Shown here piece by piece: positions 1 through 64,000 of a stretch of 64,000 nt of DNA. Position 1 is the first letter of the stretch, and each line of letters begins with the position of its first letter. The stretch spans positions 4,956,501 to 5,020,500 of the forward strand of contig NZ_CP018632.1 in assembly GCF_002215215.1 (NCBI RefSeq), in the 5' to 3' direction. Below the pieces are notes generated by a model that did no database searches, was not told where the DNA came from, and saw only the letters and a list, made by a program, of their open reading frames with translations. Made by a program: the position numbers and the translations under genes. This stretch comes from Granulosicoccus antarcticus IMCC3135 (lineage in GTDB: Bacteria; Pseudomonadota; Gammaproteobacteria; Granulosicoccales; Granulosicoccaceae).

Positions 1-589
1 CCCCCTTTGGCACTTGCAGCAATGAGGCAAAATCCCCATCAGCATGCAGATGCGTGGACAGTATTCCCGGCGAATTGTCACGCTTGAGAATGACTGCTCC
101 GGCACCATCGCCGAACAAGACACAGGTGTTCCGATCGGTCCAGTCAATAATACGGGAGAACGTCTCAGCTCCAATCACCAAGGCAGTCTTCACACTACCG
201 GTGCGCATGAACTGATCAGCGACAGATAGAGCGTAGACAAAACCGGTACAGACGGCCTGGATGTCGAATGCCGGGCAACCATGGATTCCCAGTCGACTCT
301 GCAACAGGCAGGCTGTACTGGGAAATACCTGATCTGCCGTGGTAGTGGCGACAATGATCAGATCAATGTCCGAACACTGAATTCCCGAGGCTTCGATGGC
401 ACGTCGGGCGGCTTTTTCAGCCAGATCCACCGTGAACTCGCCTTCTGCCGCAATATGCCTTTGCGTAATACCCGTCCGCTCCCGAATCCAGGCATCGCTG
501 GTATCGACGGTTTTTTCCAGTTCGGCATTGGTTACCACACGATCTGGCAGGTAACCGCCGGTCCCAACGATACGCGAGAAATGTGTCAT
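1..589 (-). CDS. fabH: 3-oxoacyl-ACP synthase III, 3' part cut off by the window edge
   Basis: Starts fatty acid elongation by condensing acetyl-CoA (or another acyl-CoA) with malonyl-ACP in the cytoplasm. The frame runs open from an ATG at 589 to the window edge, giving 196 residues of a family of about 320. The N-terminal motif [10 protein letters not shown] and the nucleophile region AVCTGF (Cys114) are seen, as is FGDGAGA further on. The His and Asn of the FabH triad would lie beyond the edge. It follows plsX by about 90 bp on the same strand, the usual rpmF-plsX-fabH order, so it is probably the promoter-distal gene of that operon. The identification is firm; only the C-terminus is missing. 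Confidence 0.95.
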
Positions 590-677
590 GTTATCGGTGC
601 TTATTGCCTAGAGCCGTCATACGACAGCAGTGGCCGCAGCGCTTGCCTGGCAATCAGCCGCGCCACGGGCAGAATTA

Positions 678-1685
678 TCAGGCCGCGTTGAGCGTCTCAC
701 CCAAGCGATCCGCAATCATTGAAGGAAGATTGTGGCCTATTTCCAGCAGAGCGATATCAATAGCGTTAGCAAAAGCCAGCGCATCCGCACCGCCATGACT
801 TTTGACAACAACACCCTGCAAGCCCAACAGACTGGCGCCGTTATAGCGTCTGGGGTCGATACGATTACCGAAAGCCTGAAGAATGGGTCGTGCAAGCAAT
901 CCCACCAGCTTGTTCCAGAGAGAGCGTTTGAACTCCTCCTTCAAATAGTGAGACACCATGCGGGCTACACCCTCACTCGTTTTCAGTGAGACGTTGCCGA
1001 CGAAACCATCACAGACCACGACATCGACCTTGTCCGTATAGATTTCATTGCCTTCAACGAAGCCGGTGTAATTCAGTGAGCTATTGGCCAGCAAAGGCGC
1101 CGCCAGCTTGACCTGTTCATTGCCCTTGATATCTTCCGAGCCGATGTTAAGCAGAGCAACACGCGGTCGCTCAATACCGTCCACTGCCTGGGCCAGAATC
1201 GAACCCATCAGCGCGAACTGATAAAGATTTTTGGCCGAACTATCAACATTTGCGCCCAGATCGAGCATATGCGTATGACCATCAATCGCCGGGATGATGG
1301 CGGCAATAGCGGGTCTGTCGATACCACTGACTGTTTTCAGCACAAACTTGCTGATAGCCATCAATGCACCGGTATTGCCCGAACTGACGCAAGCATCCGC
1401 CTTGCCTTCCTTGACCAGGTTGATGGCAATACGCATCGAGGATTTTTTCTTGGTGCGTAGCGCGACGGCAGCACTATCATCCATGGTAACTACCTCGGAG
1501 GCAGGCACAATGGAATAGCGACCGTCCGGCAAAGGAACACTGCCGATATGTTGATTGATGTGGTCGGGATCACCCACCAGCACCAGATGAACATCACTAC
1601 GCTGACCAAGCACGGTGCGCACGGCATCGATAATGATACCCGTGCCACCGTCGCCACTCATGGCGTCAATTGCGACTGTCAGCAT
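678..1685 (-). CDS. plsX: phosphate acyltransferase PlsX
   Basis: Makes acyl-phosphate from acyl-ACP, the acyl donor for PlsY in phospholipid synthesis; a peripheral membrane enzyme. The 335-residue length is normal for the family. The N-terminus IAIDAMSGDGG-like (here VAIDAMSGDGGTG) and the internal DLGANVDSS and VVCDGFVGNVSLKTSEG motifs are typical. The ATG at 1685 is the only sensible start because the conserved strand begins at residue 3. It lies between rpmF upstream and fabH downstream on the minus strand, the standard gammaproteobacterial arrangement. Confidence 0.97.
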   Translation of the reverse strand: MLTVAIDAMSGDGGTGIIIDAVRTVLGQRSDVHLVLVGDPDHINQHIGSVPLPDGRYSIVPASEVVTMDDSAAVALRTKKKSSMRIAINLVKEGKADACVSSGNTGALMAISKFVLKTVSGIDRPAIAAIIPAIDGHTHMLDLGANVDSSAKNLYQFALMGSILAQAVDGIERPRVALLNIGSEDIKGNEQVKLAAPLLANSSLNYTGFVEGNEIYTDKVDVVVCDGFVGNVSLKTSEGVARMVSHYLKEEFKRSLWNKLVGLLARPILQAFGNRIDPRRYNGASLLGLQGVVVKSHGGADALAFANAIDIALLEIGHNLPSMIADRLGETLNAA

Positions 1686-1767
1686 GTGTGGTAGTAAGTT
1701 GTCCTGAACTCATCCACAAATTGCTTCAGAGACCTGCTGGATGAGTAAGGGGACATCTTGTCAGTAT

Positions 1768-1965
1768 CTACTCGTCGTCGTCTTCTGATACTTCAGGAGT
1801 CTGTACTACTTGATTACCACGATAGAAACCATCGGCAGTCACGTGGTGACGACGATGTAGTTCACCAGTAGTAGGATCAGTAGAGAGAGTAGGGTTTTTC
1901 AGTGCATCGTGCGAACGACGCATGCCGCGACGTGAGGGTGTCTTGCGGCTCTTTTGAACGGCCAT
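1768..1965 (-). CDS. rpmF: 50S ribosomal protein L32
   Basis: Small basic ribosomal protein of the large subunit, 65 residues. The N-terminus [20 protein letters not shown] is the L32 signature. There are no zinc-binding cysteine pairs, so this is the zinc-independent (C-minus) form. The C-terminus ends in an acidic EDDDE tail, slightly longer than in E. coli. It sits directly downstream of yceD and upstream of plsX, as in most gammaproteobacteria, linking ribosome and lipid synthesis in one transcript. Confidence 0.96.
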
Positions 1966-1987
1966 GACTTCTTATCCAGTAGAGAGG

Positions 1988-2506
1988 TTAATGTAAATTC
2001 AGTTTCTTCAATGCGGCAAAGGGATTGGGTTTCCCCTCCTCCACTTCAACAGGCAGGTCACCGAATTCTGTCGGGCCTTGATTGCATGCTGACATGTCGC
2101 TGTGTTTCGGTACTTCAGGCACGTGCAAAATCACTTCGTCTTCGAACAAATCGACAACATGAATATGCCCTTGATCATCAAGTATTACGGGGTCGAACTC
2201 TTTGGGTAATTCCTCTGCTTTCAGTTCATCGTCGACAAAAATCAGTTCGAACGGCTCACTAACATCAAAGTCCATCGGCTCCAGACAACGCTGACAGATT
2301 AGTGTAAACCGTGTCTCCAGACGCCCACTAATCACTATGTGATTCTTGAGTCGCGAAAACAAGGCGCTAACCTGTACATCATTGTTACTGGACGCCAGAA
2401 TGCCGCTGAGCCGTTTCAATTGACTCTGCGGCAAAACAAGCTCGAAGCGTGTTCCCTCACGGGCCAATAACTCGGGTTTGAATCGCTGAGGAAGTGCCTT
2501 GACCAT
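1988..2506 (-). CDS. yceD: YceD/DUF177 family protein, 23S rRNA accumulation protein
   Basis: DUF177 proteins are needed for normal 23S rRNA accumulation in E. coli and plants; the exact mechanism is unclear. The reading frame is open further upstream, but I place the start at the ATG at 2506 (MVKALPQRF), which gives 172 residues, the family norm. A start further up would run into the divergent maf gene. A CQRCLEPM motif (one C..C pair) sits in mid-protein and an acidic stretch follows. It is immediately upstream of rpmF and shares its operon. Its 5' end is divergent from maf with only 32 bp between the start codons. Confidence 0.9.
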   Translation of the reverse strand: MVKALPQRFKPELLAREGTRFELVLPQSQLKRLSGILASSNNDVQVSALFSRLKNHIVISGRLETRFTLICQRCLEPMDFDVSEPFELIFVDDELKAEELPKEFDPVILDDQGHIHVVDLFEDEVILHVPEVPKHSDMSACNQGPTEFGDLPVEVEEGKPNPFAALKKLNLH

Positions 2507-2538
2507 AACCCACGAATAATAAAGAAAGGAGTGAAAGT

Positions 2539-3120
2539 TTGCAAGTGCTTGTTCTAGCATCAGGATCACGATATCGGGCAGAACTTCTGCAAAGACTGAA
2601 GCTGCCGTTCTCGCAGCTCTCCCCGGATATCGATGAAACCGCCACCCCGGGAGAGCCTCCCGCCGCACTGGCAACACGATTGGCTGGCGCCAAAGCCGCA
2701 GCAGCGCGCAGTTTGACGTCAGAGCCGGCCATTATAATAGCGTCTGACCAAGTTGCAGCATTAAATTTTGAACGTCTGCGAAAACCCGGCTCCGTGGAAC
2801 TGGCGCGAGCGCAAATTAATAAAATGAATGGTCAATATGTCGACTTCTTCACGGCACTTTGTCTGCTGGATACCACTACTGGACACCAATTTACCGCTCT
2901 GGACCACACCCGAGCCCGCCTGCGAGAGCTGAGCGAGGCAGAAATCACCCGTTACATCGATGCAGATCTGCCGCTGGACTGCGCCGGCAGCTTCAAAGTG
3001 GAGTCCCTGGGGATCAGTTTATTCGATTCAGTCGACAGTAGTGATCCGACCGCACTGATCGGATTACCACTGATTGCCCTGTGCAAGGGGTTGCGGACAT
3101 TCGGCTTCTCACTGCCCTGA
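2539..3120 (+). CDS. yceF: Maf/YceF-type nucleotide pyrophosphatase
   Basis: Hydrolyses modified nucleoside triphosphates; the YceF subfamily prefers 7-methyl-GTP. The N-terminus LASGSRYRAELL matches the Maf signature. The SxYR form (Tyr rather than Pro-Arg) and the neighbourhood of yceD-rpmF point to YceF rather than the dTTP/UTP-specific YhdE. The start is a TTG at 2539, chosen because an AGGAG ribosome site at 2527-2531 lies 7 bases upstream and the conserved strand begins at residue 3. Full length is 193 residues. It converges with pgpA, only 3 bp beyond its stop. Confidence 0.93.
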   Translation: MQVLVLASGSRYRAELLQRLKLPFSQLSPDIDETATPGEPPAALATRLAGAKAAAARSLTSEPAIIIASDQVAALNFERLRKPGSVELARAQINKMNGQYVDFFTALCLLDTTTGHQFTALDHTRARLRELSEAEITRYIDADLPLDCAGSFKVESLGISLFDSVDSSDPTALIGLPLIALCKGLRTFGFSLP

Positions 3121-3123
3121 CAA

Positions 3124-3603
3124 TCAAAGCAGACGCAGCAGAATCTGCAGCACCAGCAATGAAAACAGACCAGCCAACACATCATCGAGCATGATTCCAA
3201 GACCACCGTGAACCTGGCGATCTATCCAGCTGATCGGCCATGGCTTGCTGATATCAAATATGCGGAACACCACAAACCCGGCCAACACCCACCAGGTGGT
3301 ACGCGGCATGGCCATCATGGTAATCAGATAGCCAACCACCTCGTCCCAGACGATGCCCGGGTGATCATGCACCCCCAGAGCTTGTGCACAGACATGGCAG
3401 CACCAGACCCCGATAGCAAACAGCACCAGCAACGCCACGCTGTAACCCAGCAGAGACTGAGGCATGAGAAACAGCAGCGGGATTCCCAATAGCGTCCCGA
3501 AAGTGCCAGGTGCACGCGGTGCGAGGCCCAATCCGGCCCCCAGAGCCAGGAAATTGGCAGGCCCGGCGAACAGGTCTGCAGGCTTGATTGCTTTCAGGCT
3601 CAA
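3124..3603 (-). CDS. pgpA: phosphatidylglycerophosphatase A
   Basis: Integral inner-membrane enzyme that dephosphorylates phosphatidylglycerol-phosphate. The 159-residue length, the motif APRAPGTFGTLLG, the VWDEVVGYL segment and the DDVLAG motif near the C-terminus are PgpA hallmarks; three to four hydrophobic segments are evident. The start overlaps the 3' end of nusB by 4 bp (ATGA type), so the two genes are translationally coupled. In many relatives the order is nusB-thiL-pgpA; here thiL is absent between them. Confidence 0.95.
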   Translation of the reverse strand: MSLKAIKPADLFAGPANFLALGAGLGLAPRAPGTFGTLLGIPLLFLMPQSLLGYSVALLVLFAIGVWCCHVCAQALGVHDHPGIVWDEVVGYLITMMAMPRTTWWVLAGFVVFRIFDISKPWPISWIDRQVHGGLGIMLDDVLAGLFSLLVLQILLRLL

Positions 3604-4241
3604 CGTTTTCTCATTTCCAGTGGTCGAACGGCAAGTGCCAGCTTATCCAGCACCCCATTGACGTAACGATGGCCTTTGTCGGCGCCATATCGCTTGGTGA
3701 TCTCGATGCCTTCATTGATAACAACACGCGCCGGGATATCCGGACATTCGGTCAGTTCAAAGGCCGCAACACGCAACACACCGCGTTCGATCGGATCCAG
3801 CTCGGCAATCGGTCGGTCCAATGCATCGAATAGCGTCGCATCGATAAGCTCAGGGTTATGACTGACGCCATTGAAAAGTCGTGTGAAATACTCAACATCC
3901 ACACGCCCCATGTCTTGTTTTTCCATGAACTGCGTGCGCACATCGGAACTTTGCCCGCCACTGACATCCCATTGATACAGGGCTTGCAGCGCCTTTTCAC
4001 GGGCGTAGCGCCGTGATTGCGAAAGACTGACCTTCTTGGCAGGCTTGGGCTTATCAGCCGTCTCCGCCTCTGTTGCGTGAGCCTCAGAGGACTGAGTCGC
4101 ACGGGCCTCTTGCTCCAACTCGGCTTCACGCAACATGTCACCCAACGAGCGAGGCTCTTCGGTGCCAGGGATCACGGGATCAAGTGGTGCTGAAGACACC
4201 TCGTCTGTTTGTGGAATCTTTTTCACGGGTTTTGCCCTCAA
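3600..4241 (-). CDS. nusB: transcription antitermination factor NusB with N-terminal extension
   Basis: Binds boxA RNA with NusE (S10) in rRNA antitermination. The NusB fold occupies roughly residues 75-213 ([19 protein letters not shown], then [12 protein letters not shown] and [10 protein letters not shown] near the end). The first 75 or so residues are an acidic, Ala/Glu/Lys-rich extension that is not part of the family, whose usual length is about 140-160. I keep the ATG at 4241 because it overlaps the cysS stop codon as ATGA, the normal coupling signal. No other start with a better ribosome site was evident. The neighbours are cysS upstream and pgpA downstream. Confidence 0.9.
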
Positions 4242-5656
4242 TCGCGGCGCCAGGTGGTTTTGCCACCGGCATCTTCCAATACAACACCCTGTGCAGCCAG
4301 TTCGTCACGAATCTGGTCGCTACGGGAAAAATCCTTTGCGGCTCTGGCCGCCTGTCGTTCTTTGATCAATGTGTCTATCTGTGCAGCCGATGGCCCATCC
4401 TCGCTGGCCTCGCCCTGCAGCATAACCTCTGGATCCTTGTCCAGGACACCCAGCCGCCCGCCCAGATAGACCAGCGTCGAGGCCAACTTGCGCGAAACTG
4501 CGCTTTCCAGATCGGCTTCCTTGTTGAGCGAGTTGGCTAGCTCATGCAGCACAGCCAGGGCCTCTGGCGTGTTGAGATCATCGTCCATCGCAGCCTCGAA
4601 ACGCTCCAGATAACCAGCATCCAGTGCCGTTGTATCCACAGCAGTTGACGCCTGGGTCAGCGCTTCTCTGTCGACAGGACGACCGCGTAGCGCCGTATAG
4701 AACCTGCGCAGTGCCGTGCGTGCGGCCAACAGGGCCTCGGTGGTGTAGTTGAGCGGACTGCGGTAATGGCTACCGATAATGAACGTCCGAATCTCCTCAC
4801 CCGAATAGTGCGCCAGAACGTCCCCGATGGTCATGAAGTTATTGAGCGACTTGGACATCTTTTCATCGCCAATTCGCACCAGACCATTGTGCATCCAGTA
4901 ACGGGCAAATCGACCACCGGTCAGAGCCTCACTCTGAGCTATCTCGTTTTCGTGATGTGGAAACTGCAGATCGGCTCCACCGCCGTGAATATCGAACTCC
5001 TCGCCCAACAGGTCCATTGACATGGCGGAGCATTCGATATGCCATCCGGGGCGCCCATCACCCCACGGCGACGGCCAGCTGGGCTCGCCAGGTTTGGATG
5101 ATTTCCAGAGTACGAAGTCTAGAGGGTCGCGCTTGTATTCGTCGACAGCAACCCGCTCACCGGCTCGCAGCTCGTCGACCTTGCGACCCGACAGCTTGCC
5201 GTATTCGGCAAACGATTTGACCGAATAGAAAACATCACCGTTATCGGCCGCATAGGCATGACCGGACTCGATCAGCTGGCCGATGATACGCACCATGCTC
5301 TTTATCGACTCTGTCGCTCGCGGCTCGTGCACGGGTGGCAAAACGTTCAGCGCACGCTCATCAGCGTGCATTTTTTCTATATACCGCTGCGACAGCTGAC
5401 CCGGGGTCACATTCTGTTCTGCAGCACGCTTGATGATCTTGTCATCCACATCCGTGATGTTGCGCACATAGTTGACCAGATAACCTGCTGACTGGAGATG
5501 CCGGAACAAAACATCGTAAACAATCATGACGCGGCCATGACCCACATGGCATTCGTCGTAAACCGTGATTCCACACACGTAGAGGCCCACATGGCCTGCT
5601 TTCAATGGCTTGAAAGGCTCCTTGCGTCGATTAAGTGTGTTGTAGATCTGCAGCAT
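4238..5656 (-). CDS. cysS: cysteinyl-tRNA synthetase
   Basis: Class I aminoacyl-tRNA synthetase that charges tRNA-Cys, 472 residues. The zinc-ligand Cys lies in YVCGITVYD near residue 28, the HIGH-equivalent HVGHGRV follows, and the second zinc site [11 protein letters not shown] and the KMSKS loop (KMSKSLNNF) are intact. It is the first gene of a coupled cysS-nusB-pgpA set on the minus strand. It is divergent from the cyclophilin gene, leaving about 138 bp for two promoters. Confidence 0.98.
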
Positions 5657-5794
5657 GTCGAATGGATGAAGCGGGTAATTGGGGAAGTTTGGCCGAAGCC
5701 TATCAGATTACCCGATGGTTACTGGCAGGAGTGAGGCTACAAATACCGTTAAAATTGCAGATGTCAGGTAAATACCGAAATGACAGGAATTCGC

Positions 5795-6625
5795 ATGCCC
5801 TCTTTCACCGTCGTTACCACTGCCCTTGCGGAGGTAATCTCTACAGCTCTCAACCGGCTGCCACAAGCAAGTACCGCGCTGCTGGCTCTGCTGGCCACAC
5901 TGCTGACGCCTCAGTCGGCACTTGCCGCCAGTGGCACCAGAGTGATGCTGGACACCACTCAGGGGCCCATCGTGCTGGAGCTTGATGATAAACGCGCCCC
6001 GCAATCCGTCAAGAATTTTCTCGAATATGTTGATAGCGGCTTCTATGACGACACCTTGTTTCATCGGGTCATAGAGGGTTTCATGATTCAGGGAGGCGGC
6101 TTCAACCAGAAATACCAGAAGAAACCGACTCGCTCACCTGTCAGCAATGAGGCCTACAACGGCTTGCGTAATCGGCACTACACCATTGCCATGGCAAGAA
6201 CAACGGCACCACATTCCGCCACGTCACAATTCTTCATCAATAGCGAAGACAATTCCAACCTGAACCATACCGATACCACTCAGCGTGGCTGGGGCTACGC
6301 CGTATTCGGGCGAGTCGTGGAAGGCCAGGACGTTGTCGATGCCATCTCGCGTGTGCGTACCGGAGCAGGCGGCCCCTTCAGCCGGGATGTGCCGACTGAA
6401 CCTGTCATCATTCTGTCCGCATCACGAGTCCAGCAATCTGATACCGCCGCGGCCGCACAGGCCGACAACAACAATCTTTCCGGATCAGGCAAAACCTCAT
6501 CAACACCCGAACAGGAACTGCCAAAGTCTACAACGGCACCTGGAAATACACCCCTACCCGCAGCTACGCCTGCGGCTGACAACGTTGCTGATAACAACCC
6601 GCAGCAACCCATCGAACAAAACTGA
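5795..6625 (+). CDS. ppiA: exported cyclophilin-type peptidyl-prolyl isomerase with a low-complexity tail
   Basis: Catalyses cis-trans isomerisation of proline bonds, probably in the periplasm. A hydrophobic stretch ending PQSALA near residue 45 is a likely signal peptide after an unusually long n-region. The cyclophilin domain spans about residues 46-215 with the motifs FHRVIEGFMIQGG, SQFFIN and GYAVFGRVVEG. The last 60 or so residues are Ala/Asn/Pro/Thr-rich and look disordered. I chose the ATG at 5795 over the in-frame ATG at 5780 because AGGAA lies 5 bases before it. The cytoplasmic paralogue ppiB follows about 105 bp downstream. Confidence 0.9.
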   Translation: MPSFTVVTTALAEVISTALNRLPQASTALLALLATLLTPQSALAASGTRVMLDTTQGPIVLELDDKRAPQSVKNFLEYVDSGFYDDTLFHRVIEGFMIQGGGFNQKYQKKPTRSPVSNEAYNGLRNRHYTIAMARTTAPHSATSQFFINSEDNSNLNHTDTTQRGWGYAVFGRVVEGQDVVDAISRVRTGAGGPFSRDVPTEPVIILSASRVQQSDTAAAAQADNNNLSGSGKTSSTPEQELPKSTTAPGNTPLPAATPAADNVADNNPQQPIEQN

Positions 6626-6730
6626 TCAGCGGCTGACGCATAAACTGCATACAACCGTCCTGCCAGAGCAGGCACGGTTGTCAGACTGCTACACTTCGCA
6701 CTTGTTTCTAAAAGAACTTCGGTAAATTTA

Positions 6731-7231
6731 ATGAAAGCGACCATTACGACCAACAAGGGCACCATCGTGCTTGAGCTCGACACTGCAGCAGCACCAGAGA
6801 CTTGTGCCAACTTCAAGCGCTATGCTGACGAAGGACATTACGCCTCTACGATCTTCCATCGCGTTATCCCCAACTTCATGATCCAGGGCGGCGGCTTCAC
6901 AGCTGACATGGACCAGAAGAGCACACACGAGAACATCAAGAACGAAGCAGCCAACGGTTTGAAGAACGACACTGGCAGCATCGCCATGGCTCGTACACCT
7001 GATCCGCATTCGGCCAGCTCACAGTTCTTCATCAACCTTTCTGACAACGACTTCCTCAACTTCCGTGACGAGTCTCAAGCAGGCTTCGGTTATTGCGTAT
7101 TCGGCAAGACTATCGAAGGCACTGACACGATCGCGGCCATAGCTGGCGTGCAAACCGGCTCCAACGGTCCTCACCAGGATGTTCCTGCTGAAGCTGTCAT
7201 CATCGAATCAATCTCCGTAAGCGAAGACTGA
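6731..7231 (+). CDS. ppiB: cytoplasmic cyclophilin peptidyl-prolyl isomerase B
   Basis: Single-domain cyclophilin, 166 residues, without a signal peptide. It starts MKATITTNKGTIVLELD like E. coli PpiB and carries FHRVIPNFMIQGGGF, SQFFINLSDN and GYCVFGKTIEG. It is very likely co-transcribed with lpxH, whose start is only 33 bp downstream; the ppiB-lpxH pairing is common in gammaproteobacteria. Confidence 0.96.
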   Translation: MKATITTNKGTIVLELDTAAAPETCANFKRYADEGHYASTIFHRVIPNFMIQGGGFTADMDQKSTHENIKNEAANGLKNDTGSIAMARTPDPHSASSQFFINLSDNDFLNFRDESQAGFGYCVFGKTIEGTDTIAAIAGVQTGSNGPHQDVPAEAVIIESISVSED

Positions 7232-7264
7232 TCAAACCACTCTGACGACCAAGGCCTACGCCTG

Positions 7265-7987
7265 ATGACTGGAAGCCATCTGTTCATCGCCGATCTGCAC
7301 CTGGATCCAGAAAACCAGTGCGTAAGCGAACTTGCCATGCGGTTCTTGCAAAAAGCCCATGGCAAGCAACATCTCTACATTCTCGGCGATCTGTTCGAGT
7401 ACTGGCTCGGTGATGACGTTGGCCTGCCTGTCTATACACAGGTGCTGGAAGAATTCAGACAACTGCGCGAATCCGGGTGCGGCATCACGGTCATGCATGG
7501 CAATCGTGATTTTCTGCTGGGAGAGGCTTTCGCCGAATCAGCAGGTGCCTGCCTGGTGCGTGACGACGAGATGATCATCACCCTGGGCGATGAACCTGTC
7601 CTACTCATGCATGGCGACACCCTGTGCACGGATGATGTTGACTATCAACGATTCCGGCACAATCTACGTGAGCCACGCTGGCAAAAGCAGTTTCTTGCAA
7701 AATCGGTTGATGAGCGGCGTGATCATGCTGAAGCAATGCGGGCGGCCAGCCACGATGCCAGTGCCGCTAAATCCGCTGTCATCATGGATGTCAATGCTGC
7801 TGCTGTAACCAAACACATGCAGGCCAGTAATTGCCATACCCTGATCCATGGTCACACGCATCGCCCTGCCGTACATAGCGGCATCCAGCCCGGAGATACC
7901 CGTTGGGTGGTCGGTGACTGGCATGACGATAGTGCCCAGTACGTGCAATGGGATGGACACGAATTTTCCCTGAACACATTCCGCTGA
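7265..7987 (+). CDS. lpxH: UDP-2,3-diacylglucosamine diphosphatase LpxH
   Basis: Cleaves UDP-2,3-diacylglucosamine to lipid X in lipid A synthesis, at the inner face of the inner membrane. All metallophosphoesterase motifs are present in its 240 residues: FIADLHLD, GDLFEYWLGDD, GNRDFLLG, MHGDTLC and HGHTHRPA. This confirms a Gram-negative host with lipid A. The ATG at 7265 is close behind ppiB. It ends just before a hairpin at 8001-8037. Confidence 0.97.
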   Translation: MTGSHLFIADLHLDPENQCVSELAMRFLQKAHGKQHLYILGDLFEYWLGDDVGLPVYTQVLEEFRQLRESGCGITVMHGNRDFLLGEAFAESAGACLVRDDEMIITLGDEPVLLMHGDTLCTDDVDYQRFRHNLREPRWQKQFLAKSVDERRDHAEAMRAASHDASAAKSAVIMDVNAAAVTKHMQASNCHTLIHGHTHRPAVHSGIQPGDTRWVVGDWHDDSAQYVQWDGHEFSLNTFR

Positions 7988-8000
7988 AGTGCTGCCAAGA

Positions 8001-8037
8001 GGATCGTGAAATCATTCACGCCCTCTTTCACGACTCC
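8001..8037. terminator. hairpin between convergent lpxH and DUF455 gene
   Basis: The arms TCGTGAAA (8004-8011) and TTTCACGA (8026-8033) pair perfectly, extended by GGA against CTCC with one bulged base, around a loop of about 14 nt. It sits exactly where lpxH (+) and the DUF455 gene (-) converge, so a bidirectional terminator is the natural reading. There is no strong T-run. The same 8-bp arm core recurs in the hairpin at 13139-13176. Confidence 0.5.
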
Positions 8038-8900
8038 TAACGCCCTTTTGACAGCTTGTATTCCTCTTCCATTTCCCTGATCAGTGCCAGCTCCTGTTCA
8101 TTGAAGCCTGCCTCCAGACGAGCCTCGCGATTATAGGGACTGCGCAGATAAGCACTATTTTCACCCTTCAGTAAATCTCTGAAGACCTGCGTACCATCCA
8201 GCGATTGCCTCTCACACAAGTATCGAAACCAGCGGTTGCCAACCTCTACGTGGGTGATTTCGTCCGTATAGATCCGCTGCAGGATCGCGGCAGTTTCCTC
8301 GTCTTTCAAATGCTGCAACTTGGCGATCATCGGTGGTGCCACATCCAAGCCTCGTGCTTCGAGTATGCGTGGCACCAACGCCATTCGTACGAGCACATCA
8401 TGATCGGTACGACGCGCCATATCCCAAAGCCCGTCATGTGCCGGCAAGGCTCCATAATGCGAATCAAGCTCAGCGAGCCTGTCATTCAACAATAGAAAAT
8501 GCTGGCCTTCGTCCGAGGCGACTCGCAACCAGTCAGTGACATACCTGAGCGGCATGTCGCGAAAGCGATAGACCGCATCAACGGCCAGATTGATGGCATT
8601 GAATTCGATATGCGCCAAGGAATGTACAAGAGCGATGCGACCGGCCAGCGAACCCAGGCCACGGCGAGCCAACTGATGCGCCTCTACCAACGCCGGTAAT
8701 GCAGGCCGGCCCGGCGCATCGAGCTGTCGAATAATCGAGACGCTTGAGCCAGGCATACTGGCTTGCTGATCGTCAGCGCTCACATCCTGCCATTGCTGGT
8801 AGAGATCAATGCTCGCATTCGCCTTGCTGACCGGGTCAACACAGAGCAACACTTTTTCGGACTCACTAAATACGTCGATCATGTCTTGCTCGGTTACCAT
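8037..8900 (-). CDS. DUF455 family ferritin-like protein
   Basis: Function unknown. The family has a ferritin-like four-helix fold. The sequence shows likely di-metal ligands in SLAHIEFNAINLA, ASDEGQHF and YTDEITHVEVG, spaced as in ferritin-like oxygenases and hydroxylases. The frame is open upstream, but I start at the ATG at 8900 (MVTEQDM), giving 287 residues; this avoids the divergent transporter gene. Only about 39 bp separate the two divergent starts, so the promoters must overlap. A tRNA-modifying or other di-iron role is possible but unproven. Confidence 0.8.
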   Translation of the reverse strand: MVTEQDMIDVFSESEKVLLCVDPVSKANASIDLYQQWQDVSADDQQASMPGSSVSIIRQLDAPGRPALPALVEAHQLARRGLGSLAGRIALVHSLAHIEFNAINLAVDAVYRFRDMPLRYVTDWLRVASDEGQHFLLLNDRLAELDSHYGALPAHDGLWDMARRTDHDVLVRMALVPRILEARGLDVAPPMIAKLQHLKDEETAAILQRIYTDEITHVEVGNRWFRYLCERQSLDGTQVFRDLLKGENSAYLRSPYNREARLEAGFNEQELALIREMEEEYKLSKGR

Positions 8901-8939
8901 GTAAAGCGCTCCTGCATCATAGCCAACTATCGAGACCCA

Positions 8940-9839
8940 ATGACTCTTCTCAGCCCATGGATTGCCTTCACCGTCATGGCAGCCTTGATGCAAGCCGTAC
9001 GCACAGCAGGGCAGAAACAACTTTCGAACAGCGTCACCCCCATGAGCTCAACGCTCATTCGCTACGTTTTCGGGCTTCCCTTTGCCATCATCTATCTGGT
9101 CTACATCACTCGTAGCGAGCTTGCTACGCTGGCCATGTCTGCCCTTGGCAATACCCGGTTTCTCCTGTTCGCACTGGCCGCCGCACTGGCTCAGATCATT
9201 GCCACGTTTCTACTCGTCAAAGTATTCAGTTTTCGAAACTTCACCGTCGGCACCAGCCTGGCGAAAACCGAAGCTGTTCAGGCAGCTATCTTCGGCACGT
9301 TCCTGTTCGGTATCCCACTGGCCTTCTCAGGCTGGTTGGCGGTTGCCATCGGTTTTCTGGGCATTTACATTGTCAGCATGCCAGCCACGAACCAACGCTG
9401 GGAACCACAGACGGTCATATTGGGCACGCTGTCGGGCACCGCGTTTGCACTGACCTCCTTATGGATTCGTGAAGCCAGTCTGAGCCTGGGTATGCCAGTC
9501 TTGTCCAGCGCCGCCATTACGCTGGTTTTCATGGTCACGGTACAGTCACTTATGTGTCTGAGTTACACCTACGTGCGTGAGCGCTCACAATTTTCAGCGA
9601 TCGGCCAACGTCTCGGCCTGGCAAGTTTTGTCGGCCTGACCAGCGCACTGGGCTCTGTCGGCTGGTTTACGGCCATGACCTATCAGAACCCGGCCCTGGT
9701 CAAATCACTGGGTCAGATCGAATTCATTTTTACGCTGCTGCTAACCACGCTCTTCTTCAAGGAACGGATTACGGCTCGTGAGCTGCTCGGTGTTGCCGCC
9801 ATCGTCTGCAGTGTCATTCTGATTCTGCAGGCTCATTGA
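8940..9839 (+). CDS. EamA/DMT-superfamily transporter
   Basis: Ten-helix drug/metabolite-type inner-membrane transporter, 299 residues from the ATG at 8940 (MTLLSPWIAF). Hydrophobic segments recur through the whole length, and the two EamA repeats are visible. The second ends in FKERITARELLGVAAIVCSVILI, the usual C-terminal signature (FxExxxxxxxxGxxLI). The substrate cannot be read from sequence. The frame is open back to 8763, but those residues overlap the divergent DUF455 gene and are not membrane-like, so I reject them. Confidence 0.85.
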   Translation: MTLLSPWIAFTVMAALMQAVRTAGQKQLSNSVTPMSSTLIRYVFGLPFAIIYLVYITRSELATLAMSALGNTRFLLFALAAALAQIIATFLLVKVFSFRNFTVGTSLAKTEAVQAAIFGTFLFGIPLAFSGWLAVAIGFLGIYIVSMPATNQRWEPQTVILGTLSGTAFALTSLWIREASLSLGMPVLSSAAITLVFMVTVQSLMCLSYTYVRERSQFSAIGQRLGLASFVGLTSALGSVGWFTAMTYQNPALVKSLGQIEFIFTLLLTTLFFKERITARELLGVAAIVCSVILILQAH

Positions 9840-9872
9840 TTGGTGCGGCTAACCCAAACCGCTCTGAAATTC

Positions 9873-10718
9873 TTATTCGCGCCGCGCCAGTGATTCAAAT
9901 AGCTCACGACTTCGCAGTGGCTTGTCGCCCAGGTGGACTCGCAGAATCTGACGCATCAGCGGCCTGGCCTCCTTGAGCACAGCCGGATCATCCAGCTCCA
10001 GATTATCCAGCGCCAGCAACGTCCGGCCACTGACCTTCACACCCGCATCCTGAGTCATCCCATCAGCATGAATGGAAGGGTTACTGCTATCTCCCTCCCC
10101 CATTCGATGCTTTTCCTTCTGGATTCCAAGACTCGCATCCGAATCCAGCGATCGATTCATGGGAATTGCAACCGCATTGGCCGGATGATAGTGATAATCA
10201 AGATCGGCCTCGATCGGCTTTCCTCCCGGAGTACATCGGGCCAGATCAGGCAAGACGGCGAGCCCCTCAAGCAATTGCAACTCGAAGGTACGCAGCACCG
10301 ACTCCATGGAGGCCTGCCCCGGCTGGCCGGTGGCTGCCAGGTTCATCAGAGCCATCACATAATGCGCGAATATCGCCTGTTGTGGCTGGTCCTTGCCCAG
10401 CAGACGCAGAATCAGCTCATTGATGTAATAGCTGCAGGCCAGCTCGGCGCTCTCCATTTCCAGAGGCGCACCGCTTTCCTCGATCCCCGTCAGAGTTCTC
10501 ATATCACTACCGCCAACCCAGGATAACAGCAAGGGTCTGAACGGCTGATAAAGCGCCCGGGTTCTTGGCTTGGATGAGCGGGCGCTCTTGGCCATCATGC
10601 CAATACGCCCATGACTCAGCGTAAAGGCATCAACGATGAAGCTGGTCTCCGCCCATTGCGTGTAATGCAATATATAGGCGGGTTGCAGCGAGGTACTGAC
10701 ACTACCGTCATCTTGCAT
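9873..10718 (-). CDS. recO: DNA repair protein RecO
   Basis: RecFOR-pathway mediator that helps load RecA on SSB-coated single-stranded DNA. The N-terminal OB-fold (about residues 11-90, AYILHYTQWAETSFIVDAFT) and the helical part with LACSYYINELILRLL are typical. At 281 residues it is longer than the usual 230-245; a polar, low-complexity insertion around residues 175-215 explains the difference. It is the last gene of the lepA-lepB-DUF4845-rnc-era-recO run, 5 bp after era. Confidence 0.92.
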   Translation of the reverse strand: MQDDGSVSTSLQPAYILHYTQWAETSFIVDAFTLSHGRIGMMAKSARSSKPRTRALYQPFRPLLLSWVGGSDMRTLTGIEESGAPLEMESAELACSYYINELILRLLGKDQPQQAIFAHYVMALMNLAATGQPGQASMESVLRTFELQLLEGLAVLPDLARCTPGGKPIEADLDYHYHPANAVAIPMNRSLDSDASLGIQKEKHRMGEGDSSNPSIHADGMTQDAGVKVSGRTLLALDNLELDDPAVLKEARPLMRQILRVHLGDKPLRSRELFESLARRE

Positions 10719-10723
10719 GGACG

Positions 10724-11611
10724 TTACTGATTGTCGTAACCCAGACTGCGCAGAGCTCTTTCATCATCCGCCCAACCTTCCTTGACACGCACCCAGCACT
10801 CCAGAAAGACCTTCTTGTCAAACAGGGTTTCCAGAGTTGCGCGAGCTCGTGAACCGACCTCTTTCAATTGCGCTCCGCCTTTGCCGATGACAATGCCCTT
10901 CTGACTTGGCTTGTCGACCCAGATCACAGCACCGATGCGCAGCAGATCCGCGCTCTCTTCAAAGGTTTCAATCTCTACCGACAGGGCATAGGGCAGTTCC
11001 GCCGAGAGCAGTCGCGTCAACTGTTCACGTACCGCTTCAGAGGCCAGAAAACGTGCTGAGCGGTCTGTCAGCTCATCTTCGCCATAGCGCCAGGGGCCTT
11101 CTGGTATGAACTTGCCAATCTGCTCTTCCAGCGAGTCTATTCCAGACCCCTTGCGGGCTGAAATCAGAACCACGCCTTGCAAATTCTCATGGGTCGGCAG
11201 CGTGCCCAGATACGGCAGCATTTCTTCCTTCTTGCGAATATTGTCGATCTTGTTGACAGCAATGAAGAAAGGCACGCCAGAGTTGCTGACAAGCTCGAAG
11301 GCGCGCTTGTCATCATCATTCCAGACCATGGCCTGAAGTACCAGAATAACGACATCCACATCATGCAGAGAGGATGATGCCGTCCGGTTCAATACTTGGT
11401 TGAGTCGCTGCTTGCCCGTCACGTGAATTCCGGGGGTATCCACATAAACTACCTGACGCTCACCGACGGTCTGGATACCCAGAATGCTGTGTCTTGTCGT
11501 TTGCGGCTTGTGTGCAGTGATACTCAGCTTCTGGCCGATCAGCCGGTTCAGCAGAGTGGATTTACCCACATTCGGCCGGCCAGCGATCGATACAATGCCG
11601 CAGTAAGTCAT
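10724..11611 (-). CDS. era: GTPase Era
   Basis: Ribosome-assembly GTPase that binds the 3' end of 16S rRNA. Its 295 residues carry G1 GRPNVGKSTLLN, G3 DTPGIH and G4 NKID, and a C-terminal KH domain with GKGGAQLKEVGSRAR. It lies between rnc and recO, the canonical order. The spacing to recO is 5 bp, so coupling is likely. Confidence 0.97.
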   Translation of the reverse strand: MTYCGIVSIAGRPNVGKSTLLNRLIGQKLSITAHKPQTTRHSILGIQTVGERQVVYVDTPGIHVTGKQRLNQVLNRTASSSLHDVDVVILVLQAMVWNDDDKRAFELVSNSGVPFFIAVNKIDNIRKKEEMLPYLGTLPTHENLQGVVLISARKGSGIDSLEEQIGKFIPEGPWRYGEDELTDRSARFLASEAVREQLTRLLSAELPYALSVEIETFEESADLLRIGAVIWVDKPSQKGIVIGKGGAQLKEVGSRARATLETLFDKKVFLECWVRVKEGWADDERALRSLGYDNQ

Positions 11612-11665
11612 TGGAAAATAGTCCTTGAAAGGCGAGATTAACGCGTATGCGCCAGTCTACTCGCT

Positions 11666-12349
11666 CTATGTGTTCAGTTGCTGTTGAAGATCTTCAAGCA
11701 TCCGTGCCGCGGCGGCTTGTTCCGCCTTCCGTCGACTGGTAGCCGTTGCACGAACCTTCAATGTCAGCTCCGGCAAGGTACAAGCCACGGTAAAACTCAT
11801 GTCATGCGATTTACCACTCGCATCAACCACTTCGTATTCCGGACGCGACAGGGAGCGGCCCTGAAGCAGCTCCTGCAGTCGAGTCTTGGGGTCTTTCAGT
11901 TCAGCCGATGGCGGCAGATTAACGACTCTGTCTTTATACAGGCGCAAAATCAGTGCGCGAGCCGCTTCGTGCCCGCTATCCATGAAAACAGCGCCAATGA
12001 TGGATTCCACCACATCAGAGAGAATCGAATCGCGTCGAAAACCGCCACTGCGCAGCTCTCCGATACCCAGGTTCATGAAATCGCCCAGGTTAAGCTCGCG
12101 GGCTATTTCGGCAAGCGTACTCTGCCTCACCAGACTTGCCCTGAGACGACTCAAGGCACCCTCGTCCTCATCCGGACGGCTATTGTATAGCTCGGCCGCA
12201 ATGACGAAGTTCAGAAAACTGTCGCCAAGAAACTCCAGCCTTTCATAATTATGTGAACCACTGGAGCGGTGCGACAAGGCCTCATCAAGCAAGCTCGAGT
12301 CTTTGAAGCGATAGTCCAGCTGTTTTAAAAGTATACCGAGATCTGCCAT
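11666..12349 (-). CDS. rnc: ribonuclease III
   Basis: Double-strand-specific endoribonuclease for rRNA and mRNA processing. The catalytic signature ERLEFLGDSFLNFVIA is at about residues 36-51, and the acidic residues of the second half-site (SIIGAVFMDSG) are present. A C-terminal double-stranded-RNA-binding domain begins near residue 155 (KTRLQELLQGR) and ends in ATSRRKAEQAAAARML. The length of 227 is normal. Confidence 0.97.
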   Translation of the reverse strand: MADLGILLKQLDYRFKDSSLLDEALSHRSSGSHNYERLEFLGDSFLNFVIAAELYNSRPDEDEGALSRLRASLVRQSTLAEIARELNLGDFMNLGIGELRSGGFRRDSILSDVVESIIGAVFMDSGHEAARALILRLYKDRVVNLPPSAELKDPKTRLQELLQGRSLSRPEYEVVDASGKSHDMSFTVACTLPELTLKVRATATSRRKAEQAAAARMLEDLQQQLNT

Positions 12350-12431
12350 GCGCGCACTTTAACAGCGCAAGCACTGTCGCGTCCTCAAATTGACCCTGCT
12401 TGGACGGAATAGTAGCTGTGCATGGCCTTTT

Positions 12432-12884
12432 TCAGTGTGTCGCTGATACTTTCGTGTCGAAAGATGTCACAACATCGACATTCCGAAACAAGGTATCGCG
12501 CTTTTCGTACTGCACGGTCACTACGTAACCCAGATTACCGTCCTTTTTCAGCTTGATTGTCTCTTCCGGACTCAAATCCCACAGGTTATTTGTCCGGTAA
12601 GCCTGATTGATATAGCTGTACACCTTGCTGCGAGGCTGCTTGAGCAATTCTGGATTCGAGGCCACATCGGTGGCTATTTTCGAAACCGTCCAGTTCTCCA
12701 TATAATGCGGCCCCACCTTGAAGGCGAACATGCCGATGAAGACTGCGACAGCCATGATGGCAAAGATGCTCATCATTCCCATACCGCGCTGACGCTGCAT
12801 CAACGCTGCCTGACCGTTGCGCGATACGAGACGCAGGCTAGTGCCCGACTGCGGCTTACAATCTGTGTGCTGCGTGGAACCCAT
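12432..12884 (-). CDS. DUF4845 single-span membrane protein
   Basis: Uncharacterised 150-residue protein found between lepB and rnc in Pseudomonas-like genomes. A basic N-terminus is followed by one hydrophobic segment (about residues 36-56, MSIFAIMAVAVFIGMFAF) and a polar domain with KVGPHYMENW and YINQAYRTNNLWD, which are DUF4845 features. This is consistent with a pilin-like or single-pass inner-membrane protein. No function is known; its position suggests a role near signal peptidase or envelope biogenesis. Confidence 0.85.
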   Translation of the reverse strand: MGSTQHTDCKPQSGTSLRLVSRNGQAALMQRQRGMGMMSIFAIMAVAVFIGMFAFKVGPHYMENWTVSKIATDVASNPELLKQPRSKVYSYINQAYRTNNLWDLSPEETIKLKKDGNLGYVVTVQYEKRDTLFRNVDVVTSFDTKVSATH

Positions 12885-13209
12885 CTGATCTTACCCTCGA
12901 CACCGATGCTGACAGATGCACCAGAGTGCAGCTGTATGAAAGTAGGTTCATGAATTCCGGAGTCTTGCGACAACGGCGTTCGCTACCTTCCCACTACAGC
13001 GTCAGAATCAGGCCAGACCTGAGAGAACCAAGCCACGTCGCCACTAGTGAAACTGGCCAAGTGTGATGTGCCTGTGTATTTTGCGAACCAGCCCCCGTTT
13101 CCACGGATACCAGCGGTTAGCGAGGGTCGTCGGTTCAAGGGCTCGTGAAATAATGGCTTATCGATTTCACGAACCCTCTGCTTGCCAGGCCTACGTTACC
13201 TGGCCAGCC
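12885..13209. other. intergenic region between lepB and the DUF4845 gene
   Basis: This gap of 325 bp interrupts an otherwise tight minus-strand run. I see no credible coding sequence in it. Its only clear structure is the hairpin at 13139-13176. The part nearest the DUF4845 gene probably carries a promoter, but I could not identify one with confidence. Confidence 0.6.
13139..13176. terminator. 13-bp stem hairpin downstream of lepB
   Basis: GGGCTCGTGAAAT (13139-13151) pairs with ATTTCACGAACCC (13164-13176), with a single G-U-type mismatch and a 12-nt loop. On the minus strand it lies about 35 bp after the lepB stop. No T-run follows, so it may be a Rho-assisted terminator or an mRNA-stabilising structure rather than a classic intrinsic terminator. 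The inner arm TCGTGAAA is shared with the hairpin at 8001-8037. Confidence 0.5.
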
Positions 13210-14007
13210 TTACTTGATCGATGAGAACAATCGACTCCAGATAACACCTTCGTTCCAGTGCATCCAGATGTACTTGGCTTGCCCGACAAGATTTTCCTCA
13301 GGCACGAATCCCCAGAAACGACTGTCATTACTGCGATCGCGGTTGTCACCCACCATGAAATAGTGGCCTTCAGGCACGGTGAAAGTCCCGGAACGCTTGG
13401 GGAATTCCTCAGTGAATTGCAGAATCTGGTGATCAACCTCGCCCAACTTCTCCGCATGGGTTGTTGCACCCAGTACAAGCTGCTCATCAACAGGACTGAC
13501 ATAGGGCTCGCCGGCACCAACAGGCATGGCCTCTCCATTGACGATGAACTGCCGGTTTTCGTAAACCACCGAATCGCCAGGCAAACCAACAACCCGTTTG
13601 ATGTAGTCCAGACTTGGATCCTGCGGATAACGAAATACCGCCACATCACCGCGTTCCGGAGAACCCGTGTCCAGTATCTTGGTATTGAGGACCGGCAGTC
13701 GTACGCCATAGCTGAACTTGTTGACGAGTATGAAATCACCAATCAGCAAGGTCGGAATCATGGAGCCTGATGGGATACGAAACGGCTCGAACAGGAACGA
13801 GCGCAATACCAGCACCACCAGCAGAACCGGGAAAAAAGATTGCACATACTCCACCAGAATCGGCAGCTCGCCATTCTGATCACGCATCGCAGCCTTGCGT
13901 TTTGGTGCGAAAAACAACGCATCCACCAGCCAGATAAGGCCGGTGACCGCTGTAGCAACAACGAGTAGCAATGGAAAATTCAATTTGTCAGCCCAGCTCG
14001 ACGGCAT
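13210..14007 (-). CDS. lepB: signal peptidase I
   Basis: Removes signal peptides at the outer face of the inner membrane. The 265 residues include two N-terminal hydrophobic segments, the catalytic serine box SGSMIPTLLIGDFILVNKF and the lysine box YIKRVVGLPGDSV. The C-terminal GDNRDRSNDSRFWGFVP box is also present. The start overlaps the lepA stop by one base (position 14007), giving lepA-lepB coupling as in E. coli and Pseudomonas. Confidence 0.97.
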   Translation of the reverse strand: MPSSWADKLNFPLLLVVATAVTGLIWLVDALFFAPKRKAAMRDQNGELPILVEYVQSFFPVLLVVLVLRSFLFEPFRIPSGSMIPTLLIGDFILVNKFSYGVRLPVLNTKILDTGSPERGDVAVFRYPQDPSLDYIKRVVGLPGDSVVYENRQFIVNGEAMPVGAGEPYVSPVDEQLVLGATTHAEKLGEVDHQILQFTEEFPKRSGTFTVPEGHYFMVGDNRDRSNDSRFWGFVPEENLVGQAKYIWMHWNEGVIWSRLFSSIK

Positions 14008-15803
14008 TATTTACGATCCACTTGCAGTACGGCCAAGAATGCTTCTTGTGGGATCTCGACCTTGCCCACCTGCTTCATGCGGCGCTTACCCGCCTTCTGC
14101 TTTTCCAACAATTTGCGCTTGCGCGAAACGTCACCGCCGTAACACTTGGCGGTTACGTTCTTGCGCAAAGCCTTGATTGATGATCGGGCAATGATGTGCG
14201 AACCAATGGCCGCCTGCACCGCTACATCAAACATCTGTCTGGGTATGATGTCCTTCATGCGATCCGCCAGCTCACGCCCACGACCCTGCGAACGATCCCG
14301 GTGAATGATGGTAGCCAAGGCGTCGACCTTGTCACCGTTGATCAGAATATCGACCTTCACCAGGTCGGCAACCTGGAATCGCTTGAACTCATAATCGAAC
14401 GAGGCGTAGCCTTTACTGACTGACTTGAGTCGATCGAAGAAATCCAGCACCACTTCCGACAGTGGCAGCTCATAGGTCATCTGAACCTGGCGACCCACAT
14501 ACTGCATGCTGATCTGCACACCCCGCTTCTCTACGCACAATCCGATAACCTCTCCCACATAAGTCTGTGGCAGCAACAGATTGGCGCGAATGATCGGCTC
14601 ACGAATTTCATCGATAACATTCACCATCGGTAGTTCCGACGGGTTATGGATGTACGACAACTCACCCTTGGTGTCCAGAATTTCATAGACCACGGTCGGT
14701 GCCGTAGAAATAAGATCCAGATCGTATTCACGCTCCAGACGCTCTTGCACGATTTCCATATGCAGCATGCCCAGAAAGCCACAACGAAACCCGAAACCCA
14801 GAGCCGTTGAGGATTCCGGCTCGAAATGCAGCGCAGCATCGTTTAACCGCAGCTTGGACAGTGCTTCACGAAAGGCTTCGTAGTCTTCACCTTCGATAGG
14901 AAACAGGCCGGCAAATACACGCGGCTGCACTTCCTTGAAACCAGGCAAGGGCTCAGCAGCCGGACGACTGGCCAGAGTAATGGTGTCACCCACACGAGCC
15001 GCTTCAATCTCCTTGATACCGGCGATGATAAATCCCACCTGCCCGGCCGACAGACTATCCGTGGTCTTGCGCTTGGGTGTGAAGATTCCGACATCATCAG
15101 CCTGGAAAGTCCGACCCGTTGACATGATCTGGATCTTGGAGCGACGATTGATAGTGCCTTCAATAACCCGCACCAGAGTCACGACGCCCACATAGGAGTC
15201 GAACCACGAATCAATGATCAGAGCCTTGGCAGGCGCAGTACTGTCACCCTTGGGTGGTGGTACACGGGCCACGAGTTGCTCAAGAAGATCCTCGATGCCC
15301 ACGCCTGTCTTGGCACTGACGTGAATCGCATCATGGGCTTCGATACCGATGATCTCTTCGATTTCATCAACCACTCGCTCAGGATCAGCAGCGGGCAAAT
15401 CAATCTTGTTCAATACCGGAATCACTTCCAGATTCTGCTCTATGGCGGTATAGCAGTTGGCAACACTCTGCGCTTCGACGCCTTGTGAGGCATCCACTAC
15501 CAGCAAAGCTCCCTCACACGCAGACAGCGAGCGGGACACTTCGTACGAGAAATCGACATGGCCCGGAGTGTCGATGAAATTCAGGTGATAGGTGACACCA
15601 TCACGCGCCGTGTAGTCAAGCGAGACGGCTTGGGCTTTGATGGTGATGCCACGTTCTTGCTCAATATCCATGGAATCAAGCACTTGCGCGCTCATTTCAC
15701 GGTTTGACAAACCACCACAGACCTGGATAAAGCGATCCGCTATCGTGGATTTGCCATGATCGATATGGGCAATAATCGAAAAATTGCGTATATTTTGCTG
15801 CAT
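14007..15803 (-). CDS. lepA: elongation factor 4 (LepA)
   Basis: Ribosomal back-translocating or initiation-assisting GTPase, 598 residues, the family norm. G1 [14 protein letters not shown]3 DTPGHVDF and G4 NKIDLP are intact, and the unique LepA C-terminal domain ends in [11 protein letters not shown]. It is the first gene of the lepA-lepB pair and is separated from the glutaredoxin-like gene upstream by about 25 bp. Confidence 0.98.
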
Positions 15804-15828
15804 GCGGTCGGGTTCGGGGAGGCGTTAC

Positions 15829-16200
15829 CTATTCGGCGGGCGAGGTGCACGCGGCGAGGAGTTTCCTATTGTAGCTTGCAAGAGCCTCTCTCACGGCTTC
15901 CAGATCCAAAAAGTGTTCACTTAACACTATCTGTTCATCATCGGAAGGCAAGTCGGCGATCGATCGGACGGCTATCGGCTCAAGATGTGCGCCAGTTTCA
16001 GACCCCCTGTTCTGCGATAGCCGCACGAGACTCAACACGGGGACTCGTACGTTATAACGCTCTCGCAGAACCGGATCCTCATCAATATCCACCCGTGTCA
16101 GATGGAAAGTATCAGGCTCCAGCAGCTCGCCCAGCAGCTGCTCCATGTCCTCACACAGATGACAGCCTTCCCGGAAATAAAGAATCAATTCAGGAAGCAT
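15829..16200 (-). CDS. glutaredoxin-like protein (DUF836 family)
   Basis: Small thioredoxin-fold protein of about 123 residues with a CHLC redox motif near residue 13 (LYFREGCHLCEDM), as in the DUF836 family. The motif TRVDIDEDPVLRERY and the following PVL strand fit the thioredoxin fold. I start at the ATG at 16200; an in-frame GTG at 16221 is an alternative. The gene lies between mucD and lepA, where Pseudomonas has a similar glutaredoxin gene, so it may support periplasmic or envelope stress physiology, but the substrate is unknown. Confidence 0.85.
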   Translation of the reverse strand: MLPELILYFREGCHLCEDMEQLLGELLEPDTFHLTRVDIDEDPVLRERYNVRVPVLSLVRLSQNRGSETGAHLEPIAVRSIADLPSDDEQIVLSEHFLDLEAVREALASYNRKLLAACTSPAE

Positions 16201-16247
16201 GGTCTTTGCCTTGTTACTCACGGGCAGATGTGAACCAGAGAACTCAT

Positions 16248-17696
16248 TCAGTCATCCAGCTTGACGGCCAGGAAAACCGGGCCCTCTGCACGATGCACCA
16301 GCACAGCAACCGATTTGCGATCGCCCAGCTCAGCCAGAACCTGCGCAACCTCTCTGGCAGAATCAACAGGTCGGTTGTCGATCGTGGAAATGACATCATC
16401 GACCCGAATACCGGCTCTCTGCGCAGGCCCACCTTCTTCAATGCTATCCACCAGCACACCCCCCTTGTCGATCGCGAGGGCATTGCGGGTGTCATCATCC
16501 AATGGACGAACCGTCAATTTCAGCACATTGATTTCAGGATTCAGCCTATCGGCAGGCCGGGTGGCCTGTCGCAGGTCCTCATCGCTGGGTAACTCACCGA
16601 TATTGACGCTCAGTTCGATCGATCTTCCCTGCCTGACCACCTTGAGCTTCGCATCACTATTGGCAGGCACACGACCCACCAGCGGCGGCAAGGAGGATGA
16701 GCGCTCAATGCGATGTCCTTCGAAATGGGTAATGACATCACCGACCGCCAACGTCGAGTTGGCAGCCGGGCTATCCGGAAGGATGCTGGCCACCAGAGCG
16801 CCGTGAGCGCGTGTCATGCCAAAGGACTCGGCAAGCTCCATGGTGACTTCCTGAATGATGACGCCCAACCAGCCTCGAGTGACGGTACCGGTTGAACGGA
16901 TCTGGTCAGCCACATCGATCGCCATCTCGATAGGTATCGCAAAGGAGAGCCCCATGAAACTGCCCGTGCGGCTATAGATCTGACTATTGATACCGATCAC
17001 ATCACCGTCCAGATTGAACAGTGGTCCACCGGAGTTACCCGGATTGATCGCAACATCGGTCTGGATAAAAGGTACGTAACTCTCATTGGGCAAAGCCCGT
17101 CCTGTCGCACTGACGATACCGGCTGTAACAGAAAAATCGAATCCGAAGGGTGAGCCTATGGCCAGCACCCACTCCCCGACTTCCAACTCATCGCTGTTGC
17201 CGATACTGACTGTAGGCAAACCCGAGGCCTCTATCTTCAGCAAGGCCACATCGGATCGCACATCAGCTCCAACCACTCTGGCAATCAGCTGACGACGATC
17301 GTGCAGTCGCACCAGCACTTCATCTGCCCCTTCGACGACATGATTATTGGTCAGAATATAGCCATCTTGCGAAATGATGAAACCCGAACCCAGAGCGTTG
17401 CTCTCCAGAGGACCGCCTTCACGCCGCTGCTCTTCACGGAATCGACGCAGCAGCTCATCGACGCTGTCATCCTCAAGCCCTGGCAACTGCGCCTGCACGT
17501 CCTCTTCGTTGATTTCGTGCGAAATACTGATGTTGACAACTGATTCGTAATTCTTTTTGACCAGCGTCGTGAAATCAGGCAGCGAGGATTGCAACGCGGT
17601 GGCTGAGGCCGATACCAGCAGTGCCACCATCAGAAAACAGAATGACAAGCATTCAGGCAGACGCAATCGGAATTGCGGCTTGGTCGAGGACGTCAT
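16248..17696 (-). CDS. mucD: periplasmic DegP/MucD-type serine protease
   Basis: HtrA-family protease and chaperone for misfolded envelope proteins, about 482 residues. The signal peptide ends near residue 34 (SASATALQ). The catalytic triad is visible as LTNNHVVEG (His), RSDVALLKI (Asp) and INPGNSGGPL (Ser), followed by two PDZ domains (about 270-365 and 385-480). I take the ATG at 17696 rather than the open frame to 17837 because it overlaps the rseC stop as ATGA and directly precedes the signal peptide. It is the distal gene of the sigma-E operon and so probably under sigma-E control. Confidence 0.95.
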   Translation of the reverse strand: MTSSTKPQFRLRLPECLSFCFLMVALLVSASATALQSSLPDFTTLVKKNYESVVNISISHEINEEDVQAQLPGLEDDSVDELLRRFREEQRREGGPLESNALGSGFIISQDGYILTNNHVVEGADEVLVRLHDRRQLIARVVGADVRSDVALLKIEASGLPTVSIGNSDELEVGEWVLAIGSPFGFDFSVTAGIVSATGRALPNESYVPFIQTDVAINPGNSGGPLFNLDGDVIGINSQIYSRTGSFMGLSFAIPIEMAIDVADQIRSTGTVTRGWLGVIIQEVTMELAESFGMTRAHGALVASILPDSPAANSTLAVGDVITHFEGHRIERSSSLPPLVGRVPANSDAKLKVVRQGRSIELSVNIGELPSDEDLRQATRPADRLNPEINVLKLTVRPLDDDTRNALAIDKGGVLVDSIEEGGPAQRAGIRVDDVISTIDNRPVDSAREVAQVLAELGDRKSVAVLVHRAEGPVFLAVKLDD

Positions 17697-18241
17697 GGAT
17701 TCTCCCGGATAGTGCACGTTGAACGAGACAGGACTACAGGGTTCAATGGAACCGTTTCGGCTACCACTATACGACCAGTTTGCAGGCTGAGTCGCTTTTC
17801 CAGACGCAACAATACCCCGGGCGTCATCATTCGCCATGCAAATACCCCTCCAGCCAGACCTGCAAGGGCCGCGACGGCGAGTATCAGATCACGAAACCCG
17901 TTAAACGAGGACTGCAAGGCAACCGCGGCCGGTAGTTCAGACAGAAACAGACTGGCGATTATCGTCGACACGATCAAACCAACCGTTGGCAGGCCGTAGG
18001 AGCCACAGACCAGCCACAACCACTGGGGACCTGCTTCATCGAATTCGACTATCAGCAAATCACCCGCTTCAAGCGCTTGCTCGGTATGACAGCTGATGCG
18101 TACCGGGGCCATTCCCAGATTGAATATGCCACTACCACAGCCCTGCCCCCGAGCGCAGCGTGCACAGGCGGCGGAATCGATTTCAACCTTGACGGCCTCT
18201 CCGGCCTTAACAGACTCAAGTGCCCGGGCTGGTCGCCTCAT
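17693..18241 (-). CDS. rseC: sigma-E regulatory protein RseC/MucC
   Basis: Inner-membrane protein of the sigma-E regulon, 182 residues. The N-terminal cysteine cluster CARCARGQGCGSG (about 26-38) and two membrane segments (about 80-105 and 115-140) match RseC. The N-terminus before the cysteine motif is a little unusual for the family, but stop codons upstream exclude a longer frame. The gene is coupled to mucD by an ATGA overlap and lies about 50 bp after rseB. Confidence 0.9.
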   Translation of the reverse strand: MRRPARALESVKAGEAVKVEIDSAACARCARGQGCGSGIFNLGMAPVRISCHTEQALEAGDLLIVEFDEAGPQWLWLVCGSYGLPTVGLIVSTIIASLFLSELPAAVALQSSFNGFRDLILAVAALAGLAGGVFAWRMMTPGVLLRLEKRLSLQTGRIVVAETVPLNPVVLSRSTCTIRENP

Positions 18242-18292
18242 GAGGAGAGGGGGCGAGCCACTCTATGACAGAGCCTCATTTTCAGCAGGCTT

Positions 18293-19399
18293 TTATGGGA
18301 TCACGACAGCCAAGGCAATCGCCTTGACAGTATTTGCCGGCACTTCACCGACAACCGTTATAAAGGCGTTCTCGGTACTCAACCCAAAAGCATTCATGGC
18401 ACCCATGCTGGACAAACCCGCTGAGGCATTGGCCTGTTCGGCTACGGTTGCGTACTCGACATAAACAGAGACTGATGTCATACCGTCGGTCAACATCACA
18501 TGACTCATGGGACCGGTGCTCATCGGCATGGGGGAATAAACCTCTGAGACCTCTTTATAACCTTCAGGCAACTCGCCAAAACTGACTCTGTCCACCTGCT
18601 TGGCCACCGTTTCCGGCAAACCGGATGTTGCCTTGAGCTTCTTGGGTTCCAGCCAGCTGATCTTTTCCCGGCCAGAGTCGATATCAAATCGAGCCACCTC
18701 AATGCTGACGGGGTATTCGATATGTGTGAATATCACCTGTTCCACAGCCCGTTGCGGACCATCAAGCAACATGGATCTGAGCAACATATGCGTATCCTGA
18801 TCGATCCAGAAGCGATACCCATAGCGAAACTTGTCGGTAGGCATGACATTGACTACATAGGTAGCCAGGCCTGCGACTCGATCAGGATTCCCCATACTGA
18901 GTTCATATCGCCCATTGGAGGCCAGATCCGCATCGATCTGTGGCAACAGCTCATTCGGTTTGGATTTACTGACAATCACCGACTCACTGTCGGGCCAGAT
19001 GCAGGTAACCAGGCTGTGATTCCGAATAACTTCCCGGGCCTCTCCATCCAGGGCTCGTAGCCGTTCAAGCTCGCCTTCTGAATTGCTGGAGTGAAGGATA
19101 TCCATGGACGTTATATGGTTACCCTGCACATGCACGAAAGTACCTTCGTAGTTCAGAGACTTCATGGCTTCGGACATGGTCCGAACCAATTCAGCCGGAT
19201 TCAGGGCTGGCTCTGAATCGCTGACAGCATCGGCATCAGGCAACGAAGCACTGGACGAATCCGCCAATGCACTCGCCCCCACGCCCATGAGCGAACCGAT
19301 CAGCAGCGTACGCAGTGCCAGACGAAACAGGCCACTGCGGTGCTGCGACAGGATACCCAACTGAGTTGTCAGCTCGAAAGCCGAATACGAGCACTTCAC
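18293..19399 (-). CDS. rseB: sigma-E regulator RseB/MucB
   Basis: Periplasmic protein that binds the anti-sigma factor RseA/MucA and shields it from cleavage until off-pathway lipopolysaccharide or porins release it. The 368 residues begin with a hydrophobic export segment (about 22-46, ending ASALA). The MucB/RseB core includes the typical SLNYEGTFVHVQG segment and the C-terminal GMTSVSVYVEY. The N-terminus is longer than usual before the signal segment. It starts two bases after the rseA stop. Confidence 0.94.
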   Translation of the reverse strand: MKCSYSAFELTTQLGILSQHRSGLFRLALRTLLIGSLMGVGASALADSSSASLPDADAVSDSEPALNPAELVRTMSEAMKSLNYEGTFVHVQGNHITSMDILHSSNSEGELERLRALDGEAREVIRNHSLVTCIWPDSESVIVSKSKPNELLPQIDADLASNGRYELSMGNPDRVAGLATYVVNVMPTDKFRYGYRFWIDQDTHMLLRSMLLDGPQRAVEQVIFTHIEYPVSIEVARFDIDSGREKISWLEPKKLKATSGLPETVAKQVDRVSFGELPEGYKEVSEVYSPMPMSTGPMSHVMLTDGMTSVSVYVEYATVAEQANASAGLSSMGAMNAFGLSTENAFITVVGEVPANTVKAIALAVVIP

Positions 19400-19401
19400 T
19401 T

Positions 19402-20127
19402 TCAGCGCTCCTGCGTACGCTCGTCATAACCAACCAATCGTGAATAAGGCAACAGCCCTTCTCGATCGGAGGTCGGGGAATTTTCGATGTGTTGTGACAG
19501 AAGCATATTCAGCCGTTCTTCATCACCGACACGCTCCGAGGACTGCGGAGACACCCAGAAAGAACCGGTGTTGGCGACCAGATCAACTTCTGGCAACGGT
19601 GTACCCAGCACTTGCTGAGAAAAGGCATTACTGCCGTCGATGGAACTTGCGCCACTACTTGCCAAAGTCTGTGTTGGCTGCGCTGGATCCTGCTGCCACA
19701 CGTTCATGCCCACAACCGTCACTGCCGCAACACTTGCCGCCAATGCAAAACCGGTGATGCCGGTACCCAGCCACGAGGAGCGTTGTTCACGAGCCGCAGA
19801 CAGATCAGCCACTGGAGCCGCTTGTTCGACTGTTACGTTACTTGATGGTGACGCCAGGCTGGCAGCCTCGCTGGAGATTGGCGTGATGTTGCTGTACGCC
19901 GGCTCATCATCGATGGCGGCGCAGATTCGTGAAACAAGCGCACTATCTGTCTGCACGGGCTCGTTGTTGATCACATCACGAATCAGATGGTAGCGTGCCC
20001 ACTTGGCGCGCAGCGCTTCATCGCCACACACACCTTTGACACATTCTGATGGGTTCAGCTCATGCCACTCACCATCCATGAGTTGCGAAAGCTGTTCATT
20101 ATTCACGGGGTCATTTGGATGCTGCAT
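19402..20127 (-). CDS. rseA: anti-sigma-E factor RseA/MucA
   Basis: Inner-membrane anti-sigma factor holding RpoE inactive until regulated proteolysis. The N-terminal cytoplasmic domain shows the LSQLMDGEWHELNPSECV motif and the RYHLIRDVI helix of the RseA N-terminal family. One membrane span is predicted near residues 118-138 (GITGFALAASVAAVTVVG), with the remainder periplasmic. At 241 residues it is slightly longer than MucA. It directly follows rpoE, separated by 3 bp. Confidence 0.94.
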   Translation of the reverse strand: MQHPNDPVNNEQLSQLMDGEWHELNPSECVKGVCGDEALRAKWARYHLIRDVINNEPVQTDSALVSRICAAIDDEPAYSNITPISSEAASLASPSSNVTVEQAAPVADLSAAREQRSSWLGTGITGFALAASVAAVTVVGMNVWQQDPAQPTQTLASSGASSIDGSNAFSQQVLGTPLPEVDLVANTGSFWVSPQSSERVGDEERLNMLLSQHIENSPTSDREGLLPYSRLVGYDERTQER

Positions 20128-20130
20128 GGT

Positions 20131-20781
20131 TTACCTGCGTCGTTCTTCGAGCAAGGGCTCGAGGTTGATATCGATGGCTTCCCGGGCACGGAAGATTCGT
20201 GAGCGTACGGTGCCAATCGGACAATCCATGGCCTGCGCGATGTCTTCATAGGACATACCTTCAAATTCGCGCAACCGGATTGCGGTGCGCAGATCATCGG
20301 GTAAGGCCTCTATGGAATCGCTCACAACACGCGCAATCTGTTCTGTCACCATGACTCGTTCTGGTGTCGCGTTATCGCGCAGCGCGCTGCCACTATCGAA
20401 CTGCTCGGCATCAGCGGCGTCGATGCCGGTGTCACTGATTTTGCGGCTCATGGTGACCAGATGATTTTTTGCCGTATTGATGGCAATCCGGTACAGCCAG
20501 GTATAGAAAGCACTGTCGCCGCGGAAATTCTTCAGTCCGCGGTAAGCCTTGATAAAGGCCTCCTGTGTAACATCCTGGGATTCATGGGCGTCATGCACGT
20601 AGCGTGAGACAAGATGGCCGATCTTGTGCTGATATTTGAGCACCAGCAGATCGTAGGCCGACTTGTCGCCACGTTGTACGCGCTCAACCAGCGCCATATC
20701 TATTTCTTTGTCACTCAACGGCTTCGCTCCCCGAGCGATTAGAGGTTCCGATGCAGACACCTTGTTCGAGGCGCGAATCAT
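20131..20781 (-). CDS. rpoE: RNA polymerase sigma factor RpoE/AlgU
   Basis: ECF sigma factor for envelope stress, about 216 residues from the ATG at 20781. Region 2 includes YQHKIGHLVSRYV and DVTQEAFIKAYRGL; region 4 includes LPDDLRTAIRLREFEGMSYEDIA. The frame opens at 20832, but a putative sigma-E promoter at 20825-20851 would overlap such a start, and the family core begins only at ALVERVQRGD. The first 25 or so residues are an extension relative to E. coli, and an even shorter start is possible. It heads the operon rpoE-rseA-rseB-rseC-mucD. Confidence 0.95.
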   Translation of the reverse strand: MIRASNKVSASEPLIARGAKPLSDKEIDMALVERVQRGDKSAYDLLVLKYQHKIGHLVSRYVHDAHESQDVTQEAFIKAYRGLKNFRGDSAFYTWLYRIAINTAKNHLVTMSRKISDTGIDAADAEQFDSGSALRDNATPERVMVTEQIARVVSDSIEALPDDLRTAIRLREFEGMSYEDIAQAMDCPIGTVRSRIFRAREAIDINLEPLLEERRR

Positions 20782-20824
20782 ATCAGTTGTACATCCTATA
20801 TCACCCGATGGGCCAATACTTTGT

Positions 20825-20851
20825 ATGACCACGTTTCTCGGTATAGTTCAT
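20825..20851 (-). promoter_or_regulatory. candidate sigma-E autoregulatory promoter of rpoE
   Basis: On the minus strand TGAACTA (20845-20851) resembles the sigma-E -35 element GGAACTT, and GTCATA (20825-20830) sits at about the right distance for the -10 element TCTGA. Autoregulation of rpoE/algU from such a promoter is established in E. coli and Pseudomonas. The match is partial, so this is a candidate only. Confidence 0.35.
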
Positions 20852-20917
20852 CCTTGGCTCTGCAATTGTGCACTGCTTCGATAAATAGTCCATTCGCAAT
20901 TCTTACGGAACTCACTC

Positions 20918-21748
20918 ATGTCCCTGCCCCTGATTCTAGATGTTGCTGATCTGGCCACTCTGCTGGCTGATATCCAGACCGAAGGCAGCACCCTGACCCG
21001 GTCAAATCTCTGCCTGGTTGACCTTCGATCCGCCGAAGCGTTCGCAGCCGGGCATATACCCGGCGCCTGCCATGGTGATGCAGCCCTGTTGAGCCGAGCT
21101 GAGAGCCCGGTCGGTGGCTTGTTGCCGCTTCCTGAGCAATTCAATCGTTTTCTGGCTGACATCGGCGCCAACCTGGGCGATCAGATCATCGCCTATGACG
21201 GAGGTGGTGAAACCGCTGCCGCCCGCCTGCTCTGGGTCATGGATGCCTATGGTTATGAGGTGGGTAGCTGGCTGAATGGCGGCTTCAATGCCTGGCAATC
21301 CACCGACCTCCCTGTCAGCCACAGCGCCGAAAAACCCGCTTCCGGGAATCTGTCACTGTCTGTATTTGGCGATAACGTGATGTCTGCCGATGAGCTATTG
21401 AGCGAACTCGCCTCGCCGACATTGAGTATCCTGGACGTGCGCAGCGCAGCTGAATACAACGGCACTGACGTTCGAAGCGCCATGGGTGGTCACGTCCCAG
21501 GGGCCCAGCATCTTGAATGGACAGCCTTACTGGACGCACAAGGACGCCTGCTTGAGGATGATGCCCTGCAGGCGAAACTTGCCCCGATGAAACTGTCTAC
21601 GGATAACACGGTTGTTGTCTACTGCCAGACACATCAGCGCTCAGCCGTAACCTATGTCGCTCTCAAACACCTGGGATTCACGGATGTTCGCGCTCTGGAT
21701 GGAGCATGGTCCAACTGGGGAAACCGGGCAGACACACCCAAGGAGTAA
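20918..21748 (+). CDS. two-domain rhodanese-type sulfurtransferase
   Basis: Transfers sulfane sulfur from thiosulfate or 3-mercaptopyruvate to a thiophilic acceptor. It has 276 residues with two rhodanese domains (about 5-130, inactive, and 150-270, catalytic). The catalytic Cys is in VVYCQTHQRS near residue 235. This loop is closer to the thiosulfate type than to the CGSGVT loop of mercaptopyruvate enzymes. DLRSAEAFAAGHIPGA and DVRSAAEYNG are the usual rhodanese entry motifs. It is divergent from rpoE and converges with rsgA. Confidence 0.9.
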   Translation: MSLPLILDVADLATLLADIQTEGSTLTRSNLCLVDLRSAEAFAAGHIPGACHGDAALLSRAESPVGGLLPLPEQFNRFLADIGANLGDQIIAYDGGGETAAARLLWVMDAYGYEVGSWLNGGFNAWQSTDLPVSHSAEKPASGNLSLSVFGDNVMSADELLSELASPTLSILDVRSAAEYNGTDVRSAMGGHVPGAQHLEWTALLDAQGRLLEDDALQAKLAPMKLSTDNTVVVYCQTHQRSAVTYVALKHLGFTDVRALDGAWSNWGNRADTPKE

Positions 21749-21791
21749 CGCTTCAGCAAGCCTGCGTTATTGAATAGAGTCAGATAGGGAG

Positions 21792-21821
21792 GGCCTGCAC
21801 CCTGATACCGGGGTGCAGGCC
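21792..21821. terminator. strong hairpin between convergent sulfurtransferase gene and rsgA
   Basis: GGCCTGCACCC (21792-21802) and GGGTGCAGGCC (21811-21821) form a perfect 11-bp GC-rich stem with an 8-nt loop. It lies 43 bp after the sulfurtransferase stop and 31 bp after the rsgA stop on the other strand, so it can serve both directions. No T-run follows on either side. Confidence 0.6.
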
Positions 21822-21851
21822 GACTAGCAACCAGCGTGGATCAGGACCGTG

Positions 21852-22724
21852 CTATATCCCTGCAAGCTTGCAGTAGTTGTCGTAACGCCACTGCGCCACT
21901 GTGTTCTCTGCCAGTGCGTGTAACACACCGCAACCGGGTTCAACGGTATGGGAGCAGTCGCCAAACCGACAAGACTCGGCAGCTCTTGCCAGCTCGTGAT
22001 AGCCCTCCCTGACGATATTCGGAGCCAGATGTGCAACCGAGTACTGTCTGACGCCGGGAGAATCGATGATCGCCGCGCCTCCGGGCAGGTCGTACCAGAA
22101 TGTCACTGACGTTGTATGCGAACCGATACCCGTCGCCGCTGAAACCGCTCCGACGCGCAATTCCTTGTCAGGTAACAGTTTCTGGATGATCGAGGACTTG
22201 CCAACACCACTCGCTCCGACCAGGGTAAACGCCCGCCCTTCCAGCTCATTCAGTAACGGGTCTATACCATCTGCGTTCTTGGTATCGATGGCAACGGCCG
22301 GATAACCAATACTGCGATAGACCTCCAGCATGCGATCGCAGCTTTCCCGTTCCTCCTCGGATAGCAGATCAGCCTTGTTCAGAATGATCAGCGCCCCGAC
22401 ACCGGCTCGATGTGCAGCCAGACAGAATTGGTCGATCAACAAGGTATCGATGCCAGGAGGGTTCGCTGATACGATCCCCAAATGCGTCAGATTGGCAGCC
22501 AGAGGCTTGAAGGTGCGCCTGTCCGAGCGTTCCAGCACGCTACTACGGGGCACTAATTCGTGAACCCGCAGAACATCGCCGTCCTCTTCACAAAGCACCT
22601 TATCGCCTGCGACCAGCAATGGCACGCTTCGTAAGGGATAAGCTTGGCGTATTGCAGATTGCCCCTCGATCTGTACCGCAACGCTGGCACGAAAGTTGGC
22701 AATAATACGGGCCTGCATACTCAC
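21852..22724 (-). CDS. rsgA: small-subunit ribosome biogenesis GTPase RsgA
   Basis: Circularly permuted GTPase for late 30S maturation. The motif order G4 (LNKADLL), G1 (VGASGVGKSSI), G3 (DSPGVRQ) is diagnostic. The C-terminal zinc knuckle is CRFGDCSHTVEPGCGV. The length of 290 fits. It is divergent from orn, the same pairing as in E. coli and Pseudomonas. Confidence 0.96.
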   Translation of the reverse strand: MSMQARIIANFRASVAVQIEGQSAIRQAYPLRSVPLLVAGDKVLCEEDGDVLRVHELVPRSSVLERSDRRTFKPLAANLTHLGIVSANPPGIDTLLIDQFCLAAHRAGVGALIILNKADLLSEEERESCDRMLEVYRSIGYPAVAIDTKNADGIDPLLNELEGRAFTLVGASGVGKSSIIQKLLPDKELRVGAVSAATGIGSHTTSVTFWYDLPGGAAIIDSPGVRQYSVAHLAPNIVREGYHELARAAESCRFGDCSHTVEPGCGVLHALAENTVAQWRYDNYCKLAGI

Positions 22725-22896
22725 AAGGATGATGGACTAGCTAATGAAATACGGATGGCAGGCACGCTCGGGGTTTGTGTGCTTGAATAACTGCGCAGAG
22801 TGTAACGCGATATGCGACTGACATGGCGCAACCCTCTGACTACATGGCTAATCGGCCTTCCTGAACTTACCTTTAACAGACAAGCGAAACATCCTG

Positions 22897-23442
22897 ATGC
22901 CAGCGAGTAACGACAACCTGATCTGGGTTGATCTGGAAATGACCGGATTGGACCCGGAAAACGACACTGTAATAGAGATTGCGACAATTGTTACCGACCC
23001 GCAGCTCAATACCCTGGCCGAAGGGCCCGTCATCGCCATTCATGTGGAAGAAGCCAGGCTTGAAGCCATGGATGAATGGAATACCAAACACCACAACGAG
23101 TCCGGCCTGGTACAACGTATAAGAGACAGCAAATACAGCCTGGAACAGGCCAGCCAGGAAACTATCGAGTTTCTAAAAGACTGGATAGAACCCGGAAAGA
23201 GTCCGATGTGCGGGAACAGTATTTGTCAGGACCGTCGGTTCATGGTGCGTTATATGCCGACACTTGAAAATTTCTTTCATTACAGAAACGTCGATGTCAG
23301 CACCATCAAGGAACTGGTACGCCGCTGGCAACCTGATGCAGGACCGGGCTTCAGCAAGCAGAACACGCACCTTGCTCTGGACGACATCAGAGAGAGCATT
23401 GCCGAGCTTCAGTACTACCGGCAATATGTTTTCTCCATTTGA
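22897..23442 (+). CDS. orn: oligoribonuclease
   Basis: DEDDh 3'-5' exoribonuclease that degrades diribonucleotides, including pGpG. Its 181 residues start with [22 protein letters not shown] and contain the NSICQDRRF motif and a C-terminal [17 protein letters not shown] motif with the final catalytic His and Asp. It converges with the leucine-degradation operon. The 1-kb gap after it holds the DnaA-box repeat elements. Confidence 0.97.
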
Positions 23443-23500
23443 TTCACTGTCTCCCTTAACAGGCATGACATATAACATCGAGTCAGCAAATTATTCCTCC

Positions 23501-23745
23501 CCGATGCTTGACGAGAGACTTAACAGTTGATCTTATGCACAAGCCAGCTCAAACCTGCTGTAACTCACATTTTTGCCGTCTCAAACTGGCTTACATTCAG
23601 AAAAAAACCATAACTTGTTGTTTTAATTGAATATATAAAGATTGTTCAATTAATGCTCAATATGACAATAGTGTTACGGCATGCCGCTTGCAGAGCCATT
23701 TTCGCACTTCATCCACAAGGTTATCCACAGAAATTGTGGATAACC
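23501..23745 (+). repeat. DnaA-box repeat element, copy 1
   Basis: The left end is CCGATGCTTGACG (23501-23513), followed by TTATGCACA (23533-23541). TTGTTCAA is at 23642-23649, with TATGACAATA just after. The right end has TTATCCACA (23721-23729) and its inverse TGTGGATAA (23735-23743) separated by 5 bp. The inverted repeat extends outward here to perfect 19-bp arms (23711-23729 and 23735-23753). The left box is 188 bp from the right pair, and TTGTTCAA is 79 bp from it. Confidence 0.85.
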
Positions 23746-23939
23746 TTGTGGATTCTGAGCATATCCCACCCCATTGAATCCATGGTGGAATCAGAGTGCT
23801 GACAACAAGGAATCAGAAGGATTCTAGCCAGGCAGCCTTGTAACAAAGCGGATATTCACACTGGTCATAAAATGTACAAAACTCTGCAAGCCTGATGCCA
23901 TATAGGTTGCAGCGTTCTATACGCCAGCCGTCCACATAC

Positions 23940-23962
23940 TTATCCACAGTTAATGTGTATAA
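23940..23962 (+). repeat. shortened copy: inverted DnaA-box pair
   Basis: TTATCCACA (23940-23948) faces TGTGTATAA (23954-23962, the inverse of TTATACACA) across the same 5-bp spacing as in the full copies. The preceding CACATACT matches the left flank of the pair in copy 3. CCTGATGCC at 23891-23899 may be a remnant of the left-end motif, but the AT-rich middle is missing. Confidence 0.6.
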
Positions 23963-24089
23963 ACAGAGCATAATTGGGTGTTACCTTTTAGACGTGGAAT
24001 GATATTGCTCAAACTCCAGCGACAGTATTTCGACTCGAAAAAATGTAATCAGGCTGATTTTTTTGCAAACTGACAGTGTTTTGTCACTC

Positions 24090-24336
24090 CCGATGCTTGA
24101 CGTGATTAAATTCCTCTGAGCTTTATACACAACACGCCATTTCTTCCACAAAAAGCACAATTCCCACAACGTCCAATCGATGCCAAAAGTGAAAATACTT
24201 CTATCTCATTGATAATATTGAATTATTTAAATTTGTTCAAATATAGAACAATTTCACGATATTGTTATAGAACATGGCCTGCAGCACCTTTTCCGAGCTT
24301 CATCCACAAGGTTATCCACAGATTTTGTGGATAACC
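24090..24336 (+). repeat. DnaA-box repeat element, copy 2
   Basis: CCGATGCTTGACG at 24090-24102 matches copy 1 exactly. TTATACACA (24123-24131) is the left box. TTGTTCAA is at 24233-24240, in a strongly AT-rich stretch. TTATCCACA (24312-24320) and TGTGGATAA (24326-24334) form the right pair across GATTT. The distances left box to pair (189 bp) and TTGTTCAA to pair (79 bp) match the other copies. Confidence 0.85.
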
Positions 24337-24452
24337 AGAAAAGGGCACAACAAAACACTGGCGCTGGACAATATTTGTACCTGAAACGAAGGTTGTTTCT
24401 CACCTGCAGCTTCTGCCATGGCCTGCCCGAAATCTGCGTTACCTCGCTGCTC

Positions 24453-26444
24453 TCATGGTTGCTCAGTTTTCACCAGGCTAACCAGCAGACTGCCCCCGTC
24501 CACGGTGCCCTCGACACGGCAATGCACCTGCTCAACCACACCATCTCTGGGGGCCAGCACACTGGTTTCCATCTTCATGGCCTCAAGCACCAGCAGGCGC
24601 TGTCCCTCTTTGACACTCTGTCCTGGCAACACATCCACCAAACGGATGACACCGGTCATCGGAGCACTCACAAAATCGGCATTGCTGGCTGACTCCTTCG
24701 CAGACTCCAACGGGTCAGGGCAACGAAACTCCAGCGTTCTGCCTTCAGCAGACACACTCACACAAGCACACATTGGTTCATCCCAGCGCACAACAGATAC
24801 TCGCTTTTTAAGACCATTGACTTCAACCACCAGACAATCTGCAGATAATGGCTGAATTCGGACATCCAGCTGCACATCGCGACTGTCAACATCGAGCAGT
24901 TGATAATGTCCAGGTTCGGCAATGGCATACCTGAGCGTCTGCACCTCTCTCTGGCAATGCATTGTCAATAAATGACTAGCACTGCCCCATAGCCGCCAGC
25001 CTGACAACGACTCATTGAAGTCCACATCAGCCAAAGACAACGCGGCCACAAGGGTGCTGAGCATGGAGGCAGGCTCTACGGCTGTCAGCGTATCCAGCTC
25101 GCGCTCGATCAAACCGGTATCCATCATGCCTTCCACAAACAGTGGATGCCGTGCAAGAGCACCGAGAAAATCCACATTGGTGACTGTACCGGCTACCTGT
25201 GTGTTCTGCAGGGCGCGGCTCAATTGCTTCAAGGCCTGCTCACGCGTGTCTGCATGGGTGATGATCTTGGCAATCATCGGGTCATAGAATGGCGTGATGT
25301 CATCACCCGATCGCACCCCTGTGTCATTGCGGACTCGCGGATCGAACGTCAGCCTTTGCAAATGGCCGGTGGCGGGCAGAAACCCGGCCGGTACATCCTC
25401 TGCATACAGCCGAGCCTCAAAGGCGTGCCCCTGAATGCTCAGTTCATTCTGGGTGAAGGGCAAAACCTCACCGGCAGCCACACGTATTTGTGCCTCCACC
25501 AGATCTTGACCGGTTATCGCCTCGGTGACCGGATGCTCAACCTGGAGCCGTGTATTCATTTCCATGAACCAGAAACCATCCACACGTAGTCCCTGCGAGC
25601 CGTCGACAATAAACTCGATAGTACCGGCGCCTTCGTAATTGATAGCCTGTGCCGCTGTCACAGCCGCTGTCGTCATGGCAGCTCGTACCGCCTCGCTCAT
25701 CCCTGGTGCTGGTGCCTCCTCAATCACTTTTTGATGGCGACGTTGCAAGGAGCAATCTCGCTCGAATAGATGCACCACGTTGCCATGACTATCACCAAAC
25801 ACCTGTACTTCGATATGCCTGGGACTGAGGATATATTTCTCAACCAGTACCGCCGCATCACCAAAGGCACTGAGCCCTTCACGAGCAGCACTTTCCAGTG
25901 CCTGCTCAAAATCCTCGGCCCGATCCACTCGTCGCATTCCTTTGCCACCACCACCGGCACGCGCCTTGATCAGTACGGGGTAACCAATCAGCTCAGCTTG
26001 TTGCGCCAGAAAATCAGGCGATTGCTCGCTACCGTGATACCCCGGAACAACCGGCACACCGGCCTTTTCCATCAGGATTTTGGCAGCATCCTTCAATCCC
26101 ATGGCACGGATTGCACTGGCGGTGGGACCGACAAAGATCAGCCTTGCCGCTGTCACGGCTTCTACAAAATCGGGATTTTCCGATAAGAACCCATAGCCGG
26201 GATGAATGGCCTGAGCACCGCTTGCCAGTGCGGCGGCAATGATCTTGTTGCCATCCAGATAGCTTTCGCCCACCGGTGTTGCGCCAATGTGCACCGCCTC
26301 GTCGGCCAGTTCTACATGGCGCGCCTGGGCATCGGCATCAGAGAAGACAGCCACGGTGCGGATGCCCATGCTGTTGGCCGTTTGAATAATGCGGCAGGCG
26401 ATCTCGCCGCGATTGGCGATAAGTAGGGATTCAATCATGAGCAT
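24453..26444 (-). CDS. liuD: methylcrotonyl-CoA carboxylase biotin-containing alpha subunit
   Basis: ATP-dependent biotin carboxylase plus biotin carrier for 3-methylcrotonyl-CoA carboxylation in leucine degradation, 663 residues. The biotin carboxylase domain (about 1-450) begins SLLIANRGEIACRII and carries the ATP-grasp glycine loop KARAGGGGKGMR. The C-terminal carrier domain has EAMKMET with biotinyl-Lys624. Its start overlaps the liuB stop by one base. By sequence alone a propionyl- or geranyl-CoA carboxylase is possible, but the liuA-liuB context decides for leucine. Confidence 0.93.
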   Translation of the reverse strand: MLMIESLLIANRGEIACRIIQTANSMGIRTVAVFSDADAQARHVELADEAVHIGATPVGESYLDGNKIIAAALASGAQAIHPGYGFLSENPDFVEAVTAARLIFVGPTASAIRAMGLKDAAKILMEKAGVPVVPGYHGSEQSPDFLAQQAELIGYPVLIKARAGGGGKGMRRVDRAEDFEQALESAAREGLSAFGDAAVLVEKYILSPRHIEVQVFGDSHGNVVHLFERDCSLQRRHQKVIEEAPAPGMSEAVRAAMTTAAVTAAQAINYEGAGTIEFIVDGSQGLRVDGFWFMEMNTRLQVEHPVTEAITGQDLVEAQIRVAAGEVLPFTQNELSIQGHAFEARLYAEDVPAGFLPATGHLQRLTFDPRVRNDTGVRSGDDITPFYDPMIAKIITHADTREQALKQLSRALQNTQVAGTVTNVDFLGALARHPLFVEGMMDTGLIERELDTLTAVEPASMLSTLVAALSLADVDFNESLSGWRLWGSASHLLTMHCQREVQTLRYAIAEPGHYQLLDVDSRDVQLDVRIQPLSADCLVVEVNGLKKRVSVVRWDEPMCACVSVSAEGRTLEFRCPDPLESAKESASNADFVSAPMTGVIRLVDVLPGQSVKEGQRLLVLEAMKMETSVLAPRDGVVEQVHCRVEGTVDGGSLLVSLVKTEQP

Positions 26445-28039
26445 TACATCCGGAACAATCCGAAACGCGTTTCGGCGATGGGGGCATTCAGACAGGCTTT
26501 GAGTGACAAGGCCACCACATCTCGTGTGCTACGAGGATCTATGATGCCGTCGTCCCAGAGTCTGGCTGAGGCATACAACGGGTGTGACTGACTCTCAAAC
26601 TGTTCGAGTATGGGTTTTCTAAACGCGCTCTCATCCTCCTCAGACCAGGACTCGCCGCGTTTCTCCAAAGCACTGCGCTTGACATTGGCCATGACCCCAG
26701 CCGCCTGCGGTCCACCCATGACAGAGATACGCGCGTTAGGCCACATCCAGACAAACCGTGGACCAAACGCACGTCCACACATTCCATAATTACCCGCCCC
26801 ATAGGAGCCACCGATAATGATCGTGATCTTGGGCACCTCGGCGGTGGACACGGCATTAACCAGTTTGGCCCCATCCTTGGCGATACCGCCAGCCTCATAC
26901 TTTGAGCCCACCATGAAGCCCGTGATGTTCTGCAAGAACAGCAGCGGTATTTTCTGTTGGCAGCACAGCTCTATAAAGTGCGCACCCTTGGTTGAACTCT
27001 CTGAGAACAGCACGCCGTTGTTTGCCACGATACCCACCGGCATACCGCGTACCGAAGCAAAACCGCACACCAGGGTCGTACCGTAGCGCTCCTTGAACTC
27101 ATCAAACTCTGACCCGTCCACCAGCCGTGCAATGATGTTGCGAACATCATAGGGCTTGCGTACATCGGCAGGCACTAGCCCCATGATCTCTTCAGTGTCG
27201 AACAAAGGCTGCTTGAACTCTGTGGCTGCGACAGGCACTGCAGGCCTGGCTTTCAGATTGCCGACAATACGCCGAGCCAGGGCCAGCGCATGCTGGTCAT
27301 CATCGGCCAGGTAATCGGCCACCCCCGACAACCGGGTATGAGTATCGCCACCGCCCAGGGTCTCCGCATCGACCACCTCACCAGTGGCCTCCTTCAACAA
27401 CGGAGGTCCTGCCAGAAAGATGGTGCCCTGCTCACGCACGATGATGGTCTGATCACTCATCGCCGGTACATAGGCGCCACCGGCAGTACACGAGCCCATA
27501 ACCACCGCTATCTGGGCGATTCCTTGCGCACTCATGCGAGCCTGATTGTAGAAGATCCGGCCAAAATGCTCCTTGTCCGGGAACACCTCATCCTGATTGA
27601 GCAGGTTCGCCCCACCACTGTCCACCAGATACAGACAAGGCAGATGATTTTGCTCGGCAATCTCCTGGGCACGCAGGTGTTTTTTCACCGTCAGTGGGTA
27701 GTAGGTACCGCCTGCCACGGTGGCATCATTGCACACGATCATGCACTGCCGACCGGCCACCGTACCGATGCCGGCAATCACACCGGCTGCCGGTATGTCC
27801 TCGCTATAGCAGTTGCTGGCGGCAAACAAACCTACTTCCAGAAAAGCGCTGCCCGGATCAATCAGACCATTGATGCGATCACGCGGTAGCAACTTGCCTC
27901 GTTCCACATGTCTCTTTCTGGATCGCTCCGAGCCACCTTGCATTATTTTTTCCGCCTGCAGCGCGATTGCATCGCATTGCGAGCGCATGGCACAGGCATC
28001 ATCCTCGCTGAGGATCGCCTCTATTCCGATGCGAGCCAT
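26444..28039 (-). CDS. liuB: methylcrotonyl-CoA carboxylase carboxyltransferase beta subunit
   Basis: Transfers the carboxyl group from biotin to 3-methylcrotonyl-CoA, about 531 residues from the ATG at 28039. Carboxyltransferase features include [37 protein letters not shown] and [16 protein letters not shown], typical of methylcrotonyl-CoA carboxylase beta subunits. The open frame to 28072 would overlap liuA; the 28039 start lies directly after the liuA stop. The order is liuA-liuB-liuD. Confidence 0.94.
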
Positions 28040-28040
28040 A

Positions 28041-29204
28041 TCAGTGAGTCTCGTTGAACAGTTCACGACCAATCAGCATGCGGCGTATCTCGCTGGTACC
28101 CGCTCCAATCTCATAGAGCTTGGCATCACGCAATAGACGCCCTGTCGGGTACTCGTTGGTATAGCCATTACCTCCCAGACACTGAATGGCATCCAGAGCC
28201 ACTTGAGTGGCTTTCTCTGCAGAATACAAAATGCAGCCTGCCGCATTCTTGCGCGTGGTCTCACCACGCTCACAGGCACGGGCAACCGCATAGACATAAG
28301 CTCGGCAGGCGTTCATGGTCGTGTACATATCGGCCAGCTTGCCCTGCATGAGCTGGAAAGTACCAATAGCCTGACCAAATTGATGGCGCTCATGCACATA
28401 AGGTACAACCACATCCAGAGCAGCGGCCATAATGCCCAAAGGCCCTCCCGAGAGTACAACGCGTTCGTAGTCCAGCCCCGACATCAGCACATTGACACCA
28501 CGTCCCTCTTCACCCAATACATTGTCGAAGGGCACGAGCACATTTTCAAATACCAGCTCGCAGGTGTTGGAACCACGCATACCTAACTTGTCCAGCTTCT
28601 GAGCCGTTGAAAATCCTGGCATATCACGCTCGATCAGAAAAGCGGTGATGCCACGAGAACCGGCCTCAGGGTCGGTCTTGGCATAGACCACCAGGGTGGA
28701 GGCATCAGGCCCATTGGTGATCCACATCTTGTTGCCATTGAGAACATATCCATCAGTGCTTTTTTCTGCCCGCAATTTCATAGACACCACATCCGAACCA
28801 GAGCCCGGCTCTGACATGGCCAGTGCCCCTACGTGCTCGCCACTAACCAGCCTGGGAAGATAGCGGGACTTCTGCTCATCCGTACCCCAACGATTGATCT
28901 GGTTGATACACAGGTTCGAATGTGCCCCATAGCTCAGCCCCACCGAGGCACTGGCACGACTGATTTCCTCTATGGCGATGGTGTGTGCCAGATAACCCAT
29001 ACCAGAACCGCCGTATTGCTCTGGAACCGTGATGCCATGCAAGCCGATTTCACCCATTTTCTCCCACAGATCAGGCGGGAACTCGTTACTGGAATCGATC
29101 TGGGCGGCTCGTGGTGCAATCTCTTCCTGTGCAAAACGCTGCACCATCGATTGCAGGGCCTCTATATCCGCGCCCAGATCAAAGTTCATGGTTTCATTGA
29201 ACAT
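28041..29204 (-). CDS. liuA: isovaleryl-CoA dehydrogenase
   Basis: FAD enzyme oxidising isovaleryl-CoA to 3-methylcrotonyl-CoA and passing electrons to ETF, 387 residues. The acyl-CoA dehydrogenase signatures [11 protein letters not shown] and [13 protein letters not shown] are present. The catalytic Glu in [14 protein letters not shown] near residue 245 is in the isovaleryl-specific position rather than that of medium-chain enzymes. It is the first gene of the liu set. No liuR regulator, liuC hydratase or liuE lyase is beside it. Confidence 0.95.
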
Positions 29205-29323
29205 CTTGTATTCTCGCTTGAGTCATTCTGTGACACTGCCAGCGGGCTTAACCAAGCTGCCAGTTTCGTATTGACCGGTGATTCAGCTGCCTGCTGCAAT
29301 TAATAATCTGGGGCTGCGACCGG

Positions 29324-30610
29324 TTAGCGCATATCGACAATCAGCTTGCCATCATCGCTCAAGGTACCTGGCTCAACAATCGAGATGCTGGTATTCAGAT
29401 GGCAAATATCACGAAACACCTCCCTGATCATCTGGTTCTCCTCCGCCGTATCACGACCGATATAATCATCACTGTATTCACAGAACAGAATCACGTCATC
29501 TTTTTCATTGGTTCTGGAAATAATCAGTCGAGCTCTCTTCAAGCCCTTGACCCTGTCGCACAAGCTCGCAATCTGTCCCGGCCTGACAAACATGCCTCGC
29601 ACCTTGGTCGCCTCATCGGCACGTCCTAACCAACCTGCCAATACAGGTCCAGTACGACCATCCTGACGAGGTTTATCTACAAATGCAGATAAATCCCCGG
29701 TTCCAAAACGCACCAACGGATAATCATCTCGAAGGGTAGTCACTACCACCTCCCCAACCTCGCCTACGGCCGCCGGAATACCGGTGCCTGGCTCGACGAT
29801 TTCCACGATGACATCCTCATCCACCACCATTAATCCGCTGGGCTCAGTCTCGTAGGCAATCAGTCCCAGCTCTGCAGTGGCATAGAACTGCAATACATGC
29901 AGGCCACTGTCTTGAAAGAACTGGCGTAGACCCGGCGTCAGTGCGCCACCGCTGACTACCGCCTTTTTCAATGGCAGTGGTCCTCGATCTGCCAGCAAAC
30001 AGGCTTCAATCAGTGTTTTCAAAAAATCCGGTGTACCCACATAGGCTGTCGCTTCGTACTGAAAAACCGTGGTGACATGCAGCTCCATCGCCGCATTGCC
30101 AGCCGGAATCACCGCACAGCCCATCGCCCTGGCTCCAGCATCGAGTATCCAGGCACCGGGGGTCAGATGATAGGAAAACGTGTTGTGCACGATATCCCCT
30201 GACTGGAAACCTGCGGCACGCAACGCCCGCTGTGTTCTCCAGAATTCAGGCTTCATAAAACCTGGTTCATGAATGGGTCCCGGTGAAACAAACAGATAGT
30301 CAGGCTTGGCACCCGCACTCAGCAAACCTCCAAAAGGCGGACTTTTTTCCTGTATGTCGACTAGATCCTGTTTCCGCAAAACGGGCAGTTTTTCCAGATC
30401 AGAAACCCCCTGAATGGATTCAACAGAGTGCCCTGCATAGGCCTTGCCGTAATACGGCTGTGTCCAGGCCTGCTGCAACATGATTCGCAGACGAGACGCC
30501 TGTTCGGTAACCCGTTCGCTTGCAGCTCTGCACTCGCGATCGTCAATCTGGGCAGTCACCGGAGCACGATGCTGCACGTCCAACTTAGCTTCATTATCGT
30601 TAGTCATCAC
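29324..30610 (-). CDS. phenylacetate-CoA ligase-like adenylate-forming protein
   Basis: A 428-residue member of the PaaK-like branch of the AMP-binding superfamily, with VVSGGALTPGLRQFF, YATAELGLIAYE and the C-terminal GRADEATKVRGMFVRPGQI motif. The phosphate-binding loop is unusual: where PaaK has an SSGTTGxPT-type motif this protein has FVSPGPIHEPG. It may therefore be an altered or non-canonical ligase. It is the last gene of the importer operon, one base from the ATPase gene. It might activate the imported aromatic or branched acid; the substrate is unknown. Confidence 0.8.
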   Translation of the reverse strand: MMTNDNEAKLDVQHRAPVTAQIDDRECRAASERVTEQASRLRIMLQQAWTQPYYGKAYAGHSVESIQGVSDLEKLPVLRKQDLVDIQEKSPPFGGLLSAGAKPDYLFVSPGPIHEPGFMKPEFWRTQRALRAAGFQSGDIVHNTFSYHLTPGAWILDAGARAMGCAVIPAGNAAMELHVTTVFQYEATAYVGTPDFLKTLIEACLLADRGPLPLKKAVVSGGALTPGLRQFFQDSGLHVLQFYATAELGLIAYETEPSGLMVVDEDVIVEIVEPGTGIPAAVGEVGEVVVTTLRDDYPLVRFGTGDLSAFVDKPRQDGRTGPVLAGWLGRADEATKVRGMFVRPGQIASLCDRVKGLKRARLIISRTNEKDDVILFCEYSDDYIGRDTAEENQMIREVFRDICHLNTSISIVEPGTLSDDGKLIVDMR

Positions 30611-31438
30611 CTACAACCATCGCTTGCGTCGCTTGAACGACTTGATGTTCTTGAAACTCTTTCTGTCACCACCACCGCCAAGATAGAACTCCTTGATATC
30701 TTCATTGTTCTTCAGCTCTTCACTACTACCATCGAGCACGATTTTGCCGTTCTCCATGATGTAGCCATGCTTGGCACAATGAAGCGCCATAGCTGCATTT
30801 TGCTCCACCAGAAGAATGGTTGCTCCAAATTCACGATTGAGCTTCTTGATGATGCCAAACACTTCCTTGACCAAAAGCGGTGACAAGCCCATGGACGGTT
30901 CATCCAGCAAGATGAGTTTGGGTCGGGCCATCATGGCTCGCCCAATAGCCAGCATCTGCTGCTCCCCGCCAGACAGATAGCCCGCCAGACCAGTACGCTC
31001 GCGCAGTCTTGGAAAGTAGTCGAACACAAGATCCATATCTGGTTTGATCCTGGCATCTTTGCGCGAGAACGCGCCGAGTCTCAGATTCTCGATGACTGTC
31101 ATATCCTGAATGATGCGACGCCCTTCCATAACCTGAAACACACCACTTTTGACCATGGCCTCGGGCGGCTTGTGACTGATCGTCTGTCCGTCAAAGCGTA
31201 TCGATCCACGCGTAATTTCGCCATTTTCCGAATTCAGCAGCCCGCTGATCGCTTTCAGCGTCGTGGATTTGCCAGCACCATTGGAACCCAGTAATGCGGT
31301 TATCGAGCCTCTCTCAACCTCAAGACTCAAACCACGCAGAACCAGCACATACTCGTTGTAAACCACTTCAATATTGTCAATCTCGAGCAAATTGTCCTTG
31401 CCTGGATCGCTCGACTGCTGAATCACTTGCTGTTGCAT
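30611..31438 (-). CDS. branched-chain-type ABC importer ATPase (LivF-like)
   Basis: One of two ATPases of a HAAT-family importer, 275 residues. Walker A LLGSNGAGKSTT, signature YLSGGEQQML and Walker B LILLDEPSMGLSP are intact. The C-terminus carries an extra lysine/arginine-rich tail of about 30 residues (KSFKNIKSFKRRKRW). In this family LivF-type proteins are about 235 residues, so the tail is unusual. It lies between the binding-protein gene and the PaaK-like gene. Confidence 0.9.
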   Translation of the reverse strand: MQQQVIQQSSDPGKDNLLEIDNIEVVYNEYVLVLRGLSLEVERGSITALLGSNGAGKSTTLKAISGLLNSENGEITRGSIRFDGQTISHKPPEAMVKSGVFQVMEGRRIIQDMTVIENLRLGAFSRKDARIKPDMDLVFDYFPRLRERTGLAGYLSGGEQQMLAIGRAMMARPKLILLDEPSMGLSPLLVKEVFGIIKKLNREFGATILLVEQNAAMALHCAKHGYIMENGKIVLDGSSEELKNNEDIKEFYLGGGGDRKSFKNIKSFKRRKRWL

Positions 31439-31465
31439 GGTGCTTCCATCACATCAGAGGTAGAA

Positions 31466-31489
31466 GCAACGAACCTGCTGGTCCGTTGC
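31466..31489. terminator. attenuating hairpin between binding-protein gene and LivF-like gene
   Basis: GCAACGAACC (31466-31475) and GGTCCGTTGC (31480-31489) pair over 10 bp with one mismatch and a TGCT tetraloop. On the minus strand it follows the binding-protein stop by 34 bp. Such a structure could stabilise the binding-protein mRNA or partially terminate, giving more binding protein than ATPase. No T-run is present. Confidence 0.45.
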
Positions 31490-31523
31490 CCACGGATTAG
31501 AACAACGCTAATACCTGCTCGGC

Positions 31524-32762
31524 TTAATACCCGATCCAGTCATCACGTTGCGGCAAACTCACATCGGCAATTTTCTTGATAACAGCCTTGCCATCTACCG
31601 CTGTTCCGGTATTGATCGACACCGTCGTGGTGCCTCGATGATCTGTCTCGCTCCAGCTGGATGGCAAGCAGACACCTTCCAGACCATCAGGTACCCAGTC
31701 CTTTTTGGCGTACATGCCCTGCTTGATATTTTCACCCGTCATTCCACCGTTTTGCTTGGCCCATTCCATTGCCTCTTTCATGTAAAACACACTGCACACA
31801 GCGCGAATGTAATGGTGAGTCGGTTTCTCTGACTTGTCGAAGCTACCTTGAGCATGGATCTCACGAACACGGTCCATACCCGGTGCATCCGATTCCCAGA
31901 AAGGTGATGCGGAAGGAAAGACATAATCCACCGCCTCGGCCGCTTCAATGGTTCTGTAATCTCCACCCCAGATGTTGGCCATGTATTTCACTTCAGTACC
32001 TACCGTGCGGCATGATTTGAGCAACGAAACAACAGAGCCACCCAGGTTACCGATATAGGCGTAGTTGGCTCCCGAGTCCTTGATGGTCAGACACTGTGCC
32101 TTGAAATCACCGGGCTTCATGGGCACAACAATCGGGTTGAGCACATCCATACCCAGCTCAGCGGCGTACTCCGAACACGCCTCTTTGGGTGCATTCGGAT
32201 ACGGATGGTTATCCCCTAGATAGACAAACCTGGGTGATTCAACACCGCCTGCCTTGGCATCATCTGCCGCCCATTGCACCATTGCCCTACAGGCGTCGGA
32301 ATAGCTGGGTCCATAGAAAAAATTATACGGTGCAGGCTTTTCAGTCTTGCTGTTCAATCCCGTTGGATCGGTCAAATGCCCCGAATAGGACGCTGACCAC
32401 ACCGGAATTTTATCTTTGGCAACAAACGAAATCAGTGCTTCAGTATCGCCAGTACCCCAGCCTTGAAGTGCAACCATCTTCTTGCGTGACTTCCAGCGTT
32501 TGTAGGTAGCAATGGCTTCTGGCACCTTGTAGGCATAATCCACCTGTTCCATTTCTATCTGCGTGCCTGAGATTCCACCATTGGCATTGATCCAGTCCAC
32601 GGCATCCTTGATACCCGGTCCGTAGTTTTTACCGACAAACGCTGTAGGCCCGGTGTAATCGATCAGATTACCAACGAAGACGCTATCCTGGGCTTGTACC
32701 ATCGAGGCACTGGCAACCAGAATCGACAGGCCGGCCAATCGACCTATATGCTTGTTTCCCAT
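31524..32762 (-). CDS. periplasmic substrate-binding protein of a HAAT ABC importer
   Basis: Periplasmic-binding protein of the leucine/amide type (Peripla_BP_6), about 412 residues. The signal peptide ends SMVQAQDS near residue 24. The mature part starts VFVGNLIDYTGPTAFVGKNYGPGIKDA. I start at the ATG at 32762 because GGAGAG lies 8 bases upstream; the open frame goes 11 codons further. Proteins of this type near PaaK-like and acyl-CoA ligase genes are thought to bind aromatic or short branched acids rather than amino acids. Confidence 0.88.
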   Translation of the reverse strand: MGNKHIGRLAGLSILVASASMVQAQDSVFVGNLIDYTGPTAFVGKNYGPGIKDAVDWINANGGISGTQIEMEQVDYAYKVPEAIATYKRWKSRKKMVALQGWGTGDTEALISFVAKDKIPVWSASYSGHLTDPTGLNSKTEKPAPYNFFYGPSYSDACRAMVQWAADDAKAGGVESPRFVYLGDNHPYPNAPKEACSEYAAELGMDVLNPIVVPMKPGDFKAQCLTIKDSGANYAYIGNLGGSVVSLLKSCRTVGTEVKYMANIWGGDYRTIEAAEAVDYVFPSASPFWESDAPGMDRVREIHAQGSFDKSEKPTHHYIRAVCSVFYMKEAMEWAKQNGGMTGENIKQGMYAKKDWVPDGLEGVCLPSSWSETDHRGTTTVSINTGTAVDGKAVIKKIADVSLPQRDDWIGY

Positions 32763-32840
32763 TCTCTTTCTCTCCAAGTAGGTGTAGCTGAACAACAGAT
32801 GGCATTCAGGTGGTGATGCCGAGTTTCCGTGCAGAGATTG

Positions 32841-33914
32841 TCAGTAACTGAACGGGTAGAGCTTGATGGATTTGCGTATCTGACCGACACGATGCGCCAG
32901 ACCATCTGGCTCGAAAATCAAAAACAGAATGATGGCTGCCCCAATCGACATCTCTTTGATGTAGGCCTGGCCCGATGCCAGCCCTGACAAGGCACCGGGG
33001 AATGTGCCAATCAGCCCTGAGGTAAGGCTCTGCATCACTTGCGGTAGCAGCACGATAAAGGCGGTCCCCAGCAAGGTGCCGGGCACAGAACCCAGGCCAC
33101 CGATAATGATCATGGCCAGAAACTGAATGGATAACAGAATGGTGAACCCTTCTGCCGAGACAAATCCCAGATAATGTCCAAACAGCGCACCTCCCAGCCC
33201 GGCAAAGAACGATGAGATGCCAAAAGCCATAACCCGATACCGAGTCAGATTGATGCCCATGATCTCGGCGGACAGATAGTGATCACGTACAGCGATCAAG
33301 GCACGCCCGTCACGGGTGCGCTTCAGATTGGCAACGGCAATATACGACACAATCACCCAGAACAGCACCAGATAGTAGTAGCGCTCATCCGTATCCAGCA
33401 GAAAGCCAAACAGGTTGACCGTTTCAGCCAAAGACCCTGAGGAGCCTCCGGTAAACCAGCTGGCGCGGGCAAAGAAATCTTCAAGAATGAATTGTGCAGC
33501 CAGGGTTGCCATGGCCAGATACAAGCCCTTGATACGTGCAGCCGGCAAACCGAAGAGCATGCCCACAGCGGTGGTTAGAACACCTGCCAGAGGGATGCTT
33601 AGAAAAACCGGTATGCCCGTTGTCCCATTGATCCAGGCAGAGGCGAACGCACCAAAACCAAAAAAAGCGGCATGTCCCAGACTGATCTGTCCTGTCATGC
33701 CCACCACGATATTCAGACCCAGTGCAGCAATGCCGTAGATACCGATCAGAATCATCAGACTGATCAGATAGGCATCCAGCAATAACGGCGCTGCCAGCAG
33801 AACCAGCAAACCAAGTGCGGCGGCCCAACCAATCCAACGAGTCAGAAACAGATACTGATCCTGCTTGTAGGTGGTTCTGAAATCACCGCAGGGTCTCAAT
33901 GATGATGTACTCAT
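32841..33914 (-). CDS. HAAT importer permease (LivM-like)
   Basis: Inner-membrane permease of 357 residues with about ten hydrophobic segments. The family motif GLNIVVGMTGQISLGHAAFFGFGA (about 65-88) and the cytoplasmic coupling stretch RDHYLSAEIMGINLTRYRVMAFGISSF are clear. It pairs with the LivH-like permease upstream. Confidence 0.92.
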   Translation of the reverse strand: MSTSSLRPCGDFRTTYKQDQYLFLTRWIGWAAALGLLVLLAAPLLLDAYLISLMILIGIYGIAALGLNIVVGMTGQISLGHAAFFGFGAFASAWINGTTGIPVFLSIPLAGVLTTAVGMLFGLPAARIKGLYLAMATLAAQFILEDFFARASWFTGGSSGSLAETVNLFGFLLDTDERYYYLVLFWVIVSYIAVANLKRTRDGRALIAVRDHYLSAEIMGINLTRYRVMAFGISSFFAGLGGALFGHYLGFVSAEGFTILLSIQFLAMIIIGGLGSVPGTLLGTAFIVLLPQVMQSLTSGLIGTFPGALSGLASGQAYIKEMSIGAAIILFLIFEPDGLAHRVGQIRKSIKLYPFSY

Positions 33915-34025
33915 GTCAGCACTGCCTCAACGTTACGATTGTCGTGTTGCTCGTGTCGTGGTCCGACCCCCGAGAAAAACCAGGAGCTTTGAGATAGATC
34001 GCCTGAACAGGCTGTTCACTGTTCA

Positions 34026-34919
34026 TCAGATACGCTCGATATCACGGGTGCCAAACAGGCCATAGGGTTTGATCATGAGAATGATGATCAGCACATAAAA
34101 CGGGGCGACCGTATACAGATTACCTATATGCAAATACTGCCCGTCGACGTATTCGGCCAGATTCTCCAGCACGCCAATCAGGATGCCGCCTATCACCGCC
34201 CCAACGATGGAATCCAGTCCACCCACGATAACGGCGGGAAACACCTTGATACCGATAAAGGCCAAGGAGTTGGAGACAGAATTGACGATGCCAATAATGA
34301 TGCCTGCGATACCGGACACGACCGCTGAGATGGCCCATGACATGGCAAACACTTGCTTGACGGAAACCCCCAGACTCTGCGCCGCTTGTTGATCCGAGGC
34401 GGTGGCACGCATGGCCAGACCGTGACGTGAATATTTGAAGAACAGATAGAAGATCAGCATGATGACCATCGACAGAACCAGGCTCAGCAGATACGCCATC
34501 TCCACGTTGAAATTGCCGATACTGACCACCTCGGTTTCAAAAATCTTCGGAAACGAGGCGGCATTATTGCCAAATATCCAGTTCATGCCCGCTTGCATGA
34601 ATATAGACAACCCGATGGTGACCATGATGATCGAGATGATCGGCTCACCGATCAGTGGTCGCAGCACCACCATCTGAATGACGATACCGAAGATCATCAT
34701 GAACACCATGGTGAATAGAAAGGCCAGCCAGAAAGGCAGACCCATGTTGGTTACCAGCGCCAGGCAGACCCAGGCCCCCAGCACCAGAAATTCTCCCTGC
34801 GCAAAGTTGACCACCTGAGTCGATTTATAGATCAGCACAAAACACATGGCGACCACGCCATACAGCATGCCTACAATGACACCGTTGGCCAGTAACTGAA
34901 GCAGCAATGAAGTATTCAT
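34026..34919 (-). CDS. HAAT importer permease (LivH-like)
   Basis: Inner-membrane permease of 297 residues with eight or so hydrophobic segments. VVNFAQGEFLVLGAWV near the N-terminus and MRATASDQQAAQSLGVSV plus GLDSIVGAVIGG near the C-terminus are LivH signatures. Its start overlaps the 3' end of the acyl-CoA synthetase gene by 4 bp, so the two are coupled. Confidence 0.93.
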   Translation of the reverse strand: MNTSLLLQLLANGVIVGMLYGVVAMCFVLIYKSTQVVNFAQGEFLVLGAWVCLALVTNMGLPFWLAFLFTMVFMMIFGIVIQMVVLRPLIGEPIISIIMVTIGLSIFMQAGMNWIFGNNAASFPKIFETEVVSIGNFNVEMAYLLSLVLSMVIMLIFYLFFKYSRHGLAMRATASDQQAAQSLGVSVKQVFAMSWAISAVVSGIAGIIIGIVNSVSNSLAFIGIKVFPAVIVGGLDSIVGAVIGGILIGVLENLAEYVDGQYLHIGNLYTVAPFYVLIIILMIKPYGLFGTRDIERI

Positions 34920-36856
34920 GACAGCGCCTCCCGGGCATCAGCAAGCTTGTTATCATCAAGGACGTGCACCACGATCGAGGTTTGTATTCTCTGCTGTGTA
35001 CCGTCCTGGAACGTGATCATCGTATCCACCTCAATAGCCTGTCTATCGGTATAGATGGCATCGATGATGTCTTCATACTTCTGGTTGACCACCTTTCGCC
35101 GCACTTTGCGCGTGCGCGTCAGCTCACCATCATCAGCGTCCAGCTCCTTGTACAACAGGACAAATCGTCGCAGGCGCTGGGCCTCGGGTAAGGTCTCGTT
35201 GATACGCTTGATCTCCTCAGATATCAGCTCATAGGCCTCAGGGCGCGATGACAGATCTGTATAGGTGGTAAACGAGATTCGTTGTTTCTCCGCCCACTTG
35301 GACAGAATTGGGTAGCGGATGCAGATCATGGCAGTCAGATAGTCACGATCAGCACCCAGCACTACCGCCTCACCGATATAGGGGCAGAATTTGAGCTTGT
35401 TCTCAATGAACTGCGGTGAATAACGCAAGCCGCTGTTCATCGTTGCCAGATCCGATATGCGATCAATGACAACCAGATGTCCTGCTGAGTTGTAATAACC
35501 AGCATCCCCTGTGTGCATCCAGCCTTCGCGCATATCCTCCTGGCTGGCAACCTCATCCTTGTAGTAGCCCAAGAACATATTGTCATGACGTGTGACTATT
35601 TCACCAATGCCTTTTGCATCAGGCTGCTCGATGCGCACCTTGATTGCATCGCAAAATGGCACACCCACCGTATCAAAGTCCACATCATCACGGCTGTGTA
35701 TGGTGTACGCACCCAATAATTCGGTCTGGCCATATAACTGTCGCAGTGGCACTCCCATCGCCAGAAAGAACTTGAAGGTATCAGGCCCCAGAGCGGCACC
35801 GCCGGTTGCTGCCGAGCGTACATTCGTCAAACCGAGTCGATCCTTGAGTGCCTTGAACAAGCCCCACTCAGCCAATGCTGATGGCTGGTTGCTATCAAAC
35901 CCGCTCAAACCCTTGCTCAGAAAATGATCATGCAACGTACGTTTGACCCAGCTGGCATCCATCATTCTGGCGCGCACCGTGGCGACAAGCTCCTCCCAGA
36001 GCCTGGGTGGGAATAATACAAAGGTGGGTCCTATCTCACGCAGATCTGACAACATGGTTGCGCTTTCTTCAACGAAATTTACGGTCATTCTTGAGATCAA
36101 TGACATACCTACCGCATACACCTGCTCCATGATCCAGGGCAATGGCAGTGTGGACACATACTCATCCGTCTCATCCTTGGGATCCACACGCAGATAATCA
36201 TTGCAGTGCTCAATGACACTGCGAGCATTGAGCATGACCAGCTTGGGGTGAGAGGTGGTACCCGATGTGGTACATAAAATGGCCAGCGTCTCCCCATTAC
36301 CCGCGCTAACCAGAGATTCATAGGAGGCTGGCTCTTGCTTATGTTGCGCCTCACCTTGTTCACGCAGACTCTCCAGCGAGATTAGTCGTGGATCATCGTA
36401 TTTACGAACACCGCGCGGGTCTTCGTAGATGATGTGTTCAACACAACTGCACTCTTCCTCCAGGTTAAGGAACTTGTCCACCTGCTCTTCATCTTCGACA
36501 AAGACGATTCTGGTTTCTGCATAGTTGACCAGATACGCCAACTCCTGCTCCATCAGATCCCGATACAAGCCCAGGCTCACCCCCTGGCAGGCGTGTACGG
36601 CAATCTCGGCTGCTACCCAATCGGGTCGATTGTCACCGATGATTCCCACGATTTCACCGGGCTTGATACCCAGAACCTGCAGACCTTGTGCAATGCTGCG
36701 AACATTGCTGTTGTACTGCGACCAGCTCTGGCTTTTCCAGATGCCATACTGCTTTTCTCGCAGTGCCGTCTCATCAGGAAAACGGGCCGCATTGGCTGCC
36801 AGTAATTTGGGGAAGGTATCCAGCACCGGATTCTCTTTGCTACTGAGCTGATTCAT
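34916..36856 (-). CDS. AMP-dependent long-chain acyl-CoA synthetase
   Basis: ANL-superfamily ligase of 646 residues that activates a carboxylic acid to its CoA ester. The phosphate loop is CTTSGTTSHPKLV (about 210), followed by YGQTEL (about 375) and GWMHTGDAGYYN (about 440). The long LC-FACS layout is typical. It sits inside the importer operon between the LivG-like ATPase and the LivH-like permease, overlapping both by 4 bp, which suggests that it traps the imported acid as a CoA ester. Substrate unknown. Confidence 0.9.
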   Translation of the reverse strand: MNQLSSKENPVLDTFPKLLAANAARFPDETALREKQYGIWKSQSWSQYNSNVRSIAQGLQVLGIKPGEIVGIIGDNRPDWVAAEIAVHACQGVSLGLYRDLMEQELAYLVNYAETRIVFVEDEEQVDKFLNLEEECSCVEHIIYEDPRGVRKYDDPRLISLESLREQGEAQHKQEPASYESLVSAGNGETLAILCTTSGTTSHPKLVMLNARSVIEHCNDYLRVDPKDETDEYVSTLPLPWIMEQVYAVGMSLISRMTVNFVEESATMLSDLREIGPTFVLFPPRLWEELVATVRARMMDASWVKRTLHDHFLSKGLSGFDSNQPSALAEWGLFKALKDRLGLTNVRSAATGGAALGPDTFKFFLAMGVPLRQLYGQTELLGAYTIHSRDDVDFDTVGVPFCDAIKVRIEQPDAKGIGEIVTRHDNMFLGYYKDEVASQEDMREGWMHTGDAGYYNSAGHLVVIDRISDLATMNSGLRYSPQFIENKLKFCPYIGEAVVLGADRDYLTAMICIRYPILSKWAEKQRISFTTYTDLSSRPEAYELISEEIKRINETLPEAQRLRRFVLLYKELDADDGELTRTRKVRRKVVNQKYEDIIDAIYTDRQAIEVDTMITFQDGTQQRIQTSIVVHVLDDNKLADAREALS

Positions 36857-37641
36857 GACGCCAGAGTCTCCTCATCATCGAGCCATTCAGCGCCCAGATA
36901 AGCCCGCTTGACGTGCTCGTTCTCCATCACAGTATCGGGCAGACCGTCCACCACCTTGGCACCAAAATCCAGCACCATTACTCGACTGGAGATATCCATG
37001 ACCACGCCCATATCATGTTCAATCATGATCACGGTCATGCCCATTTCTTCGTTGAGATCGACAACGTATCTGGCCATGTCCTCTTTTTCTTCCATGTTCA
37101 TACCGGCCATTGGCTCATCCAGCAGAACCAGCTTCGGCTTCAGAGCGATGGCTCTGGCCAGCTCAACGCGCTTTCTGAGCCCGTAGGACAAGGTGCCTGC
37201 GATGGCGTTGCGAATAGGTTGGATTTCGAGAAAATCGATGATCTCCTCTACATAACGGCGATGCTCAAGCTCCTCCTTTTGCGCACCAAACCAATAGGCC
37301 ATGCCTGTCAGAAAATTGTTTTTCAACAGATGATGTCGACCCACCAGAATGTTATCCAGCACACTCATGTGATCAAACAGCGCCAGATTCTGAAACGTTC
37401 TGCCAATGCCCAGATCAGGACGCGCATTAGGCTTCATACCGGTGATCTCGGTACCTGCAAAACGTATCGATCCCTGGTCCGGTGTATAACGACCGGAGAT
37501 GCAATTGAGCATCGATGTCTTGCCGGCCCCGTTGGGACCGATGATCGAATACAGCTCCGCCTCTTCGACGGAAAACGTCACCTCATCCAGAGCGCGTACG
37601 CCCTTGAAACTCAGTGACACATTCTCCACTTCCAGCAACAT
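36853..37641 (-). CDS. branched-chain-type ABC importer ATPase (LivG-like)
   Basis: Second ATPase of the HAAT importer, about 262 residues from the ATG at 37641 (MLLEVENVSLSFKGV). Walker A IIGPNGAGKTSM, an LSYGLRKRVELARA signature (LSYG rather than LSGG, common in LivG proteins) and Walker B LVLLDEPMAGMN are present. The open frame extends to 37728, but the upstream residues are not conserved. First gene of the importer operon, divergent from the histidine kinase with about 254 bp between the starts. Confidence 0.9.
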   Translation of the reverse strand: MLLEVENVSLSFKGVRALDEVTFSVEEAELYSIIGPNGAGKTSMLNCISGRYTPDQGSIRFAGTEITGMKPNARPDLGIGRTFQNLALFDHMSVLDNILVGRHHLLKNNFLTGMAYWFGAQKEELEHRRYVEEIIDFLEIQPIRNAIAGTLSYGLRKRVELARAIALKPKLVLLDEPMAGMNMEEKEDMARYVVDLNEEMGMTVIMIEHDMGVVMDISSRVMVLDFGAKVVDGLPDTVMENEHVKRAYLGAEWLDDEETLAS

Positions 37642-37781
37642 CGTTAGCCCCACCCAGTCAAAGTCTGCCCGCAGACCAAATGCTCTACAGCCTTGGCCGA
37701 AGAACCTTGAGCTCAAACTAGCAAGCAATCATTTCCGGAGAATTTCAAACTTATTTCGAATTGTTGCAAAGCAACTCTTTG

Positions 37782-37787
37782 TATACT
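37782..37787 (+). promoter_or_regulatory. candidate -10 element for the kinase-regulator pair
   Basis: TATACT at 37782-37787 is a good -10 hexamer; TTGTTG at 37761-37766 is a weak -35 at a short 15-bp spacing. A small GTTGC-AAA-GCAAC inverted repeat lies between them. It is located in the 254-bp divergent gap between the importer operon and the kinase gene. Suggestive only. Confidence 0.3.
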
Positions 37788-37895
37788 CGAACAAGGCCGA
37801 TTTTTCGGATCACCAGAGCACGCGCATGCAATGACGTATGTATTCAATGCTCGTCATGCCTGTGCAAGCAGTCGACCAGGGAGAGACTCAATTCA

Positions 37896-39905
37896 GTGGA
37901 CAGTCCTGCTTACGACGACATCATTGATGATCGAAGCTTTGTCGATCAGGGTCTGAACCTGATCAATCAGGCGCTGTCCATCTTCAACACCGAGATGCGC
38001 CTGATAACCTGCAATCGCCGATTCATAGAGATGTTCGAGCTGCCGGAAAATCTGGTACTCGCCGGTAGCACCTTTGCAGATATCAATATGTACCTGGCCA
38101 GACGTGGCGAATTCGGCCCTGGCGATCCAGCCACCCTGGCAAGTGAGCGGCTCGAACGGGCCAGACTTTTCGAGCCACACTATTTCGAGCGTACTCGGCC
38201 CAATGGACGTCGCATCTCGGTCGAAGGCCACCCACTCAGCGACAAGGGCTGGATTACCATCTACTCGGATATCACTGAGACCTGGCAAAACGAGCAGATG
38301 CTCAAGTCTCGCGATGCCGAACTGTCCGACAAGCTACTGGTCAGAACCGAGCTTCTTTCTGCCACCAATCGCAGTCTGACCTCAGCCAACCGTGCGCTAC
38401 AGGAAACCAAGTCTGCCTTGCAGGCCTCCGAGGATCGCATGCGCTCGATCACCAGCGCAATTCCAGCTCATATCGCCTATATCGATACCCGCTATATCTA
38501 TCGGTTTTCCAATAACCGCTTCAGCGATACGATGAAGATCAAGCGACCCGGCGTGACGGGTCGTACGATGGAGAGCATTTTCCCCGCACAGGTATTCACC
38601 AAACTACGACCCAAGCTTGATGAAGCATTCGGCGGTCAGCGCACCGATGTTGAATACGAGATGATTGATGATGAGGGCAACACACAATTCCTACGCACCA
38701 TTTTCTCTCCCGAGATTGATGAGGAAGGCCTCACTCTGGGCGCTTTTGTGCTGTCGCTGAATGTCTCTGCCGAAAAAGCGGCCACCGAGCTGCAACTACA
38801 AGCCAAACGCATGGAAACAACCGCCCAACTGACCAGTGGTCTGGCGCATGATTTTTCCAATATTCTGACCGTCATTCTGGGTAATCTCGGTCGTCTGGCC
38901 GATCTGTCCAATGACGAGAACAGTCGCCTTGTCAGTTCCACCGAATCAGCGGCTCGTCGTGGCACACGCATCATCGACAATCTGATGGCCTTGCTCTATC
39001 GGCAACATCTGGATGTTCGTGAAACCAATGTCAGCAAGATCATGAGCGACCTGGCAACGCTGTTCAGTGCATCGATGAGCGAATCGATTGTTGTTGATCT
39101 GCAAATTCCAGACAAGGACATCATCGCCATGGTTGATGGCGGTGCCTTGCAAGATGCCATTCTCAATATATTGTTCAACGCACGCGATGCTATCGAGAGC
39201 TGCTCCATCGAAGGCCGCCTGGGTATCACCGCCTCCATTATTGACAGTGCCACCTCCCACTGCCTGCAAGTATCGGTCACAGATTCTGGCGCAGGCTTCA
39301 CCGCAGAGGCACTGAGTTCTGCCATCGAACCATTCTTTACAACCAAACCTCAAGGTAAAGGCAGTGGATTGGGTTTGGCCATGGTTCACGGTTTTCTCGA
39401 AGAATGTAGCGGCAAGCTATTGTTGTCCAATAATGCTGACGCAGGTGCAACCGTCACAATCAACATTCCTCTCTCGCCACTTGAACCCGGCCTTGTTCGC
39501 TCTCAGGAGACAGCCGATGCACTACATCACCAGCGAGTATTGATTGTGGATGATGATGCCGAGCTGCGCGCCCTGATGCGTGACCATGCCACCGAACTGG
39601 GGCTATCGGTTATCGAGGCCGATAGTGCCGAAGAGGCTGGCCTTCTATTGAGCCGAGTAGACGGGATTGATGCGCTGATATCCGATATCATCATGCCTGG
39701 CGATGACAACGGACTTGATCTGGCACGCCAGGCGACAAGTACACGGCCTGCCCTGAAGGTGCTTCTGGTCAGCGGCCTCGCCGTTGACAACTCTCTTTTT
39801 CAATTCGCCAATGCCGAGTTTCCTGTTCTCAGAAAACCTTTCGACAAAAAAACCTTTTCTCGACAGCTCGTCCAGTTGCTGTCCACCAGCGCGAATCCGC
39901 AATGA
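37896..39905 (+). CDS. hybrid PAS histidine kinase with C-terminal receiver
   Basis: Predicted cytoplasmic sensor, about 669 residues; no membrane segment is seen. Order: PAS domain (about 20-125), coiled coil (about 140-190), second PAS (about 195-300), HisKA with His318 in LAHDFSN, HATPase (about 425-540, with GKGSGLGLAMVHGF), and a receiver (about 555-665) with Asp597 in ISDIIMPG. I choose the GTG at 37896 because AGGGAG lies at 37878-37883; the frame is open to 37761. Its stop overlaps the response-regulator start. It probably senses a ligand related to the divergent importer. Confidence 0.87.
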   Translation: MDSPAYDDIIDDRSFVDQGLNLINQALSIFNTEMRLITCNRRFIEMFELPENLVLAGSTFADINMYLARRGEFGPGDPATLASERLERARLFEPHYFERTRPNGRRISVEGHPLSDKGWITIYSDITETWQNEQMLKSRDAELSDKLLVRTELLSATNRSLTSANRALQETKSALQASEDRMRSITSAIPAHIAYIDTRYIYRFSNNRFSDTMKIKRPGVTGRTMESIFPAQVFTKLRPKLDEAFGGQRTDVEYEMIDDEGNTQFLRTIFSPEIDEEGLTLGAFVLSLNVSAEKAATELQLQAKRMETTAQLTSGLAHDFSNILTVILGNLGRLADLSNDENSRLVSSTESAARRGTRIIDNLMALLYRQHLDVRETNVSKIMSDLATLFSASMSESIVVDLQIPDKDIIAMVDGGALQDAILNILFNARDAIESCSIEGRLGITASIIDSATSHCLQVSVTDSGAGFTAEALSSAIEPFFTTKPQGKGSGLGLAMVHGFLEECSGKLLLSNNADAGATVTINIPLSPLEPGLVRSQETADALHHQRVLIVDDDAELRALMRDHATELGLSVIEADSAEEAGLLLSRVDGIDALISDIIMPGDDNGLDLARQATSTRPALKVLLVSGLAVDNSLFQFANAEFPVLRKPFDKKTFSRQLVQLLSTSANPQ

Positions 39906-40627
39906 ATCCCACTACCTCAATTGCTGTCATCGAGGATGATGATGATATCGCCGACATCATCGTCAGCGTACTTGCAGAAGCTGGCTATCAGGTGCGTCGA
40001 TTTGCAACAGCCGCCAGCTTCCATGAAACGCTGAAGACAGACAGACCCACACTGTGCCTGATTGATCTGGGACTACCTGATGAAAATGGACTCGACCTTG
40101 TCAGGCTACTATCCAATACTCACAATATCCCGAACATCATCATATCCGGCAAGCGAGCCTTGACCGACAAGTTGATCGGCCTGGAGCTGGGGGCTGATGA
40201 CTATATAGCCAAACCTTTTGAATCTGCCGAACTGGTGGCCAGGGTTCGTACCGTGCTGCGTAGAGCCGGTAACGAAGGACGCCAGGTCACAGCACCACAT
40301 CAGTCTCTCGCCCGGTTCCAGCAATGGACCATTGATTTCAATTCCTTCCGACTCATCGATGAGCAGAACAATGAAATCAGTCTGAATCGCTCAGAGGTGG
40401 AAATTTTACGCGTATTTCTGAACAGACCGCATCAATTGTTATCTCGCTCACAGATTCTCGAGCATCTGCAGCTGGACGTGGACAGCAACTTCGATCGCTC
40501 CATTGATGTCCGTATTTCACGGCTGCGCAACAAATTGGGAGAGGACCGTCAGAATCCCAAAATCATCAAGACGGTTTACGGCGAAGGCTATCTATTTGCA
40601 GCCGTGGTGACTTGGGTGCAGAGCTGA
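39902..40627 (+). CDS. OmpR-family response regulator
   Basis: DNA-binding regulator of 241 residues. The receiver domain has acidic residues EDDDD at 11-15, the phosphoacceptor Asp55 (CLIDLGLP) and the conserved Lys in DDYIAKPF. The C-terminal winged helix (about 140-235) contains LNRSEVEILRVFLNRP and SIDVRISRLRNKLGED. It overlaps the kinase gene by 4 bp (ATGA). The likely phosphate path is His318 to Asp597 within the kinase, then on to this regulator or directly to it. Confidence 0.92.
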   Translation: MNPTTSIAVIEDDDDIADIIVSVLAEAGYQVRRFATAASFHETLKTDRPTLCLIDLGLPDENGLDLVRLLSNTHNIPNIIISGKRALTDKLIGLELGADDYIAKPFESAELVARVRTVLRRAGNEGRQVTAPHQSLARFQQWTIDFNSFRLIDEQNNEISLNRSEVEILRVFLNRPHQLLSRSQILEHLQLDVDSNFDRSIDVRISRLRNKLGEDRQNPKIIKTVYGEGYLFAAVVTWVQS

Positions 40628-41145
40628 ACATTAAGACTATCCACCTTGCGTAGCACTTCTATAACAGCTCTGTAGTTCAGCTACAAGGATAAATCGGAGT
40701 AACTAACCTGATAGTTCAATTATATTTCGAAATTCACTCAAAATTAGTCATCCTGATGCTTGACGGACGGGAAAATTGTTGAGCTTATGCACAAGCGCGC
40801 CATTATGGGGCAAATCACCTGAGAATTGAAGGCACGAAGCTCTAACGCATTCGTGACTTTTTATATCTACTTGTTTTCATTGAGTTTTCTGTAATTGTTC
40901 AAATTATGTGCAATTTGACAATACCGTTACACGACAACGGTTTCAGCCTGTTTCAACGGGTTCATCCACATACTTATCCACAGATTTTGTGGATAACCCA
41001 TAGAGAGGGGAACTGAACCCTCAGAAGCCAAAAAATCGGAAATAAAACTCCAATTTCGACAGGTTTTATCACTTTATCGGCCCAAATCTGATAGACAAGT
41101 GAATCAAGGTCCTTACATAGCCCGGGCCATGGAGGTACCGTCTGC
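40628..41145. other. non-coding region with third DnaA-box repeat
   Basis: The gap between the convergent response-regulator gene and recR is 518 bp, AT-rich and without a credible gene. Apart from the repeat at 40752-40998 nothing was recognised; a run of A/T-rich sequence follows on the recR side. Confidence 0.75.
40752..40998 (+). repeat. DnaA-box repeat element, copy 3
   Basis: CCTGATGCTTGACG (from 40752) differs from the other copies by one base at the left end. TTATGCACA (40785-40793) is the left box, followed by AAGCGCGCCATT, partly shared with copy 2. TTGTTCAA (40895-40902) is followed by an AATTTGACAA block, an imperfect inverted repeat of TTGTTCAAATT. TTATCCACA (40974-40982) and TGTGGATAA (40988-40996) form the right pair across GATTT. 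Spacings of 189 and 79 bp equal those of copy 2, about 16.7 kb away. Confidence 0.85.
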
Positions 41146-41745
41146 TCAGCTCAGTCTGGTGCGATGCGAGAAGGCAACAGCCAAGGTACCGCCATCTGCG
41201 AACTCCAGCTCACTGCCCACCGGTACACCGCGCGCAATCTGCATGACGGTTACCCCATGCCGAGCGGCAATATCCCCGATGTAGCGTGCCGTCGCCTGCC
41301 CTTCTACAGTGGGATTGGTTGCCAGAGTAATCTCATCAACACCACCGGTCTCCAACCGAGACTCCAGCAGGTCCAGCCCCAGATCCTTGGGGCCGATACC
41401 ATCCAGGGGCGATAAGTGTCCGAGCAGCAGGAAAAACTTTCCTCTGAAATCGGTCGCACGATCAATAGCGAGCACATCGGCAGGGCTTTCCACGATGCAC
41501 AGCTGTGAGCTGACTCTGGCCGGATCAGAACACCATCGACACAATGTGTTTTCAGTGAATATCCGGCACTGCTCACAGTGATGAACACGATCCATCGCGT
41601 CAACCAATGTGGATCCCAGTCGCCGGGCGGCATCACGATCACGTTGCAGCAAGTGCAGCGCCATTCGCTGAGCTGATTTCGGTCCTACTCCCGGCAGACA
41701 TCGCAATGCTTCTACCAGGTCCTCCAGCAAGCCACTACTCGACAC
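41146..41745 (-). CDS. recR: recombination protein RecR
   Basis: RecFOR-pathway protein, 199 residues, with a helix-hairpin-helix (LRCLPGVGPKSAQRMALHL), a zinc finger with four cysteines (CEQCRIFTENTLCRWCSDP, about 57-75) and a Toprim domain. The start is a GTG at 41745 with GGAG 9 bases before it. It follows ybaB by 23 bp in the standard dnaX-ybaB-recR order. Confidence 0.96.
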   Translation of the reverse strand: MSSSGLLEDLVEALRCLPGVGPKSAQRMALHLLQRDRDAARRLGSTLVDAMDRVHHCEQCRIFTENTLCRWCSDPARVSSQLCIVESPADVLAIDRATDFRGKFFLLLGHLSPLDGIGPKDLGLDLLESRLETGGVDEITLATNPTVEGQATARYIGDIAARHGVTVMQIARGVPVGSELEFADGGTLAVAFSHRTRLS

Positions 41746-41768
41746 GTGCTATTGCTCCGCCTGTTTAC

Positions 41769-42098
41769 TTAGAATGGCAGCTTCATGCCCGGCGGCAATT
41801 CCATACCGTTTGTCAGACCACTCAGCTTGTCTTTAGAGGCGACTGCAAGGCGCTGTGAAGCATCGTTAACGGCAGCTGCCACCAGATCTTCCAGCATATC
41901 CTTGTCATCACCAATCAAAGAGTCGTCAATTGAGACCTTTCGCAGCTCATGCTGACCATTCATGGTGACCTTGACCAGACCGCCACCGCTCTGACCTTCG
42001 ATCTCCATATTGGCGATCTCTTCCTGCGCACGCTGCATGTCTTCTTGCATCTTCTGCGCTTGTTTCATCAGGTTGCCTATACCGCCTTTCATATTCAC
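41769..42098 (-). CDS. ybaB: YbaB/EbfC nucleoid-associated protein
   Basis: Small DNA-binding protein of 109 residues, forming dimers with a tweezer-like shape. [20 protein letters not shown], the Gly-rich [15 protein letters not shown] and the C-terminal [20 protein letters not shown] stretch (shown in part) fit the family. It is co-transcribed between dnaX and recR. Confidence 0.95.
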
Positions 42099-42216
42099 TG
42101 CCCTCTATATATATCTATGAATCAATAGTTGCCAAGTATGCTGCAAAGACCTTGCACACACAGTCAAGGCCTGTCATTTACTCCAGACCCTACAAACCTG
42201 CCCAAGGAGGGACTGG

Positions 42217-44025
42217 CTAGTCCTCGCCCAGAGGTGCGATGCTGGCCTCATCGACTGCAGCGTCGACACGATCAATGAGCTGACGAACAACCGGATCCTG
42301 GCCAATCGAGTCCCGTGCGGCGCTCATCTGGTCCGCCCGCACCTGCTCATCAATACGAGACGGGGTGCTCAACTGATCATCAACCAGCGATATCTGTAAT
42401 TTCGCAGGCCTGCCGAGCCATTCGCTCAGTGCGGTCTGCACTCGTTCGGAAAACCGGGGAGTATGCAAATGCTCGGACGTCGACTCAAGCCGCAGATTGA
42501 AAGCATCGCCCGCTACGGACACAAGCTCGCAGTTACTGGCCAATTGTTTGGGCATACCGGAAATATCCAGCTCCGCAACAATACTGCGCCAATCCCCTAT
42601 TTTGATATTACTCCGATCCACGCTGGCTGAAGACGCTGGAGCGCGTGCTGTTGGTGTAGGTGCAGCCGGAGCTTGCGCTGCTGGCATCGGCGCTGCGGGA
42701 GGTCGTGCGGTTTGCGCTGGCGGAGTTTGTGCCGCAGGGGCTCGTACTGCAGGCTCCACAGCTGCGGGAGTCGGTTTTGTTGGCACCGTCTCTCCCCGCG
42801 CTGCTGCCAGAGCGGCATCGCGCAGTGCTGCGCCTGCGGACACCGAGCCTCGGGCCGCTGTCGATGCAGGTGCTACAGGCGCGGCTACAGGTGCGAGTGC
42901 GGGTACAGAACCAGGTGCGCTGGGCTGGCCAGGCTCACCCTGTGGCCGGAAGGTGTTCATCCGCAGCAGGGCCATATCAAATGCTTCACGCGGATCCGGA
43001 GCAAAGGGCATGTCACGACGCGCATGGGTACCAATCTGGTAGTACAACTGAATTTCGTCATCAGCCAGCTCAGTGGCAAGCTGCGTCAGGCGTTCAAAAC
43101 CGGCGGTATCTTCAGAGACGCTACCGGGCACCATCTGGAGCAACGCTATGCGATGCAGCAGACTCAGAATCTCTCCCATCAATTCGGAGAAGTCCGGAGC
43201 ATATTCAGCCAACTGTTCGACACGCTCGAACAATTGCGCAACATCACCCCGCCCCAGTGATTCGACCAGACCCAGTAATCGATCCACCGACGCACGACCC
43301 AACATGGTCTCGACGTCCGATTCGCGAACAGCACCCTCGCCAAAAGCTGCTGCCTGCTCTACCAGACTCAGCGAATCACGTACGCTGCCTTCCGAGGCAC
43401 GGGCAATAAGATCAAGCGCCGGGCGCTCATGCTCAATGGATTCTTCATCCAGAATTTTTGACAGATAATCTGCCAGATTACCCGGCGCCATGCGTTTCAG
43501 ATTGAACTGCAGGCAGCGCGAGAGCACGGTGACAGGGACTTTCTGAGGGTCTGTGGTGGCCAGCAGGAACTTCACATGCTCCGGCGGCTCTTCCAGAGTT
43601 TTCAACAAGGCGTTGAAACTGTGGTTGGAAAACATGTGCACCTCATCGATCAGGTACACCTTGTAGCGTCCACTGGCAGGTGCGTAGGGCACGTTCTCCA
43701 GTAGTTCGCGAGTTTCCTCGACCTTGGTCCGGGAGGCGGCATCAACCTCGATCAGATCAAAAAAACGCCCCGCCTCGATATCCCGACAAGCGCTGCATTC
43801 CCCACAGGGGTTTGAACTGACGCCATTGGTCTCGCAGTTGAGACACTTGGCGAAGATACGTGCAATGGTTGTCTTGCCAACGCCGCGCATGCCCGTGAAC
43901 ATATAAGCATGGTGCAAGCGGTTGGTATCCAGCGCATTCACAAGCGCACGCAACACAGGCTCTTGGCCTAGCATGTCGCGAAAGTGTTGCGGCCGCCATT
44001 TGCGCGCAAGAACTTTGTAGCTCAT
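42217..44025 (-). CDS. dnaX: DNA polymerase III subunits tau/gamma
   Basis: Clamp-loader ATPase, 602 residues. Walker A is FTGMRGVGKTTIAR (about 43-56), the four zinc Cys are in CLNCETNG..CGECSACRD, and the sensor/DEVHMFS motif follows. Residues about 365-470 are a long Ala/Pro/Thr linker with repeated PAAQ-like units. The tau C-terminal domain (about 475-600) binds polymerase and helicase. I saw no convincing slippery heptamer for a gamma frameshift. The gene follows ffs on the same strand, as in many gammaproteobacteria. Confidence 0.96.
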   Translation of the reverse strand: MSYKVLARKWRPQHFRDMLGQEPVLRALVNALDTNRLHHAYMFTGMRGVGKTTIARIFAKCLNCETNGVSSNPCGECSACRDIEAGRFFDLIEVDAASRTKVEETRELLENVPYAPASGRYKVYLIDEVHMFSNHSFNALLKTLEEPPEHVKFLLATTDPQKVPVTVLSRCLQFNLKRMAPGNLADYLSKILDEESIEHERPALDLIARASEGSVRDSLSLVEQAAAFGEGAVRESDVETMLGRASVDRLLGLVESLGRGDVAQLFERVEQLAEYAPDFSELMGEILSLLHRIALLQMVPGSVSEDTAGFERLTQLATELADDEIQLYYQIGTHARRDMPFAPDPREAFDMALLRMNTFRPQGEPGQPSAPGSVPALAPVAAPVAPASTAARGSVSAGAALRDAALAAARGETVPTKPTPAAVEPAVRAPAAQTPPAQTARPPAAPMPAAQAPAAPTPTARAPASSASVDRSNIKIGDWRSIVAELDISGMPKQLASNCELVSVAGDAFNLRLESTSEHLHTPRFSERVQTALSEWLGRPAKLQISLVDDQLSTPSRIDEQVRADQMSAARDSIGQDPVVRQLIDRVDAAVDEASIAPLGED

Positions 44026-44084
44026 CGATGTAGCTGTTTGAGGAAGTGGTTCTTGGGGGTGGGCTTATGAAGTCAGCATAAGGC

Positions 44085-44196
44085 GGTATCCCGTACCAGC
44101 CGCATCCCGGCGCCCGAATCCACTGCTGCCGCTGCTCCCTTCCGGGCCTGACGGGGTTAACAGTTTATCGTCGCGAGAGTGCCGATACGGAACACC
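44085..44196 (-). ncRNA. ffs: 4.5S signal recognition particle RNA
   Basis: On the minus strand the universally conserved SRP apical hairpin is visible: GTCAGGCCCGGAAGGGAGCA, followed by GCCGGGATGCGGCTGG as in E. coli 4.5S RNA. The ends pair: GGUGUUCCGUA at the 5' end with UACGGGAUACC at the 3' end, allowing two G-U pairs. That sets the boundaries at about 44196 and 44085, 112 nt in all, close to the usual 114. It binds Ffh for co-translational targeting. It lies just upstream of dnaX. Confidence 0.94.
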
Positions 44197-44207
44197 ATTA
44201 CCCGACC

Positions 44208-44236
44208 ATTCTGGGGCTTTAGAGCTCTTGGTGCAA
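44208..44236 (-). promoter_or_regulatory. candidate sigma-70 promoter of ffs
   Basis: On the minus strand TTGCAC (44231-44236) and CAGAAT (44208-44213) are separated by exactly 17 bp. The distance from the -10 to the deduced 5' end of the SRP RNA is 11 nt, slightly long. The -35 is a good match, the -10 moderate. Confidence 0.4.
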
Positions 44237-44323
44237 CCCTCGGGTGATTGTTTATTGTTATCTGTGCAACCTCAGTGTTCAAGAAGCCAATATGACGATC
44301 CGATATCAGCCAGATTCACCGTC

Positions 44324-44341
44324 TTGTCATAAAGAGTCCAC
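44324..44341 (+). promoter_or_regulatory. candidate Pho box upstream of phoB
   Basis: TTGTCAT-AAAG-AGTCCAC follows the 7-4-7 pattern of the PhoB site CTGTCATAAAGCTGTCAC: the first half and spacer match well, the second half moderately. It lies about 70 bp before the phoB ATG, in line with phoBR autoregulation known in E. coli. It also argues against the in-frame GTG at 44348 as the start. Confidence 0.4.
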
Positions 44342-44410
44342 ACACTCGTGCAAAACCAGATAGCGCGTTACCATTTCATGAATTCGACACTTCCGACGAA
44401 AAACCCTGAC

Positions 44411-45097
44411 ATGCCTGCTCACATTCTGATTGTTGAAGACGAGGCCGCCATTCGTGACATGCTTCGATTTGCATTGGAGCGGCATGGCCATGAGGTTCAC
44501 AGCTCAGGCAGCGTATCCGAGGCGCGCCAGCTCATGGCAGCTCAGAACATGGACCTGGCCATTGTCGACTGGATGTTGCCAGGTGGCAGCGGCCTTGAAT
44601 TTGTCAGGAGCCTGCGCAAGGATCAGCTCCACAGCAATCTGCCTGTCATCATGTTAACCGCACGCACCGAAGAGCATGACATCACGGCAGGACTGGATGC
44701 CGGCGCAGATGACTATGTGACAAAGCCCTTCTCGCCGCGAGAGTTACATTCACGCATCAAGGCGCTGCTGCGCCGCAGCCATGACTTCACGGGCGACACC
44801 GCCCTGGTGCACGGCCCGTTGAGTCTGGACGTTGCGGCGCATCGATTGACCGCCAACGGCGAGGAAGTCGCCCTGGGTCATACCGAATTCAAGCTGTTGT
44901 CTTTTCTGATGAAAAACCCGGACCGGGTCTACAGTCGCACGCAGTTACTGGATCATGTCTGGGGCCCTGGCACCTTTATAGAAGAACGTACTGTTGATGT
45001 CCATATCCTGCGTTTGCGCAAGAGCCTGAAGCCCCATGCGGCAGACTCCATGCTGGACACGGTGCGCGGCGCAGGCTATCGATTCACACATCTGTGA
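44411..45097 (+). CDS. phoB: phosphate regulon response regulator PhoB
   Basis: OmpR-family regulator, 228 residues from the ATG at 44411 (MPAHILIVEDEAAIRDML). The phosphoacceptor is Asp53 in AIVDWMLPGGSG; Lys is in DDYVTKPFSPREL. The C-terminal winged helix includes LGHTEFKLLSFLMKNPDRVYSR and EERTVDVHILRLRKSL. The frame is open to a GTG at 44348, and an ATG at 44378 is another option; the conserved receiver strand favours 44411. The phoR gene follows after about 107 bp. Confidence 0.96.
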   Translation: MPAHILIVEDEAAIRDMLRFALERHGHEVHSSGSVSEARQLMAAQNMDLAIVDWMLPGGSGLEFVRSLRKDQLHSNLPVIMLTARTEEHDITAGLDAGADDYVTKPFSPRELHSRIKALLRRSHDFTGDTALVHGPLSLDVAAHRLTANGEEVALGHTEFKLLSFLMKNPDRVYSRTQLLDHVWGPGTFIEERTVDVHILRLRKSLKPHAADSMLDTVRGAGYRFTHL

Positions 45098-45204
45098 TCG
45101 TCCAGAATGATAAATCCACCTACGTCACCGGCTGCCCTTCGTTCCCATCAATACCCATGAAGCCGGTATTATTGCAATTTATCGTTTTCATCAGGCCGCT
45201 GTAA

Positions 45205-46521
45205 ATGCTTTCAAACTGCCTGAAGGGCGAGATATCCCGATTCCTGACTGGCCTGCTGGGGGTAGCACTGGCAGGCTTCGTACTGGGTTTTCCGGCCATT
45301 TGCGCTCTGATCTACCTGACCGGCTATGTGTTCTGGCTACTGCGTAGAATGGATAACATGGTGCGCTGGCTGGACTCTGGCGCCAAACCTGCCAACGCGC
45401 CCCAGACAACCGGGCTGACCGACGAGATGATACAGCTCATCCATCGCGAGAAAAAATACAGTCGCAAGCAGCGCAACCGCTATCGCGGCATGCTGGCCCA
45501 GTTCAATTCACTGGCAGCCGACCTTCCCGATGCCACCGTGGTGCTGGATCGGGACTTCGAAATTCGCTGGTCCAACTCAGCAGCACAGCGCCTGCTCAAT
45601 ATCGATCCGGAAAAGGATCGGGGTCAGCGCATCGACAACCTGGTCAGACTGCCCAAATTTCGCGAATTTTTGCACAACAACTCGGATGAAGAGGAGCTGG
45701 AGATTCCCAGTTCCAGTATCGGGGACCGGATCATGGCTATTCGCAAGGTTCCGACTGGCAAGCATATGACAGTTCTGATTGCCGCCGATATCACCCAGCG
45801 TGTCCAGGTTCGGGAAATGCGCAAGGCTTTCGTCGGCGATGTGTCTCATGAGTTGCGAACCCCCTTGACGGTCATTCGCGGTTATCTGGAAATGTTACGG
45901 GAGAATGAATCTCTCGATGAGCAGATGAAACAGGGGCTGGATCAGGTCACCGCCCAGTCCGACCGGATGCGCGGCATTGTCGAGGATCTGCTGCAGCTGT
46001 CAAAAATGGAAGGTAATCCACTGGCGGAGAATGAAGGAGACACGTTGAACATGGGCGCCATGATCCAGACGATGGTGCACACACTGGGGGAGTCGACAGA
46101 ATCCCACGAATTCATCCTCGAGCTGGACTCCACTCTAGCCCTGGTTGGCTCTGAACGTGAAATCTACAGCGCCTGTCACAACCTGCTGACCAATGCCGTC
46201 CGGTATACCGATCCGGGATCGACCATTCGTGTCAGTTGGCAGCAATCAGCCGATGGCGAGGCTGTCTACTCAGTTGCCGATAACGGACACGGCATCGAAG
46301 CACGCCATTTATCACGTCTCAGTGAACGCTTCTATCGAGTTGATGCAGGACGCTCTAGAGACGATGGTGGCACCGGCCTGGGCCTGGCCATTGTCAAGCA
46401 CGCCGCGCAACGTCATGGCGGACTGCTATCCATCAACAGCACCCCGGGAAGTGGCTCTGTCTTTACCATCACTTTCCCGCCTGCTCGTGTGCTGCCCCTG
46501 CAACTGGCTGCCAATCAATAG
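45205..46521 (+). CDS. phoR: phosphate regulon sensor kinase PhoR
   Basis: Membrane histidine kinase, 438 residues. Two closely spaced hydrophobic segments (about 13-50) with no periplasmic domain, then a PAS domain (about 100-190), HisKA with His215 in VSHELRTPLTVIRGYL, and a HATPase with DNGHGI and GGTGLGLAIVKH. This layout fits PhoR, which senses through PhoU and the Pst transporter rather than a periplasmic ligand. Confidence 0.95.
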   Translation: MLSNCLKGEISRFLTGLLGVALAGFVLGFPAICALIYLTGYVFWLLRRMDNMVRWLDSGAKPANAPQTTGLTDEMIQLIHREKKYSRKQRNRYRGMLAQFNSLAADLPDATVVLDRDFEIRWSNSAAQRLLNIDPEKDRGQRIDNLVRLPKFREFLHNNSDEEELEIPSSSIGDRIMAIRKVPTGKHMTVLIAADITQRVQVREMRKAFVGDVSHELRTPLTVIRGYLEMLRENESLDEQMKQGLDQVTAQSDRMRGIVEDLLQLSKMEGNPLAENEGDTLNMGAMIQTMVHTLGESTESHEFILELDSTLALVGSEREIYSACHNLLTNAVRYTDPGSTIRVSWQQSADGEAVYSVADNGHGIEARHLSRLSERFYRVDAGRSRDDGGTGLGLAIVKHAAQRHGGLLSINSTPGSGSVFTITFPPARVLPLQLAANQ

Positions 46522-46586
46522 CCTGCCATCGCTCGACTTTGTGAAGTTTGTGTTAACGATTTCACAAATACGACCTACTACATCTG

Positions 46587-46622
46587 CTGTGTAACAGTGG
46601 TGTCACATTGGGCTCCGATACT
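46587..46622 (+). promoter_or_regulatory. candidate Pho-box promoter of pstS
   Basis: CTGTGTAACAGTGGTGTCAC (46587-46606) has two CTGTCAY-like halves with imperfect spacing. GATACT (46617-46622) lies 10 bp downstream, the usual Pho box to -10 distance. It is in the 144-bp gap between phoR and pstS and about 45 bp before the pstS start. An inverted repeat TTTGTGAA/TTTCACAAA at 46538-46568 may terminate phoR. Confidence 0.38.
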
Positions 46623-46665
46623 GCGCCCAACGACAAACAATCACTTCGAGCAAAGAGAAACTTCC

Positions 46666-47700
46666 ATGAAAAAGACAGCATTACTGGTCGGTTCAGCAGT
46701 TTTGGCAACAGCCTTCGCAGGCAACGCCGTCGCTCGTGACGGCATCAGCGTTGTCGGTTCATCGACGGTCTATCCATTTGCCACTGTCGTTGCAGAGCGA
46801 TTCGGCAAGACAACAGACTTCAATACGCCAAAAATCGAATCCACCGGTTCCGGTGGCGGTCTGAAACTTTTCTGTTCAGGCATCGGCGTTGAAACACCGG
46901 ACATCACCAACTCTTCACGCCGCATGAAGACCAGCGAATATGAGATGTGCCAGAAGAACGGTGTCACCGATGTCGTTGAAGTCCTGATCGGTTATGACGG
47001 TATCGCCGTTGCCAATTCCATTAATGCTCAGCAGCTGGACATGGGTGCCAAGGAACTCTATCTGGCACTGGCCAAGATGGTCCCCAATCCTGATGGCTCC
47101 GAGTCACTGGTTGAAAACCCCTACAAGCAATGGGCTGACATCAACCCGGCTCTGCCTGCCATCGACATCGAAGTTCTCGGCCCTCCCCCGACTTCCGGCA
47201 CACGTGACGCATTCGCCGAACTGGCAATGGAAGGCGGTTGCGGACAATTCGAATTCATCGAGAACATGGAAAAAGATGAGTTCCAGGCAACTTGTCACAC
47301 CATGCGTGAAGACGGCGCTTATATCGAAGCCGGTGAGAACGACAACCTGATCGTACAAAAACTGGAAGCCAACCCCGATGCACTGGGCATTTTCGGCTTC
47401 AGCTTCCTTGAGCAGAACTCTGACAAGGTGCAGAGCTCAATCATCGATGGCCATATTGCAGACTTCGATTCTATCGCCAGTGGCGATTACGGCATCTCCC
47501 GTCCGTTATACTTCTATGTCAAGGCACAGCACATCGGTACTGTCCCGGGTATTGAAGAGTACCTGGCAGAATTCACCAGCGAACAGGCTTGGGGCGAAGA
47601 CGGCTACCTGGCAGACAAGGGCATGATTCCATTGGGTGACGAGCAACGCGCCGAAGTCGGTGCGTCTGTCAAGTCACTGCAGAAACTGGTTCTGAACTGA
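46666..47700 (+). CDS. pstS: periplasmic phosphate-binding protein PstS
   Basis: High-affinity phosphate-binding protein, 344 residues from the ATG at 46666. The signal peptide is MKKTALLVGSAVLATAFAGN followed by AVA. Mature motifs include VVGSSTVYPFATVVAE and the binding-loop ESTGSGGGLKLFC, and PPPTSGTRDAFAELA. This is the Pseudomonas/marine type rather than the E. coli subtype. The frame extends to a GTG at 46597, but the ATG precedes a perfect signal peptide. A terminator-like hairpin follows at 47756-47788. Confidence 0.95.
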   Translation: MKKTALLVGSAVLATAFAGNAVARDGISVVGSSTVYPFATVVAERFGKTTDFNTPKIESTGSGGGLKLFCSGIGVETPDITNSSRRMKTSEYEMCQKNGVTDVVEVLIGYDGIAVANSINAQQLDMGAKELYLALAKMVPNPDGSESLVENPYKQWADINPALPAIDIEVLGPPPTSGTRDAFAELAMEGGCGQFEFIENMEKDEFQATCHTMREDGAYIEAGENDNLIVQKLEANPDALGIFGFSFLEQNSDKVQSSIIDGHIADFDSIASGDYGISRPLYFYVKAQHIGTVPGIEEYLAEFTSEQAWGEDGYLADKGMIPLGDEQRAEVGASVKSLQKLVLN

Positions 47701-47755
47701 TAGGACGAAACAAGGCTATCGACTAGCCTGGGGTCTTTGTGACCCGACAGAAGTC

Positions 47756-47788
47756 AAAAAAGTCTCGCCATGGCTGGCGAGACTTTTT
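47756..47788 (+). terminator. intrinsic terminator between pstS and pstC
   Basis: GTCTCGCC (47762-47769) and GGCGAGAC (47776-47783) form a perfect 8-bp stem with a 6-nt loop, flanked by six A on the left and five T on the right. This is a textbook intrinsic terminator 55 bp after the pstS stop. Partial termination here would give more PstS than permease. An ATG inside its loop (47770) is in frame with pstC but is unlikely to be the true start. Confidence 0.85.
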
Positions 47789-47835
47789 CGTTTTCACGAC
47801 AGTTTGATTCCACAGATACGAGCAGCACTCTCCAC

Positions 47836-49224
47836 ATGCCAGCAACGACTCTTTTCCTGATCACCATAGGTCTGGCTATCGCCTCCTATATATACGGGAG
47901 AAGTCACGCCTTCTCGGTAGCGCGTAAAAATGGTGGCGTACGTGCCCTGCACTCGCTGCCCACCCACTACGGCATGATGGTCGCCATGTGGTGTGCACTG
48001 CCTGCTCTGGCCATCATTATCGGCTGGAAGCTTTTCGAACCCACCATTGTCAGCAGTCTGTTGCAGGATTCGATTCCGCAAACGGTAATCGATGCCGGTT
48101 CCAAGGCGATAGAGCTGTACAAGAACGATATCGGCAACCTGGTCGATAATCATGCGATAGCGGACATTAGCGACCCCATCAAACAGGTTGCCGCTCAGCG
48201 ACTGGAAAACCTGCACAACACCAGTTCACTCGCATTGATGGTGCTGGCACTGACTGCCGCCATTGCCGGCGCTTCCCTGGCGGCACGAAAGATCAAGCCT
48301 GACACCCGTGCCCGGCAGATCGTGGAAAAAATCGTTCACGCCTTTCTGGTCAGCTGCGCCTCACTGGCGATTCTGACAACCCTCGGAATAGTGCTCTCCG
48401 TACTGTTCGAGTCCATACGCTTTTTCCAGGAGGTCGGAGTACTGGAGTTCATTACCGGTACCAAGTGGAGTCCACAAACGGCCATTCGTGTTGACCAGGT
48501 AGGCTCTTCGGGCTCTTTTGGTGCTGTGCCTCTGTTTCTGGGCACCCTGCTGATCTCCTTCATTGCCATGATGGTGGCTGTGCCTCTGGGCCTCATGTCA
48601 GCGATCTATCTGGCAGAGTACGCCTCGCGAACGGTTCGTAATATCGCCAAACCGCTACTGGAAATCCTGGCGGGCATACCGACCGTCGTCTACGGCTTCT
48701 TTGCCGCTCTGACGGTTGCACCGGCCCTGCGATCCTTTGGCGCCACCCTTGGTTTGAGTGTCTCTTCAGAGAGTGCGCTGGCTGCAGGCGCTGTCATGGG
48801 CATCATGATCATCCCCTTTGTTTCATCATTATCTGATGATGTGATTACCGCCGTGCCTCAATCCATGCGCGACGGCTCCTACGGACTGGGAGCCACCAAA
48901 TCAGAGACCATCCGAAAAGTTGTCATACCGGCAGCCTTACCGGGTATCGTCGGCGGAATTCTGCTGGCGGTCTCAAGAGCCATCGGTGAAACCATGATCG
49001 TGGTGATGGCTGCAGGACTGGCCGCCAACCTCACCGCAAACCCACTCGAAGCGGTCACCACCGTCACCGTACAGATAGTCACCTTGCTGACAGGTGATCA
49101 GGAATTCGACAGTGCCAAGACCCTGGCAGCCTTTGCCCTGGGACTCATGCTGTTTGTCGTCACACTTTGTCTGAATATCATCGCTCTGCATGTGGTGCGA
49201 AAATACCGGGAGCAATACGAATGA
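47836..49224 (+). CDS. pstC: phosphate ABC transporter permease PstC
   Basis: Inner-membrane permease, 462 residues from the ATG at 47836 (MPATTLFLITIGLAI). It is much longer than E. coli PstC (319): an extra N-terminal membrane segment pair and a polar loop (about 75-135) precede the transport core. The core motif AEYASRTVRNIAKPLLEILAG with PTVVYGFFA and the EAA-like loop GLGATKSETIRKVVIPAALPG are clear. I reject the in-frame ATG at 47770 because it lies within the terminator hairpin. It overlaps pstA by 4 bp. Confidence 0.93.
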   Translation: MPATTLFLITIGLAIASYIYGRSHAFSVARKNGGVRALHSLPTHYGMMVAMWCALPALAIIIGWKLFEPTIVSSLLQDSIPQTVIDAGSKAIELYKNDIGNLVDNHAIADISDPIKQVAAQRLENLHNTSSLALMVLALTAAIAGASLAARKIKPDTRARQIVEKIVHAFLVSCASLAILTTLGIVLSVLFESIRFFQEVGVLEFITGTKWSPQTAIRVDQVGSSGSFGAVPLFLGTLLISFIAMMVAVPLGLMSAIYLAEYASRTVRNIAKPLLEILAGIPTVVYGFFAALTVAPALRSFGATLGLSVSSESALAAGAVMGIMIIPFVSSLSDDVITAVPQSMRDGSYGLGATKSETIRKVVIPAALPGIVGGILLAVSRAIGETMIVVMAAGLAANLTANPLEAVTTVTVQIVTLLTGDQEFDSAKTLAAFALGLMLFVVTLCLNIIALHVVRKYREQYE

Positions 49225-50501
49225 GCGATACAACCAACAAGGTTCGCGCCTCTTTGAAGAAGCGCTACGCCGCAGAGAAACGATTCCGCCTGTATGGCAT
49301 TGTGGCTATTGCAGCCAGTATCGGTTTTCTGTTCATTCTCCTGTTCAGCATTGTCAGCAAGGGGGCTCCTGCCTTCAAGCAGACCTTTGTCAAACTGGAC
49401 GTCGAACTGAGCAGAGAGGCACTGGGAATATCCGATGCCCCAACACCGCAAGAGCTGCGATCCGCCAATTTTGCCGGTGTTGTCAAACAATCGCTACGGG
49501 AGCGTTTCCCCGAGGTGAGTAGCCGCGGCGACAAGAAGTCCTTGTACCAGTTGATCAGTACCGGTGCCGAATATCAGCTTTATGATCGAGTCGCAGCCGA
49601 GCCTGAGCTACTGGGCAATACGCTGAGCTTGTGGGTACCTGCAGACGATGAGCTCGGCGCCCTGATCAAATCCGATGCAGACCTTGCAAACCCGGACAGT
49701 ATCGTCACTCGCATGAGTGACAAACAGATTGGCTGGGCCAAGACCCTGCGTGACAGTGGCGATCTGCAGGTGCGTTTCAATACCACCTTCTTCACTAACG
49801 GCGACTCTCGCGAGCCGGAGCTGGCGGGTATCAGAGCGGCCCTGATGGGTTCGGCATTTACCCTGTTGATCACATTCTGCCTCTCCTTCCCGATTGCTGT
49901 GGCTGCAGCCATCTACCTGGAAGAATTTGCCCCGCAGAATCGCTGGACGGATATCGTTGAAGTCAATATCAACAATCTGGCCGCGGTGCCCTCCATCGTA
50001 TTCGGATTGCTGGGTCTGGCAGTTTTCATCAACTTCTTCCACTTGCCCCGATCAGCCCCGGTGGTCGGCGGTATCGTGCTGTCTCTGATGACACTGCCCA
50101 CCATCATCATATCCAGCCGTGCAGCCTTGAAGGCGGTGCCTCCGTCCATACGCGAAGCCGGCAGAGGTCTTGGCGCCTCACAGTTGCAGGTTGTCACCCA
50201 TCATGTGCTGCCGCTGGCCATGCCCGGCATTCTTACAGGCACCATCATCGGACTGGCTCAGGCGCTGGGTGAAACTGCGCCCCTGCTGATGATCGGCATG
50301 GTCGCCTTCATTGTCGACATTCCGCAGTCAGTAACGGATGCAGCCACCGTCTTGCCAGTCCAGGTATTTTTATGGGCAGACAGTCCTGAACGAGCTTTTG
50401 TCGAGAAGACCTCTGCTGCCATCATGGTATTGCTGGTCTTTCTCATCCTGATGAATGCGCTGGCTGTAATGCTGCGCAAAAAATTCGAACGTCGCTGGTA
50501 G
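49221..50501 (+). CDS. pstA: phosphate ABC transporter permease PstA with DUF3333-type N-terminus
   Basis: Inner-membrane permease, 426 residues against about 296 in E. coli. After the first membrane segment (about 25-50) comes a periplasmic insertion of about 150 residues of the DUF3333 kind seen in alphaproteobacteria and some gammaproteobacteria. The core shows EEFAPQNRWTDIVEVNINNL, AAVPSIVFGLLGL and the EAA loop GLGASQLQVVTHHVLPLAMPG. The start overlaps the pstC stop as ATGA. Confidence 0.93.
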   Translation: MSDTTNKVRASLKKRYAAEKRFRLYGIVAIAASIGFLFILLFSIVSKGAPAFKQTFVKLDVELSREALGISDAPTPQELRSANFAGVVKQSLRERFPEVSSRGDKKSLYQLISTGAEYQLYDRVAAEPELLGNTLSLWVPADDELGALIKSDADLANPDSIVTRMSDKQIGWAKTLRDSGDLQVRFNTTFFTNGDSREPELAGIRAALMGSAFTLLITFCLSFPIAVAAAIYLEEFAPQNRWTDIVEVNINNLAAVPSIVFGLLGLAVFINFFHLPRSAPVVGGIVLSLMTLPTIIISSRAALKAVPPSIREAGRGLGASQLQVVTHHVLPLAMPGILTGTIIGLAQALGETAPLLMIGMVAFIVDIPQSVTDAATVLPVQVFLWADSPERAFVEKTSAAIMVLLVFLILMNALAVMLRKKFERRW

Positions 50502-50513
50502 GAGATTGAACTC

Positions 50514-51392
50514 GTGAATACTGCCATTGCAACCGATATACTTGATAATAACGACACACAGAGCATGCCCGTGAAACACTCCGCTCAGGAAGCTTTCGAT
50601 AACCTAACCGAGACTGTCGGCTCACCGACCGTTGCCGACCCAAAAATGCGGGCCAGCAACGTCAACGTGTTCTACGGCGAAAAACAGGCCATCTTCGATG
50701 TCAGCCTGGATATCGGCATCAACGAGGTGGTCGCCATGATTGGCCCCTCAGGTTGTGGAAAGTCAACCTTCCTGCGTTGCCTCAATCGCATGAACGACAC
50801 CATTCCTTCTTGCCGCGTTACCGGCGACATGACCCTGGACGGCGAGAATCTCTACGGCGCCGACCTGGATCCTGTCTTGCTGCGTGCCCGGGTGGGCATG
50901 GTGTTTCAGAAGCCCAATCCGTTTGCCAAATCCATCTATGACAACGTCGCCTATGGCCCCCGCATCCATGGTCTTGCCAGCAATCGGGCCGAGCTTGACG
51001 ATATCGTTGTCGACAGCCTGAAAAAGGCCAGCCTGTTCGATGAAGTCAAGGATCGTCTGGACGCTCCGGGCACCAGTTTGTCAGGCGGTCAGCAGCAACG
51101 TTTGTGTATCGCCCGCTCTATCGCGGTGAATCCGGAAGTCATTCTGATGGACGAACCCTGCTCGGCTCTTGATCCCATCGCAACGGCTCGAATCGAGGAA
51201 CTGATTGATGAGCTGCGCCAGAAATACGCTATTGCCATCGTGACTCACTCCATGCAGCAGGCTGCACGCGTCTCGCAGCGTACCGCCTACTTCCATCTGG
51301 GCAAGCTGGTGGAGGTGAATCCGACCAGTGATGTGTTCACGAATCCACAGCACGAGTTGACCGAGAACTATATAACCGGCCGATTCGGCTAA
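50514..51392 (+). CDS. pstB: phosphate ABC transporter ATPase PstB
   Basis: ATPase of the Pst importer, 292 residues. Walker [20 protein letters not shown], signature [13 protein letters not shown] and Walker [17 protein letters not shown] are intact. The start is a GTG at 50514 with GGAG at 50501-50504; this gives about 35 residues before the conserved core, longer than E. coli. An internal ATG at 50565 is an alternative. It is 12 bp from pstA. Confidence 0.95.
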
Positions 51393-51455
51393 CGCTCTCA
51401 GAGCACTCTATAATCCGCACCGTTAGGGCAATGGCCAAAGGCCTTGGATATCTTT

Positions 51456-52175
51456 ATGGACAAGCTCCACCTTGATCAGCACATTTCTCATCAGTTCAAC
51501 AAGGAACTGGAGGATATTCGTAACAAGGTTCTGACCATGGGTGGCCTGGTCGAACAACAGGTCACCAATGGCCTGACCGCCTTGCTGGAAGCCGATAACG
51601 ATCTGGCAGCCAAGGTTGCCGAGCGTGACTACGAAATCAACATGCTGGAAGTCGAGATTGACGAGGACTGCACGCAAGTCCTCGCCAAGCGCCAGCCCGC
51701 AGCCAGCGATCTTCGCCTGGTCGTGACCGTCATCAAGGTCATCACCGATCTGGAACGAATTGGCGATGAGGCAGAGAAACTGGGACGTTTTTCGCGTGAC
51801 TTGACTCAAATGTCAGAGGAATCACCCAGCTACCGCAAGGAATTACGTCATCTGGGCGAGCTGGTGAAATCGATGTTGCAGGACTCTCTGGACGCCTTTG
51901 CCCGCATGGATGTGGATGCAGCCCTCGCCATTGCTCAGCGCGATGAAGACGTTAACCGGGAATACGGCAATCTGGAACGCCTACTGGGCACACATCTGGT
52001 GGAAGACCCGCGCCAGGTATCCAAGCTGTTCAAGATTACCTGGTGCGCCCGAGCCCTGGAACGAATCGGCGATCATTCCGTGAATATCTGCGAATACGTG
52101 GTGTACCTGGTCAAGGGCCGAGACATCAGGCATACCAGCTTTGACAAGATACGCTCCGAGTTCCTCAATAAGTAG
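51456..52175 (+). CDS. phoU: phosphate signalling protein PhoU
   Basis: Negative regulator linking the Pst importer to PhoR, 239 residues with two PhoU repeats (about 20-110 and 125-215) containing the metal-binding E(D)xxxD motifs, for example LERIGDEAEKLG and LERIGDHSVNICEYVVY. I start at the ATG at 51456 (MDKLHLDQHIS); an in-frame TTG at 51444 is possible. It closes the pho-pst locus. Confidence 0.96.
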   Translation: MDKLHLDQHISHQFNKELEDIRNKVLTMGGLVEQQVTNGLTALLEADNDLAAKVAERDYEINMLEVEIDEDCTQVLAKRQPAASDLRLVVTVIKVITDLERIGDEAEKLGRFSRDLTQMSEESPSYRKELRHLGELVKSMLQDSLDAFARMDVDAALAIAQRDEDVNREYGNLERLLGTHLVEDPRQVSKLFKITWCARALERIGDHSVNICEYVVYLVKGRDIRHTSFDKIRSEFLNK

Positions 52176-52221
52176 CGTGCTGGGCAGCGCGAATGGACGT
52201 GATGCAGGGGCGGCTTGAAAA

Positions 52222-52905
52222 CTAGAGCGAGTCGAAAGGGACTTCGACTTCATACAGTGCCGGGAAGCTTGATTCAAGCCGTGCATCGATAAATTGCAGG
52301 CTTTCTCCCGCATATAGCCGAACCAGATCATTCTGCTTCTGCCATGTCATTGGTGTACTGAGCCCCTCGCCTTGCTTGCCTGTTACTTCCAGAGCCGAAG
52401 CCGGTTGTCCATAATTGGCCTTCAGCGCCGCCTTCAGCTCTGCAGAATCTGCATCACGACTCTCTGCCGAAGCGCCTGCCAAAGCCACATCAAGGCGCAC
52501 AAGCTGCTGGTCAAGCAAAAACAGATCGACAGTGCGAACCTGCCAGCCATGCAGCAGAACAGCATCCACGGCACTGATTGAACAATGCTCTGTCCGGAAC
52601 AATCGTCCGGTTCCACGTATTGCGGTCTTCCTGGTCATGCACACCGGCTTCTGCCACTGTGGCCCCGACAACTCATTCATGAGTTTGTCGTGCGCATCGC
52701 CCAGCTGCAAGCCATCCACGCCTGTGCGCAGGCTTGCATCATTCAGTACTAATTGCTGAGCATCCGACATGCTGTTGGTCTCCTTCAATGGGGCCGCAGG
52801 TAGACGGCTGTTACCGGCCTGTCCGCCAACCGAGGGCACGCTACAAGCGCTTACCAACAAGACAACAGGGACTACCAGAAAGCTTTTTTTAAAAGGATGA
52901 ACCAT
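52222..52905 (-). CDS. putative lipoprotein, internal start within the protease frame
   Basis: From the ATG at 52905 the frame encodes 227 residues beginning MVHPFKKSFLVVPVVLL and a lipobox LVSAC with Cys21, so a complete lipoprotein signal. AGGCGG immediately precedes the ATG and could assist initiation. The mature part has no domain I recognise. It probably represents an independent gene that is also joined, in frame, to the protease upstream. The two readings are not exclusive. Confidence 0.55.
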   Translation of the reverse strand: MVHPFKKSFLVVPVVLLVSACSVPSVGGQAGNSRLPAAPLKETNSMSDAQQLVLNDASLRTGVDGLQLGDAHDKLMNELSGPQWQKPVCMTRKTAIRGTGRLFRTEHCSISAVDAVLLHGWQVRTVDLFLLDQQLVRLDVALAGASAESRDADSAELKAALKANYGQPASALEVTGKQGEGLSTPMTWQKQNDLVRLYAGESLQFIDARLESSFPALYEVEVPFDSL

Positions 52906-54039
52906 CCGCCTGCTCTCAAGTTTCAATACGTGTTTTCTACGAACAGAACCACGAACCAGACTTGCAATACCCAACAACAGCAGGTACAGAGGACTTGTCG
53001 CGCCACCAGAGGAGCCGCCATTAGAGTTATCCGTGGACTCACCATTGATAGCCGCCTGCCTGGCTGCGATGAGCTCTGCTGATTGCTCCGGCACGTCCAC
53101 ATAGGTACCGATCCATGGAATATAGTGCGAAACATTAGTGTAGATACCGTAGAAATTCTCCTCTCCGCAGCCACTACCAAAACTGGTGATACCGACCTGC
53201 AGTATCTGGCCATCTTCAATGATATACAAAGGTCCGCCACTGTCACCAGCGCAAGCATCGACCCCACCCTGGGCGTAGCCTGCGCACAGCTGCGTCGCAT
53301 TGATGATGCCGTCATAGGAAATCGGTGAATTACAAGTGGCCAGGGACACCAGCGGCACCGCAGCATCCTGCTGAATAGCCGGATAATTCGCAGAGCGTTC
53401 ATTCAGATATCGGGTGGCTCCCCACCCGACTACATGGGCGATAGTGCCGGTGTAATCCTCGGTATCAGCAACAAACAACTGCCCTATCGGTACCTCCACG
53501 GCCGTTGCCAATTCCAGCAGTGCAATATCATTGGGCGGTGACTCCTGAGAATTATCATAGTCGGGGTGCACAATGACGTTGGTCACGACATGCTCCGCCG
53601 GCGACTCATCTTCAATCAGGTTATGAACGCCAACAGCCACCAGGATGCGGGAAGCATCATCCTGCTGCCCGAAACTATCAAACAGGCAGTGAGCTGCCGT
53701 CATCACCCAGCGCTCCGCGATTACCGTAGCGCCGCAATAGAAGCGATCATATAACGACGCCACACCCGGGCTTGCCAGCGCCACGACCGAGGGCCAGTCA
53801 TCACGTGCAGAATCATCACCGCCCAACACTCGGCGAGTAATGTCCAGACCGCTCAGCACCGCATCGACATCATTGAGAGAGGTAGCTTCACTCTCGACCC
53901 CTGTCACAGAATCCGAATCTGCCAGCACCAGATTGGCAGGACTCACCAGACACAGCATGAGGATAAAATGGTGCCAGGCAGGCATCCGCACTGGCGCGGT
54001 AGCAGTGGGCAATACGCTTCGGGATGTCAAGCCAGGCAT
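52222..54039 (-). CDS. trypsin-like protease with GlyGly-CTERM tail, read in frame into a lipoprotein
   Basis: One 605-residue frame with two parts. Residues 1-40 form a signal region (start at 54039, or Met19 at 53985). Residues about 69-320 are an S1 trypsin domain with catalytic His117 (TAAHC), Asp171 (NDIALL) and Ser267 (GDSGGP). Residues 341-369 look like a GlyGly-CTERM anchor: GGSSGG, a hydrophobic run, then arginines. Instead of stopping, the frame continues through Met379, where a second signal peptide with a lipobox begins. Either a true fusion or two adjacent genes without an intervening stop codon. Rhombosortase processing would be expected. Confidence 0.8.
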   Translation of the reverse strand: MPGLTSRSVLPTATAPVRMPAWHHFILMLCLVSPANLVLADSDSVTGVESEATSLNDVDAVLSGLDITRRVLGGDDSARDDWPSVVALASPGVASLYDRFYCGATVIAERWVMTAAHCLFDSFGQQDDASRILVAVGVHNLIEDESPAEHVVTNVIVHPDYDNSQESPPNDIALLELATAVEVPIGQLFVADTEDYTGTIAHVVGWGATRYLNERSANYPAIQQDAAVPLVSLATCNSPISYDGIINATQLCAGYAQGGVDACAGDSGGPLYIIEDGQILQVGITSFGSGCGEENFYGIYTNVSHYIPWIGTYVDVPEQSAELIAARQAAINGESTDNSNGGSSGGATSPLYLLLLGIASLVRGSVRRKHVLKLESRRMVHPFKKSFLVVPVVLLVSACSVPSVGGQAGNSRLPAAPLKETNSMSDAQQLVLNDASLRTGVDGLQLGDAHDKLMNELSGPQWQKPVCMTRKTAIRGTGRLFRTEHCSISAVDAVLLHGWQVRTVDLFLLDQQLVRLDVALAGASAESRDADSAELKAALKANYGQPASALEVTGKQGEGLSTPMTWQKQNDLVRLYAGESLQFIDARLESSFPALYEVEVPFDSL

Positions 54040-54176
54040 GTCAGTAAGTTTCTCAAATCAGCGCTCATAGGGGTACATAGCGACCATAAACAAACGATTC
54101 ACATCATTACTGGCAATGTTTGTGACATAGCCGAAACGTCTGTGATCATCTATCTACGACAGCAAGCGCAGTAAAA

Positions 54177-54806
54177 CTATCCATTTTCCCTTGGATGACC
54201 GGGCATCAGCTCATACGGATGCTCCCAACCTGACAAAGCCTGTATACGTTCCAGCCAGGCAGTAACGGCAGGATAGTCGTTCATGTCGATACCCGTTTCC
54301 TCTGGCCAGAACAGATAACCGCACAAGGAAATATCCGCAATGGTCGGTTCCTCACCCACGATAAAGTCGGATTTGGCAACGCGTGTGTCCAGAATCTTCA
54401 AAGCCGCCGCGGCACGGGCGTGCAGAAAAGCAGTCACCTCGTTTTCACCCTGATCAGTGAACTCGCGCATGAAGCGAAGCGGTGCGATAGAGCCTGTCAA
54501 CTTGTTATTATCAAACAGGATCCAGCGTAATACTTCCCGGTGCTCAGGTACCGAATTGGCATCGAACTGCTCAAATGCATCGGCCAGATAGTCCAGAATG
54601 ACGCCAGACTGGGTCAATGTGACATTTTTGGCCTCAAGCGTCGGCACCTCACCCATGTCATTGAGTTCCAGATACGCATCGGTCCGGGTTTCACCATTGA
54701 AGAAATCCACGAATACAGGCTGCCAGTCTGCCGAACACAGGTTCAGCATGAGCGCAGCCTTGTACGCATTGCCCGATTGGGCAAAACAATGAAGTTTGTA
54801 TTTCAT
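54177..54806 (-). CDS. glutathione S-transferase family protein
   Basis: Cytosolic GST fold, 209 residues. The N-terminal thioredoxin-like domain (YKLHCFAQSGNAYKAALML, then EVPTLEAKNVTLTQSGVILDYL with the cis-Pro and the Ser that bind glutathione) is followed by a helical domain with EEPTIADISLCGYLFW. The catalytic residue is likely Ser10 or a neighbour. The substrate is unknown. Confidence 0.88.
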   Translation of the reverse strand: MKYKLHCFAQSGNAYKAALMLNLCSADWQPVFVDFFNGETRTDAYLELNDMGEVPTLEAKNVTLTQSGVILDYLADAFEQFDANSVPEHREVLRWILFDNNKLTGSIAPLRFMREFTDQGENEVTAFLHARAAAALKILDTRVAKSDFIVGEEPTIADISLCGYLFWPEETGIDMNDYPAVTAWLERIQALSGWEHPYELMPGHPRENG

Positions 54807-55087
54807 CTGGAGAACGGGAGACTCTGGTTTAGGCAGTCTCTATCATAGCTGCCTGCCCACGCCTGTGCGCAGGTGATCCCTCTACTGCCATGCCTGATCT
54901 GGCATGACACTCATGCCCACCGACTATTGATGCCCGTCATGGTCGTCCAGAGAGTCGAGGCACCGACCAGAAAAAGCGACTGGAACAACTAATAGCACTT
55001 CAAGTTCTTGTATCCTTGAGCATTCTTGTTTTGATGGTATGCCTTGCCAGCCCTTGAAACAACCAGACAAACCGGAAAGCTCTGACG

Positions 55088-57010
55088 ATGTGCGGAATAA
55101 CAGGAAGTATCAACTGGCAGGCAGATACGGTACTCGACGCCATGGTCGAGGCACAACGTCACCGTGGTCCTGACGATGGCGGCACCTGGTTGACCACCAC
55201 AGCCACCGGTGAGCGCGTCGGTCTGGGATCACGCCGACTGGCCATACTGGATATCTCAACCGCCGGGCATATGCCCATGAGTAGCGCCGATGGCCAGCAA
55301 ACCATCGTTTTCAACGGCGAAATCTACAACTATCGCGAACTGCGGCAAGAACTCGAAAGCTGCGGTCACCAGTTTCATTCAGATTGCGACACCGAAGTGG
55401 TGCTGCATATGTACCTGGAGTTCGGCACCGACTGCGTCAAGCGACTGAACGGCATGTTTGCCATCGCAATCTGGGACGAAGTAGAACAGCAACTGTTTCT
55501 GGCCAGAGATCATTTCGGCATCAAGCCGCTGTACTACACGCTGGCCAATGGTCAGTTTGCGTTTGCCTCCGAAATCAAGTCATTCCTGCCGCTTCCGGGC
55601 TTTCGCAAAGCCATCAACCGCGAGGCGCTGCACCAATATCTGACTTTCTTGTGGGTGCCCGACCCTCTGACGCTGTTCGACGGTGTGCTGAAAATGCCGC
55701 CGGGTCACTTTGGCCTGTACAAATCGGGTCAGTTGACGCTGACATCCTATTGGGACCTGCAGTTCCCACCAGCCGATCACCACTTTGAACAGAGCGAAGC
55801 CGCACTCACGGACGAAGTACGCGAACGTTTCAGTGCCGTGGTCAAATCCCAGATGGTCAGCGATGTGCCACTGGGCGCCTTCCTGAGCGCCGGACTGGAC
55901 TCAAGCAGCATCCTGGCATGCATGAAACAACATACATCAGAGCCCATTCGCACCTTTACCGTGGCTTTCCCAGAGAAATACACCAAAGGTGACGTCCGGC
56001 TGGATGACACAACCGTTGCCGCCCGCACAGCGGCCAGCTTTGGCTGCATACATTCGGAGATCATGGTAGAGCCGAATGTGGTTGATCTATTGCCACACCT
56101 GATCTGGCATATGGATGAGCCGGTCTCAGACCCTGCCATCATTACCGCCTATCTGGTGAATCGTGAAGCACGGCAAGATGTAACCGTGCTGCTCTCAGGG
56201 GTCGGCGGCGATGAGCTGTTTGGCGGTTATCGAAAATACCAGGCCCACGAGCTGGCCAAACGGTATCAGAAGATCCCAGCCCCCCTTCGCAAACATCTGA
56301 TCGAGCCAGCCATCAATGCCCTGCCCCCCTTGAGTGGTTCGGCTCTCAAGAGTCATATTCGCCTGGCCAAGAAGATGGTTCGCAGTGGCTCGATGGAGCC
56401 TCGTGAACGCTTCATCACGGACAGCGTGTATATGTCCGAACAGTTGGTCCACTCGCTCTACACCGAAGAGACGCAAGCATTATGTGGGCAGAGCGCTCCG
56501 CAACTTCGACACATGGAGTACTTTGACAACGTCCAAGATGCAGATTTCCTCAATCAGATGCTGTACGTGGATACCAAAGCTTTCATGAACAGTCTGAACC
56601 TGACCTACAACGACAAGATGAGCATGGCTTCATCGGTCGAAGTTCGGGTGCCCTTTCTGGACTGGGAATTTGCCGACTGGGTAGCGCAAGAGGTACCACC
56701 GAACCTGAAAATAAAAGGTGGCACCACCAAACACATTCTGCGTGAAGCCATGCGCCCCTGGTTGCCGGCCGAAGTCTTGACACAAAAGAAAGCAGGCTTC
56801 TTCGCCCCTATCGATCACTGGCTCGCCAACGATCTGAGTGACATGGTGAATGACTTGCTGTCAGTTGCACAAGTGGAACACCGTGGTCTGTTCCGCGCCG
56901 AACAGGTCAGCCGCATGGTGCAGGAACAACAAACAGGAAAGCATGACTGGTCCATGCAGATCTGGCAGCTACTGACGCTGGAGCTTTGGATGCAGGCTTT
57001 TTTAGATTAA
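55088..57010 (+). CDS. asnB: glutamine-hydrolysing asparagine synthase
   Basis: Two-domain enzyme of 640 residues. Cys2 of MCGITGSINW is the Ntn glutaminase nucleophile; VFNGEIYN binds glutamine. The synthetase half (about 215-600) has the ATP-pyrophosphatase loop LSAGLDSSSI and LSGVGGDELFGGYRKY. Enzymes of this kind often sit in exopolysaccharide or O-antigen loci, where they may amidate sugars rather than make asparagine. Its position next to the glycan cluster makes that reading possible. Its base composition is like the chromosome, not like the AT-rich genes that follow. Confidence 0.9.
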   Translation: MCGITGSINWQADTVLDAMVEAQRHRGPDDGGTWLTTTATGERVGLGSRRLAILDISTAGHMPMSSADGQQTIVFNGEIYNYRELRQELESCGHQFHSDCDTEVVLHMYLEFGTDCVKRLNGMFAIAIWDEVEQQLFLARDHFGIKPLYYTLANGQFAFASEIKSFLPLPGFRKAINREALHQYLTFLWVPDPLTLFDGVLKMPPGHFGLYKSGQLTLTSYWDLQFPPADHHFEQSEAALTDEVRERFSAVVKSQMVSDVPLGAFLSAGLDSSSILACMKQHTSEPIRTFTVAFPEKYTKGDVRLDDTTVAARTAASFGCIHSEIMVEPNVVDLLPHLIWHMDEPVSDPAIITAYLVNREARQDVTVLLSGVGGDELFGGYRKYQAHELAKRYQKIPAPLRKHLIEPAINALPPLSGSALKSHIRLAKKMVRSGSMEPRERFITDSVYMSEQLVHSLYTEETQALCGQSAPQLRHMEYFDNVQDADFLNQMLYVDTKAFMNSLNLTYNDKMSMASSVEVRVPFLDWEFADWVAQEVPPNLKIKGGTTKHILREAMRPWLPAEVLTQKKAGFFAPIDHWLANDLSDMVNDLLSVAQVEHRGLFRAEQVSRMVQEQQTGKHDWSMQIWQLLTLELWMQAFLD

Positions 57011-57341
57011 ATTAACGTACGCACGTTACTCTTTATCGTTACCACTCGAAAAACAGCATCGGCAAGTGCAAAGCGACCAAGTATGTTCTTGCTGCTATGC
57101 AACAAGCACAACAGGTAGCCGCACTAAATACCAATCTAGCATTATTGTTATTGTCAATCAGGCTTAACTGACGTCCTCTGAAATTCGCTACAGAATGTAG
57201 ACCATGTGCCATGGAATGTAACGCAGTCTCACCATTCGATCATGCTTAGCTCACAGTACTAGGCCCCACATAGCATGACAAGCATTATAACGCTGATTTA
57301 AAATGCTTGGCAAAAAATAAAATTATTAGGAACATCTGCAT
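57011..57341. other. intergenic region marking the change to AT-rich sequence
   Basis: Contains no recognisable gene. A small inverted repeat TAACGT-ACGC-ACGTTA (57013-57028) follows the asnB stop. AGGAA just before 57342 is the ribosome site of the next gene. The base composition shifts to AT-rich across this gap. No attachment site, tRNA or transposon end was seen. Confidence 0.55.
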
Positions 57342-58688
57342 ATGAATAAATTTCTACTATTTTTGACAATTGCCATTGTCACCAGCGTTATCGTAACCAT
57401 GCAAGGCTATAGCACTGCGGGCAGCGTATGGGACACACATGCCATTGATGGAGTCTCATTATTAAATTTCCACACCCCGGAAATCCCAGCATTTCCTATG
57501 TGGGGGTACTCAGTTCTCGCGGCCCTAGGAGGGAAATCCATTCCCATTTTTGAGGGGATATTCCTTTTTTGCATTCTTGCCATCTGGAACTCCATGATTA
57601 CCAAGAGTAATAATGAAATCGGGTTAAACATTAGCGGCACGCTCTGGCCCCTTTCCTTTGTCATTATATTGATTCCATATATCTTCGTTTCGGTTTCCTA
57701 CTACAGTAATTCTTTTTTTGGAATGTTAATTTTACTGGGGGCTGTTTTTCTTCAAAAAGCCAACAAAATAAATTCCCATTTACATTGGACGATATTATCT
57801 TCACTCGCATTTGGCACTGCCTATAACATCCGAAATGAAGCCATACTTTTTTGCCTAGCATTCATTTTTGCACTCTTTCTGCACCGTTTAATACAGAAGA
57901 AAAAACTATTTTCCATATCCCGGATAACAGTGTTCGTCCTGTTGACACTGGTCTCTATCGGCCCTTGGTACTGGTATACCGGACATGTTTTAGCCGCACC
58001 GCGCCTAGGCACTACGAATTCTGGCGGTGTGATGTACCTTTCGCTAGGCATCAGACCTGACAATCCATGGAACATTGAGTTTTCTGATGAATTTGTTGGA
58101 AACATTGCCCTACAAAAGAACTTTGGCTCACCTTGGTCGGAGACGGCTGACAAGTACTTCACCATGAAAACAGTTGATGCTGTCAAGGCTCATCCTGATG
58201 CCTTTGCTAAGAAAATTCTGACAAACCTGAAACTACAAATACTCCAAGGCACATATGTACCAAATATGCGATCCATATTTGGTAGCGAACTCGACAAACA
58301 ACGATTGGATTATGTCAACGAATTATTCAAAGGTAAAATTGGTTTAACAGTAAATGAAAGCGAACTTCAAACTTATCTAAACAATCCTGATATTTTCGAT
58401 GAAGTCACGCCTGCGCACTTTGCCATTGTACTTACGGAGTATGCATTTAGAGCAGGATACGCCTTGCTCTTTCTGATGTTAATCGCACTGAGCCTCGCGC
58501 TTACGGTTCTCAGTAGATTCAGATACCTAGAGTCTTGGCTATTCCTTGCTGCTACAGGGAGCACTGTACTTATCTCTTCATTATTCCTAACTCTGCCGCG
58601 CATGAGCACCATAATTTTACCCTTTGCATTGTGGTGCAGTGTAACTATTTACACCGACATCAGACGAAGCACTCGTAGAATAAAATGA
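57342..58688 (+). CDS. polytopic membrane protein, possible GT-C glycosyltransferase
   Basis: I do not recognise the exact family. The 448 residues contain about ten hydrophobic segments with a large soluble loop (about 235-360). The first extracytoplasmic loop carries acidic residues (SVWDTHAIDG), and RNEAILF, the PWYWYTGH segment and the periplasmic loop resemble lipid-linked-sugar glycosyltransferases of the GT-C/PMT type. It could therefore use a polyprenyl-phosphate sugar such as the DPA made by the next operon. The start has AGGAA upstream. It overlaps a small frame at its 3' end. Confidence 0.6.
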   Translation: MNKFLLFLTIAIVTSVIVTMQGYSTAGSVWDTHAIDGVSLLNFHTPEIPAFPMWGYSVLAALGGKSIPIFEGIFLFCILAIWNSMITKSNNEIGLNISGTLWPLSFVIILIPYIFVSVSYYSNSFFGMLILLGAVFLQKANKINSHLHWTILSSLAFGTAYNIRNEAILFCLAFIFALFLHRLIQKKKLFSISRITVFVLLTLVSIGPWYWYTGHVLAAPRLGTTNSGGVMYLSLGIRPDNPWNIEFSDEFVGNIALQKNFGSPWSETADKYFTMKTVDAVKAHPDAFAKKILTNLKLQILQGTYVPNMRSIFGSELDKQRLDYVNELFKGKIGLTVNESELQTYLNNPDIFDEVTPAHFAIVLTEYAFRAGYALLFLMLIALSLALTVLSRFRYLESWLFLAATGSTVLISSLFLTLPRMSTIILPFALWCSVTIYTDIRRSTRRIK

Positions 58689-58819
58689 ATATAGCCAACA
58701 TCAAAAAACATCAACTAAAAGAACACGCCTTCACCAGCCGGAGTGCGAATGCCAAAATATTATCAATTGAAGTAGGCATGACAACACCTAAAAAACAATA
58801 CCACCTGATTAACAACTAA
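58685..58819 (+). CDS. candidate small protein of 44 residues
   Basis: The ATG overlaps the stop of the upstream membrane-protein gene as ATGA. The frame is open for 44 codons (MNIANIKKHQLKEHAF at the start, KKQYHLINN at the end), with no family that I recognise. It has a basic, polar composition and no membrane segment. Its stop is immediately followed by an intrinsic terminator at 58818-58841. The coupled start and the placement of the terminator argue for a real gene; the short length argues for caution. Confidence 0.35.
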   Translation: MNIANIKKHQLKEHAFTSRSANAKILSIEVGMTTPKKQYHLINN

Positions 58820-58841
58820 CAGTAACGACTGTTTATTTTTT
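58818..58841 (+). terminator. intrinsic terminator before the UbiA gene
   Basis: AACAGT (58818-58823), loop AACG and ACTGTT (58828-58833) followed by TATTTTTT: a short perfect stem with a good T-run. It separates the membrane-protein transcript from the arabinose-lipid operon, whose first start codon is 36 bp downstream. The promoter for that operon must therefore overlap this region. Confidence 0.7.
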
Positions 58842-58876
58842 CCTAACAAGACAAACGTCAGAACAAAAGGGTATAT

Positions 58877-59746
58877 ATGGAACTAGCATCAGTTATAACT
58901 CTCATGCGCCCTCAGCAATATATAAAAAATCTATTTATATTTTTACCTCTTTTCTTTGCAATGGAGATCACCAACACAGGACTACTACTCAATGCCTTCA
59001 TAGCTTTCATCGCGTTCTCTCTTACTGCCAGCGCAATCTACACGCTTAATGATTACTACGACATAGAAGAAGACAGACAACATCCAACAAAGAAAGATCG
59101 ACCGCTTGCATCCGGAGCTCTCAGCAAACCTCATGCAATCATAGTCATGTCCTTACTGCTTTTAACAGGAGGAATACTAATGGCCTGCCTCTCTATTAAA
59201 GCACTTGCAGTCTTAACGATCTATGTCGTTATGAACATTGCATATAGCCTTTCTTTAAAACACATCTCAATTGTAGATGTAAATATAATCGCACTTGGCT
59301 TCGTCTTGCGCCTTTTTATAGGATCAACGGTTACGAACATACCGCTTTCAAAGTGGATTGTAATCATGACATTTCTACTGGCGATTTTCATGGCACTCGC
59401 CAAACGAAGGGACGATGTACTCATATTTCTCCATACAGGAAAAAAAATGCGCAAAGTGATTGACGGCTACAACCTTCAATTCCTTGACACTGCAATGGCG
59501 ATCATGGCATCGGTTGTCATTGTTGCCTACACCATTTACACCACTTCAGCAGAAGTAACAGAGAGACTAAGTAGTGAATACCTCTACTTAACATCTTTCT
59601 TTGTAATCCTTGGAATTCTTCGTTATTTGAAGATCTCTCTTGTAAACGGAGACAGTGGTTCTCCCACAAAAATCGTAACCACAGACACCTTTATACAACT
59701 AACCCTACTAGGGTGGATTATAACTTTCACCTGGATACTCTATTAA
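58877..59746 (+). CDS. UbiA-family prenyltransferase, DPPR synthase-like
   Basis: Likely transfers 5-phosphoribose from PRPP to polyprenyl phosphate, the first membrane step of DPA synthesis (mycobacterial Rv3806c/UbiA). It has 289 residues, nine or so membrane segments and the Asp-rich motif NDYYDIEEDRQHPTKKDRP (58-76); the HPTKxxRPxAxG form is characteristic of the DPPR synthase subgroup. The second Asp-rich site is replaced by KRRDDVL (around 170). It lies ahead of gtrA, dprE1- and dprE2-like genes. Confidence 0.85.
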   Translation: MELASVITLMRPQQYIKNLFIFLPLFFAMEITNTGLLLNAFIAFIAFSLTASAIYTLNDYYDIEEDRQHPTKKDRPLASGALSKPHAIIVMSLLLLTGGILMACLSIKALAVLTIYVVMNIAYSLSLKHISIVDVNIIALGFVLRLFIGSTVTNIPLSKWIVIMTFLLAIFMALAKRRDDVLIFLHTGKKMRKVIDGYNLQFLDTAMAIMASVVIVAYTIYTTSAEVTERLSSEYLYLTSFFVILGILRYLKISLVNGDSGSPTKIVTTDTFIQLTLLGWIITFTWILY

Positions 59747-60153
59747 TGATAGCAAGCAAATATGCTGTCTTTGCAGCAATATCCACACTATTCAACCTCC
59801 TCCTCCAGTACATTATTTTTTTAATCTACAATGGCTTTGGCTCACTCTACATTGCCATGCTTTCTGGCACACTCGCGGGATTGGTAATCAAGTACATACT
59901 CGACAAGAAATTTATTTTTTACCACACACCAAAAGACAATAAGGATGATGCCAGGAAGTTCGCACTTTATTCTTTATTGGGCGCCTTCACGACTATCATT
60001 TTCTGGGGATCCGAGATCATCTTTGATACGATTTATCAGGACCCAAATGCCAAATATCTCGGTGCTGTTGTCGGTCTAAGCATCGGTTATGTAATGAAAT
60101 ATTTTTTAGACAAGAAGTATGTATTCATTCACAAAGAAGAAACCATATCATGA
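59746..60153 (+). CDS. GtrA-like flippase protein
   Basis: Small membrane protein of 135 residues with four hydrophobic segments, two Phe/Tyr-rich loops and the GtrA-type motifs YILDKKFIF and YFLDKKYVF, each ending a helix pair. GtrA family proteins are proposed to flip polyprenyl-linked sugars across the inner membrane. I start at the ATG at 59746 (TAATG overlap with the UbiA stop); the frame extends to a GTG at 59713 inside that gene. Its stop overlaps the next start (ATGA). Confidence 0.85.
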   Translation: MIASKYAVFAAISTLFNLLLQYIIFLIYNGFGSLYIAMLSGTLAGLVIKYILDKKFIFYHTPKDNKDDARKFALYSLLGAFTTIIFWGSEIIFDTIYQDPNAKYLGAVVGLSIGYVMKYFLDKKYVFIHKEETIS

Positions 60154-61448
60154 GTCTTATGAGCTGGGGAATGCACCCTAAAGTCAAAAGTACAGTATTA
60201 GTTTTTGACAAAACACAAACGCTCAAAAAAATAATTGACGAACACGATGAACTCATCCCATATGGAAATGGTAGAAGCTATGGTGACAGTGCCTTAAGCA
60301 CCAATATTATAAATGTAAAACCGAAAGACTATTTTATTGCTTTCAATGAAAAGACCGGACTCCTGCACGTACAGGCGGGGGTGCTACTTTCAGAAATATT
60401 GGAATCGTTCGTTTCAAGAGGCTGGTTCCTCAAAGTCAGCCCTGGCACCAAACTCATCACAATCGGTGGCGCTATAGCTTCAGACATACATGGCAAAAAT
60501 CACCACATTGAAGGATGCTTTAGCGAGTGTGTCAAAGAGTTCTTGATCACTATTGCAGACGGCCGAACCCTTACATGCTCAAAAGAAGCCACACCTGAAC
60601 TTTTTAAGGCAACTTGCGGCGGACAAGGGCTTACGGGCGTTATTCTGGAAGCTAAGATCTACCTAAAGAAGATAAACTCACAATACATCGATCAAACCAC
60701 AATTAGGACAGAGAACCTCAGAGAAACCTTTGAAGCCTTTGAAGCGTGCAAACAAAAACCTTATTCAGTAGCCTGGATAGATTGCCTTGCAAAAGGTGAA
60801 AAACTGGGAAAATGCCTATTAATGACCGGCGACTTCAGAAGTGATGGCAAGCTTGACTATAAAAAAAAGAAAAAAAGGAATATTCCATTCAACTTCCCCT
60901 CATTTGCACTTAACAATTTGAGTGTAAGAGCATTTAACTGGCTTTACTACCGCAAGATCAAAGAGAAGATTTCTCAACAAAGAGTAGATATCGACACTTT
61001 TTTCTATCCTTTAGATGCCATTGGCCACTGGAACCGTATCTACGGGAAGAGCGGCCTTACCCAGTATCAGTTCATCCTACCTAAAGCTACAAGCTATGAA
61101 GGTCTAAAGGAAATACTGAGTGTAATCTCAAAATCTGGAAAGGGCTCCTTCCTCGCAGTACTTAAACTCCATGGCAAAGCTAATGACAACTACCTGTCCT
61201 TTCCTCTTGAAGGGTATAGCCTTGCACTCGACTTCAAAATAGAGAGAGGCATATTTGACTTGCTTTCCAAACTGGATGAGATCGTTGTCAAATATGAAGG
61301 CCGTATTTACCTTTGCAAAGATGTCAGAGTCACTAAAGATGTCTTTGAAAAAGGCTACCCACAAGTAGAAACTTTCAGACGATTTAGAAGAGAGAACAAA
61401 ATGGATGAAAAGTTCCAATCACTACAATCAAAAAGAGTAGGAATATAA
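60150..61448 (+). CDS. FAD-dependent decaprenylphosphoryl-ribose oxidase (DprE1-like)
   Basis: Probably oxidises polyprenyl-phosphoryl ribose at C2 to the keto intermediate. It has 432 residues, an FAD-binding PCMH domain with YGNGRSYGDSALS at 38-50, and the ALO-type C-terminal domain. The catalytic/flavin Lys is conserved as Lys390 in CKDVR (Lys418 in M. tuberculosis). The residue equivalent to the benzothiazinone-reactive Cys387 is Ala359. The ATG overlaps the gtrA stop. The next gene (SDR) starts 1 base after its stop. Confidence 0.88.
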   Translation: MSLMSWGMHPKVKSTVLVFDKTQTLKKIIDEHDELIPYGNGRSYGDSALSTNIINVKPKDYFIAFNEKTGLLHVQAGVLLSEILESFVSRGWFLKVSPGTKLITIGGAIASDIHGKNHHIEGCFSECVKEFLITIADGRTLTCSKEATPELFKATCGGQGLTGVILEAKIYLKKINSQYIDQTTIRTENLRETFEAFEACKQKPYSVAWIDCLAKGEKLGKCLLMTGDFRSDGKLDYKKKKKRNIPFNFPSFALNNLSVRAFNWLYYRKIKEKISQQRVDIDTFFYPLDAIGHWNRIYGKSGLTQYQFILPKATSYEGLKEILSVISKSGKGSFLAVLKLHGKANDNYLSFPLEGYSLALDFKIERGIFDLLSKLDEIVVKYEGRIYLCKDVRVTKDVFEKGYPQVETFRRFRRENKMDEKFQSLQSKRVGI

Positions 61449-61449
61449 G

Positions 61450-62181
61450 ATGAGTTACGTATTAATCGTCGGAGCAAAAAGCGACATCGCCAAAGCAGTA
61501 TCCAGAGAGTATGCCAAACATGGATACGATCTCTATCTCGCTGCAAGAAATGTGAATACTCTCGAAGATTTTGCCAAAGATATAACCGTTCGAACGCAAA
61601 GAACGGTGAAGCTAATTGAGCTGGATATTCTTGACTACACTAGCCATCAAATTTTCTACGACAATCTAGAGGAAAAACCACTAGGTGTTATATCCGCAAT
61701 AGGCTACCTTGGAGAGCAAGACAAATCGCAAACAGATTTCGACCAAGCACAAAAAATAATGGATACCAACTATAAGGGCGTTGTGAGTCTCTTCAACATT
61801 ATTGCCAATGATTTTGAGAAGAGACGCAGTGGATTCATGATTGGAATAAGCTCTGTTGCTGGTGATCGTGGACGTAAGAGCAACTACACCTATGGCTCAG
61901 CAAAAGCAGCTCTTACTACTTACCTATCAGGTCTCAGAAATAGACTATATGATGCTCAAGTGCATGTGATGACAGTCAAGCCTGGATTCGTGGCGACAAA
62001 GATGACCAAGGATATGGACCTTCCAGAAAAACTGACAGCACAACCTGAAGAGGTAGCTGATGATATTTACCAAGCTCAACAGAAAGGTGCAAATGTGCTT
62101 TATACAAAATGGCTCTGGAGATGGATCATGTTGATCATTAAAAACATTCCAGAACTCATTTTCAAAAAAATGAGCATATAG
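61450..62181 (+). CDS. short-chain dehydrogenase, decaprenylphosphoryl-2-keto-ribose reductase (DprE2-like)
   Basis: Probably reduces the 2-keto intermediate to polyprenyl-phosphoryl arabinose with NADH. It has 243 residues with a nucleotide-binding start VLIVGAKSDIA and the catalytic triad Ser (ISSVAG, 134-135), Tyr148 and Lys152 (YGSAK). Closely spaced downstream of the DprE1-like gene, as in mycobacteria, where DprE1 and DprE2 form a functional pair. Confidence 0.85.
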   Translation: MSYVLIVGAKSDIAKAVSREYAKHGYDLYLAARNVNTLEDFAKDITVRTQRTVKLIELDILDYTSHQIFYDNLEEKPLGVISAIGYLGEQDKSQTDFDQAQKIMDTNYKGVVSLFNIIANDFEKRRSGFMIGISSVAGDRGRKSNYTYGSAKAALTTYLSGLRNRLYDAQVHVMTVKPGFVATKMTKDMDLPEKLTAQPEEVADDIYQAQQKGANVLYTKWLWRWIMLIIKNIPELIFKKMSI

Positions 62182-62184
62182 AAC

Positions 62185-63360
62185 ATGTATCAAAGATTTT
62201 TTGACATTAAGTATGTCATTATTTTTTTCTTTATTTATTATGGAATCTTGAGCTCATTCGGCTACGGGAATGATGGCGACACTTACCTGATGCTCAAAGC
62301 AGGTCAGAACTACCTGATTAATTCCGATTACCAGCCCTCTAGATTCCAAGGCTCCCTAATACCAGAACTTATAATATCTGCCACATCCCTAATAGGCGGA
62401 CATTATCTAAGTAATCTTATTTCAGTCATTCTAGGAGTTGGAACTCTCTACATATTCCACCTCCTTCTTAGCAAGATGTTTAAAAAAAAGGAAACAACCC
62501 TAATCATACTAATAGTAGGATTTAACCCCTACTTTGTAATTGCATCATCCACCTCAATAGATTATATCTATAGTTTGTTTTTCATATTTCTTGGATCACT
62601 ACTTCTATTTAAAAACTTTCGCATCATTGCTGCAATTTCTTTTGCACTGGCATTGTCCTCCCGACTATCCAATGCCATGCTCGTAGGCTTGGTATACTTA
62701 TACTTCATTCTACCTACAGTCAAAACTGATAAAAATAAATTTTTTATACTATTTCTATCCGGATTATTCTCCTTGATTTTAACACTCGCGCTTTATATTC
62801 CAGCATACACAAGCGCAGGAAATACACTCTCCTTTCTCTCATATGCCATTGGAGACTGGAGCGCGTCACAGTATGTCGCACGATTCATATACAAGAATAT
62901 TGCACTATTCGGAATGATAACTTCCATATTCATATACCTCTCATTTTTTTATTATATTACCACTCAAAAAATTCATACCGACCACTCAAAATTATTCTAT
63001 TTTGCGGTCTGTGCTTTCATCATTGAGGAAGCACTTTTCCTTAAAATACCTTTGGAGATATCATACCTCTTACCCGCTGTATTTCTACTCCTACCACTTT
63101 ACATCCACGTAACCAAATCCAGTTTCTTTGGTTATATTTTATTATTTTTATCAATATTTTATAATTTTATTAACATTGACTTCTTGAAGATGGAATATAC
63201 AATGGAAAACCCAAAGGCAACTGACATGAAAGAAGCCACTGGCGCGAAAATTGGACTATTCATAAAACAAGGGGCCGTATACAATGACATTAAAACCAGA
63301 AAAGCCTCTCAAGACGAGTATTTCAATACCAATCATCTACCTATCATGAAGGTGAACTAA
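62185..63360 (+). CDS. multi-spanning membrane protein, possible GT-C glycosyltransferase
   Basis: The 391 residues contain ten or more hydrophobic segments. The first outside loop contains FGYGNDGDTYLMLKAGQ, which resembles the acidic catalytic loop of GT-C enzymes, followed by SRFQGSLIPEL. No closer match is recognised. Between the DprE2-like and phosphatase genes, it is a strong candidate for an arabinosyltransferase that uses the lipid-linked arabinose. The protein is rich in Ile, Phe and Lys, as expected of AT-rich coding sequence. Confidence 0.6.
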   Translation: MYQRFFDIKYVIIFFFIYYGILSSFGYGNDGDTYLMLKAGQNYLINSDYQPSRFQGSLIPELIISATSLIGGHYLSNLISVILGVGTLYIFHLLLSKMFKKKETTLIILIVGFNPYFVIASSTSIDYIYSLFFIFLGSLLLFKNFRIIAAISFALALSSRLSNAMLVGLVYLYFILPTVKTDKNKFFILFLSGLFSLILTLALYIPAYTSAGNTLSFLSYAIGDWSASQYVARFIYKNIALFGMITSIFIYLSFFYYITTQKIHTDHSKLFYFAVCAFIIEEALFLKIPLEISYLLPAVFLLLPLYIHVTKSSFFGYILLFLSIFYNFINIDFLKMEYTMENPKATDMKEATGAKIGLFIKQGAVYNDIKTRKASQDEYFNTNHLPIMKVN

Positions 63361-63361
63361 T

Positions 63362-63976
63362 TTGTTGAATATTGCACTTTTTGATTTCGACGGCACCATC
63401 ACCACAGACGACAGCCTGATTAAGTTTATCCGTTTTGTATTTGGTGACATCAAGACAGCATGGGGGATGATGATCCTCTCCCCCATGCTGCTAACATTCA
63501 AACTAAAACTCATTCCCAATTACAAGGCAAAGCAGTGGATGCTTTCCTATTTCTTCAAGGGAATGCCCGAAGAAAAATATCAAAAACTTGCAGAAGAATA
63601 TTCACTAGAGCAGATTGACAACATACTTCGACGACAGGCAATGGAGAGAATCATGTGGCACAAGGAACAAGGTCACAAAGTCGTAGTCGTTTCAGCATCT
63701 TTAGAGTGCTGGTTAAAACCTTGGTGTAGTAAAAATGGTTTAGACATCATTGCCACGAAGATAGAAATAAAGGACGGCATCCTCACAGGGAAATTTTCAG
63801 GCAAGAACTGCCATGGCATTGAAAAAGTCAACAGAGTAAAAGGAGCATATGACCTGAGCGATTATAAACACATCTGGGCATATGGTGATTCTAATGGAGA
63901 TAATGAAATGCTAGCTCTAGCTGATGAGAGTTTCTATAAGCCCTTCAGACACCCCTCCCCTTCTACGTCAGAATAG
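63362..63976 (+). CDS. HAD-superfamily phosphatase (HAD-IB type)
   Basis: Phosphatase of 204 residues: motif I DFDGT (8-12), motif II VVSAS, motif IV GDSNGDNEMLALADES. This fits the HAD-IB group close to SerB. It may remove the 5-phosphate from polyprenyl-phosphoryl 5-phosphoribose, the step performed by a PAP2-type enzyme (Rv3807c) in mycobacteria. The start is a TTG at 63362 (or 63365), chosen because AAGGTG lies at 63349-63354 and no ATG precedes the catalytic motif. The frame closes inside the window. Confidence 0.8.
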   Translation: MLNIALFDFDGTITTDDSLIKFIRFVFGDIKTAWGMMILSPMLLTFKLKLIPNYKAKQWMLSYFFKGMPEEKYQKLAEEYSLEQIDNILRRQAMERIMWHKEQGHKVVVVSASLECWLKPWCSKNGLDIIATKIEIKDGILTGKFSGKNCHGIEKVNRVKGAYDLSDYKHIWAYGDSNGDNEMLALADESFYKPFRHPSPSTSE

Positions 63977-64000
63977 TTATTCTCTAGCTGCAACAGAATC

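Follow-up and report, generated by a model that had tools for sequence, protein, structure and literature searches.

DARS-like intergenic elements with DnaA boxes and IHF- and Fis-type sites at fixed spacing in Granulosicoccus antarcticus and its relatives

Three full copies and one degenerate fourth copy of an intergenic element were found in the window analysed here, a stretch of 64,000 nucleotides from Granulosicoccus antarcticus IMCC3135 (NZ_CP018632.1), and the arrangement of their sites suggests that each full copy is probably a DARS-type chromosomal site for reactivation of DnaA. Such reactivation has been worked out in Escherichia coli. The window elements lie on an arm of 3.9 Mb, some 2.8 Mb away from dnaA, in non-coding DNA between oriC and ter, with copies A and B directly downstream of rsgA-orn (Table 1). 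All three full copies are intergenic and flanked by convergent 3' ends, and they are thus not promoters of those neighbours. An earlier note on this DNA had proposed a protein–DNA assembly resembling DARS or datA, and not a mobile repeat of recent spread; this reading is supported by the DARS box order and gaps, by IHF- and Fis-type sites at fixed spacing, by conservation of the element in relatives and by the lack of a match at dnaA loci.

Table 1. Elements, component sites and neighbouring genes in the window (positions relative to core start; R1, element profile; mm, mismatch to consensus).
Feature	Coordinates	Strand	Details
Copy A, full type	23501..23745	+	R1 103.9 bits; between 3' ends of orn and a biotin-carboxylase gene
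Copy A distal DnaA box TTATGCACA	23533..23541	+	-175 from core start
Copy A IHF-like site TAACTTGTTGTTT	23611..23623	+	1 mm to TAANNNNTTGATW; at -97
Copy A Fis consensus	23644..23658	+	0 mm; at -64
Copy A DARS-type core	23709..23743	+	three DnaA boxes
Copy A core boxes	III 23709-23717, II 23721-23729, I 23735-23743		box I on the opposite strand
Degenerate fourth core, short type	23927..23962	+	boxes 23940 and 23954; between copies A and B
Degenerate fourth copy, other parts	Fis consensus 23863-23877		CTATACGC upstream
Copy B, full type	24090..24336	+	R1 102.5 bits
Copy B sites	distal box 24123-24131; IHF-like 24202-24214; Fis 24235-24249; core boxes 24300-24334		IHF-like 1 mm; Fis 1 mm
Copy C, full type	40752..40998	+	R1 105.8 bits; between 3' ends of a response-regulator gene and recR
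Copy C sites	distal box 40785-40793; IHF-like 40864-40876; Fis 40897-40911; core boxes 40962-40996		IHF-like 2 mm
orn (oligoribonuclease), ancestral left neighbour	22897..23442	+	PRK05359 288 bits
recR, ancestral right neighbour	41146..41745	-	then ybaB 41769-42098, dnaX 42217-44025

What had been noticed in the window was confirmed, with some corrections. The three copies are real, with 11 occurrences of TTATNCACA in the window, where 1.88 would be expected, and none of 100 dinucleotide shuffles reaching 11, although the count of three covers full copies and leaves out the degenerate one. The distance from the left box (23533, 24123 and 40785) to the right pair (starting at 23721, 24312 and 40974) is indeed 188, 189 and 189 bp, and the TTGTTCAA block (23642, 24233 and 40895) lies 79 bp from that pair in every copy. 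This block does not stand alone, however, but belongs to a broader dyad of Fis type and to the Fis consensus at -64. Likewise, the three boxes described per copy exist, but the actual count is four, since in every copy TCATCCACA precedes the right pair by 3 bp. The GATGCTTGACG left end is present in the three copies (23503, 24092 and 40755) but proved to be a local feature only; a TTGAC/TGACG near -25 relative to the left box recurs often in family elements but is not frequent in the wider set.

The right end of the element is thus a cluster of three boxes in the order of the E. coli DARS core, with gaps of 3 and 5 bp in all three window copies. DARS1 of E. coli (bioD-uvrB), having in strain MG1655 the core CTAATACACA-TGG-TTATCCACA-GGAAT-AGTGGATAA, shows the same three boxes with identical order and gaps, and differs at 4 of 28 fixed positions; according to one review, the spacing of boxes I–III is common to DARS1 and DARS2, box I being opposed in both (PMC5742627). 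In that account a minimal DARS1 of 101 bp acts in vitro without added factors, whereas the present element has conserved IHF and Fis sites. DARS2 (rppH-mutH region) is described as likewise having IHF and Fis sites, placed on the box III side of its core, and as sensitive to spacing (PMC4245941). The order given there for DARS2 is core–IHF–Fis, however, and our consensus scan of DARS2 placed IHF near -86 and Fis near -124. Because the order in the element is core–Fis–IHF, we have not filed it as a DARS2 orthologue. Non-oriC clusters of DnaA boxes that affect initiation, to which the element may be likened, are also described for Bacillus subtilis, presented in the same source as having neither Hda and IHF nor datA and DARS loci (PMC13220808).

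The sites of the window copies outside the core, at -97 (IHF-like, in AT-rich DNA) and -64 (Fis), have zero to two mismatches to consensus. Their spacing was analysed in 185 elements of relatives chosen by core alone, 78 from the family and 107 from a GTDB set (obtained from 117 stretches, with three matches too near an end and the others repeating sequences already included), using four shifted registers over all 185 elements as control, with shuffles run as well. The distal box was found with at most one mismatch in 56 of 78 family and 93 of 107 GTDB elements (shifted registers, 2–20 of 185), the IHF site with at most two mismatches in 50 and 90, respectively (2–35 of 185), and the Fis site with at most one mismatch in 76 and 87 (9–12 of 185). 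Among 66 elements having both distal box and IHF site, these were 77–82 bp apart in 58, 68 bp in two and 88–89 bp in six, the spacing thus changing in steps near one helical turn. In G. antarcticus itself, all sites were present in three of eight core-picked rows, a set in which the near-palindromic core near 23721 is once read on the reverse strand and from which the copies at 6560, 3095 and 307 kb and the degenerate window copy are omitted (more than three mismatches).

Using profile R1, built without E. coli sequence, the layout of about 220 bp was matched in 330 of 370 sampled genomes of the class (E ≤ 1e-5), where six candidates per genome were scored under stricter filters, so that some genomes counted as having no match may be misses and copy numbers are lower bounds. 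As a control, the alignment behind R1 was also made into an nhmmer profile, which gave no matches in 2.48 Mb of reversed loci (E ≤ 10) and none in 400 kb of own-genome background. Scored at the three E. coli loci, R1 matched DARS1 with 42.3 bits (E 4.9e-12, model positions 11–230 with inserts), resting mostly on the core, and DARS2 weakly, with 19 bits. In a sample of the phylum R1 matched 81 of 120 genomes, with 28 of the listed rows, our own genome included, from the same class. The matches from other classes were mostly weak, with the exception of one family (f173) having full-length matches, up to nine per genome; R1 is accordingly not class-specific.

Rather than being limited to three copies without counterparts in relatives, the element was matched by R1 at 11 places in the G. 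antarcticus genome, grouped in five clusters, and three relatives have 11–13 cores each, with tandem arrays of three or four also found in relatives. Filler between the sites has diverged while the sites are kept, and near-identical cores are seen at seemingly the same places in different species. Short copies, consisting of Fis site and core, share the CTATACGC linker. The location at orn was seen in the genus Granulosicoccus only, among the genomes examined, and priA was the frequent neighbour in the wider set, following on the same strand in 33 of 107 GTDB elements (with its start within 400 bp) and in 18 of 30 class loci returned; in our own genome the core of the copy linked to priA is damaged. 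Second copies lie in varied contexts (xseA, hemW, gltA-like, recR and others), gltA-like and some other labels being readings made without a family search. Some of the printed neighbouring ORFs resemble spurious antisense frames in GC-rich DNA. A replication polarity was also considered, as the first eight pattern places all face the fork, bar the reverse reading of the near-palindromic core, but was dropped, with R1 giving 10 of 11 places in five clusters only and complete genomes splitting 19 versus 15.

With regards to protein partners, Hda, IHF-alpha and IHF-beta of G. antarcticus score above curated cut-offs, and its Fis homologue below the NCBIfam cut-off. Searching with E. coli Fis (E ≤ 1e-5), we found the protein in 20 of 20 complete genomes with matches and in 6 of 20 taken from the 40 without (one-sided Fisher p about 1.7e-6), with ancestry, genome reduction and, for the latter group, limited scoring as confounders of this co-occurrence. 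By analogy with E. coli, we infer binding of DnaA and release of ADP at the element. Hda-dependent hydrolysis would yield ADP-DnaA assembling on the core, whereupon the released apo-DnaA would take up ATP and could fire oriC. Least firmly, the distal box might loop to the core through an IHF bend or, like box V of DARS2, serve in feedback sensing. Short copies with Fis site and core may be gated by Fis only, and the high copy number in the large chromosome of Granulosicoccus may raise the capacity for reactivation, or for titration.

A clearly less probable reading is that the boxes soak up DnaA or, together with IHF, promote ATP hydrolysis as at datA, or that the element does both. E. coli datA acts by ATP hydrolysis, opposite to DARS. 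In the element an IHF-like site accompanies several strong boxes; copies A and B share with datA the position directly downstream of rsgA-orn; and amplification to 11 places would suit titration. In datA a box is followed after 65 bp by an IHF site of exact consensus, after a further 97 bp by a second box and after 3 bp by an opposed one, close to the distances in the element (about 80 bp from box to IHF site and about 98 bp on to box III), and because the IHF-to-box distance is shared this reading was given somewhat more weight, at the expense of the DARS reading; the position at orn, confined to Granulosicoccus among the genomes examined, had at first suggested mere coincidence. The 400 bp scanned at datA, however, held neither a three-box core nor a Fis consensus, both of which the element has, datA was matched by the profiles weakly and over short stretches (cmsearch, 9.1 bits over model positions 200–216; nhmmer, 11.4 bits over 8–116), and orn is not among the recurrent neighbours in the wider set, where priA is.

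The link to priA would also fit a promoter region controlled by DnaA and Fis, above all of priA itself, but this is very improbable, with the orn–recR copies lying between convergent 3' ends and the layout unchanged at different places. Equally improbable is a repeat dispersed by transposition or slippage and having no cell-cycle function: the 11 places, the tandem arrays, the linker common to short copies and nearby ORFs that we take to be transposase-like or toxin–antitoxin-like would agree with it, but not the diverged filler around kept sites, the near-identical cores at seemingly the same places across species or the conservation over the class. A replication origin, either the main oriC or a plasmid or phage leftover, is hardly to be expected despite the AT-rich stretch beside strong boxes and a size (about 245 bp) near that of minimal E. 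coli oriC, and the element as oriC was ruled out by skew, position and profile score: GC skew switches sign near dnaA and near 3.7–4.1 Mb, not at the elements; 34 strong matches in 21 complete genomes lie at 0.02–0.90 of the arm from dnaA (sizes rounded to 0.1 Mb); and the best score in 28 dnaA loci (2.5–4.5 kb each) and our own was 14.1 bits.

DARS-type reactivation hence remains the preferred reading. More tentatively, an ancestral gammaproteobacterial element with distal box, IHF site, Fis site and core, often beside priA and commonly in one to three copies per genome, might have given rise to DARS1 and DARS2 and perhaps to datA, which still adjoins orn and keeps the IHF-to-box distance. 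Such an element could switch between hydrolysis, through the IHF loop and distal box, and reactivation, through Fis and the core, with some lineages, such as the large-genome Granulosicoccus with its Fis-only short form, possibly tuning initiation by copy number.

DARS-like sequences occur in many proteobacteria according to one review (PMC10380432), and the element is therefore a variant and not a new kind, although conservation of DARS is described mainly for species close to E. coli (PMC4245941, PMC5742627). The R1 matches across the class offer sites for testing the DARS mechanism outside enterics, and the distribution of the element points to Fis as a co-occurring partner. The natural series of copy numbers, from one to about 13, raises the question of whether DARS dosage follows chromosome size.

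The window copies of the element (a non-coding repeat of about 220 bp with a distal DnaA box, an IHF-like site, a Fis site and a three-box core) were found to be spaced as the earlier note had described, with 188, 189 and 189 bp between the left box and the right pair, and with 79 bp from TTGTTCAA to the right pair in all three copies. The boxes named in that note were present, but its count of three per copy was too low, as an extra box, TCATCCACA, lies 3 bp before the right pair; the three copies likewise stood, with a degenerate fourth having been overlooked. DnaA boxes in the window numbered 11 versus 1.88 expected, and none of 100 shuffles reached 11. The left end of the copies is GATGCTTGACG, at 23503, 24092 and 40755; within the family, though not in the wider set, a TTGAC/TGACG often occurs some 25 bp ahead of the distal box.

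Copies of the element in Granulosicoccus antarcticus IMCC3135 (A to C and the degenerate copy in window positions, the others in positions of the chromosome, G000:C1)
Copy	Position	Location	Remark
A	23501-23745	between convergent orn (ends 23442) and biotin-carboxylase gene (ends 24453)	full form
Degenerate	23927-23962		beside full copies
B	24090-24336	between convergent orn (ends 23442) and biotin-carboxylase gene (ends 24453)	full form
C	40752-40998	between convergent response regulator gene (ends 40627) and recR (ends 41146)	full form
Core-damaged	307468-307687	between pntB and priA, 307 kb	full length, box I shifted
Short	613568
Short	3075854
Short	3091308
Short	3095518		core itself mutated
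Short	6560591
Short	6569551

Elements were chosen by core only, whereupon the upstream stretch was scanned for sites, with offsets counted from the core start. The distal box peaked between -174 and -180 (and again, in the family, at -163/-164), the IHF consensus TAANNNNTTGATW, taken from PMC4245941, at -96 to -98, and the Fis consensus GNNYANNNNNTRNNC at -63 to -66. Among 78 family and 107 GTDB elements, respectively, the distal box (≤1 mismatch) was present in 56 and 93, the IHF site (≤2 mismatches) in 50 and 90, the Fis site (≤1 mismatch) in 76 and 87, and all three together in 46 and 67. With registers shifted by -40, -20, +20 or +35 bp, these sites were found in only 2–20 (distal), 2–35 (IHF) and 9–12 (Fis) of the 185. 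The core-picked elements of this genome (n = 8) scored lower, at 3, 3 and 6, with all three sites in 3. In the 66 elements with both sites clear, the distance from distal box to IHF site was 77–82 bp in 58, 68 bp in 2 and 88–89 bp in 6, steps close to one helix turn, as would be expected if a loop matters.

Searching the whole genome with the three-box pattern and then with R1, a profile built from the element alignment, revealed places beyond the original three, 11 in total at E ≤ 1e-5: three full, one degenerate, one core-damaged and six short. At the damaged pntB-priA core, it looks as though the role has passed to the orn-recR copies. The short forms share a CTATACGC linker and are partly clustered; neither distal box nor IHF site was found in any of the six, and the copies at 613, 3091, 3095, 6560 and 6569 kb, all except that at 3075 kb, have an exact Fis consensus at -64. 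Nearby ORFs include what we take to be transposase-like and toxin-antitoxin-like genes. The chromosome is a single contig of 7,783,862 bp with dnaA at base 317, and its sampled GC skew stays above zero between 0.19 and 3.7 Mb and below zero from 4.09 Mb onwards, thus placing the replication start near dnaA and the window (4956501-5020500) some 2.8 Mb away from it along the left arm. Copies B and C are separated by about 16 kb of genes (24337-40751), including biotin carboxylase, carboxyl transferase, histidine kinase and response regulator genes, whereas the orn-recR gap of relatives holds only a tandem element array; because these arrays stand at orn-[element]-recR-ybaB-dnaX, the segment seems to have been inserted at what was ancestrally an orn-[array]-recR place.

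Conservation in relatives, a point raised by the earlier note, was evident from a core within 3 mismatches in 43 of 48 family genomes (own included), mostly with 1 or 2 cores; in three relatives with large genomes there are 11, 12 and 13. Elements usually stand at one of three places: between pntB and priA (pntB-[element]-priA), behind a gene for an error-prone DNA polymerase, or at orn-[element]-recR-ybaB-dnaX, where large-genome relatives have 3 or 4 tandem copies. Across Gammaproteobacteria, R1 matched 330 of 370 genomes at E ≤ 1e-5 (324 of the 364 high-quality ones, and 248 of 272 genera), with copy numbers, as lower bounds, mostly of 1–3 per genome. As controls, reversed loci (2.48 Mb) and 20 stretches of 20 kb from this genome were searched with an nhmmer profile made from that alignment; the reversed loci gave no match at E ≤ 10, and the stretches gave none either. 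In a phylum sample R1 matched 81 of 120, the other-class matches being mostly weak with one family excepted. In that family (f173; genomes of 1.6–3.1 Mb, e.g. G445, G435 and G448) a single genome can hold as many as 9 profile matches. The next gene on the same strand was priA for 33 of 107 GTDB elements and, among the 30 class loci listed, for 18, R1 having no knowledge of the neighbour (PriA identified by family search in two loci, elsewhere by similarity). Strong matches in 21 complete genomes numbered 34, and their median distance from dnaA was 0.21 of an arm.

According to PMC5742627, DARS is defined by a three-box core in which box I runs opposite to boxes II and III, the spacing being equal in DARS1 and DARS2. 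DARS1 of E. coli MG1655 has this core, its gaps of 3 and 5 bp matching those of the element, and R1 found it at 42.3 bits although no E. coli sequence had gone into the profile; DARS2 gave a weak match (19 bits), with its IHF and Fis sites in the opposite order. A datA-like or dual role was kept as the main rival, since the IHF consensus of E. coli datA is flanked by boxes (locus L242, 6745-6927: an exact match to the consensus, one box lying 65 bp before it and another 97 bp after). Unlike the element, however, datA has no three-box core and its profile matches are weak. The box-IHF-box stretch of datA resembles the distal half of the element and, like copies A and B, datA adjoins orn, just downstream of rsgA-orn. 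The dnaA loci of 28 genomes and our own gave no element match (best profile score 14.1 bits). The own dnaA-dnaN gap (locus L016, 1693-1956) carries three TTATCCACA boxes and none occur within one mismatch upstream of dnaA, so oriC probably lies downstream of dnaA here.

A Fis homologue (E ≤ 1e-5) was found in 20 of 20 complete element-bearing genomes versus 6 of 20 without a match, a comparison that we take as a hint because the no-match group includes reduced or fragmented genomes and perhaps some whose elements the limited scoring missed; the Fis site thus seems to go with Fis presence, an independent functional pointer. The parts that the E. coli mechanism needs are encoded in this genome: Hda, IHF-alpha and IHF-beta score above curated cut-offs, and a Fis homologue scores below its own.

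DARS1/DARS2-like sequences are conserved in many proteobacteria according to a review (PMC10380432), and PMC4245941, PMC5742627 and PMC8682772 describe conservation in E. coli-proximal species. In the paper listings and passages covered (the founding 2009 DARS paper excepted) we found no description of the layout core-Fis-IHF-distal box, of the place beside priA or of the amplification, which appear to be new. The distal box may perhaps act like box V of DARS2, the route by which ATP-DnaA displaces Fis according to PMC8682772, or like the outer box of datA, this being the most tentative part of our reading. What the sequences show is anatomy, spacing, conservation and co-occurrence; binding, ADP release and timing we infer from E. 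coli work, and the elements most likely act as DARS does: ADP-DnaA would collect on the element, IHF and Fis would bend its DNA, and the bound DnaA would be freed of its ADP.
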